Below, piece by piece: positions 1 to 36,512 of a DNA stretch of 36,512 bases. The position numbers were made by a program, and so were the translations under genes. The notes below the pieces were generated by a model. It made no database searches and was not told where the DNA came from. It saw nothing but the letters and a program-made list of their open reading frames with translations. Source of the DNA: a virus; the IMG/VR virus record IMGVR_UViG_3300020469_000117, positions 1 through 36,512 of that record. One strand, given 5' to 3'. How positions within the stretch are numbered: position 1 is the stretch's first letter; every line of letters begins with the position of its first letter.

Positions 1-1237
1 CTGTACCCCACTCTAAAGAACCCGAACCCTGTTTTAAGTATCTTGTATCTGATCCTGTTCCAATTTTAATTTGCAACTGAGCTGTTGTTTTGTGTCCTGC
101 GTTTACTAAATCGTAAGATGAACTTGGAAAGTTTAATTGATTTCTGTTAAAAACTTCTTTATGAGTTGCTGCAAAATTTATAGACATTGAGCCTTCTTCA
201 TCAACATCTCCTTGTAGTAAACCTGCTGTAAAACCAGTTGTTAAATCTGCATTATCAGGAACAAAAAATGTAGACTCACCATTTATAAAATCACAAGTTA
301 CACTTTTTAAAACTGGGTCAAAAGTAATTGTTGACCCTGCTAAAATATAATTAGTAGATTGGTCTATAGTAAGATTTACATTTTCATCTGCTATATCACC
401 ACCTGATGCTACTTCATTATCTGTGCCTAAATAATTGTATATTTTTATTAAACCATTTGTAGCTATTTTATTGTTTGGTTGAATAAAATAATAATTACCA
501 TTACTTAAAAAACCTATAGTATTAAATGTTTGTAAAGAACCATTTAGTACATCGTACTTTTTGTATTTTAAAGGTTTTTTCTCAACATCACCTCTATATG
601 CTGCACTTGTAATATAGTAAGAATAAAAAGGGTCGTTAGCCTCATAAGTGTCACCATCTCTAAACCAATCTATTCCTGTCTTAAACCACTTATGATTTTG
701 TGGTATTGGAGATTCGTTTGCAGATGAGTTGTCAAACAAAGACATTGTACTACCAAAATCGTTTATATGATTATTTATTCTATAAGCTTTATTCCAAGTA
801 GATGGCGATAAAGTATCATCTTCTCTTTCTTTATAAACACCTATAGAATCGGTAGCAATTATTTTAACTGGATAAGGAAAAGGCTCGTTAGATAAAGTAT
901 CAAATGATGGTTGTACCCATCCAAACCACCAAAGGTTAGCGTTACTTACACTATTTTTATATATTCTAACAAAATATTCTTTATCACCATTTTCAAATAC
1001 ATCATAGATAAATGCCTCATCAACATTATTTTCAGCATAAAAACTTACAATACATTCTGAAGTTAAAAATTGCCTATTTCTTGTCCCACCTTGACCAGTC
1101 CATTTAACCTCAAAACCCTCACCTTGAAGATTCATATCGGTACTACTACCTGAATAGCTTTTTTTCCAAATTTCAACGTACCAAGTTGTACCTGCCTCGC
1201 CTTTTATTTGAGAATCTCTGTACTTTCCGTATGCCAT
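1..1237 (-). CDS. Tail protein, N-terminal part (variant B), runs off the left edge
   Basis: The reading frame is open from an ATG at 1237 to base 1 with no stop, so only the first ~412 residues are present. The N-terminus (FGS..., YSGSST..GEGF, later PYPVKIIATDSIG) resembles the start of the 1140-aa tail protein at 24932-28354 (FSGSST..GNGF, YPFDFKISAVDGIE), but identity is low. I therefore read it as the counterpart of that protein in a second, divergent phage. It starts 3 bases after the tape measure stop, whereas the other copy has a collagen-like gene in between. By position it should be a distal tail or tip protein, with a host-contact role inferred only. No catalytic motif is visible. 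The homology call is fairly safe and the function is not. Confidence 0.7.
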   Translation of the reverse strand, partial: MAYGKYRDSQIKGEAGTTWYVEIWKKSYSGSSTDMNLQGEGFEVKWTGQGGTRNRQFLTSECIVSFYAENNVDEAFIYDVFENGDKEYFVRIYKNSVSNANLWWFGWVQPSFDTLSNEPFPYPVKIIATDSIGVYKEREDDTLSPSTWNKAYRINNHINDFGSTMSLFDNSSANESPIPQNHKWFKTGIDWFRDGDTYEANDPFYSYYITSAAYRGDVEKKPLKYKKYDVLNGSLQTFNTIGFLSNGNYYFIQPNNKIATNGLIKIYNYLGTDNEVASGGDIADENVNLTIDQSTNYILAGSTITFDPVLKSVTCDFINGESTFFVPDNADLTTGFTAGLLQGDVDEEGSMSINFAATHKEVFNRNQLNFPSSSYDLVNAGHKTTAQLQIKIGTGSDTRYLKQGSGSLEWGT

Positions 1238-1240
1238 AAT

Positions 1241-3316
1241 TTATCTTCTAGCTTTTCTTCTATTAGCTCTATCAAATACAATCAATAAATCATCACCCGA
1301 TATTCTTACATCAGGTATAGCCGAACCACCTAAAGCGTGGTTAGGTATAATTGTTCCTTTTTGTGAAGGTACAAATAATTCTGGTCCTCTCTCCCCAACT
1401 AAACTAACTTTACCTAAAGGAGGTTGACCTCCGTTGGCAAAAGTACCACCCATCATACCAAGCATTGTTTGTTTAAAGCCTGACATTCCTAGACCTGCAA
1501 AAGCACCTCCCGCAGGAGCAACTCCTAAAGCACTAAATATTGCCGTCATTATAAGAGCTTGAATAACCATCTTAGCCATAGCTTTAAGTAAACCAGCAAA
1601 TAAGTTGCCTAAGTTTTGTAAACTTAACTCCCCTGATACTGCCATTTGAGCAAACGCATCAGAAAATGCAAATCCTACATCTAAAGCAAATCCAGTTAGT
1701 GTATCTTTTACAGCTTGAGTCTTAGCATCAAAATCGTCAACCATTTGTTGCATAGCCTCTGTAGTGTTAATCAAAGTTCCTTCAACTACATTTGATATAG
1801 CTGTTGGTGCTATCGCTGCTAGACCAGGCATACCACCGAATTGCATCCCTTCTTTATCTATAGCTCCACTATCTAAACCTTTTTGTCTTTTAAATGCTTC
1901 TTGTCTTTCTAATTCTTTTTGAACTTTTTTAAGTGCTTCGGCTTCTGCCTCTAAAGCTTGATGAGTTGCCCAAGTTGAAAGCATAAAGCCTTTTTGACTC
2001 ATTATAGCTTTTTTTCTTGCAGCCTCTTGCTCTTTTAATCTTGCTTCATCACCTAATGTATCTGCAAATGATGCGATAGATGCGAATATAGCTGAACCTG
2101 CAATAACTTCAAGACCTAGGGCTGATAATGCTGTTCCTACAGTAGCAACTGCCCCTGCTACTACTCCAAATCCTGTTGCTAATAATGGTATAAGTGCTAC
2201 CATAGCACCTAGAGCTATTAAAACTGGTCCTATTAATAAAGCAAAACCACCTACTGATACAATTAATTTTTGAGTTTCTCTATCTAATTTTCCAAACTCA
2301 CCAAATAAATCAGTAACAGTTTCTATCATAGGCATTAACATTTCAGATAACACTTCACCTAACTCTAACCTAAATCCTTCAAATGCACTCTCTAACTTTT
2401 TAACTTTAGCAAAAGTAGTTTGACCCATAAGGTCAGCCATTTCTTTTAACTTAGTAGTGTTAGTTGCATAAGCACTTGATAACTCATTTACCTTTTCTAA
2501 ATTATCTGTTAATACAAGTAATTGGTTGGCTGCCGTAGTACCAACTAATTCTTGAGCTCTATTAAGATCCATTTCACCTTCAGCAGCTTCCTCTAATACA
2601 CTAGAAAACGTTGTACCAGTCTCATTTAACTTCATAAATATTTTACGAAGTCCTGTACCTGCCTTAGATGCCTTAATACCATTATCCATTAAAACACCCA
2701 TCATAGCAGATAATTCCTCTATGTTTACCCCTACTGCGTTAGCCGAAGCTCCTGCGTGACCAAAGGCTGTTGCGAATGTATTTAATTGAATTGATGAATC
2801 TGAGGCTGCCGAGGCTAGTGTGTTTGATATACGAGCAGCATCTTCTGCTTCTAAATTAAAAGCATTTATTGATGCTGATACAACTTCAGATGCTAAAGAT
2901 AAATCTTCTCCAGTAGCTAAGGCAAGGTCTAGTATAGACTCAGTCATACCTTGTATTGCATCAGGATTAAATCCTTTACGACCTAAAATTAATTGTAAGT
3001 CGGCTACTTGAGATGCTGTAAATTGAGTAGTAGAACCTAATCGTTTAGCTTCTTTTGTGAGCATTTTAAACTCTTCGGTTGTAGCACCAGTTACTGCATT
3101 AACCTTCATCATACTATTCTCAAACTGAGAGAATGTATCGAAGGCTTGTTTACCTAAAGCAGTTAAAGGTGCTGTAACACCAAAAGTCAGCATAGAGCCG
3201 ACACGAGCTGCTTGTGAAGCAAAACCTGCTATTGATTTATTTGCTTTACCAAGACCTGCCTCTAAGCCTTTGATATTAGCAGCTACAATTATCGATATAG
3301 TTTTTACTCCACCCAT
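1241..3316 (-). CDS. Tail tape measure protein, 691 aa (variant B)
   Basis: TP901-type tape measure protein, which sets tail length and lies inside the tail tube. The first ~350 residues form the conserved core (MGGVKTISIIVAANIKGLEA, the AVTGAT..EEFK and GVLMDNGIKASKAGTGLR segments) and match the 729-aa copy at 29078-31267. Hydrophobic stretches follow around residues 350-420. The middle is unrelated to the other copy, and the two become similar again at the C-terminus (ANGGQPP.G..SLVGE.GPELFVP). It lies directly after the gpGT-like chaperone frame (stop 3318). It is 38 residues shorter than the other copy, which would predict a slightly shorter tail if length scales as in other siphophages. 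Family assignment is confident. Confidence 0.93.
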   Translation of the reverse strand: MGGVKTISIIVAANIKGLEAGLGKANKSIAGFASQAARVGSMLTFGVTAPLTALGKQAFDTFSQFENSMMKVNAVTGATTEEFKMLTKEAKRLGSTTQFTASQVADLQLILGRKGFNPDAIQGMTESILDLALATGEDLSLASEVVSASINAFNLEAEDAARISNTLASAASDSSIQLNTFATAFGHAGASANAVGVNIEELSAMMGVLMDNGIKASKAGTGLRKIFMKLNETGTTFSSVLEEAAEGEMDLNRAQELVGTTAANQLLVLTDNLEKVNELSSAYATNTTKLKEMADLMGQTTFAKVKKLESAFEGFRLELGEVLSEMLMPMIETVTDLFGEFGKLDRETQKLIVSVGGFALLIGPVLIALGAMVALIPLLATGFGVVAGAVATVGTALSALGLEVIAGSAIFASIASFADTLGDEARLKEQEAARKKAIMSQKGFMLSTWATHQALEAEAEALKKVQKELERQEAFKRQKGLDSGAIDKEGMQFGGMPGLAAIAPTAISNVVEGTLINTTEAMQQMVDDFDAKTQAVKDTLTGFALDVGFAFSDAFAQMAVSGELSLQNLGNLFAGLLKAMAKMVIQALIMTAIFSALGVAPAGGAFAGLGMSGFKQTMLGMMGGTFANGGQPPLGKVSLVGERGPELFVPSQKGTIIPNHALGGSAIPDVRISGDDLLIVFDRANRRKARR

Positions 3317-3317
3317 T

Positions 3318-3988
3318 TTAAACTTTGATTTTTTTAGGTTCTGTTAGTTTGTATCTCTTTAAAACCTCTTGGATTTGCTCTTTACTAGCAACATCTCGTT
3401 TAATTTTAACTTTGCTGTCCCAAGGGAAAGGCATTAATTCTTTAGGTTTAAGTCGATGTTTCGAGTGAGGTACTATACAACTGTGTACTATCATTCTAGT
3501 TTGTTCCCATCTGTTTTGAGAAAGCTGTTCGTTGTACTTTCTGAAGCCTCTTATTTTGTTGTCTAAGGAACGTGGGGTCAAATCATATAATTCTGAATCA
3601 CTTAACCCCAACATTCCCAATCCAACTTCTTCTAACTTATCCCAATTTACTTCACCTGTATCTTCATCAATAATATCCTCTCCCTCTTCTACTTTCCCTT
3701 TTTCTGAGGTTGGTCTAATTGGAACGCTTCAAAGATTTCATTTATCTTACCGAAATCTTCATTGTCTATCCATTGTTCAATATCTCGAACTTTGTACTTA
3801 AACTCTTCTCCGTTCTTCTTAGCACCATACTTTAGACCATAGTAGGCTATAATACCTATGTGATCTACCTCAGTACCCAACTTTTGCATTTCATCTAACT
3901 TTAACTTACAATCGTTACAGATGTCTTTTAAAGCTAAATAACTAAATCTAATCGGTCGTTTCTGACCGCCTATTTCTACCTTTTTCAT
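3318..3988 (-). CDS. gpGT-like tail assembly chaperone made by -1 frameshift (variant B T domain)
   Basis: The 99-codon gpG-like frame (3988-3692) ends at a TAG immediately after the heptamer G GGA AAG. In the -1 frame the sequence stays open from that point to 3318 and encodes VEEGED..., then WDKLEEVG, then a 100-residue basic C-terminal segment. The shifted product is about 223 residues. In lambda the same heptamer yields gpGT, whose T part recruits the tape measure protein while the G part coats it. Here the T part differs from the copy at 31269-31939, while the G part is nearly identical. The region downstream of the heptamer is open but lacks its own obvious start until about 3620, which supports frameshifting over separate initiation. 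Confidence 0.85.
3689..3988 (-). CDS. gpG-like tail assembly chaperone, 99 aa
   Basis: Small, charged, helical protein in the position of lambda gpG, between the tail tube genes and the tape measure. It begins with MKKVEIGGQKRPIRFSYLAL and ends QKKGK at a TAG directly abutting the slippery heptamer. It is the unshifted product of the G/GT pair and would bind the tape measure protein during tail assembly without entering the virion (known for lambda, inferred here). It differs from the copy at 31640-31939 by one residue near the C-terminus (AFQL versus AFQF), because the long repeat begins inside this gene at 3747. Confidence 0.87.
   Translation of the reverse strand: MKKVEIGGQKRPIRFSYLALKDICNDCKLKLDEMQKLGTEVDHIGIIAYYGLKYGAKKNGEEFKYKVRDIEQWIDNEDFGKINEIFEAFQLDQPQKKGK
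3692..3698 (-). other. Programmed -1 frameshift slippery heptamer GGGAAAG
   Basis: On the minus strand the zero-frame codons read AAG GGA AAG TAG, giving the canonical X XXY YYZ heptamer G GGA AAG, which is the sequence lambda uses for G/GT. The stop codon immediately follows. The -1 frame is open for 124 more codons. The overlapping A AAG GGA also fits the heptamer rule. Confidence 0.87.
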
Positions 3989-4017
3989 TTTTTGTTACCT
4001 TTTTAATTTAAATTGAT

Positions 4018-5748
4018 TTATAAAACTTTCTTTAGTGATATTGAACTAAGCCAAATTGTAGTGTTACTTGTACCATCACCACCTCTAACAATTTCAAGGC
4101 TCTGCATTTCAGGATATAACAAAACTGAGTGTGTTCCTGGTGTTGATGGAATTAATAAATGTATATCAGGACTTGCTGACCACCCTCTATCTACTGTTAA
4201 AAAACCTGTTGGACTTGGAGAACTTGAAATAGTATAAGTTAAAAGGTAATAATCACCGCTACCACTCATTATATCCGGAGTGGCAATTTGTGTAGTAGCA
4301 CCTGTTGTAATTATTTTACCATAACCATCTTCAACAATACTAGAGCCACCCGACAAAGTCCAATAACTAGGGTCATCAAACCCTGTATCACCAATCAACT
4401 CAGGACCAAGTCCATTTGGATAGATATTACCTGTGCCTGTAAATGTAGCTGAACAAGTTAGATTATCCTCAACACCAGCATCAAAACTTACCGATGATAC
4501 AAGTGCGTTTCCTTGCCAATGTGTAATATCGGTAGGGTCTTGATAATCGGTTGCTTCATTAGTTTGTTCAATTTGCCAAGATGAGGTAAATATTTTGTTT
4601 GAACTTTGAGCTTCAGATAAACCAGGATATAATGTAAATCGAACATCTGCTGTATTACTTGAAATTTTAATTGGATTTGAAAATTCAATAACTACTCTAC
4701 ACCAAGTTGTATCCAATCCCTCTATTTTAAAGTGATTTGCGTTTGCTGTATAGTCTGATATAGATTCTGAGCCATTACCACCAATTATTTTTGTTGTAAA
4801 AGGATTTACTCTATTTGAGCCGCTCATTTCATTTAAACCAAACATAAAAAACGTTGCTTTTGTTGTTGAGCCATCACCTCTAACATAAAAAGACCAAGAA
4901 AGTTTTTTACCTTCTAATCTTGGACCTCCAATAGTGTACAGTAATTTATCTTGATTAGCAGAAGTTGACTCTATACTAGATGCAGTATTACCTCCAATTT
5001 CAGGTGGACTAGCTTGTAAATTAACTTGTGTTATGTTTTCAGTAGTAAACCCATCTACCCCGCTTTGAGTAAAGTTAGTGCGTATAATGTTTCTAATTCT
5101 ATCAGAAAAACTTAAATTAACTAAACTTCTTGCTTGTAGTTTATCGAAAAAATCAGTACCATCTAAAGGTACATCCGGATTAATTGATTGTAATATATCA
5201 GTAGATACTTCAAAAGACTTTAAACCACCCAAAGACTCAGAGTACCCCCCTGAATCCTTGTTGGTTACATCTCTTAAATCCATATTTACGCTAAACGAAG
5301 CTGATGTACTAAAAGCTACAGGGTCAAATATTGCTGATGAACCTGGTGTGATTATCTCTATAATAACAGCATCCTCATTAAAAGTAGCAGTACCATCTGA
5401 AAATCCTAATGTAGGTACAATTCCATTTGCTCCGTTTGTTACATCAACATATTTGTATAAATTATTTGATGGGTCGGTAGCAACAGAAGTAACAGTATAG
5501 CCAAAGCTAGAGTTTAACATATTCTTTGTTAAATCTAAAATGCTTTGACCTGTATTGCTAATTCCTGATACAATTTGATTATCCGTAATAACACCACTAG
5601 CGTTAGTAATGTTACTAAGTAAAATATTCTCACCCGATGTAAAATCAATTAATGGGACGGCAGCCAATACCCTAATCCTAGTCTTTTGTGGAGCAGGGTC
5701 AGTCGTCTTAGCATATACCAATAAATCCGAAGCGTTTTGAATTGCCAT
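4018..5748 (-). CDS. Tail tube paralogue with two inserted domains and a C-terminal CBM-like domain, 576 aa
   Basis: Parts of this protein align with the 134-aa tube protein just upstream: residues 1-15 (MAIQNASDLL / MAILNATDCV), 142-220 (DPVAFSTSASFSVNMDLRD, SLGGLKSFEVSTD) and 410-445 (WQGNALVSSVSFDAGVE). Between them lie two insertions, about 16-141 and 221-405. The second has the flavour of tail-fibre jelly-roll domains (LSWSFYVRGDG..., ending SSWQIEQTNEATDYQ). Residues 446-576 add a CBM-like domain (GPELIGDTGFDDPSYWTLSGG). I infer a tail-tube or tube-cap subunit carrying surface-exposed, possibly glycan-binding, domains. Whether it is a major or minor tube component cannot be told from sequence. 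A second, identical copy lies at 31969-33699. Confidence 0.75.
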   Translation of the reverse strand: MAIQNASDLLVYAKTTDPAPQKTRIRVLAAVPLIDFTSGENILLSNITNASGVITDNQIVSGISNTGQSILDLTKNMLNSSFGYTVTSVATDPSNNLYKYVDVTNGANGIVPTLGFSDGTATFNEDAVIIEIITPGSSAIFDPVAFSTSASFSVNMDLRDVTNKDSGGYSESLGGLKSFEVSTDILQSINPDVPLDGTDFFDKLQARSLVNLSFSDRIRNIIRTNFTQSGVDGFTTENITQVNLQASPPEIGGNTASSIESTSANQDKLLYTIGGPRLEGKKLSWSFYVRGDGSTTKATFFMFGLNEMSGSNRVNPFTTKIIGGNGSESISDYTANANHFKIEGLDTTWCRVVIEFSNPIKISSNTADVRFTLYPGLSEAQSSNKIFTSSWQIEQTNEATDYQDPTDITHWQGNALVSSVSFDAGVEDNLTCSATFTGTGNIYPNGLGPELIGDTGFDDPSYWTLSGGSSIVEDGYGKIITTGATTQIATPDIMSGSGDYYLLTYTISSSPSPTGFLTVDRGWSASPDIHLLIPSTPGTHSVLLYPEMQSLEIVRGGDGTSNTTIWLSSISLKKVL

Positions 5749-5772
5749 AATTAATGGATTTAAAAGTTAATA

Positions 5773-6177
5773 TTATGATTTAGATATTGCTCCTGAACCA
5801 GTTAAAGAGATTGAATAAGTTGCGTTTTCTTCTACTCCTGAATCTATTGAGATTGAAGTGATTAAAGCGTTACCTGTATATTCCATACCTGAAGCACCGA
5901 ATTTTATTGCTACTTCGTCTCTAGCTTCCCAAATAACAAAAAGTTCTTCAATGTCAGCAAATCCTGCAATATTACCTATTTCTACAAAGGCATCACTTGA
6001 TAATTCAAAAGAGCGTAATCCACCTAAATTAGATTGATAACCTAATGAAGATTTAGTTGTAGAATCACGAAGATCCATATTCATAGTTAGTGAAGCAGAA
6101 GTACAATGAGCTACTGGTTGTAAAGAACCTCCTGTTGTAACCGAAATTACACAATCTGTTGCGTTTAAAATTGCCAT
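5773..6177 (-). CDS. Major tail tube protein, 134 aa
   Basis: Compact tube protein of the TP901-1 / lambda gpV type. It has an N-terminal beta strand region, then the PVAHCTSASLTMNMDLRDST and LGGLRSFELSSDAF segments, and closes with GNALITSISIDSGVEENATY and a Gly/Ser tail. The position, after the tail terminator and before the gpG chaperone block, is that of the major tube gene in siphophages. Subunits would stack as hexamers around the tape measure. The neighbouring 576-aa protein shares the same scaffold, so this is the plain version of a duplicated tube gene. Identical copy at 33724-34128. Confidence 0.82.
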   Translation of the reverse strand: MAILNATDCVISVTTGGSLQPVAHCTSASLTMNMDLRDSTTKSSLGYQSNLGGLRSFELSSDAFVEIGNIAGFADIEELFVIWEARDEVAIKFGASGMEYTGNALITSISIDSGVEENATYSISLTGSGAISKS

Positions 6178-6183
6178 TTTATT

Positions 6184-6594
6184 TTAGTTTTTAATTATTA
6201 GACAGTTAAAATTTATGTTTTTGTAGAATTTTTCAGGAGTCTTGAAATAGTCATCGTCTAAATCTAAAAACCTGAATTTAGCCGTGTAGCTTACACTATC
6301 TTCAGTATAAGTCACTTCAAACAAATCTAAGGCTTCTACAGCCGCCTTAGCTTGATCGTATGTTTTAGTGTAAGTGTCTGCAAAACAAGATATGCGAATT
6401 GATACATCACACGAGTTAAGCGATCCACCTTTAGATAAAAAGTTTGATACGTTAGTTATTTCAAACGTAGTGCAAGGATAAGCTACACCTTGTGGTATAA
6501 TAACAGGAAAAACCTTATCAACACCATTAGCTGCGGTAAAAGCAGGTGTTTCTTGTAATTGTTTAAATATTGATTTTCCTATTGCTGCAAACAT
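6184..6594 (-). CDS. Tail terminator-like protein (DUF3168), 136 aa
   Basis: Length and sequence fit the DUF3168 family: an N-terminal helix (IGKSIFKQLQETPAF), then VFPVIIPQGVAYPCTTFEI, and later DVSIRISCFADTYTKTYDQAKAAVEAL. Members of this family cap the tail tube and join it to the head (lambda gpU-like). It sits between the gp10-like completion gene and the tube gene, with 3-6 bp spacing, as in other HK97-type phages. Identical copy at 34135-34545. The family call is good and the exact role is inferred from position. Confidence 0.8.
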   Translation of the reverse strand: MFAAIGKSIFKQLQETPAFTAANGVDKVFPVIIPQGVAYPCTTFEITNVSNFLSKGGSLNSCDVSIRISCFADTYTKTYDQAKAAVEALDLFEVTYTEDSVSYTAKFRFLDLDDDYFKTPEKFYKNINFNCLIIKN

Positions 6595-6597
6595 ATC

Positions 6598-7089
6598 TTA
6601 TCTAAAACCTGATTGTTTTATCATTTTATCTAAAAGTTTACCTAAGTCTTTTTCTGCTTGGTTTAACACTCTTAAATTTACTTTATTAGCTGCCTCTAAA
6701 AATATATCTTTTCTAGGCTTTTGTATCTTATTACCTAAAATTTGCATCTCAGTCAAGTTGTAACTATCTTTCCCCTTGACTCTGATTGGTGTTGTTCTTC
6801 TTTTTAAAGGACCAACAAATATACCTGGCTCTCTTGATTTTCTTGCAGTAAATATACCTATTGTTTTATAGGTTGGAGTTCTACCACTTTTTCTTTTGTA
6901 ATCAGAGTTACTGTTAAATTCTCTTTTGTACCCTCTTTGCATAGCCCTAGCAAGAATATTACCCGCAGGTCTTAAAGCTTTGTTTATTTGAGTTCTTTGT
7001 TGTCTAGGTTTAATACCTAGTTCAGACAAACTATTTTTAAGGCTATTAATTCCTTTTACTCTTATGCCATCTCTTTTCTTTATAGCCAT
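6598..7089 (-). CDS. HK97 gp10-like tail completion protein, 163 aa
   Basis: Basic protein beginning with a run of Lys/Arg (MAIKKRDGIRVKGINSLKN), followed by a long helix (QQRTQINKALRPAGNILARAM) and a central FVGPLKRR segment that is characteristic of the HK97 gp10 family. It helps complete the head-tail interface or tail. It is packed 2 bp after the joining-protein gene and 3 bp before the terminator gene, so it is translated within the same late message. Identical copy at 34549-35040. Confidence 0.83.
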   Translation of the reverse strand: MAIKKRDGIRVKGINSLKNSLSELGIKPRQQRTQINKALRPAGNILARAMQRGYKREFNSNSDYKRKSGRTPTYKTIGIFTARKSREPGIFVGPLKRRTTPIRVKGKDSYNLTEMQILGNKIQKPRKDIFLEAANKVNLRVLNQAEKDLGKLLDKMIKQSGFR

Positions 7090-7091
7090 AA

Positions 7092-7466
7092 CTATATTGG
7101 TGAGGTGGTTGGTAAATCTTGCTTTACAAAAAGTTGTATGTATTCTTTTCTTGGATCAATAGCAAAACCAGTTATTTCATATATATCTGTAGTTTCTACA
7201 TCTTCAATAATCCAATTAGATTTTATAGTTTTTGTTTCACTTGAGTATCTTATAGTAAAAACAAATCGACCATAAGATTGTAACTCATCTCCTTCAAACT
7301 TCTCTTCAATGTTTCTAAGGGTCTTAATATTTAAATTAGCCCATACAGTTGCGTGGTCTGTAAAAACAGGTGTAAAGCCACCAAATACATCTTGATTTGA
7401 AGATATAGATTTTAACTTAATACGAGTGTTAAAGTCACCTGCCTTTAATTCAGATAAAAAAGCCAT
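7092..7466 (-). CDS. Head-tail joining protein (SPP1 gp16 / HK97 type), 124 aa
   Basis: Recognisable as the Phage_H_T_join type: ELKAGDFNTRIKLKS near the start, then DVFGGFTPVFTDHATVWANL, and a beta-rich C-terminal half (NWIIEDVETTDIYEITGFAIDP). These proteins form the stopper or closure ring below the connector. It is placed exactly where expected, 3 bp after the gp6-like connector and 2 bp before gp10. Identical copy at 35043-35417. Confidence 0.86.
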   Translation of the reverse strand: MAFLSELKAGDFNTRIKLKSISSNQDVFGGFTPVFTDHATVWANLNIKTLRNIEEKFEGDELQSYGRFVFTIRYSSETKTIKSNWIIEDVETTDIYEITGFAIDPRKEYIQLFVKQDLPTTSPI

Positions 7467-7469
7467 ATA

Positions 7470-8144
7470 CTATAGATAACATTTATAAGGTTGTAATAAT
7501 ATCTCAGAAGCCATTGGAAACGCTCTCTTGCGATCCTCTCTGAAATAATACATATCACTTGCAATTAATTTAATAGCTTGTTTGATGGCATCAGGAATAC
7601 TAGCTGCACCATCTGCTATACCTGTATGAAATTGAAAATAATATATTCCATCAGTTGTTCCATTTAAATCTCCTGTGCCTATTGCATCAGAAGGTGTTGT
7701 AGTCATCTTTACCTGACAAGGGTTAGTATTTTGATTTGAATACCAATTCGTGTTGGCAAACAAAGTGTAAGTAGAACCTACAGCAGCTAAGTAGTGTAAA
7801 CCATCTTTAGCATTATCATTTCCCGCAGGATAATTAAACTTACAATCAGGGTAATATAAACTAAATGTATTAGGCAATTCATTAAACCAAAGTTTGTACT
7901 TAGCTGTAATAAAGTGTCTGTTACAATAGTGTTCAGCCATTTGAGTCGCAGCACTTATATATGTAGCTAACAAAGCGTCCTCATCAGAACTGTCAATTCT
8001 AAGTTGAGCCTTTAACTCAGCAGTTGTAACAACTTGAGTAGTAGGGTATTCTGCTAGTACTAAATTCCCATATCTATTTTGACTTGGGTTTAGATACTCG
8101 TAGTTACCTTTGTTAAACAAATTATCTAAGTGCGATATAGCCAT
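7470..8144 (-). CDS. gp6-like head-tail connector, 224 aa
   Basis: The N-terminal half carries the signature of the phiE125 gp8 / HK97 gp6 connector family: VTTAELKAQLRIDSSDEDALLATYISAATQMAEHYCNR (residues ~38-75), a helical region that packs under the portal. The C-terminus ends with a helix (AIKQAIKLIASDMYYFREDR), as in homologues. A beta-rich segment of about 90 residues between these parts makes it longer than many gp6 proteins. It follows the capsid gene after a hairpin-containing gap. Identical copy at 35421-36095. Confidence 0.86.
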   Translation of the reverse strand: MAISHLDNLFNKGNYEYLNPSQNRYGNLVLAEYPTTQVVTTAELKAQLRIDSSDEDALLATYISAATQMAEHYCNRHFITAKYKLWFNELPNTFSLYYPDCKFNYPAGNDNAKDGLHYLAAVGSTYTLFANTNWYSNQNTNPCQVKMTTTPSDAIGTGDLNGTTDGIYYFQFHTGIADGAASIPDAIKQAIKLIASDMYYFREDRKRAFPMASEILLQPYKCYL

Positions 8145-8167
8145 TTTGGTCTTTTATAAAGAAAAGG

Positions 8168-8187
8168 GAAAGGGGATTAACCCTTTC
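8168..8187 (-). terminator. Hairpin after the major capsid gene
   Basis: On the minus strand GAAAGGG pairs with CCCTTTC (8187-8181 with 8174-8168) around a 6-base loop, 24 bases past the capsid stop, followed by the pyrimidine-rich CCTTTTCTTT. The uridine tract is imperfect, so it may act as an attenuator that keeps capsid mRNA abundant relative to the genes below. It recurs at 36119-36138. Confidence 0.55.
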
Positions 8188-8210
8188 GCCTTTCTAATTA
8201 ATTTAATCTA

Positions 8211-9485
8211 CTATGCTGGAGCAACCGCTTTAACAGCAGCTTCTTTTCCTGAAGATTGTGCAATCAAACCATCAAGTAAAGTAGAAAGTACTAAAGAAGT
8301 ACCACCACTTAAAGACTGAGAGTAAGGATCAACTAAAATATCAAGACCACCGAACATAGCCATATGAACTTTTTCCATATCTAACAATAACGCTCTTGCT
8401 CTAGAAGCAGAGTTTCCGTCAGAACCTACGTTATCTGAAATAGCGTAAGGGATATTAAGAACAGTTCTATCAACTAAGTTCATAGAAGCAGCATTAAATG
8501 CAGAACCATCTTTAGCAGCGATTTGAGCAGTTAAGTCAGCATAAGCATCACCATTCAATAGTAATTTAACTGAAGGCTTGTTTACATCGTTTGACTGAGA
8601 AATCATTTTGCTAAACATAGACTGAATAGTTGCAAGTGCAGTAGAGCTAGTCCAAGACTGAGTACCTGCTGTATAAGCAACACCATCAGCAAAAATAGAA
8701 GTTGGTCCTTGTGCAGCATCTCCACTTACTAATAAGTTCTTTTCAAATTGAGCCATAATAGCTGTTGCAAAGTTTCTTCTGAAAGCAGCCTCAATAGAAG
8801 CGTTTTGAGCTAAAGCAGCGTTAGAAACATTAGTTGCAGCAACAATAGTGCTTGGGTTTAATTGACCACCACCAATAGTACCTGCAGCAGGTTGTGCAAC
8901 AGAACCATCTTCAGGAATAAAACCTGCAGTAATTCCTGCTACGATTGGAATTTTTTGAGAAGCAGAAACACCTGTGTACATTGTAGCACCATTTCCAACT
9001 AATACAGAAGCAGCAAACATATCATCTACGAAAGACTTAACCTCTACTGGTTGAGAGTTAGAAGTTAAAGCAGTATTTGCACGAGATTCCAAAGCAGAGT
9101 GAGGAATAGCCACACCTTTAAAGTTTTGAGAAGGATTCTCGTTACGAGCCTCTTGATCCATTTCACGAACAAGACCTTCAACACGACCTGTTTTTGCAGC
9201 ATTAAAAGCTTCTACAAAAGAAAAACCTCTTAATTCTTTAGAATCAGAAACATTTTGAGTTCCGTGAGAAACAGGTATAGAAGCTGCTTCAGCGTTCAAT
9301 TTTTCTTGACGTTCAACTACCTCAATGTCTTTAGCTAGTTTGTCAATGTTAGTCATCATACCATCGTATGATACTTGCTCGTCAGCAGTAAAGTCACGAG
9401 CCTCATCTTTTGCCAAGGTTAATAGAGTGTTTGCGTTTTCAATTGCAGTAGCTCTCTCTTGACGAATTTCAATCGAATTTTTCAT
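8211..9485 (-). CDS. HK97-fold major capsid protein, 424 aa (variant A)
   Basis: Classic HK97-family capsid precursor. Residues 1-~100 form a charged helical delta/scaffold region (RQERATAIENANTLLTLAKDEARDFTADE, then TNIDKLAKDIEVVERQE). The shell domain follows (VEVKSFVDDMFAASVLV, PIVAGITAGFIPEDGSVAQP, SVKLLLNGDAYADL). The upstream protease gene is expected to remove the delta domain, with cleavage near residue ~100-130 inferred. The ATG overlaps the protease stop by 4 bp. The 3' end from 8366 down lies in the long repeat. Upstream of that the copy at the right edge of the window differs at about 7% of bases. Confidence 0.95.
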   Translation of the reverse strand: MKNSIEIRQERATAIENANTLLTLAKDEARDFTADEQVSYDGMMTNIDKLAKDIEVVERQEKLNAEAASIPVSHGTQNVSDSKELRGFSFVEAFNAAKTGRVEGLVREMDQEARNENPSQNFKGVAIPHSALESRANTALTSNSQPVEVKSFVDDMFAASVLVGNGATMYTGVSASQKIPIVAGITAGFIPEDGSVAQPAAGTIGGGQLNPSTIVAATNVSNAALAQNASIEAAFRRNFATAIMAQFEKNLLVSGDAAQGPTSIFADGVAYTAGTQSWTSSTALATIQSMFSKMISQSNDVNKPSVKLLLNGDAYADLTAQIAAKDGSAFNAASMNLVDRTVLNIPYAISDNVGSDGNSASRARALLLDMEKVHMAMFGGLDILVDPYSQSLSGGTSLVLSTLLDGLIAQSSGKEAAVKAVAPA

Positions 9486-10690
9486 ATTCGTTTTTTTAAT
9501 TTTAATTCATTACTTAATAAATTTAACTTTGAATCATCAAATGATTCCTCAACCTTTTGCTCCACTTCTTCAACTTGAGGGGTTTCTTCTACAGTTGCTT
9601 CCATCTCGAAAGTTTCTTTAGAACGAAGGGCAACATCCGTGTTTGCGTAAGCGCCTACACCGACAATAGAAACGTCAACAAGTCGACCAATTTTTTTAAT
9701 TTCTCTTCTTGTTACATCTCCATCTTTACTCCAATCATCCTCTTCTACTGTAAAAGCAAATGAAGATTCATAAAGTAAACCTCTTTTCATTAATTCTGCT
9801 ACATCATTACCAGTTGTTGTATTAGGTAAAGTTGCATCGTATCGCAATCCTCTTTCATCAACTGATAATTGTAAAGTACCACCCATATTTCTATCTAATA
9901 TTAAATTAGCATCGTGGTTGAAAGTTAAGATTACATTATCTTCTAATCGACCATCAAAAGCTCGTTTAGAAATCGTTTCTCTAAAGCCTAAATCTCTACT
10001 ATCAGTATCGAACAAGGCAGCGTAACCACTAACTCTAGTTTCTTTTGAATCTTCATCCAATCGAATCTCGTAGTTACCATTATAAATTCTAGTTTCTTTA
10101 TTTTCCATAATATATCTATTATTTTTCTCATCCTTATCATCGTCTTTTGAGCCATACATATTTTCATCAACTTGACCCATCACTTCTTTTGCTTGTTCGT
10201 GATTTTCAAAAGGCATATAATATGTTTCTCCATCCATTGTGTGTTCGTGATAACCACTTCCACCAAGTTCTTGAGCTTGTAGTTCAGCTTCTTTTATAGA
10301 GTCATATAATGGTAATTCTATACCATCATTTATCATTGCACCTACTTTCATTCTGTTTTCCTCTTCTCTAGCTATCTCTTTAACTTTTTTCTTAGACCAA
10401 CTAAATCCTGCGTTTCCTCCCCATAAAGCCCACGCTATTCTCCAAGCTGTAGGTCCACCATCATTTTCTTTAGCAGAATAGTGTTTAGCCTTGTTGTTTT
10501 CGTGTCTACTAAAAAAACTAAACATTCTTTTAATACTTGAGATACTTAAATTACCATTGATTATATCTCTAGCACGAGAAACTCCTGTTTGAGTTCCACC
10601 TCTACCATATTCCTTTCTCCATTCTAAGCCCTTACGAGCCTCTTCTCTCATTCCATTAGTAGGAGTAGTATTTATGTCTTTTAGTGCCAC
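9482..10690 (-). CDS. HK97-type prohead maturation protease with an extra N-terminal domain, 402 aa
   Basis: Residues ~200-360 are an S78-type prohead protease: RVSGYAALFDTDSRDLGFRETI, the catalytic His in ILTFNHD (H259) and the Ser in LYESSFAF (S309/S310). It would cleave the capsid delta domain inside the prohead. Residues 1-~110 form a separate domain (MREEARKGLEWRKEYGRGGT, later GPTAWRIAWALWGGNAG) that is also found in other phage maturation proteins. Residues ~115-175 hold a further YHEHTMDGETYYMPF segment. The frame starts with GTG, sharing its first base with the portal stop. An internal ATG at 10108 (residue 195) could yield the protease domain alone. Confidence 0.9.
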   Translation of the reverse strand: MALKDINTTPTNGMREEARKGLEWRKEYGRGGTQTGVSRARDIINGNLSISSIKRMFSFFSRHENNKAKHYSAKENDGGPTAWRIAWALWGGNAGFSWSKKKVKEIAREEENRMKVGAMINDGIELPLYDSIKEAELQAQELGGSGYHEHTMDGETYYMPFENHEQAKEVMGQVDENMYGSKDDDKDEKNNRYIMENKETRIYNGNYEIRLDEDSKETRVSGYAALFDTDSRDLGFRETISKRAFDGRLEDNVILTFNHDANLILDRNMGGTLQLSVDERGLRYDATLPNTTTGNDVAELMKRGLLYESSFAFTVEEDDWSKDGDVTRREIKKIGRLVDVSIVGVGAYANTDVALRSKETFEMEATVEETPQVEEVEQKVEESFDDSKLNLLSNELKLKKRI

Positions 10691-11943
10691 TATATATCTT
10701 GTCTTGAAGTAGCTTCGCCTAAACTATCTAAAGGCATCATATTACTTTGCATATAAACATTTTCACTTGGTCCACCCATAGAGTTCATATCTTCAAAAGC
10801 TCTAACCTCATCAGGTGAGATAACACCAATGTTTACAAGTGTTCTATAGTAGTCTGCTCTTGACTTAGAGTCACCTCTTAGAAGGGCAGTTAAATTAAAT
10901 TTAAAATATTGTGAACCTTTCTTATTGAAAGGAATTAATTTTTGATTTAAAGCCATCTCAATACGCTTAATCCAAGGTGTGATAGTGTGTACCACAAAGT
11001 CGATTTGCTGTGCTTCTATGTTAGAATATGTAGCTCTACTAAGATCGTTTACGAGGTGATTAGGCACTCTAAAAACACGACAAATATCACTAATTTGATA
11101 TTGTCTAGTTTCTAAAAATTGTGCTTGATTGTTTGGAATCTGTCGGCTCATAAATTCCATTCCTTCTTCAAGTATTGCAGTTTTACCTGCGTTGATTGAG
11201 CCACTATAAGTTTGATTCCAACTAGCTCGTAATCTTTTGGCTGTTTCAGGTTTAAGTGTTCCTGGGTGTTTAAGAATACCACCTACTGATGCTCCGTTCT
11301 TAAAGAACGAACCTGCAAATTGTTCGATAGATAAAGATATACCTAAAGACTCTGCTGCACTTTGTATTGGTGACTTACCCATTACTCCATCACAAGACAA
11401 TCCTTTTATGTGGATCATATTTTCTGAAGTAACTTTTCCTGTGATTGGATAAGGTATAGTTTCGTTTTGTTCTATCTCGTAATAAACTTCTCTACCATCA
11501 GGCGATACATAAACACTTACATCATCACATTGGATAGGGATTATTTGAGTAGGTAGACCTCCGTTATTTCTTTCTATGTAAGCAAAGAAGTTTCCATCTA
11601 GGCAAAGGTCTACTAAGGCTCTTTCAAAAAAGCTAAAAGAGTTGTAGAGAGTTGAAGGTTGCTCTCCTACTAAAGAGTGAAGTGGATTATCAGATAAAAT
11701 ATATCTCTTGTTATCTGAGTCTTTTTCGTATAACGAGATAGGTAGAGAAGCTATTGTTTCAGAGATTACTTTTACACAACTCCAAACTGTTGAAAGCTGT
11801 AGAGAGCGTTCTTTTGAAATTGGTTGATTAGATGAGTTGCCCATTATTGAAGCGTTCCCATATAAACTCGTATTGTAAAACCTTTCCTCTTGGTTAGGTT
11901 GTACTTGAGGTTTTCTTCTAAAAAAATCTAAAAATGTAGCCAA
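10690..11943 (-). CDS. HK97-family portal protein, 417 aa
   Basis: Portal dodecamer subunit through which DNA is packaged and ejected. Family features include the N-terminal STVWSCVKVISETIASLPISLYEKD segment, the wing region with FAYIERNNGGLPTQIIPI, the GKSPIQSAAESLGIS segment and the C-terminal crown helix (LSRATYSNIEAQQIDFVVHTITPWIKRIE). Length is normal for the family. It is preceded by a 65-bp gap from the sigma-like gene and overlaps the protease start by one base. It lies wholly outside the long repeat, so only one copy is present. Confidence 0.94.
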   Translation of the reverse strand: MATFLDFFRRKPQVQPNQEERFYNTSLYGNASIMGNSSNQPISKERSLQLSTVWSCVKVISETIASLPISLYEKDSDNKRYILSDNPLHSLVGEQPSTLYNSFSFFERALVDLCLDGNFFAYIERNNGGLPTQIIPIQCDDVSVYVSPDGREVYYEIEQNETIPYPITGKVTSENMIHIKGLSCDGVMGKSPIQSAAESLGISLSIEQFAGSFFKNGASVGGILKHPGTLKPETAKRLRASWNQTYSGSINAGKTAILEEGMEFMSRQIPNNQAQFLETRQYQISDICRVFRVPNHLVNDLSRATYSNIEAQQIDFVVHTITPWIKRIEMALNQKLIPFNKKGSQYFKFNLTALLRGDSKSRADYYRTLVNIGVISPDEVRAFEDMNSMGGPSENVYMQSNMMPLDSLGEATSRQDI

Positions 11944-12008
11944 ATCCTTCTTGGGTTTAATATACCTTATCCATATAGATATATAGAAAAGGTGTTTTTG
12001 TGAACCTT

Positions 12009-12506
12009 TTATTTATATTTTTTTTTCAAATAACCAACAATCCTTTGTAGATATTTGTAAACTTGTCTTGTAGACACCATCTTAATATTAGCTATCTCAC
12101 TAACTTTAAAGTTGTAAACGTACCTTAGTTCAATTATTTCTCTTTCTTTTTTAGTAAGCAAGTGGTGTATATCAATCCAAATTTTATCAGCTAATGGATT
12201 GTATTCTTGTTCATCTATATCTACAAATGGTATTTGCTGTCTGTACTTTTTGTGAAATGGTGAAGTGCTTGAAAATACTTGATTGGTAATTATTCTAGCT
12301 ATGTAAAATTTAAAATGACCTTGTTCGTAGATAGTCTGTATAGACTCATTATTTTGTGTAAGTAAAATTAAACAAACCTCTTGCACTAAATCATCTCGAA
12401 AATGCAAGTCCTTGTTAGACCTAAGAACATTAGTACAAATCTCTACGATAGAGTTGTACTCCTTTTCTACTATTTCGTTCTTAGATAAAAAATATTTCTT
12501 TGTCAT
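12009..12506 (-). CDS. Sigma-70-like helix-turn-helix protein, 165 aa
   Basis: The protein has the two-part layout of a short sigma factor. A region-2-like part contains DDLVQEVCLILL and HFKFYIARIITNQVFS. A region-4-like part contains LLTKKEREIIELRYVYNFKVSEIANIKMVSTRQVYKYLQRI, a typical helix-turn-helix. It may redirect host RNA polymerase to late promoters, or serve only as a DNA-binding regulator. I chose the ATG at 12506, which overlaps the terminase 3' end by 26 bp. A GTG at 12521 would add five residues. Its place between terminase and portal is unusual for a regulator. The sigma role is an inference from motif pattern alone. Confidence 0.65.
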   Translation of the reverse strand: MTKKYFLSKNEIVEKEYNSIVEICTNVLRSNKDLHFRDDLVQEVCLILLTQNNESIQTIYEQGHFKFYIARIITNQVFSSTSPFHKKYRQQIPFVDIDEQEYNPLADKIWIDIHHLLTKKEREIIELRYVYNFKVSEIANIKMVSTRQVYKYLQRIVGYLKKKYK

Positions 12507-14064
12507 CGTAAGCCGATCCACCTTTATTTTTATTTTCCATTGCTTCAGATAGTGCCATAATACAAGCTACGACACCATCAATTTTTTCATTACTACGTGC
12601 CTTATTAGGTTTGACGTTATTCGCAGGGTCGTAAGTCAGCACTACGTTACTCATCATCCATCTAAGAACTGGGTCTCCTCCGTGACGAATCTTACCACTA
12701 AGAATTAATGTTTCAAATTCTTTAGTTGCAGGTGACATAGTTTTAAATCCTTGACCTACTGGAATACAAGGACATCCATCTTCTGTCAGGTCGATTATTA
12801 GCTGACTTGAGTTCCAACGGTCATACGCAACTATCTGAATATCAAATAGTTCACTTAAGTCAACAATCTTTTGTTTTATATAGTTGTAGTCAGTTACATC
12901 TCCAGGAGTATAGATAACATAATCTTCTCTGTGCCACTTATCATAATTTACTTTATCTCTCTCAGACCTCTTTTTAGCGTTCTCTTCAGGAATAAAATTG
13001 TAGTTAATTATATCGTAACCACCCTCTTCATCAGGGAACAATAAAGCTAAACAAGTAATATCTCGTGTACTTGCAAGGTCTAATCCTGCGTAACAAACTT
13101 TACCTTTTAAATAATTTCTATCAACCTCACCATCACACAGCATCCACTTCTCGTCACTAATCCACTTAGTTTCATTGGCAACCCATTGATTTAAATGAAG
13201 TCTACGCCAAGTATTCTCAAATGAAGGTTCATTTTTTGCCTTGATAGCTTGTTGGTGCATATACTCTTTAGTCACAATACTTCCGTAACCAGGATTCGCT
13301 TTCTTCCAAACCTCTTCGCTAAAAATATCATCTCCTTCATCAGCTTCATAAACAATTCCTAAGAACGAATCGTCCTCAATAGAACCATCAATTAATTTTT
13401 TAGAATAGTCGTAAAGCTCTCTCGATATGTGGTCTTTCTGATTACCTGCCCCTGCTGTAGTTATCCCTAACATAAGAGGTTCTTTTCTAGCACCCATAGA
13501 TGTAAGTAACACATCGTAGAGGTCACGATTCTTGTGAGAGTGAATCTCATCAAGTAAACAACAAGAGAGGTTTAGTCCGTGCTTGGTATCTGCATCAGCC
13601 GAAATAACTTTGTAGTACGATCCAACTTTATCGTAAGTAATTGAGTCACGATAAGTACCTGCTCTTTTGATAAGGTTAGGCTCTTGTAAAACCATTTGTT
13701 TAGCTATCGAAAAACTTAACCTTGCTTGTTCTTTATCAGCAGCAGCCGATACAATCTCAGCACCTTTCTCTCCATCAGAAAAAAGCATATAGAGTGCTAT
13801 ACCAACCATCATCGTAGTCTTTCCATTCTTACGAGGAATGAAAATAAAGCATTGTCTAAATTTTCTAAGTTTAGTTTTCTTAGACTTCCAACCGAAGATA
13901 GCTTCTATGATTTCTATTTGCCAAGGCTCTAGTACAAATTGTTGACCTGCTAATTCACCTTTAGTGTGTTTACAAAAAGTTTGTATAAAGTCACAAGCCC
14001 TCTTCGCTGACTTCTCATCAAAGTAGTATTTAGACTCATCTATTCTGTGAAGATTATTCGCCAC
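12481..14064 (-). CDS. terL: Terminase large subunit, 527 aa
   Basis: DNA-packaging motor with ATPase and nuclease domains. Walker A is PRKNGKT (residues 77-83), Walker B is CCLLDE with D172/E173, and the RNase H-like nuclease begins at CYAGLDLASTRD (D329), with further acidic residues downstream (YDRWNSSQ..., VDGVVA-like GVVACIMA near the end). The arrangement and the RKNGKT motif fit the phage terminase group that pairs with P27-type small subunits. The start overlaps the small subunit stop by 11 bp. It would assemble on the portal and cut concatemeric DNA. Confidence 0.95.
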   Translation of the reverse strand: MANNLHRIDESKYYFDEKSAKRACDFIQTFCKHTKGELAGQQFVLEPWQIEIIEAIFGWKSKKTKLRKFRQCFIFIPRKNGKTTMMVGIALYMLFSDGEKGAEIVSAAADKEQARLSFSIAKQMVLQEPNLIKRAGTYRDSITYDKVGSYYKVISADADTKHGLNLSCCLLDEIHSHKNRDLYDVLLTSMGARKEPLMLGITTAGAGNQKDHISRELYDYSKKLIDGSIEDDSFLGIVYEADEGDDIFSEEVWKKANPGYGSIVTKEYMHQQAIKAKNEPSFENTWRRLHLNQWVANETKWISDEKWMLCDGEVDRNYLKGKVCYAGLDLASTRDITCLALLFPDEEGGYDIINYNFIPEENAKKRSERDKVNYDKWHREDYVIYTPGDVTDYNYIKQKIVDLSELFDIQIVAYDRWNSSQLIIDLTEDGCPCIPVGQGFKTMSPATKEFETLILSGKIRHGGDPVLRWMMSNVVLTYDPANNVKPNKARSNEKIDGVVACIMALSEAMENKNKGGSAYDDKEIFFI

Positions 14065-14527
14065 CGTTGAAGAAGTTTTCTATTTTAACATCAGGTGTAC
14101 CTGTAGAATTTTCAATAGCATTTACCTTAGCTCTACTCGAAGGAGTCAATCCAAATTCTTTAAGCAACTGAAAGACCCTTACAAAAGATTGATTAGCAAT
14201 TTGAACTTCAGGTCTTATAGTTGGTTTTGAGTTTCCTTCTCTTGAGATAACTTCAACAGTTGCACCCAATTCGTTTACTACTTCCTTAGCTTTTTTATAT
14301 TCGCTGTAAGCATCACAAAGAAGAGTAAGAGCCAACTCGTCTGCTTGAGTAAGCACAGACATATCGTGAAGTAAAGTACTTAGTTCGGCAAAAGCTTTTT
14401 GACCATCCTCAGATAGCCAAGTAGGAATTGGTGGAATCACGCAAGGTAGCTTAGGCTCATTTTCGTTTACACGATCTTTGCGAAGTGTTCCTCTTTGATT
14501 TTTTAATTCTGTAGGCAATCGTTTCAT
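14054..14527 (-). CDS. terS: Terminase small subunit, P27 family, 157 aa
   Basis: P27-type small terminase, which recognises phage DNA and loads the large subunit. It has a basic N-terminus with a LPxELKxxRGTLRKDR stretch, then PxCVIPPIPTWLSEDGQKAFAELS, helices with LTQADELALTLLCDAYSEY, and a C-terminal FGLTPSSRAKV segment that is typical of this family. It is the first gene of the long minus-strand late unit, and the adjacent non-coding stretch upstream is the natural place for a recognition site. Confidence 0.92.
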   Translation of the reverse strand: MKRLPTELKNQRGTLRKDRVNENEPKLPCVIPPIPTWLSEDGQKAFAELSTLLHDMSVLTQADELALTLLCDAYSEYKKAKEVVNELGATVEVISREGNSKPTIRPEVQIANQSFVRVFQLLKEFGLTPSSRAKVNAIENSTGTPDVKIENFFNGGE

Positions 14528-14602
14528 ACCTCACAAAAATATAAAAAAATAATTAAACTTTAATATACTATATATATATATCTTTATCCTTAACCCTTTG
14601 GT

Positions 14603-14630
14603 AAGGCTTTGCTAAGGCTATCTAAAGGCT
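14603..14630. repeat. Three AAGGCT direct repeats at 11-bp period
   Basis: AAGGCT occurs at 14603, 14614 and 14625, each start 11 bp from the next, so all three lie on the same face of the helix. The extended consensus is TAAGGCTAT. This resembles a cooperative protein-binding site. Candidates are the small terminase or a late regulator. Confidence 0.6.
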
Positions 14631-14690
14631 ATAAGTTTTTTGGGTTTGGAACTACCATAGGGCTAGGTAGAATAACAACAAAGTAGAGAA

Positions 14691-14786
14691 CCCTTTTCCT
14701 GGTGAGGGAATTCCCCTATGCCTCTTCCCCCTGAAAAGGGCTACCCCCACAACCCCTTTTCTATTGACAGCACTTACAGAAAGGGG
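14691..14786. repeat. G/C-rich island with nested inverted repeats
   Basis: CCCTTTTC (14691-14698) pairs with GAAAAGGG (14733-14740). The interval contains the perfect palindrome GGGAATTCCC (14706-14715). A second pair, CCCCTTT (14753-14759) and AAAGGGG (14780-14786), follows, and a run of G continues to about 14791. Composition is strikingly unlike the flanking A/T-rich DNA. Confidence 0.55.
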
Positions 14787-15002
14787 GGCGGTGGTTTCGA
14801 GAGTCAAAAGTCGTATGACAGATTGACCCCTATTGTCTTATAATAAATATTATGTAAAATTATAGTTTGGCTTTATTCCTGGTTAAATTGTAATAAATAT
14901 AAAATCTTACTGTACTAATATTTTAAATATATGGTTTTAAGCTATTTTAAGGCGGTCCTGGTGCATTAAAATATAATTGTAATATGTTTATATATTTACC
15001 AC

Positions 15003-15028
15003 AAAAAAAACCCTTTAAATAGGGTTTA
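15003..15028 (-). terminator. Intrinsic terminator (second of a tandem pair)
   Basis: On the minus strand AACCCT, a 6-base loop and AGGGTT form a hairpin directly followed by a run of eight T residues. It lies 36 bp beyond the first terminator. Confidence 0.8.
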
Positions 15029-15063
15029 TATTGATTTGTTTTAAAAGCTTTAATATAAGGCAT

Positions 15064-15090
15064 AAAAAAAACCGCTATAAAAGCGGCTTT
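15064..15090 (-). terminator. Intrinsic terminator (first of a tandem pair)
   Basis: On the minus strand CCGCT (15086-15082) pairs with AGCGG (15076-15072), flanked by a G-T pair, and the hairpin is followed by about eight T residues. It closes the transcript that begins with the GP88-type gene, 28 bp past the stop at 15118. Confidence 0.83.
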
Positions 15091-15117
15091 AATTAGTTTT
15101 TAAACTGGTTTATATTA

Positions 15118-15450
15118 TTAGTATTTTTTTAGTTTGATTAATTGGTTAGAGTTTATCAAATAAAAATAGTAAGTATCTATATTTTTAACACTACTATAAT
15201 TATTAACACCTAAATAAAAAGATGCGTTAATTTTACATAGGTTTTTAAATGCTTGTAACGAATGCAAATAATCGAACGTTTTATGACTGGTTTTAATTTT
15301 ACCCTTAACAAAGTAAAATTTATTTATTTGTTCATTAGCTGCAAATTTTAACGCATCATAAAAGGACTTAAAAAAATAATCTTTTTTGATCGTCTTTTTA
15401 TAAAGCTTTAGAGCTGAAAATACTTTTTTTGTTTGTGTAACTTTGTACAT
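15118..15450 (-). CDS. Unknown protein, 110 aa, basic
   Basis: I do not recognise this protein. It is rich in Lys, Tyr and Phe (MYKVTQTKKVFSALKLYKKTIKKDYFF...), has no membrane segment, and is predicted mixed helix/strand by eye. The start lies 11 bp beyond the GP88-type stop, and the pair is closed by two terminators, so both are made from one short transcript. The linkage suggests it works with or modulates the GP88 protein, but nothing in the sequence proves that. Confidence 0.7.
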   Translation of the reverse strand: MYKVTQTKKVFSALKLYKKTIKKDYFFKSFYDALKFAANEQINKFYFVKGKIKTSHKTFDYLHSLQAFKNLCKINASFYLGVNNYSSVKNIDTYYFYLINSNQLIKLKKY

Positions 15451-15461
15451 AGTTTTAAATT

Positions 15462-16109
15462 TTAGTGGATTAATAAACCGATTTTATTATTTTTTGGGTT
15501 GATAGCCTCTAAATCATTATTTGAGGCGTCAATATAGCCTTGTTTTGTCATCTCTTCCATAGAATAGAATATTTTCGAATGTCGGTCGCTTTCCTGGTCA
15601 ATTAAATTATCAAATCTAGAGCCAAGCGAATAAATCACCGTAAAATTAGCAGGTAAAAAGTCAAATTCATCAAATAACATTTTAGACTTAGTATATGCGT
15701 AAAATGTAACATCTTCAAAATTTCGCATTATTTCAAACCATTGGAGTATATAATCACGATTATAAAAATCCCCAGAATCGTGAATACGTACGTGAGTCGC
15801 TTTGCGTCTCTTTATTGCGTCCGTTATTTTTGATTTGAAGAGCTGCGGCTCTTTAGTAAGTAAATACCGCTTCTCATAGGCTTTTTTTGTGTTATTCCAT
15901 ATAAAAGAACCTTTTCGAGCATAACAAAACTTTATGCAGTCTTTCGCAAATGGACACGTGACTTTTCCGGTGCTGTGGGACTTATAAGCACTTATCCCGA
16001 AATTATAAAGACGTATGTTTTCTTTTTTACTGGTTTTACGCATCTTTTCATTTTGCGTTAACACCTGGTTAAATTTTAGATCATTAAGATCATTAATAGT
16101 AAATTTCAT
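15462..16109 (-). CDS. GP88-family phage protein with Cys cluster, 215 aa
   Basis: Matches the phage GP88 family by its cysteine block TCPFAKDCIKFCYARKG (C52, C58, C62), the RYLLTKEPQLF stretch and the RIHDSGDFYNRDY motif (residues 108-120), followed by TFYAYTKSK. The C-x5-C-x3-C block with CYA, and the HDSGDF strand, recall radical SAM-type barrel proteins, which would make it a [4Fe-4S] enzyme, but this is inference since the canonical CxxxCxxC spacing is not met. The protein ends at NKIGLLIH. I see no C-terminal Cys group, so it may be shorter than relatives. It is expressed from its own promoter at 16137-16162, divergent from the early genes. Confidence 0.7.
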   Translation of the reverse strand: MKFTINDLNDLKFNQVLTQNEKMRKTSKKENIRLYNFGISAYKSHSTGKVTCPFAKDCIKFCYARKGSFIWNNTKKAYEKRYLLTKEPQLFKSKITDAIKRRKATHVRIHDSGDFYNRDYILQWFEIMRNFEDVTFYAYTKSKMLFDEFDFLPANFTVIYSLGSRFDNLIDQESDRHSKIFYSMEEMTKQGYIDASNNDLEAINPKNNKIGLLIH

Positions 16110-16136
16110 TTTTTTGGTTTTTGGTTAACAATGAAA

Positions 16137-16162
16137 CAAATATATATAAAATTATTCACAAA
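16137..16162 (-). promoter_or_regulatory. Bacteroidota-type promoter for the GP88 unit
   Basis: On the minus strand TATATTTG (16144-16137) fits the -7 consensus TAnnTTTG, and a TTTG lies upstream at 16162-16159. The spacer of 14 bp is shorter than usual. The box is 28 bp from the ATG at 16109, the same distance scale as in the divergent promoter. Confidence 0.55.
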
Positions 16163-16364
16163 TAACACAAAAATGTAAAAAACTATAAAAAAGCGGCATA
16201 AGGAACACGCATATATAAAAAAAAATAAGATCACCAAATAAAAAAGTACTTTTCTCAAAATCAGACACTTTGACAGCCGAAAACCGCTAATAACAAGGTC
16301 ATTTATTGCACCTACTCAAAACGGTGGCGGTCCAAAAATTTTTTTTGATTTTTTTTTATTTTGT
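16163..16364. other. Divergent control region without genes
   Basis: About 200 bp separating the two outward-facing promoters. It is A/T-rich with a G/C-containing core (around 16270-16335, containing ACCGCTAAT and CGGTGGCGGTCC) and a long T tract (16340-16360). AGCGG (about 16191) and CCGCT (about 16285) are inverted. An operator here is plausible, but no clear palindrome stands out. Confidence 0.4.
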
Positions 16365-16394
16365 TTTGTTTGTGCAAAAAGTTTTATACATTTG
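16365..16394 (+). promoter_or_regulatory. Bacteroidota-type early promoter
   Basis: TACATTTG at 16387-16394 is an exact TAnnTTTG -7 element, with TTTTG at 16364-16368 an 18-bp spacer upstream. It lies 33 bp before the first early gene and should drive the plus-strand replication operon. Confidence 0.7.
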
Positions 16395-16427
16395 TCCAAG
16401 AAATATTAAAAACACAGCCAAAAAATT

Positions 16428-16706
16428 ATGAGAAATTTTAGAAATCAATTTAGCCAGGAAGTAAAGCAAAGTATTCTTTTGCTTTGGAACATAAACAATT
16501 CAGAAGAGTGTGTTAAAGTAGATTTGGGTTTACCAAATTTCTTTGATGTTATACACGAAAATAAAAAACCTAAACTTGAATACACCATTAATCTTAAAAA
16601 TGGTAGTAAAGTAGAACAAAAAGATTTGAAAGATTCTTTTAAGAGTTATGTAAATTATTTATCTACTAAAACTTTAGAATGTTTAAGTAATAAAAACAAA
16701 TCTTAA
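16428..16706 (+). CDS. Unknown early protein, 92 aa
   Basis: First gene after the early promoter, preceded by an A-rich start context (CAGCCAAAAAATT ATG). The protein is charged and unrecognised (MRNFRNQFSQEVKQSILLLW..., ending ECLSNKNKS). A position at the head of the early operon often houses host-takeover or regulatory proteins, but no motif supports a specific role here. Confidence 0.75.
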   Translation: MRNFRNQFSQEVKQSILLLWNINNSEECVKVDLGLPNFFDVIHENKKPKLEYTINLKNGSKVEQKDLKDSFKSYVNYLSTKTLECLSNKNKS

Positions 16707-16763
16707 AAGTGAAAGTTGCATTTTAAAAGTCTATATATTTATAAATTAATACCACCCCTCCTT

Positions 16764-16937
16764 ATGGAAATCAGAAACACTAATGAAGTTAGATTAAAAT
16801 TGTTGTGTGAAGATATACTCAACAAGAAGATTAAAAGAGCTACAATTAAAAGGTATGCTCAGAATTATTTATACATTTTAAAAAACGAAGTTAAAGAAAA
16901 AAATAGTTATGAAGGGACATTGGAAAAAACAATTTAA
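16764..16937 (+). CDS. Unknown small early protein, 57 aa
   Basis: Short basic, helical protein (MEIRNTNEVRLKLLCEDILN...). I chose the ATG at 16764. A longer reading from TTG at 16716 would add 16 residues with a poor start. Its 3' end overlaps the next gene by 29 bp, which suggests coupled translation. The Arg/Lys-rich middle (NKKIKRATIKRYAQ) could contact nucleic acid, but this is speculation. Confidence 0.6.
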   Translation: MEIRNTNEVRLKLLCEDILNKKIKRATIKRYAQNYLYILKNEVKEKNSYEGTLEKTI

Positions 16938-17403
16938 TTACGAGTACCTAGGATCGTATTCCTTAGATGGTAAAAAAGAAATTCTAGTTACGGTTAATAA
17001 GTTAGCTCAAGAAAAAGTTACTGGACAACAAGGCAGGAAAGAAGATTGCTTTGTGGTTTATTTTAACGAGTTTGATAAGGGTATGATACTTAACCGAACT
17101 AATGCAAGGGCAATAGAGAAAGTTGCAGGTAGTGGATTAGTTGAAGATTGGAAAGGAACTCAAGTTACATTGTATGTAGAGAAAGGTGTTAAAGCTTTTG
17201 GTGACGTAGTAGATGCGTTACGAATTAGAGATAAGAAAGTTGTTTTAAAACAAATGACTGATGATGTTGTAGAAAAGATGGAGTTTGCTATTAAAAATGG
17301 TGGGAGAGACCAAGTTGAAATGGCTTTGAGTAAGTATAATATGACAGACTCTCAAAAACAAAGAATGGCTAAATTATTATTTACTCCAATAATGAAAAAA
17401 TGA
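16909..17403 (+). CDS. Conserved phage protein next to RecE/Cas4-type nuclease, 164 aa
   Basis: Belongs to a protein type seen in many phages with the opening KGHWKKQFNYEYLGSYSL, then TGQQGRKEDCFVVYF, GMILNRTNARAIEKVAG, and VEDWKGTQVTLYVEKGVKAFGDVVDALRI. It is regularly found beside PD-(D/E)XK recombination nucleases, as here. The predicted fold is mostly beta in the first 110 residues (possibly OB-like, by eye) with a helical C-terminus. A part in phage recombination or DNA processing is inferred from neighbours only. The stop TGA overlaps the following ATG. Confidence 0.75.
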   Translation: MKGHWKKQFNYEYLGSYSLDGKKEILVTVNKLAQEKVTGQQGRKEDCFVVYFNEFDKGMILNRTNARAIEKVAGSGLVEDWKGTQVTLYVEKGVKAFGDVVDALRIRDKKVVLKQMTDDVVEKMEFAIKNGGRDQVEMALSKYNMTDSQKQRMAKLLFTPIMKK

Positions 17404-17561
17404 TGTTACTGATTTGTATTGCTTGGATATTAGTTGTAGCTAAAGCTCCTTGGTGGATTTGGATGGCTTTTATATTACACGTAATAGGTTGTTTCTTTGC
17501 TTGGTTATTTGAAACTAATGATGTATTAATTAATCTAACTGATAAATTTAAAAAATTATGA
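17400..17561 (+). CDS. Small membrane protein, 53 aa
   Basis: Begins at 17400, where ATGA overlaps the stop of the previous gene. Residues 3-15 (LLICIAWILVVAK) and 18-37 (WWIWMAFILHVIGCFFAWLF) are strongly hydrophobic, giving one or two membrane spans, followed by a polar tail ending KFKKL. Its stop overlaps the next ATG in the same way. The start-stop overlaps on both sides and the lack of any competing frame support it as a real gene. Function unknown. Confidence 0.68.
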   Translation: MMLLICIAWILVVAKAPWWIWMAFILHVIGCFFAWLFETNDVLINLTDKFKKL

Positions 17562-17647
17562 TGGAACTTGTACCACTTACAGTTGTTTGTATTATTATGA
17601 TTTACATTGCTTATTTATCATTTACATTTGACCAAAACAAGAAATGA
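17558..17647 (+). CDS. Tiny membrane protein, 29 aa
   Basis: The frame runs from ATG at 17558 to TGA at 17645-17647. Residues 4-22 (LVPLTVVCIIMIYIAYLSF) form one membrane span with a short charged tail (DQNKK). It is linked by ATGA overlaps to the 53-aa gene before and the nuclease gene after it, so the three are translationally coupled. Function unknown. Confidence 0.55.
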   Translation: MMELVPLTVVCIIMIYIAYLSFTFDQNKK

Positions 17648-18393
17648 AAACATTTAATACTGACGAAGAATACTACGGAGATTGGGAGTATACTACGAAC
17701 TCTCAGTTAGGCTATCTTAAGAAAGGTAGAGAATATTATGAGATGATGAAGAAAGGAGGTAAGATAGATTCTCCTGCTTTAAGATTTGGTAATCTATTAC
17801 ACACACTTGTGTTAGAGCCAAAAACATACCAAGATAAGTTTATTGTATTTAATCCTGAAGATAGACCTGAGCCAACTAAATCTATGGCAAGTAAATTAAA
17901 TAAAGCCTGGAAAGAGAGTGTTGAGCAAAGAGATGGTATTGTAATTAATTTGGATCAATACAATAAAGCTTTACGAATGAGGGATAAGTTGATGAGCTGT
18001 AAAGAAGTTAGTGATATTTTATCTAAGTCTGACAAGGAAGTGGCTAATAGTTGGGTTGATTTTAACACTATGGTAAAGTGTAAAGGAAAGGCTGATATAG
18101 TTGTAGAAGGTGGCGATATGTTGGTTGATCTTAAGACTACTAGTAAACCAATAACAGAATTTAGAAAAAGTGCTTTTAGATATAATTACCACAGACAAGC
18201 AGCTTTTTATCTTGATGGCTTTAACGCTAAAGAATTTGTATTTATAGTAATAGAAACAAATGAACCGCATCAAATAGGTATATTTAGATGTTCTGAACAT
18301 TTTATAGATCAAGGTAGAGAAGAATATGTATATTTGCTTGAAGAATTAAATAAACCAAAAGAAAGAATTAACTTAATTTATGATGAATTATGA
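17644..18393 (+). CDS. PD-(D/E)XK nuclease, RecE/Cas4-like (DUF3799 type), 249 aa
   Basis: Motifs of the exodeoxyribonuclease VIII-like family are visible: ALRFGNLLHTLVLEP (residues ~45-59), a strand with KCKGKADIV, the acidic-Lys core MLVDLKTTSKP and the YHRQAAFYLDGF motif. These supply the metal-binding Asp and catalytic Lys. It would resect double-stranded ends for phage recombination or replication. The size is that of the nuclease domain alone. It begins at an ATGA overlap with the tiny membrane protein and ends in an ATGA overlap with the DnaA-like gene. Confidence 0.85.
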   Translation: MKTFNTDEEYYGDWEYTTNSQLGYLKKGREYYEMMKKGGKIDSPALRFGNLLHTLVLEPKTYQDKFIVFNPEDRPEPTKSMASKLNKAWKESVEQRDGIVINLDQYNKALRMRDKLMSCKEVSDILSKSDKEVANSWVDFNTMVKCKGKADIVVEGGDMLVDLKTTSKPITEFRKSAFRYNYHRQAAFYLDGFNAKEFVFIVIETNEPHQIGIFRCSEHFIDQGREEYVYLLEELNKPKERINLIYDEL

Positions 18394-18812
18394 GAACAGA
18401 AGTATTACCAAGACACGCTAGAACAAGGTTATCAAAATGTTTGAATACAGTTTGTGATTATTGGTGTGTAAGTGCGTCAGATGTTTTAGGTAAAAGTAGA
18501 AAACAAAACATAGTTAGTGCTAGGCACAGTCTTAGATATTTTTTAACTAACTATGGTGATTTAACTTTGTGTGATGTAGCTACTCTAACTAATTGTGATC
18601 ATTCTAATGTTATACACTCTGTTAAAACCTTTAAAATATTTTGTGAATACGATGATGATTTTAGAAGTTTTAAACGTATTATTATCAGCGAAACAGTTAA
18701 AGATATAGACTATAGTACAAGTGGTAAAGTAAGAAAGATTATAAAGTCTAACGCTTCTATAACTAAAAAAGTTGAATTAATCAAAAAGATTTTTGCAAAT
18801 GAAAATCAATAA
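18390..18812 (+). CDS. Stand-alone DnaA domain IV-like DNA-binding protein, 140 aa
   Basis: Residues ~18-85 resemble the C-terminal DNA-binding domain of DnaA: VCDYWCVSASDVLGKSRKQNIVSARHSLRYFL, then LTLCDVATLTNCDHSNVIHSVK, where CDHSNVIHS (69-77) corresponds to the DnaA signature (R)DHTTVLHA that contacts the DnaA box. There is no AAA+ ATPase domain. The remaining 55 residues are charged and unrecognised. It could mark the phage origin for the helicase loader and helicase encoded downstream, or compete with host DnaA. The domain call is based on the signature and spacing, and the role is inferred. Confidence 0.77.
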   Translation: MRTEVLPRHARTRLSKCLNTVCDYWCVSASDVLGKSRKQNIVSARHSLRYFLTNYGDLTLCDVATLTNCDHSNVIHSVKTFKIFCEYDDDFRSFKRIIISETVKDIDYSTSGKVRKIIKSNASITKKVELIKKIFANENQ

Positions 18813-19041
18813 AGACATAGTAGATATTTCTCACGAAACGATACAAGAGGAAACTAATGAGAGTATTATAGTATCTATAAAGAATACTGATGATGATGAA
18901 GATTTCATTGTTAGATTTCATTTAAATTATCACGAAGAAACAAGTGTTCTTGTTGCAGGTTGTGTTGATGAAATGAATAAAAACGAACAGGTCCGAGATT
19001 TCTTTATGAAAGTTCAAGACCAGTATTTCGATCAATTTTAA
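18799..19041 (+). CDS. Unknown acidic protein, 80 aa
   Basis: The ATG at 18799 is preferred over a TTG two codons earlier. The gene overlaps the previous one by 14 bp. The protein is acidic (IKNTDDDEDFIVRFHL, then DEMNKNEQVRDFF) and has no recognised motif. It lies between the DnaA-like and SSB-like genes, so it may take part in replication, but nothing more can be said. Confidence 0.65.
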   Translation: MKINKDIVDISHETIQEETNESIIVSIKNTDDDEDFIVRFHLNYHEETSVLVAGCVDEMNKNEQVRDFFMKVQDQYFDQF

Positions 19042-19059
19042 CAAATTAAATTAAAAACT

Positions 19060-19428
19060 ATGAACGACTTGAAATTTCAAGGTGAGATTACAAAAATCTC
19101 TGAGGTACAAGAAGGTGTATCTAAAAAAGGTACTAACTGGAAAAAGTTAGGATTTATTGTAACGTCCAAAGGTGAATACCAGGACGATGTTTACTTTACT
19201 GTATTTGGTGAAGAAAAGGTAGATAACTTTATGAAATATAATAAAGTTGGTCAAATGGTAGAGGTATCATTTAACATTAATTGTAGAGAGTACAATGACA
19301 GATACTATACAGATTTAAATGCTTGGAAAGTGTTTACAGTAAAAACTGAGGTAGCTGCTGAAACTACAGATGTTGAGGTAGATGAAGAGTATCACTCTGT
19401 AAATGGCAAGGACGATCTACCATTTTAA
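19060..19428 (+). CDS. Single-strand DNA-binding protein-like (DUF3127), 122 aa
   Basis: An OB-fold-like beta-rich core (FQGEITKISEVQEGVSKKG, WKKLGFIVTSKGEYQDDVYFTVFG, VGQMVEVSFNINCREY) is typical of the DUF3127 family of Bacteroidota phages. It is followed by a flexible acidic tail ending DDLPF (118-122), matching the C-terminal tip (DDDIPF in E. coli SSB) that recruits repair and replication proteins. It is well placed in the replication operon. The start codon has an A-rich context and a 19-bp gap upstream. Confidence 0.85.
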   Translation: MNDLKFQGEITKISEVQEGVSKKGTNWKKLGFIVTSKGEYQDDVYFTVFGEEKVDNFMKYNKVGQMVEVSFNINCREYNDRYYTDLNAWKVFTVKTEVAAETTDVEVDEEYHSVNGKDDLPF

Positions 19429-19436
19429 ATAACTAA

Positions 19437-19640
19437 GGCAAAGGTGACTTGCAGTTAAACCTTAATAATCATAGCTACTGCGTGAGATACTTCAGTACAA
19501 AACCTATGAGCCTTTATTAAACGAGAGTGGGCTGCGTGAGTGCTACATATTAAAATCCTAGTTTTTAGCAATACGACTAGGTGTTCTTTCAGTAAGGGGA
19601 TTTAAGTTTAGTCAGCGGTTATCCCCTTACTTTTACCAAA
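19437..19640 (+). ncRNA. Candidate structured non-coding RNA (unassigned)
   Basis: The 229-bp gap between the SSB-like and helicase-loader genes is non-coding yet folds in a nested way: TTAATAA/TTATTAA (19462-19468 with 19514-19520), CATAG/CTATG (19470-19474 with 19504-19508) and TACTG/CAGTA (19476-19480 with 19493-19497) are coaxial. CCTAGT/ACTAGG (19557-19562 with 19576-19581) follows, and an 11-bp hairpin closes the element. CTGCGTGAG occurs twice (19478, 19532), once in the apical loop region. I do not recognise a known RNA family. An origin or regulatory leader is equally possible. Orientation is chosen from the T run after the last hairpin. Confidence 0.45.
19591..19634 (+). terminator. 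11-bp perfect hairpin followed by a short T run
   Basis: AGTAAGGGGAT (19591-19601) pairs perfectly with ATCCCCTTACT (19621-19631) across a 19-base loop, and TTTT follows. The long loop and short T run make it a weak terminator. One arm, TTATCCCCT, differs from the DnaA box consensus at two positions, so an origin role is not excluded. Confidence 0.5.
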
Positions 19641-19657
19641 ACTAAAAATGAGAAATT

Positions 19658-20260
19658 GTGGCAAAAAGATTTACAGATACTACTAAATGGAATGAGGATT
19701 GGTTTTTATCCTTATCAACAATAGAAAAATTATTTTGGATTTACATTTGTGATAATTGTAATCACGCAGGAATATATAAACCAAACAAAAAAATGTTTGA
19801 GTTTTTAGTAAGCGAGAAGATCAACACAGATAAGTTTTTATTAAATGTAAATTCTGACAAAGAAAGAATATTAATTTTACCAAACTCTAGGTGGTATATT
19901 AAAGGGTTTATTGAGTTTCAATATGGTACTCGATTAAATCCAAGCAGTAAGGTTCATAACTCAGTTTTGAAATTACTTAATGAAAACAATATTAAAAGTG
20001 GGCAAGGTATTTTAGAGGGTACAAAAATTGTCGCACGACCTAGAACCATCCTTGAGGTTACAGATTACTTTCAAGAAAAGGGTAGCAACAAGAAGGAAGG
20101 TGAGAGATTTTACTACTACTACGAATCACAAGGTTGGAAAGTAGGAAAGAATCCAATGAAAAACTGGAAGATGAGTGCTTCAGGATGGATTTCTAGGAAT
20201 AAAAAAGAGTTACCTGACTCTGATTATTTAGACAGTCAAATAAAAGCTATGAGAGGTTAG
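19658..20260 (+). CDS. Helicase loader / replisome organizer-like protein, 200 aa
   Basis: Starts with GTG. The N-terminus (MAKRFTDTTKWNEDWFLSL, then KLFWIYICDNCNHAGIYKPN) is that of phage replication proteins with a winged-helix-like DNA-binding domain. The C-terminal segment YYYESQGWKVGKNPMKNWKMSASGWISRNKKE resembles the helicase-loading domain of DnaD/DnaT-type proteins. The gene lies directly before the DnaB-type helicase (3-bp gap), which fits a loader. It is preceded by the structured non-coding stretch. Confidence 0.75.
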   Translation: MAKRFTDTTKWNEDWFLSLSTIEKLFWIYICDNCNHAGIYKPNKKMFEFLVSEKINTDKFLLNVNSDKERILILPNSRWYIKGFIEFQYGTRLNPSSKVHNSVLKLLNENNIKSGQGILEGTKIVARPRTILEVTDYFQEKGSNKKEGERFYYYYESQGWKVGKNPMKNWKMSASGWISRNKKELPDSDYLDSQIKAMRG

Positions 20261-20263
20261 GCT

Positions 20264-21196
20264 ATGTCTAGTTATAGAATTACCTCAAATGAAGAGATTG
20301 AAGAGTATTGTAAGAAGATATATCGTGATGGGTATACCAAAGGGTTAACCACAGGAATAAAGCCTTTAGACGCTCACTATTCGTTTCGTAAAGGCGAACT
20401 TACAATAATGACTGGTTTTGCTAACATAGGTAAAACAACTACACAACTATTTCTTATGATTATGGCATCTAAGCTTTATGGCTATAGATGGTTAATGTAT
20501 TGTCCTGAAAACGAGCCAGTAGGTGACTTGATGATTGATATAGCTGAGATGTATTGTGGTAAAACTGCTGATAAAGAGTTTAGTAGTAGAATGGATAAAG
20601 ACAAGTATTTAGAAGCAATTAGATGGGCTTACAATCATTTTACTGTAATTACATTTGAAGAAACACCAACTGTAGAAGAAGTCTTACAATCATTTAGTGA
20701 TTTATTACAAGTTGAAAAATTCGATGGTATATCTATTGATCCTCTTAATGATTTAAAAGCACCAAATAAAACAAATAAATACGATTACTATTATGATGCT
20801 TTAAGTAACATTAGAAGGTTTATTAAGAAGTATAATGTGATGTTTTATTTAGTTGTTCATCCAGGAACAGCAGCAAATAGAAAAAGAAGTGAAGATGGTA
20901 CTAGACCTGCACCAAATATGAGTGATGTAGAGTATGGTGCTATGTTTGGAAATAGGGCAGATAACTTTATTGTGTTTCACAGAAATCCACAAAGTGAGAA
21001 GTGGAATATAACTGAAATACACATACAGAAGGTGAAGTTTCAGAAGTTAGTCGGAGTACCTACACCTGAGCTTACACCTGTCTGTTTGTTTTATTCTTAT
21101 AGTTTGCGTAGGTTTAGATACCTTAATCAAAACGGAACTTTAATTGATCCGATACAAGAAACAATAACCAAAACACCAACTAACGATATATTTTAA
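20264..21196 (+). CDS. DnaB-like replicative helicase (C-terminal RecA-fold), 310 aa
   Basis: The ATPase core of a DnaB/twinkle-type helicase without an N-terminal primase-interaction domain: LTTGIKPLDAHYSFRKGELTIMTG, Walker A GFANIGKTT (51-59), a glutamate in PENEP (82-86), Walker B GISIDPLND (D159), HPG and the MSDVEYGAMFGNRADNFIVFHRN segment corresponding to DnaB motif 4. It would unwind the fork after loading by the preceding product. The last codons (TPTNDIF) form one copy of the 21-bp repeat that reappears after the next gene. Confidence 0.87.
   Translation: MSSYRITSNEEIEEYCKKIYRDGYTKGLTTGIKPLDAHYSFRKGELTIMTGFANIGKTTTQLFLMIMASKLYGYRWLMYCPENEPVGDLMIDIAEMYCGKTADKEFSSRMDKDKYLEAIRWAYNHFTVITFEETPTVEEVLQSFSDLLQVEKFDGISIDPLNDLKAPNKTNKYDYYYDALSNIRRFIKKYNVMFYLVVHPGTAANRKRSEDGTRPAPNMSDVEYGAMFGNRADNFIVFHRNPQSEKWNITEIHIQKVKFQKLVGVPTPELTPVCLFYSYSLRRFRYLNQNGTLIDPIQETITKTPTNDIF
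21175..21195 (+). repeat. 21-bp direct repeat, left copy
   Basis: Spans the last helicase codons and stop. It begins ACCAACTAACGATATATT and is repeated exactly at 21634-21654, bracketing the XF1762-type gene. Confidence 0.85.
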
Positions 21197-21198
21197 TT

Positions 21199-21642
21199 AT
21201 GAGTTTATACTTAACACCAATATTTCAAAGCGAAGCAAAAGAATTTGTTAAAAGACATCATAGACACAGTAAGCCTCCTGTAGGTAGTATATTTCAAGTA
21301 GCAGTAGCTAAAGAAGGTAAGATAGTAGGAGTTGCTATAGTAGGTAGACCAGTAGCTAGAAACTTACAAGATGGATTTACTTGTGAAGTTATAAGATTAG
21401 CAACTGATGGAACTAAAAATGCTTGTAGTAAATTATATTCTGCTTCTTGGAGAGCAGCTCGAGCCTTGGGGTATAAAAAATTAATAACTTACATATTAGA
21501 TACAGAACCTGGCACTTCATTAAAAGCAAGTGGTTGGAAAGAAATAGGTTTAGCAGGAGGTGGAAGTTGGAGTAGACACAATAGACCTAGAATAGATAAA
21601 CACTCATTACAAACCAAAATACGATTTGAAAAGACCAACTAA
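21199..21642 (+). CDS. XF1762-family phage protein (GNAT-like), 147 aa
   Basis: Closely fits the XF1762 family of phage and prophage proteins: FVKRHHRHSKPPVGSIFQVAVA, GVAIVGRPVARNLQDGFTCEVIRLATDGTKNACSKLY, SWRAARALGYKKLITYIL, and EPGTSLKASGW. The fold is probably of acetyltransferase (GNAT) type, but substrate and partner are not known. It is flanked by exact 21-bp direct repeats, the downstream one being an out-of-frame copy of the helicase 3' end, so the gene looks like an inserted cassette. Confidence 0.82.
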   Translation: MSLYLTPIFQSEAKEFVKRHHRHSKPPVGSIFQVAVAKEGKIVGVAIVGRPVARNLQDGFTCEVIRLATDGTKNACSKLYSASWRAARALGYKKLITYILDTEPGTSLKASGWKEIGLAGGGSWSRHNRPRIDKHSLQTKIRFEKTN

Positions 21643-21654
21643 CGATATATTTTA
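21634..21654 (+). repeat. 21-bp direct repeat, right copy
   Basis: Exact copy of 21175-21195, offset 459 bp. Here it is read in another frame at the 3' end of the XF1762-type gene (ending KTN, stop) and runs into the leader of the next gene. Confidence 0.85.
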
Positions 21655-21659
21655 TAATT

Positions 21660-21995
21660 ATGCCAGATGAAATTACACTAAAAGCAATTAATTTATTGCG
21701 AGAAGCCGACCCGAATTTAGACGAGATGAATAGTCTAGATAAGTTTATAGCACATCAAAGCGAAGTGTTGAAGATGTACAAGCAATTCGAGGGACACCCA
21801 CAAGCTGATAAGTTAAAGCCTAGATTAAAGGTGTTTGAGGAAAGTGCATTAGCATTTACTTGGGTACACACACAGATGATGGCATATAAAAGAGAAGCGT
21901 TATTAGCCAATGCGAATGAATTAGAGATGTGTAATGCTGTAATTGAACTTAAGAATGAGTTAGAAATATTAACTAAGTTAAAAAAGAATGAATGA
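21660..21995 (+). CDS. Unknown helical protein, 111 aa
   Basis: Not recognised. Almost wholly helical by composition: ITLKAINLLREADPN, LDKFIAHQSEVLKMYKQFE, then ELEMCNAVIELKNELEILTKLKKNE, which could form a coiled coil. It overlaps the next gene by 8 bp. No membrane segment or catalytic motif is visible. Confidence 0.7.
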   Translation: MPDEITLKAINLLREADPNLDEMNSLDKFIAHQSEVLKMYKQFEGHPQADKLKPRLKVFEESALAFTWVHTQMMAYKREALLANANELEMCNAVIELKNELEILTKLKKNE

Positions 21996-22419
21996 AAATG
22001 AACTAAACTTGTTAGACCGATTCGCTAGTAAGTATAAAATTGATTGTGTCCCTTCTAAGGGAAAGTATGATTTTTGGGATTTTACCTACGAATGGGATGA
22101 TAGGAAGTTCTATTGCGAAATGAAGCAAAGGAGTTTTACTTTAGATTATGCTAAAGAAAAATATCCAGAAGGATTAATATTGGAAATGCACAAGTACGAA
22201 AGAATACTTAGAAAAAGTAAAAATGAAAAATCTGCTCAAGGTTTGTATATTAATTTCTTTGATTGCGATTCTGTCTTAGTATTTAATTTAAACAAAACTA
22301 GAATAAATAATTGGGTTTGGAGAACAATGCCTGAATCTACTGACTTCGGAAGAAAAAAATTCGTTTATAAATATATTACGTTTTTAGAGTATGATAAAGG
22401 AAAAGTTTTGTATATTTGA
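21988..22419 (+). CDS. Unknown protein, possible restriction-endonuclease fold, 143 aa
   Basis: Two adjacent strands carry acidic and Lys residues in a PD-(D/E)XK-like pattern: KYDFWDFTYEWDDRKFY followed by CEMKQRSFTLDYAKE (E...K). This is compatible with a small phage nuclease or resolvase, but the pattern alone is weak. The rest (LILEMHKYERILRKSKNEK, LVFNLNKTRINNW) is also compatible with that fold. The stop at 22417-22419 is followed by a 45-bp gap and a strong terminator. Confidence 0.65.
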   Translation: MNENELNLLDRFASKYKIDCVPSKGKYDFWDFTYEWDDRKFYCEMKQRSFTLDYAKEKYPEGLILEMHKYERILRKSKNEKSAQGLYINFFDCDSVLVFNLNKTRINNWVWRTMPESTDFGRKKFVYKYITFLEYDKGKVLYI

Positions 22420-22463
22420 CAATCTTACTTATATTTCTCATAATTTGTAGGTTTTTGGTTAAT

Positions 22464-22497
22464 AGAGAGAGGGCTTTGTTGCTCTCTCTTTTTTTTT
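22464..22497 (+). terminator. Intrinsic terminator within the early operon
   Basis: AGAGAGAG (22464-22471) pairs with CTCTCTCT (22482-22489) and is followed by nine T residues. It divides the replication genes from two downstream small genes. Confidence 0.9.
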
Positions 22498-22513
22498 GTA
22501 CATTTGGATTATT

Positions 22514-22705
22514 ATGGCAAAGTTTAAATGTAATAAGTGCGAAGAAGTTAAAGAGCTATCAAGTTATACAATTAAGGTAATTGATGATAAGGTAGTTAGT
22601 CCCGAAGCGATTTGTTGCGATGAGTATATGGATCGTATAAATGAGGATAATGGGTTTGGTGGTATTATAAAAAGACCTAACGGAACTGTAAGTGGAAAGT
22701 TTTAA
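22514..22705 (+). CDS. Small Cys-rich, possibly zinc-binding protein, 63 aa
   Basis: The ATG at 22514 is chosen. A TTG frame start at 22496 lies within the terminator T run. The protein opens AKFKCNKCEEVKELSS with a CxxC pair and has CCDEY near residue 41, suggesting a zinc ribbon. Similar small proteins occur in Bacteroidota phages. Function unknown. It is expressed by readthrough of the terminator or from a promoter I cannot identify with confidence. Confidence 0.65.
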   Translation: MAKFKCNKCEEVKELSSYTIKVIDDKVVSPEAICCDEYMDRINEDNGFGGIIKRPNGTVSGKF

Positions 22706-22716
22706 TTAAAGTAATT

Positions 22717-23013
22717 ATGAGTAGTATAGAAGAACAAGTTTGTTTTAAGATTTTAAAGCGTTCTGACGTAGGTAAAAAGAAATATGGCACTACGATGGAG
22801 CGAGAAGATTTAAGTAAGTTAGATTGGCTTAAACACGCTCAAGAAGAAGCGATGGATTTATGTGTGTACTTGCAAAAGTTAATCGAGCTTGAGAAAGGTA
22901 AGCCTTTTAAGTACGAATGGAATATGACTAAGACTAGTGGTAATTCTGATTACAACAGTAAGATGCTTGACCTGGAGATAGAAAACTTAGGAAAAGAAAA
23001 AGAGGACAATTAG
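22717..23013 (+). CDS. MazG-like phage protein, 98 aa
   Basis: The segment RSDVGKKKYGTTMEREDLSKLDWLKHAQEEAMDLCVYLQKLIE has the EExxD-like acidic helix spacing (QEEAMDLCVYL) of MazG-type, all-alpha nucleotide pyrophosphohydrolase proteins common in phages, where they lower alarmone or non-canonical nucleotide pools. The protein is short, so this may be a minimal or non-catalytic relative. It is the last early gene, and its stop lies inside the convergent hairpin. Confidence 0.55.
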   Translation: MSSIEEQVCFKILKRSDVGKKKYGTTMEREDLSKLDWLKHAQEEAMDLCVYLQKLIELEKGKPFKYEWNMTKTSGNSDYNSKMLDLEIENLGKEKEDN

Positions 23014-23019
23014 TCCTCT
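23001..23019 (-). terminator. Convergent-junction hairpin, terminator for the late strand
   Basis: AGAGGAC (23001-23007) and GTCCTCT (23013-23019) pair perfectly around a 5-base loop. On the minus strand a CTTTTTCTTTT tract follows, making this a late-strand terminator. The stem contains stop codons of genes on both strands. Confidence 0.7.
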
Positions 23020-23108
23020 CCTTGCTCTTCGTCTGTAGAATCCACTATCCAATTTCCAAAGATTTCTTCAGCTATCTCTTCGGGTGTTTTCTTGTCTCTC
23101 TTATCCAT
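23010..23108 (-). CDS. Possible small acidic protein, 32 aa
   Basis: A frame from ATG at 23108 to TAA at 23010-23012 overlaps the end of the endonuclease gene by 37 bp. The product is short and acidic (KKTPEEIAEEIFGNWI, then DSTDEEQGED). Its composition looks coding and it fills the gap to the terminator, but no relative is recognised and it could be chance. Confidence 0.4.
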   Translation of the reverse strand: MDKRDKKTPEEIAEEIFGNWIVDSTDEEQGED

Positions 23109-23467
23109 TCTGTCGGTATATATTTGTTAGCCCATTTTACATTATTCTTATCGCACCATTGAGCATAAGTTGTGCGACTATTCTTATTTAACTTATTGTT
23201 AGGTCTCATAAAGACCATTCGTATATCTAACTCAGGGTGTTGAGCTATAACCAGTAACATCTTCTTCCGATCCTTAGAGGTAAACCTTCCCTTTAATTCA
23301 ATAATGATTCCGTTTGGGAGTATAAGGTCAGGAATATATTTTCGCTGTTCGGAAATCTCGTAGTAAAGATTAATAGTTTCATACTCAAAAGGGATTTTAC
23401 TTTTATGCAATTTAGAACAAACATCCTCTTCATATTTACTTCTATATCTATTGTTGTCTATTTTCAT
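23072..23467 (-). CDS. T7 endonuclease I-like Holliday junction resolvase, 131 aa
   Basis: The alignment to T7 gp3 is clear: YRSKYEEDVCSKL (E13 matching T7 E20), then YIPDLILPNGIIIELKG with D47, E57 and K59 matching T7 D55, E65 and K67, followed by DRKKMLLVIAQHPELDIRMVF and the C-terminal NVKWANKYIPTEWI. The active site is complete. It would resolve branched DNA before packaging. It overlaps the HNH gene end by 20 bp. Location at the end of the late unit, rather than with replication genes, fits a packaging-time role. Confidence 0.92.
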   Translation of the reverse strand: MKIDNNRYRSKYEEDVCSKLHKSKIPFEYETINLYYEISEQRKYIPDLILPNGIIIELKGRFTSKDRKKMLLVIAQHPELDIRMVFMRPNNKLNKNSRTTYAQWCDKNNVKWANKYIPTEWIRETRKHPKR

Positions 23468-23744
23468 AATAAGTCTTTTTATTGTGGCAACTGTGACATA
23501 ATCCTTGTAGATTAGATTCGTCTAATTCAGCTCCACCTTGTTTTATAGGTACAATATGGTCGACTACATCAGCAGGTTTAACCATATCATCGTTTAAACA
23601 ATGAACACACAAAGGGTTCTTGTCTAATACAACCTTTCTTAACTTTCGCCAAGCGTACTTTCTATAGAACGAAGTGTCTCCACCCCAAGACTTGTTTTTC
23701 TCAGCTTTAGTACGCTTATCTCTTTGTTTTGGAAGCCAAGGCAT
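23448..23744 (-). CDS. HNH endonuclease, 98 aa
   Basis: Complete HNH motif: zinc pairs CVHC (C46, C49) and CHSC (C83, C86), the DHIVPI strand (D62, H63), N78 in LDESNLQGLCH and H87. In HK97-type phages such a protein usually sits beside terminase and assists DNA packaging. Here it lies far from terS on the linear map, at the lysis end of the late operon, paired with the resolvase. It may act in packaging or as a free-standing nuclease. Confidence 0.88.
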   Translation of the reverse strand: MPWLPKQRDKRTKAEKNKSWGGDTSFYRKYAWRKLRKVVLDKNPLCVHCLNDDMVKPADVVDHIVPIKQGGAELDESNLQGLCHSCHNKKTYYENRQQ

Positions 23745-23753
23745 ATTATTATC

Positions 23754-24146
23754 TTACTTAGATTTTGCTGATCCACCAAAAAAGAAATCTATAATGGTGT
23801 TTACTTTACTTGACATAGCTCCAAATACTGTACTAATAAAACCTATCTCGTAATCTGAAAGTTCTAAAGTATTTGTTATAAAGCACTTGAACATAAAGTA
23901 AGATATAAGAAAATAAGCACAAGTAAAGATGATAGCCAATATCTTTTGTATGAAGCTATCGTCCATAAACATTGTTCTAGCACTTCCTCTGTCTTGAACC
24001 TCAAGAGCAAACATTTCCTTTTCGTGATCTTGTATAACCTTTTCAAACTCATTTTTTAATTTTAATCGTTCTTCGTCTGTTGTGACTACATCGTCTATAA
24101 TAGTAGAAGCTTGTCCTACTAAACTTTTAAGTATGTTTTTTATCAT
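23754..24146 (-). CDS. Holin (3-TM type), 130 aa
   Basis: An amphipathic charged N-terminal half (DEERLKLKNEFEKVIQDHEKEM, then DRGSARTMFMDDSFIQ) is followed by hydrophobic spans around residues 66-92 (KILAIIFTCAYFLISYFMFKCFI) and 99-122 (YEIGFISTVFGAMSSKVNTIIDFFFGG). Order and Arg/Asp pattern match the phage holin family of three-TM proteins (PF11351-like). It would permeabilise the inner membrane at lysis. The gene overlaps the endolysin stop by 4 bp, as lysis cassettes commonly do. Confidence 0.8.
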   Translation of the reverse strand: MIKNILKSLVGQASTIIDDVVTTDEERLKLKNEFEKVIQDHEKEMFALEVQDRGSARTMFMDDSFIQKILAIIFTCAYFLISYFMFKCFITNTLELSDYEIGFISTVFGAMSSKVNTIIDFFFGGSAKSK

Positions 24147-24610
24147 AGCGTAATTATATCGTCAGCAAATTTATATTTAGTTTTACCCTTTTCATCTTTA
24201 TAAGCTTCTAACACTTCTCTACGATTACCTTTTGGATTAAAAGATATGTGAATCCAAGAAAAATCAAATTCGTTAATCATTTGGTCAAAGTCTAGTGCAT
24301 TGTCAATAACATAGTCGTAGATGACTTTATTATTCATTTCACCATTTTCCCAATATTGTATATCAACTGCTTGACCTTTGCTGTGCTGTGATTTATTACT
24401 GCCTCCAATAGCTTTATTAAGTTGTGGAGAACGATAACCACTACTAATACGAATAACACCGACACCAGACCTAATGGGTTGCAAAAGATCAGTAACAAGG
24501 ATTTGCAAATTTTGTAAATCTTTTTTGCTAGGTTCATTTTCTATTCCTAGTCTTTTGGCTGTGTTGCTTCGAGTAATCTCTCGCAATACAAAGTTTTTGC
24601 TTAACCTCAT
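24143..24610 (-). CDS. Endolysin, peptidase M15-type, 155 aa
   Basis: Zinc peptidase of the M15 D-alanyl-D-alanine carboxypeptidase/endopeptidase kind: RISSGYRSPQLNKAIGGSNKSQHSKGQAVDI supplies H76 and D83, and SWIHISF supplies H121. It cuts peptide bonds in peptidoglycan stem peptides. There is no signal peptide, so it depends on the holin next to it. It ends four bases into the holin gene. Confidence 0.93.
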   Translation of the reverse strand: MRLSKNFVLREITRSNTAKRLGIENEPSKKDLQNLQILVTDLLQPIRSGVGVIRISSGYRSPQLNKAIGGSNKSQHSKGQAVDIQYWENGEMNNKVIYDYVIDNALDFDQMINEFDFSWIHISFNPKGNRREVLEAYKDEKGKTKYKFADDIITL

Positions 24611-24616
24611 ATATCA

Positions 24617-24844
24617 TTATTTTTCTTTAATTTGATTAGCAGCTAATAATAACTCTATCTTGTGTAACTTAGTCGATATATCTGCTAAGATAGTTTTTAA
24701 TTCGTTATCAGATTGTTCTAAATGATACACTCTTGATGAAAGTTTAGTTACTTTAGTTTGTAGATTCGCCCAAACCCCAACTCCAGTAGAGAGTAATATA
24801 ATTATTGATATTACTAACTCTATAATTCCTATTGTCACTTGCAT
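24617..24844 (-). CDS. Membrane-anchored coiled-coil lysis-region protein, 75 aa
   Basis: An N-terminal membrane span (residues 5-24, IGIIELVISIIILLSTGVGVW) is followed by a heptad-like helix (LQTKVTKLSSRVYHLEQSDNELKTILADISTKLHKIELLL). This layout resembles XhlA-type or spanin inner-membrane proteins. It lies 6 bp upstream of the endolysin, so it is probably part of the lysis cassette. Specific role not proven. Confidence 0.68.
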   Translation of the reverse strand: MQVTIGIIELVISIIILLSTGVGVWANLQTKVTKLSSRVYHLEQSDNELKTILADISTKLHKIELLLAANQIKEK

Positions 24845-24931
24845 TATATTTATTGTTTTTATATTAAAGAGAGTGAAAGTAATCTATCGAAAAGGTAGCA
24901 AAAAGATAAACTACAATCACCTCTCTATGTT

Positions 24932-27900
24932 TTATGGTTGTGATCCACTTATTTCAACACTTAATACTGCTGTACCATATACAAATACTCTTTGTGTTTG
25001 AGTTGTTGATCCTGTTGTTCTCATATGAAAAGCAAAAGCATCACCTGCTGTTAAGGATGCGTTACTACCTGAAAAAACAAACTCGCATTGATAAGGTTTG
25101 TTTTCATTATAAGTTCCATTTTTATCAGTAGCTGTAATAGGATTCATTGTTATAATTGCTTGTGTACCATCTGTAATAGGAGTAAATTTACTAAAAGCAA
25201 AATCTACATCTGCTGAATTTACGACTGATGAAGACCAATAAAAAGTAAATACTAATTTTTTTAATGTACAATTATTAATTGCTGTATAAGCAGCTATTCT
25301 AGATTGATTTTGACTTACGGAAAGAGGTATATTACTTGGAGAAGTACCGGTACCTAAAACTGCCAAAGTTGAAGATCCTGCACTATACCAATTATCATCT
25401 TGAAATAAATAAAATAAAAAGCTACCAAAATCTTTTAGTAAAATTTGTATAGTATCTGTGCTACTACCACCGCCACCACTTGTAGCGGCTAATGTTGTTC
25501 TACTTAATATAATTCTTGATGTAGTATCGTAAGCGTACGATGGTGTAAAAGAATTAATGCTTAGAGTAGTAGCTAATTTTGACGCACTTGCAGATAAAGT
25601 AATTTGTTCCCACTTTCTATCAGAGTTAGCAGATTGTATTAATAGTACAGAGCCTGATGATAAATCAGATGTTATAGGTGTTACTGTAATACTCGTAGCA
25701 CTTGCACTAGGTGATAGTTGTTGATTTAACTTACAAGAACTATCTTCATCGTGTAAACTGTTAACTGAATTAGTTAAAGGATTTATTGCTCTTTCTGTTG
25801 GCTCATTATCAGGGTCTTGAGGTTCAGTTGTTGTAACTGTTGGAACTGATAAAGATATTTTTCTACCCTTAAAACCCCAACTTGCTAATTGTGGGTTATA
25901 AAATAAACTTGAAAAAGCATACAATTCATTTTCAACAAGAACACCCTCTTCATCTTTGTAATCTCTATCAAAACCTTCTGATAAATTTAATGTTTGAGTT
26001 TCAAATAAATTAGGTGATTGATAGATTGTACCATTTAACCTTTCTCCTGAGATATAGTTAAAGTTTAATATTTCTTCTGTTATTAACTTATGTATTTTAA
26101 ACGTACTTCCTGTGTTATTTCTTTGCCACAAGTTAGATTGTATTATATTAGTTCCATCATCCACCCATATTGTTCTAACTCCTACAGCATTAGGACCATC
26201 ACCCCATTTTATTGTATCTATTATTAAATTTTCAGGGTTTATAGAATCTGCTGCATCTTCTGACACATAAGAATCAACAGTTGATCCTATAAATGGTTCA
26301 CCATTTTGATAAGGTGCTATAGTAATTGGTGAATCTTCGTCAAATATTGGCTCTACACTATAACCATCATAAGCAGAATCATCAGCAGGTAGTAAAGCAC
26401 CAGTTGTAGGATTCTCAACAGCAAACCAATCTCCATTTCCTAGAGCTGAATCCCAACCACCTGAATAATCATTATAAAAGAATAAACCTGAAACTTCAGC
26501 TACAGGAACAACACCTGTATTAATAGTTACATCAAAATAATATATTTCTTCATCTTCTGAAGGGCTTAAATAAACTACACCAGTTTTAAATTTAGTAGCT
26601 TGATTAAATGTGTTTGCATCATAAAGCCAACTCCCTGCTCCAATAAAACCTTCATCTTCCGGTGTTGGTAAAATTACTCCTGTTGGACTACCAGTACCAT
26701 TTGCCCTCCACCATCTATTTGCTGTGGCAACATTATTGTCATCTTTAGCTAAAATCCAAAAAGGAAAAACTATTTTGCCATAAAAAGGTGATGTTGTAGA
26801 AACATTATCAATTCTAGAAACTCTAATTGAAAATTTAATATTAATTTTAAAACTTATGTTGTCACCATCCTCAAAGTAACCTGATAAGTTAGGTCCATTT
26901 GAATTTTGACCATAAGGTTGCCAAGTGGCATTTGGAAATTGCCAAACAGGAAAATATGATAAAGGCAATAAGTTTTGAGTACCATTTGATAATCCGTTCC
27001 ATTTTATCTTAACACTCGTTAATTTTTCGCCAAATGTTTTATTTCTTAAATAGAAACCAGGTTTAGGTTGATTTTGTTGTTCACAAGTTACATTACTAAC
27101 AATACCATTCCAACTAGCTACTCCAATAACAGTAAAATTTGTACCTGATGTTGTTGTAAGAGTAAATGTAGATGTTCCATTACTTGCAATGCTTGGAGAT
27201 ACTGCTCCACCTGCATTTATAAAAAAGAAACCTGTAGTCCTACCTGTAACAGTTATAGTTATATTATATGTGGTTGCTGTTTGTAATACACCATTTTGTC
27301 CTAAAACACCAAATGTCCCTACTGATGCTGCACCACCTATACCACTATTAGATACCCAAATAAATGAAGTTGCGGGTGTAACTACCCAATCATTTAAATT
27401 AGTTGTAAAATTATTATTTGTTAGAAGTTGGTCACCAACACCATCAGCACTACCACCTGTAGCAAACGCTCCACCTACCTCACCCTTAATGTCATTTATT
27501 GTTTTAGTTATAGTTGAAGGTGATGCGGCTGTTCCATTTAATTTATAAAGATAATATGAATTTGATGTTTCTTTTAGTCTACTAAATTGAGTGTACCAAA
27601 ATTTACCTTCATATAGCATAAACCTACATTGAAATATATCACAAATGTGCTTTAGTACATCGTAATATGTAGAAAGTTCAACCTCACCATTTTCACCAAC
27701 AGAATTAAATACTGACTCATACATATAAGTCTTTGCTGCTACAGAATCAGTTAAAGCGTGATTTGTTTCATACCAATTAACTCTAGTAGCTAAAACAGTA
27801 TCTGTTGCTGATAAAATATTAGCTATATCTAATCTGTCAATTATTTTAACTAAAAAACCTACAACACTAATTCTGTCTTCAAATATAAAATTATTACTTA

Positions 27901-28354
27901 CATCATTGTATGTGTATAGTTTAAGTAATTCTATACCATCAACAGCAGATATTTTAAAGTCAAAAGGATAACTTGAATCTTCAACAGTCATTATCCTTTT
28001 ATTAATACAACCATACCAATACAAAACGTAATTTGAACCATCAGGAGTATAATTGTTTCCTGCTGTATATGTATCGTCTTTATATACTTTTACTCCAAAC
28101 CTTGAAGAATCAGAACTTGCAGCAATATCATTTGGTAAACCTCTTAATGTTGAATTATCTACGTTCATCACAAAAGACAAAGTAGAACTCTTTATTAATT
28201 GATAGGTTTCTTCACCTCCATTATAAGATAAATTAAAACCATTACCTCTAACAATAAATTCAGTTGATGATCCTGAAAAACTAGAATCGTAGATTTCTAT
28301 TTTAAATACTTCTCTACGAATGTTACTAAACTCAGAATGAAATCTTAAAGCCAT
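24932..28354 (-). CDS. Large tail tip / receptor-contact protein, 1140 aa (variant A)
   Basis: Starts ALRFHSEFSNIRREVFKIEIY. The N-terminal third resembles the truncated protein at 1-1237. Around residues 305-430 it has an all-beta, Gly/Thr-rich module (TTNLNDWVVTPATSF..., YNITITVTGRT) like carbohydrate-binding tail domains, followed by long beta-rich segments and a Ser/Thr-rich C-terminus (SGGGGSS, GTAVLSVEISGSQP). By place and size, right after the tape measure and collagen-like genes and before lysis, it is the main distal tail protein. Receptor binding is inferred. No enzyme motif is recognised. An 87-bp gap separates it from the lysis cassette. Confidence 0.72.
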   Translation of the reverse strand: MALRFHSEFSNIRREVFKIEIYDSSFSGSSTEFIVRGNGFNLSYNGGEETYQLIKSSTLSFVMNVDNSTLRGLPNDIAASSDSSRFGVKVYKDDTYTAGNNYTPDGSNYVLYWYGCINKRIMTVEDSSYPFDFKISAVDGIELLKLYTYNDVSNNFIFEDRISVVGFLVKIIDRLDIANILSATDTVLATRVNWYETNHALTDSVAAKTYMYESVFNSVGENGEVELSTYYDVLKHICDIFQCRFMLYEGKFWYTQFSRLKETSNSYYLYKLNGTAASPSTITKTINDIKGEVGGAFATGGSADGVGDQLLTNNNFTTNLNDWVVTPATSFIWVSNSGIGGAASVGTFGVLGQNGVLQTATTYNITITVTGRTTGFFFINAGGAVSPSIASNGTSTFTLTTTSGTNFTVIGVASWNGIVSNVTCEQQNQPKPGFYLRNKTFGEKLTSVKIKWNGLSNGTQNLLPLSYFPVWQFPNATWQPYGQNSNGPNLSGYFEDGDNISFKINIKFSIRVSRIDNVSTTSPFYGKIVFPFWILAKDDNNVATANRWWRANGTGSPTGVILPTPEDEGFIGAGSWLYDANTFNQATKFKTGVVYLSPSEDEEIYYFDVTINTGVVPVAEVSGLFFYNDYSGGWDSALGNGDWFAVENPTTGALLPADDSAYDGYSVEPIFDEDSPITIAPYQNGEPFIGSTVDSYVSEDAADSINPENLIIDTIKWGDGPNAVGVRTIWVDDGTNIIQSNLWQRNNTGSTFKIHKLITEEILNFNYISGERLNGTIYQSPNLFETQTLNLSEGFDRDYKDEEGVLVENELYAFSSLFYNPQLASWGFKGRKISLSVPTVTTTEPQDPDNEPTERAINPLTNSVNSLHDEDSSCKLNQQLSPSASATSITVTPITSDLSSGSVLLIQSANSDRKWEQITLSASASKLATTLSINSFTPSYAYDTTSRIILSRTTLAATSGGGGSSTDTIQILLKDFGSFLFYLFQDDNWYSAGSSTLAVLGTGTSPSNIPLSVSQNQSRIAAYTAINNCTLKKLVFTFYWSSSVVNSADVDFAFSKFTPITDGTQAIITMNPITATDKNGTYNENKPYQCEFVFSGSNASLTAGDAFAFHMRTTGSTTQTQRVFVYGTAVLSVEISGSQP

Positions 28355-28355
28355 A

Positions 28356-29066
28356 TTATGCTAATATTAATTTAGCACCATAAATCACTTGATTTGTGGC
28401 AGTTGTTACTACTGTTATTGAAACATAGTTTGTTGAAGTTGATGGTAGTGGGCTTTTACCAACACTAACAGTTTTTGTTGTGTCACCAATAGCGACACCT
28501 TGAGTTGATCCATTAGTATAATCTACTACGCTTAAAGTTGTTGTTAATCTATCACTTGCAAAGACTTGAAATGCTGAAACACTTTTACCTTCAGGTATAG
28601 GTATCATAGCAAACAATTCGCAATCTGATTCAACTACTCGAACACCTAATGTACTTTTACCGTCATCTTCTATAACAGCAAAGTTTAAAGACCTACTATC
28701 GTCATTAGACATAAATTGTGTTGGTAGTATTTTTAACTCACTACCATATACACCGCCGTCTTTACCATTAGCACCAGTAGCCCCATCACTACCTGCTTGT
28801 CCTTGTATACCTTGTGGTCCTTGTGGACCTGTATCGCCTTTAGCACCATCACCTACTTCAGCAGTTAAGTATCTTCTTATCTCATCAAACTCTTCTTGCA
28901 TTTGCTGCAACTGATATATTAAAGCACCAAACTCAGGGTTTACGTCTTGTTCATCAAGATCTAATAAAGTATTAATGTGACCATCATCAAACTTTTGTTT
29001 TAGACTAAGTTTATCGTTACCAGTCTTAGTGTGAAATGATTCGTACTTTTTATTCTCTAAAGGCAT
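28356..29066 (-). CDS. Collagen-like tail protein, 236 aa
   Basis: Residues 72-104 form about 11 Gly-x-y triplets (GDGAKGDTGPQGPQG, IQGQAGSDG...), which fold as a collagen triple helix and trimerise tail fibres. Upstream is a helical head (FGALIYQLQQMQEEFDEIRRYL), probably a coiled-coil trimerisation and docking part. Downstream, residues ~108-236, is a beta-rich end (TLSVVDYTNGSTQGVAIGDTTKTV). It would be a trimeric tail appendage. No equivalent gene sits between tape measure and tail protein in the variant B module at the left edge. Confidence 0.78.
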   Translation of the reverse strand: MPLENKKYESFHTKTGNDKLSLKQKFDDGHINTLLDLDEQDVNPEFGALIYQLQQMQEEFDEIRRYLTAEVGDGAKGDTGPQGPQGIQGQAGSDGATGANGKDGGVYGSELKILPTQFMSNDDSRSLNFAVIEDDGKSTLGVRVVESDCELFAMIPIPEGKSVSAFQVFASDRLTTTLSVVDYTNGSTQGVAIGDTTKTVSVGKSPLPSTSTNYVSITVVTTATNQVIYGAKLILA

Positions 29067-29077
29067 ATTTTATTATA

Positions 29078-31267
29078 TTAAAATGGTGTATTTCTAAAAG
29101 TACCTCCAATTAAATCTGCACCTTTTTGAGTGGCTGTTTGTTGACCTTGTAAAGCAGCAATCTGAATACCCTCTGATGATAAGAAACCTGTTACAGTTAT
29201 ATTTTGTCCGAACCCACCATTAGGTATAATTGTTCCTGCTTGATTTGGAACAAATAATTCAGGTCCTTTTTCCCCAACTAAAGACATTCTACCTACAGGT
29301 GGTTGACCTCCGTTGGCAAAACCTTGTATTCCACTTGAACCTCTAAAGCCACCCATTAATATACTTGCAAAAGAACTACCAAAACCACCACCTGAAAAAC
29401 CTGTTGCTTTAGCAGCTCCCTCAGGAGCAAGACCTAAAGCACTTAATATACCTGCTAAAACAGCAGCTTTAACAACTGCCGCAGCTATTTGTTTTATTAA
29501 ATCTTTAAATATATTACCTAACTTTGTAATTGAAAGTTCTCCACTAACAAGCATATCACCAAAAGAGTCTGTAAAAGTTATAGCTACACCAGTAGCAAAA
29601 TCTTCTAATGGTTGTTTTAATTCTTGTATTCTAGCGGCTAAATCTTCTATTTGTTGTTGTCTTGTATCTATTAATCCAGTTAAAGGGTCTTCTGATCCAA
29701 CAGACGATACTTGTGAAACAGAATCTAAAGATATACCGGATACTTTTGCTCTTGAAGTTGGTTTTGTTGAAGCTTCTTGATTTAAAAAAGGAACTGGAAA
29801 CGAATTTAAAGCTTTAGCTTGTTGCTCTGTAAGAACTTTAGTTTCTCCTAAACTTTTATTAAATTTATTATTAGCTTCTGTAGCGTCATCTGTATTTGTA
29901 GTAAAAGCGTATATCGCTGAACCTAACGCAAGAACTCCAACTACAACTGCTGTTACAGGGTTTGCTATCATAGCGGCTGTCAATGCTCTAAAAGCACCTG
30001 TCATAGCACCTATCATTCCGTTTGCAATAAACCCTGCTTTAGTTAATCTAACTACAGCCGTTGTAAGGCTAACAATTCCTGGGACAACTATAGGTCCTAT
30101 TGTTTTTGCAAAGAAACTAAAAACACCTTTAATAGGAATAAAAGCAGCAGAAAGTAAACTTAAACTTAATAGTAACGGTCCTAGTAAAGCAGCAAAAGCA
30201 CCAAATTGTATTACAAGTTGTTTAGTTCCGTCATCTAAATTACTAAACTCACTTGCTAAATCTGTAATTTTTTCAATCATTGGAGTAAGTGCATCTGCTA
30301 ATAATCCACCTATCTCCTCTTTCATTCCTTCTATTGCAGAGTTCATAAGTTTAATCTTATGCTCTGTGGTGTCCTCCATTATAGCAGACATTTTATCTAA
30401 CTCGTCTGTATTATTTCTGAAAGATTGAGTTAATTCATTTACCTTATCTTGCTGATTTGCAAGTATAAGTAATTGATTTGCACCAGTTCGACCTACTAAT
30501 TCAGTAGCATCATTTAAACTCATTGTGCCATTCGCAAGTTGGCTTAAGGTGTGTGAAAATGGTATACCTTCCTCGTTTAACTTACTGAAAGCTGTCCGAA
30601 GTCCTGTACCTGCTTTACTTGCCTTGATACCATTATCCATCAAGACACCCATCATCGCAGCAAGTTCATTTATATCGACACCAACTGCATTAGCGGCTGT
30701 ACCTGCGTGACCAAAGGCTGTAGCAAATGTACTTAATTGTATAGAGGAATTAGCAGAGGCACTTGCTAATGTGTTTGCTACATCTTTCGCATCGGTAGCT
30801 TCTAAGTTAAATGCGTTTATAGAACTAGATACAACATCAGCAGCTAAACTTAAATCTTCACCAGTAGCAATAGCTAACTTAGAAACAGCACCTGTCATAT
30901 CGACTATAGCTTGAGGATTAAATCCTTTTCTACCTAAAACTAATTGAAGGTCAGCAAACTCTTGTGCTGTAAATCGTGTTGTCTTACCTAAATCTCTTGC
31001 ATTTTGTTCTAATAACTTAAATTCTTCAGCAGTAGCACCAGTAACGGCTTGTACTTTAGCCATTCCTGCTTCAAAATTAACAAATGTGTCTAAAGCTGAT
31101 TTACCTAAAGCTGCTAAAGGTGCTGTTATACCAAATGTTAAAGTTGAACCTACTCTTGCAGCGTTTGATGCAAATGATGTAATTGATTTGTTAGCTTTAC
31201 CAAGACTTGCCTCTAATCCTTTAATATTAGCAGCTACAATTATTGATATAGTTTTTACTCCACCCAT
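29078..31267 (-). CDS. Tail tape measure protein, 729 aa (variant A)
   Basis: TP901-type tape measure with the same N-terminal core as the 691-aa copy (MGGVKTISIIVAANIKGLEAS, AVTGATAEEFKLLEQ, GVLMDNGIKASKAGTGLR) and a transmembrane-like region at about residues 350-460 (FGAFAALLGPLLLSLSLLSAA, IANPVTAVVVGVLALGSAIYAF). The stretch from there to ~600 is different from variant B. The C-terminus is again similar (GGQPPVGRMSLVGEKGPELFVP). It follows the gpGT frame by 1 bp. The length difference between the two variants, 38 residues, lies mainly in the middle. Confidence 0.93.
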   Translation of the reverse strand: MGGVKTISIIVAANIKGLEASLGKANKSITSFASNAARVGSTLTFGITAPLAALGKSALDTFVNFEAGMAKVQAVTGATAEEFKLLEQNARDLGKTTRFTAQEFADLQLVLGRKGFNPQAIVDMTGAVSKLAIATGEDLSLAADVVSSSINAFNLEATDAKDVANTLASASANSSIQLSTFATAFGHAGTAANAVGVDINELAAMMGVLMDNGIKASKAGTGLRTAFSKLNEEGIPFSHTLSQLANGTMSLNDATELVGRTGANQLLILANQQDKVNELTQSFRNNTDELDKMSAIMEDTTEHKIKLMNSAIEGMKEEIGGLLADALTPMIEKITDLASEFSNLDDGTKQLVIQFGAFAALLGPLLLSLSLLSAAFIPIKGVFSFFAKTIGPIVVPGIVSLTTAVVRLTKAGFIANGMIGAMTGAFRALTAAMIANPVTAVVVGVLALGSAIYAFTTNTDDATEANNKFNKSLGETKVLTEQQAKALNSFPVPFLNQEASTKPTSRAKVSGISLDSVSQVSSVGSEDPLTGLIDTRQQQIEDLAARIQELKQPLEDFATGVAITFTDSFGDMLVSGELSITKLGNIFKDLIKQIAAAVVKAAVLAGILSALGLAPEGAAKATGFSGGGFGSSFASILMGGFRGSSGIQGFANGGQPPVGRMSLVGEKGPELFVPNQAGTIIPNGGFGQNITVTGFLSSEGIQIAALQGQQTATQKGADLIGGTFRNTPF

Positions 31268-31268
31268 T

Positions 31269-31939
31269 TTATAACTTGATTTGTTTAGGTTCTGTTAGTT
31301 TGTATCTTTCTAAAACCTTTTGAATATGCTCTTTACTAGCAACATCTTTTTTAACTTTAATTTTATTGTCCCAAGGGAAAGGCATTAATTCTTTTGGTTT
31401 AAGTTTTTGTTTTGAATGAGGTGCTATAGTGCTGTGAACTATTAATCTTGTTCGTTCCCAAGCGTTCTGAGAAACTTTTTCATTGTAGTTCTTAAAACCT
31501 ATTAGCTTGTTGTGAAAGGAACGTGGAGTGTGATCATATAAGTCATCATAATTTAACCCCAACATTCCAAATCCAACTTCCTCTAACTTATCCCAATTTA
31601 TCTCACCTGAATCTTCATCAATAACATCCTCTCCCTCTTCTACTTTCCCTTTTTCTGTGGTTGGTCAAATTGAAACGCTTCAAAGATTTCATTTATTTTA
31701 CCGAAATCTTCATTGTCTATCCATTGTTCAATATCTCGAACTTTGTACTTAAACTCTTCTCCGTTCTTCTTAGCACCATACTTTAGACCATAGTAGGCTA
31801 TAATACCTATGTGATCTACCTCAGTACCCAACTTTTGCATTTCATCTAACTTTAACTTACAATCGTTACAGATGTCTTTTAAAGCTAAATAACTAAATCT
31901 AATCGGTCGTTTCTGACCGCCTATTTCTACCTTTTTCAT
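31269..31939 (-). CDS. gpGT-like tail assembly chaperone made by -1 frameshift (variant A T domain)
   Basis: Same organisation as 3318-3988: 99 codons, then the heptamer G GGA AAG at 31649-31643, then TAG. The -1 frame is open through VEEGEDVIDEDSGEI and WDKLEEVGFGMLGLNYDDLYD to 31269, giving about 223 residues. The T part is homologous to but clearly diverged from the left copy (YDDLYDHTPRSFHNKLIGF here, DSELYDLTPRSLDNKIRGF there). The match to the tape measure variant beside it suggests that T and tape measure travel together. Confidence 0.85.
31640..31939 (-). CDS. gpG-like tail assembly chaperone, 99 aa
   Basis: Second copy of the unshifted product, identical to the left copy except F for L near the C-terminus. 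Most of the gene lies within the long repeat (31698 onward), and only its last ~19 codons show the variant A base changes. Confidence 0.87.
   Translation of the reverse strand: MKKVEIGGQKRPIRFSYLALKDICNDCKLKLDEMQKLGTEVDHIGIIAYYGLKYGAKKNGEEFKYKVRDIEQWIDNEDFGKINEIFEAFQFDQPQKKGK
31643..31649 (-). other. Programmed -1 frameshift slippery heptamer GGGAAAG (second copy)
   Basis: Same heptamer, frame and adjacent TAG as at 3692-3698. It is conserved although it lies outside the identical block, in a stretch where neighbouring bases differ between the two variants. Confidence 0.87.
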
Positions 31940-31968
31940 TTTTTGTTACCTTTTTAATTTAAATTGAT

Positions 31969-33699
31969 TTATAAAACTTTCTTTAGTGATATTGAACTAA
32001 GCCAAATTGTAGTGTTACTTGTACCATCACCACCTCTAACAATTTCAAGGCTCTGCATTTCAGGATATAACAAAACTGAGTGTGTTCCTGGTGTTGATGG
32101 AATTAATAAATGTATATCAGGACTTGCTGACCACCCTCTATCTACTGTTAAAAAACCTGTTGGACTTGGAGAACTTGAAATAGTATAAGTTAAAAGGTAA
32201 TAATCACCGCTACCACTCATTATATCCGGAGTGGCAATTTGTGTAGTAGCACCTGTTGTAATTATTTTACCATAACCATCTTCAACAATACTAGAGCCAC
32301 CCGACAAAGTCCAATAACTAGGGTCATCAAACCCTGTATCACCAATCAACTCAGGACCAAGTCCATTTGGATAGATATTACCTGTGCCTGTAAATGTAGC
32401 TGAACAAGTTAGATTATCCTCAACACCAGCATCAAAACTTACCGATGATACAAGTGCGTTTCCTTGCCAATGTGTAATATCGGTAGGGTCTTGATAATCG
32501 GTTGCTTCATTAGTTTGTTCAATTTGCCAAGATGAGGTAAATATTTTGTTTGAACTTTGAGCTTCAGATAAACCAGGATATAATGTAAATCGAACATCTG
32601 CTGTATTACTTGAAATTTTAATTGGATTTGAAAATTCAATAACTACTCTACACCAAGTTGTATCCAATCCCTCTATTTTAAAGTGATTTGCGTTTGCTGT
32701 ATAGTCTGATATAGATTCTGAGCCATTACCACCAATTATTTTTGTTGTAAAAGGATTTACTCTATTTGAGCCGCTCATTTCATTTAAACCAAACATAAAA
32801 AACGTTGCTTTTGTTGTTGAGCCATCACCTCTAACATAAAAAGACCAAGAAAGTTTTTTACCTTCTAATCTTGGACCTCCAATAGTGTACAGTAATTTAT
32901 CTTGATTAGCAGAAGTTGACTCTATACTAGATGCAGTATTACCTCCAATTTCAGGTGGACTAGCTTGTAAATTAACTTGTGTTATGTTTTCAGTAGTAAA
33001 CCCATCTACCCCGCTTTGAGTAAAGTTAGTGCGTATAATGTTTCTAATTCTATCAGAAAAACTTAAATTAACTAAACTTCTTGCTTGTAGTTTATCGAAA
33101 AAATCAGTACCATCTAAAGGTACATCCGGATTAATTGATTGTAATATATCAGTAGATACTTCAAAAGACTTTAAACCACCCAAAGACTCAGAGTACCCCC
33201 CTGAATCCTTGTTGGTTACATCTCTTAAATCCATATTTACGCTAAACGAAGCTGATGTACTAAAAGCTACAGGGTCAAATATTGCTGATGAACCTGGTGT
33301 GATTATCTCTATAATAACAGCATCCTCATTAAAAGTAGCAGTACCATCTGAAAATCCTAATGTAGGTACAATTCCATTTGCTCCGTTTGTTACATCAACA
33401 TATTTGTATAAATTATTTGATGGGTCGGTAGCAACAGAAGTAACAGTATAGCCAAAGCTAGAGTTTAACATATTCTTTGTTAAATCTAAAATGCTTTGAC
33501 CTGTATTGCTAATTCCTGATACAATTTGATTATCCGTAATAACACCACTAGCGTTAGTAATGTTACTAAGTAAAATATTCTCACCCGATGTAAAATCAAT
33601 TAATGGGACGGCAGCCAATACCCTAATCCTAGTCTTTTGTGGAGCAGGGTCAGTCGTCTTAGCATATACCAATAAATCCGAAGCGTTTTGAATTGCCAT
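31969..33699 (-). CDS. Tail tube paralogue with inserted domains, 576 aa (second copy)
   Basis: Identical in sequence to 4018-5748, where the domain layout is described (tube scaffold at 1-15, 142-220 and 410-445, two inserts, C-terminal CBM-like domain). It lies wholly inside the repeat, so it gives no information on which variant it belongs to. Upstream is the plain tube gene and downstream the gpG gene, as in the left copy. Confidence 0.75.
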   Translation of the reverse strand: MAIQNASDLLVYAKTTDPAPQKTRIRVLAAVPLIDFTSGENILLSNITNASGVITDNQIVSGISNTGQSILDLTKNMLNSSFGYTVTSVATDPSNNLYKYVDVTNGANGIVPTLGFSDGTATFNEDAVIIEIITPGSSAIFDPVAFSTSASFSVNMDLRDVTNKDSGGYSESLGGLKSFEVSTDILQSINPDVPLDGTDFFDKLQARSLVNLSFSDRIRNIIRTNFTQSGVDGFTTENITQVNLQASPPEIGGNTASSIESTSANQDKLLYTIGGPRLEGKKLSWSFYVRGDGSTTKATFFMFGLNEMSGSNRVNPFTTKIIGGNGSESISDYTANANHFKIEGLDTTWCRVVIEFSNPIKISSNTADVRFTLYPGLSEAQSSNKIFTSSWQIEQTNEATDYQDPTDITHWQGNALVSSVSFDAGVEDNLTCSATFTGTGNIYPNGLGPELIGDTGFDDPSYWTLSGGSSIVEDGYGKIITTGATTQIATPDIMSGSGDYYLLTYTISSSPSPTGFLTVDRGWSASPDIHLLIPSTPGTHSVLLYPEMQSLEIVRGGDGTSNTTIWLSSISLKKVL

Positions 33700-33723
33700 A
33701 ATTAATGGATTTAAAAGTTAATA

Positions 33724-34128
33724 TTATGATTTAGATATTGCTCCTGAACCAGTTAAAGAGATTGAATAAGTTGCGTTTTCTTCTACTCCTGAATCTATTG
33801 AGATTGAAGTGATTAAAGCGTTACCTGTATATTCCATACCTGAAGCACCGAATTTTATTGCTACTTCGTCTCTAGCTTCCCAAATAACAAAAAGTTCTTC
33901 AATGTCAGCAAATCCTGCAATATTACCTATTTCTACAAAGGCATCACTTGATAATTCAAAAGAGCGTAATCCACCTAAATTAGATTGATAACCTAATGAA
34001 GATTTAGTTGTAGAATCACGAAGATCCATATTCATAGTTAGTGAAGCAGAAGTACAATGAGCTACTGGTTGTAAAGAACCTCCTGTTGTAACCGAAATTA
34101 CACAATCTGTTGCGTTTAAAATTGCCAT
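33724..34128 (-). CDS. Major tail tube protein, 134 aa (second copy)
   Basis: Identical to 5773-6177: same start, length and tube motifs. The two variants therefore share an unchanged tube while differing in the tape measure and distal tail protein. Confidence 0.82.
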   Translation of the reverse strand: MAILNATDCVISVTTGGSLQPVAHCTSASLTMNMDLRDSTTKSSLGYQSNLGGLRSFELSSDAFVEIGNIAGFADIEELFVIWEARDEVAIKFGASGMEYTGNALITSISIDSGVEENATYSISLTGSGAISKS

Positions 34129-34134
34129 TTTATT

Positions 34135-34545
34135 TTAGTTTTTAATTATTAGACAGTTAAAATTTATGTTTTTGTAGAATTTTTCAGGAGTCTTGAAATA
34201 GTCATCGTCTAAATCTAAAAACCTGAATTTAGCCGTGTAGCTTACACTATCTTCAGTATAAGTCACTTCAAACAAATCTAAGGCTTCTACAGCCGCCTTA
34301 GCTTGATCGTATGTTTTAGTGTAAGTGTCTGCAAAACAAGATATGCGAATTGATACATCACACGAGTTAAGCGATCCACCTTTAGATAAAAAGTTTGATA
34401 CGTTAGTTATTTCAAACGTAGTGCAAGGATAAGCTACACCTTGTGGTATAATAACAGGAAAAACCTTATCAACACCATTAGCTGCGGTAAAAGCAGGTGT
34501 TTCTTGTAATTGTTTAAATATTGATTTTCCTATTGCTGCAAACAT
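34135..34545 (-). CDS. Tail terminator-like protein (DUF3168), 136 aa (second copy)
   Basis: Identical to 6184-6594. Lies between the gp10-like and tube genes. Confidence 0.8.
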   Translation of the reverse strand: MFAAIGKSIFKQLQETPAFTAANGVDKVFPVIIPQGVAYPCTTFEITNVSNFLSKGGSLNSCDVSIRISCFADTYTKTYDQAKAAVEALDLFEVTYTEDSVSYTAKFRFLDLDDDYFKTPEKFYKNINFNCLIIKN

Positions 34546-34548
34546 ATC

Positions 34549-35040
34549 TTATCTAAAACCTGATTGTTTTATCATTTTATCTAAAAGTTTACCTAAGTCT
34601 TTTTCTGCTTGGTTTAACACTCTTAAATTTACTTTATTAGCTGCCTCTAAAAATATATCTTTTCTAGGCTTTTGTATCTTATTACCTAAAATTTGCATCT
34701 CAGTCAAGTTGTAACTATCTTTCCCCTTGACTCTGATTGGTGTTGTTCTTCTTTTTAAAGGACCAACAAATATACCTGGCTCTCTTGATTTTCTTGCAGT
34801 AAATATACCTATTGTTTTATAGGTTGGAGTTCTACCACTTTTTCTTTTGTAATCAGAGTTACTGTTAAATTCTCTTTTGTACCCTCTTTGCATAGCCCTA
34901 GCAAGAATATTACCCGCAGGTCTTAAAGCTTTGTTTATTTGAGTTCTTTGTTGTCTAGGTTTAATACCTAGTTCAGACAAACTATTTTTAAGGCTATTAA
35001 TTCCTTTTACTCTTATGCCATCTCTTTTCTTTATAGCCAT
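34549..35040 (-). CDS. HK97 gp10-like tail completion protein, 163 aa (second copy)
   Basis: Identical to 6598-7089, with the FVGPLKRR core and basic N-terminus. Confidence 0.83.
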   Translation of the reverse strand: MAIKKRDGIRVKGINSLKNSLSELGIKPRQQRTQINKALRPAGNILARAMQRGYKREFNSNSDYKRKSGRTPTYKTIGIFTARKSREPGIFVGPLKRRTTPIRVKGKDSYNLTEMQILGNKIQKPRKDIFLEAANKVNLRVLNQAEKDLGKLLDKMIKQSGFR

Positions 35041-35042
35041 AA

Positions 35043-35417
35043 CTATATTGGTGAGGTGGTTGGTAAATCTTGCTTTACAAAAAGTTGTATGTATTCTTTT
35101 CTTGGATCAATAGCAAAACCAGTTATTTCATATATATCTGTAGTTTCTACATCTTCAATAATCCAATTAGATTTTATAGTTTTTGTTTCACTTGAGTATC
35201 TTATAGTAAAAACAAATCGACCATAAGATTGTAACTCATCTCCTTCAAACTTCTCTTCAATGTTTCTAAGGGTCTTAATATTTAAATTAGCCCATACAGT
35301 TGCGTGGTCTGTAAAAACAGGTGTAAAGCCACCAAATACATCTTGATTTGAAGATATAGATTTTAACTTAATACGAGTGTTAAAGTCACCTGCCTTTAAT
35401 TCAGATAAAAAAGCCAT
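35043..35417 (-). CDS. Head-tail joining protein, 124 aa (second copy)
   Basis: Identical to 7092-7466. Confidence 0.86.
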   Translation of the reverse strand: MAFLSELKAGDFNTRIKLKSISSNQDVFGGFTPVFTDHATVWANLNIKTLRNIEEKFEGDELQSYGRFVFTIRYSSETKTIKSNWIIEDVETTDIYEITGFAIDPRKEYIQLFVKQDLPTTSPI

Positions 35418-35420
35418 ATA

Positions 35421-36095
35421 CTATAGATAACATTTATAAGGTTGTAATAATATCTCAGAAGCCATTGGAAACGCTCTCTTGCGATCCTCTCTGAAATAAT
35501 ACATATCACTTGCAATTAATTTAATAGCTTGTTTGATGGCATCAGGAATACTAGCTGCACCATCTGCTATACCTGTATGAAATTGAAAATAATATATTCC
35601 ATCAGTTGTTCCATTTAAATCTCCTGTGCCTATTGCATCAGAAGGTGTTGTAGTCATCTTTACCTGACAAGGGTTAGTATTTTGATTTGAATACCAATTC
35701 GTGTTGGCAAACAAAGTGTAAGTAGAACCTACAGCAGCTAAGTAGTGTAAACCATCTTTAGCATTATCATTTCCCGCAGGATAATTAAACTTACAATCAG
35801 GGTAATATAAACTAAATGTATTAGGCAATTCATTAAACCAAAGTTTGTACTTAGCTGTAATAAAGTGTCTGTTACAATAGTGTTCAGCCATTTGAGTCGC
35901 AGCACTTATATATGTAGCTAACAAAGCGTCCTCATCAGAACTGTCAATTCTAAGTTGAGCCTTTAACTCAGCAGTTGTAACAACTTGAGTAGTAGGGTAT
36001 TCTGCTAGTACTAAATTCCCATATCTATTTTGACTTGGGTTTAGATACTCGTAGTTACCTTTGTTAAACAAATTATCTAAGTGCGATATAGCCAT
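35421..36095 (-). CDS. gp6-like head-tail connector, 224 aa (second copy)
   Basis: Identical to 7470-8144. Last complete gene before the right edge. The capsid hairpin at 36119-36138 lies just upstream in transcription. Confidence 0.86.
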   Translation of the reverse strand: MAISHLDNLFNKGNYEYLNPSQNRYGNLVLAEYPTTQVVTTAELKAQLRIDSSDEDALLATYISAATQMAEHYCNRHFITAKYKLWFNELPNTFSLYYPDCKFNYPAGNDNAKDGLHYLAAVGSTYTLFANTNWYSNQNTNPCQVKMTTTPSDAIGTGDLNGTTDGIYYFQFHTGIADGAASIPDAIKQAIKLIASDMYYFREDRKRAFPMASEILLQPYKCYL

Positions 36096-36118
36096 TTTGG
36101 TCTTTTATAAAGAAAAGG

Positions 36119-36138
36119 GAAAGGGGATTAACCCTTTC
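36119..36138 (-). terminator. Hairpin after the major capsid gene (second copy)
   Basis: Same 7-bp stem and 6-base loop as at 8168-8187. Confidence 0.55.
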
Positions 36139-36161
36139 GCCTTTCTAATTAATTTAATCTA

Positions 36162-36512
36162 CTATGCTGGAGCAACCGCTTTAACAGCAGCTTCTTTTCC
36201 TGAAGATTGTGCAATCAAACCATCAAGTAAAGTAGAAAGTACTAAAGAAGTACCACCACTTAAAGACTGAGAGTAAGGATCAACTAAAATATCAAGACCA
36301 CCGAACATAGCCATATGTACTTTCTCCATATCTAACATTAACGCTCTTGCTCTTGAAGCAGAGTTAGCATCAGAACCTACGTTATCTGAAATAGCGTAAG
36401 GAATGTTAAGAACAGTTCTATCAACTAAGTTCATAGAAGCAGCATTGAAAGCAGAACCATCTTTAGCAGCGATTTGAGCAGCTAAGTCAGCATAAGCATC
36501 ACCATTCAATAA
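36162..36512 (-). CDS. Major capsid protein, C-terminal 116 codons (variant B), cut by the right edge
   Basis: The frame is open into the right end of the window (LLNGDAYADLAAQ...), so the true start lies outside. From 36317 down it is identical to the left copy. Above that, at about 93% base identity, there are substitutions such as T to A in DLTAQ, G to A in GSDGNS and L to M in ARALLLD. The differences include synonymous ones, so the second capsid gene is a genuine sister allele and not sequencing noise. Confidence 0.93.
   Translation of the reverse strand, partial: LLNGDAYADLAAQIAAKDGSAFNAASMNLVDRTVLNIPYAISDNVGSDANSASRARALMLDMEKVHMAMFGGLDILVDPYSQSLSGGTSLVLSTLLDGLIAQSSGKEAAVKAVAPA

Follow-up and report, generated by a model that had tools for sequence, protein, structure and literature searches.

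A viral record longer than its genome: a closed 27,951-bp siphophage and a sister strain joined through an exact repeat, best explained by an assembly path

How can one viral contig carry the same 4.6-kb block twice, one genome length apart, and end on both sides in the alleles of a second strain? The stretch of DNA analyzed here (hereafter the window) makes up the whole of an IMG/VR virus record (36,512 bp). Its layout might reflect a physical molecule, packaged or replicating, an integrated element, or the path taken by an assembler through two related genomes.

An exact repeat between two sets of alleles

Self-comparison of the window showed that the 4,620 bp at 3747-8366 recur without a single mismatch at 31698-36317, an offset of 27,951 bp. 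The bases flanking this shared block (R), 3746 and 8367, mismatch across the same offset, and the resulting exact direct repeat (2 x 4,620 bp) amounts to 25% of the 36,512 bp. Between the right flanks (8367-8561 versus 36318-36512), which extend to the contig end, 13 of 195 sites are different. On the left, there are 11 differences in the 146 sites adjoining R, and beyond these the identity of the flanks is 60-85%, declining through the tape measure gene to reach background left of position ~2200. The match of 4,620 bases beside a flank divergence of about 7% cannot be due to chance. Hence, the two phages, A and B, have either recently exchanged this tract or had near-identical tracts that were merged.

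The window can thus be divided into A-specific sequence (8367-31697), which together with one copy of R gives a closed genome of 27,951 bp, and two B alleles at the ends. The left one (1-3746) encodes a tape measure protein, a 100-aa ORF and a tail-tip protein truncated at the contig start, while the right one (36318-36512) is 195 bp within the major capsid gene, 93% identical to A. The first-pass annotation had described the block, its fixed offset, and outer flanks that are different alleles from the inner ones; all this was borne out, down to the exact coordinates. It had also counted 8.6 kb of a sister phage. The sister phage is indeed present, but merely 3,941 bp (3,746 + 195) are specific to B, as the other 4,620 bp are the shared block and are not assignable to B alone.

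The minus strand carries the structural genes (small and large terminase subunits, portal, protease, HK97-type capsid, head-tail, tail tube, tape measure, tail tip, and lysis), whereas the plus strand carries the early genes (exonuclease VIII-like, SSB, DnaB-like helicase, and Mom-like). The gene set of HK97-type cos siphophages is present in order, all on the minus strand: in A, the small (14054-14527, phrog_83) and large (12481-14064, phrog_9, E 5e-177) terminase subunits, the portal protein (10690-11943, phrog_12), and the head maturation protease (9482-10690, phrog_80), followed by the HK97-type major capsid protein (8211-9485, phrog_10) and the tape measure protein. Block R spans the C-terminal end of the capsid gene, within which its right edge (8366) lies, the head-tail and tail-tube genes, and part of a 99-aa ORF preceding the tape measure gene. 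A few other genes are worth mentioning. The terminase and portal genes are separated by a sigma-factor-like ORF (12009-12521) that has matches to region 2 and region 4 and shares some sequence with the end of the terminase ORF. The normal 134-aa tail tube gene is followed by one for a 576-aa protein (4018-5748) with a short tail-tube-like stretch, whose relatives are highly variable around 4047-4347. The Mom-like DNA modification protein (21199-21642) suggests that the phage DNA is modified.

The two phages differ most where the tail is specified. Their tape measure proteins (A, 29078-31267; B, 1241-3316, 691 aa; both on the minus strand and phrog_1533) are 48% identical, and the 100-aa ORF of B is 70% identical to its A counterpart. 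The tail-tip protein of A (24932-28354, minus strand, 1140 aa) is 24% identical in its N-terminal part to the B protein, of which the first 412 aa (2-1237, minus strand) are encoded before the gene runs off the contig. Since the whole ORF of the B-type protein has 980 aa in a relative (L142), the B gene is truncated at the contig start rather than short. In A, a gene for a collagen-like tail fibre (28356-29066, minus strand) lies between the tape measure and tail-tip genes; it is absent between the two genes in B.

Independent contigs match both sets of flanks. Near the block, L183 is 97-100% identical to the left B allele in most 100-bp steps, and its similarity extends ~130 bp into R. Two others, L191 and L192, cover the junction on the other side: they are ~99% identical to the last part of R together with the right B allele, and 98-99% identical to the right B allele itself. 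Both B junctions thus have a precedent. At the junction between R and the right-hand A sequence, L030 is 98-100% identical to the window from position 8067 on. Judging from these alignments, both flank types are real phage alleles. Furthermore, one sample (3300025168) holds both the A-like L030 and the B-like L183, and both contigs terminate inside the region matching R. Hence, sister alleles coexist in one sample and assemblies break in this region. The edges of the block lie in conserved sequence, where recombination and the merging of assembly graphs can both occur, and the assembler may have smoothed over small differences between the R copies of A and B. Biologically, these are mosaic sister phages that occur together and carry different tail-tip modules. 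Such a mosaic relation looks common in this phage group, as relatives show the same patchwork of identity. The repeat layout is not a family trait, since self-comparison of the fetched relatives revealed no further contig with a long direct repeat inside it (nine records compared half against half, the others as stretches rather than whole contigs).

One genome unit and its cos site

Seventeen distinct IMG/VR relative contigs begin at one identical base, corresponding to window position 14784 (L004, L010, L011, L018, L020, L026, L029, L033, L035, L038, L039, L043, L067, L072, L074, L079, and L089). A conserved [GC][TC]CAA motif follows this base at a distance of 16 bp, upstream of the terminase genes. 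Two relatives are assembled end to end in single contigs (G006, 28,798 bp; G007, 29,371 bp), and both miss the 9 bases CACCGCCCC that are present in the window at 14785-14793. The genome ends are thus fixed, with the left end of the relatives at 14784 and the right end at 14794 (14784-14794, minus strand). We interpret this as a cos site whose 3' overhang was presumably trimmed in library making. Contig ends alone can therefore locate cos in a family of uncultivated phages. At the end of another relative (L007), we observed a 93-bp perfect inverted repeat (1-93 and 891-983), which is probably an assembly fold-back.

A further relative, G004, is closed by a 123-bp end repeat, crosses cos, and has a genome of ~27,985 bp. 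The genomes of the relatives range from 27,985 to 29,380 bp, so that the 36.5-kb window exceeds one unit. Because end-to-end and circular relatives have a matching unit length, the 27,951-bp period is one whole genome, in agreement with the earlier claim of one closed genome of ~27.95 kb.

The window is continuous across 14784-14794, i.e., its cos ends are joined, which is equally expected of a plain circle. Since it reads through cos, it does not seem to be packaged virion DNA, and its length together with the internal cos makes a virion-packaged origin of the whole window unlikely. One such origin is headful packaging of more than one genome length, resulting in virion DNA with terminal redundancy, and the repeat close to both contig ends would fit it. 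We give this reading practically no chance: a headful (pac) phage is refuted by the fixed ends of 17 relatives, by the relatives of unit length assembled end to end, and by contig ends that lie in different alleles beyond the repeats.

Tandem prophages produce repeats at one-genome spacing, which counted for a tandem or decayed prophage in a host chromosome. Yet, no host sequence and no tRNA were seen in the window, no integrase family was found among the ORFs scanned, and the closest relatives are viral contigs. A search for the host using the terminase returned distant matches only (25-43% identical) in cellular genomes. We therefore dropped this reading, which we consider very improbable.

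Assembly path or fused molecule

The first-pass annotation had presented the order of the segments as exactly the product of one crossover, and had left the choice between a hetero-concatemer and a strain-merging assembly path. To compare the alternatives, we modeled the window as two separate molecules, a circle of A (27,951 bp) and a linear B (8,561 bp). Their k-mers, multiplicity included, are identical to those of the window for every tested k up to 4,621. Since the k-mer contents are equal, reads shorter than ~4.6 kb cannot separate the order B-shared-A-shared-B from two phages. Hence, one crossover is compatible with the data but is not the unique solution, and the k-mer test leaves the physical hybrid unneeded. 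Overall, the assembly path is favored.

A strain-merging assembly path is the best explanation of the window, and in our opinion a very probable one. Two sister cos-type siphophages, A and B, would have been present in one sample, with a 4.6-kb stretch either identical or near-identical and merged by the assembler. In the assembly graph, A would form a closed circle because reads cross its joined cos ends, and B would enter and exit the shared stretch, giving a graph with R as a node, the left B allele as entry, the right one as exit, and A as a loop back to R. The output of the assembler would then be the walk that uses every piece once: left B, R, A, R, right B. A walk of this kind is what an assembler gives where a loop, one entry, and one exit meet at a node shared by two strains; our literature search found no text stating that assemblers resolve such loops this way. 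The explanation builds on a repeat free of mismatches that is longer than short reads and spaced by one genome length, on flanks with different alleles, a unit length that agrees with relatives, the cos site, and a k-mer content equal to that of the two-molecule model. It supposes that the data are short reads and that the order was made by the walk rather than by a molecule.

Duplications attributed to assembly have been reported. A total of 290 IMG/VR contigs, of more than twice the expected length and with the same genome repeated, were considered "probably artifacts of metagenomic assembly" (PMC8116208). The same work, which describes CheckV, reports 6,543 end-repeat contigs with a duplication covering 20% or more of the contig, and attributes these to assemblers (PMC8116208). 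Simulations of metaSPAdes, IDBA_UD, and MEGAHIT treated regions shared between genomes as a cause of assembly breaks (PMC10914622).

The main competitor is a real intracellular hetero-concatemer, or co-integrate of A and B, in which a double infection and one homologous crossover inside R led to the sequencing of fused replicating genomes. One crossover in R between two circles does yield the observed order, and the phage encodes an exonuclease VIII-like recombination enzyme (17644-18393, plus strand, phrog_412), an SSB, and a T7 endonuclease I-like junction resolvase (23072-23467, minus strand, PF05367, E 1e-44). The joined cos crossed by the window indicates that replicative or ligated DNA was sampled, and real phage concatamers are found in fosmid libraries (PMC3861242). 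However, given the equality of k-mers, no feature of the contig requires a fused molecule, and the assembly of duplicated genome parts is documented in IMG/VR (PMC8116208). Recombinants would also be expected to make up a small share of the DNA, while a consensus contig should follow the dominant path. We therefore regard the hetero-concatemer as improbable.

Had the record been produced from long reads or from one cloned insert, its order would count as physical evidence, against the assembly reading; the 36.5 kb of the window fall within the 30-40 kb range of fosmid inserts. A further point against it is that exact searches with the window start and with a variable stretch inside R, among records from which near-identical ones may have been missing, found no contig with the rest of B and no other assembly with the same strain.

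Taken together, the repeat is confirmed, a closed genome accompanied by a sister strain is supported, and so is the assembly path as the best explanation. The finding matters mainly for data hygiene: users should handle the record as one complete 27,951-bp genome plus a fragment of a second strain, and gene counts or genome sizes drawn from it as is would be wrong. There is a small chance that the sequence comes from one real molecule, namely a concatemer formed inside a cell when homologous recombination in the 4.6-kb block joined two co-infecting sister phages that differ in their tail-tip modules. If so, it would catch recombination between co-infecting phages in a natural sample, a snapshot of the formation of mosaic phages, with a crossover region that separates the conserved head module from the exchangeable tail tip.

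Comparison with known contigs and phages

The biology behind the window is ordinary. A DNA search of phage records with block R gave no match. The concatenated contigs of IMG/VR resemble the window in having more than one genome length per contig and a large exact direct repeat, for which the authors blame assembly (PMC8116208). In contrast to them, the outer flanks of the window are alleles of a second strain, i.e., a strain-merging walk and not the plain repeat of a single genome. The phage concatamers in Mediterranean fosmids are also comparable, as these 30-40 kb inserts from the cellular fraction hold more than one phage genome with repeated ends and reflect real replication concatamers (PMC3861242). 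Yet, their end repeats are identical copies of one phage, whereas the ends of the window differ, and there is no sign that the window is a cloned insert.

At the level of the phage itself, Roseobacter phage CRP-406 (PV211008.1, 29.2 kb) has a similar layout of head, tail, and replication genes, but it is distant, as its capsid protein shares 29% identity across 72% of the length. The uncultivated cos-type siphophages of ~28-29 kb in IMG/VR (e.g., 3300030372_003021, 3300025873_000027, 3300017779_000110, and 3300030202_001703) share with the window the packaging genes, gene order, cos site, and unit length, and the terminases of the nearest relatives are 82-98% identical to that of the window. 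Unlike the window, the contigs of these phages carry a single genome unit.
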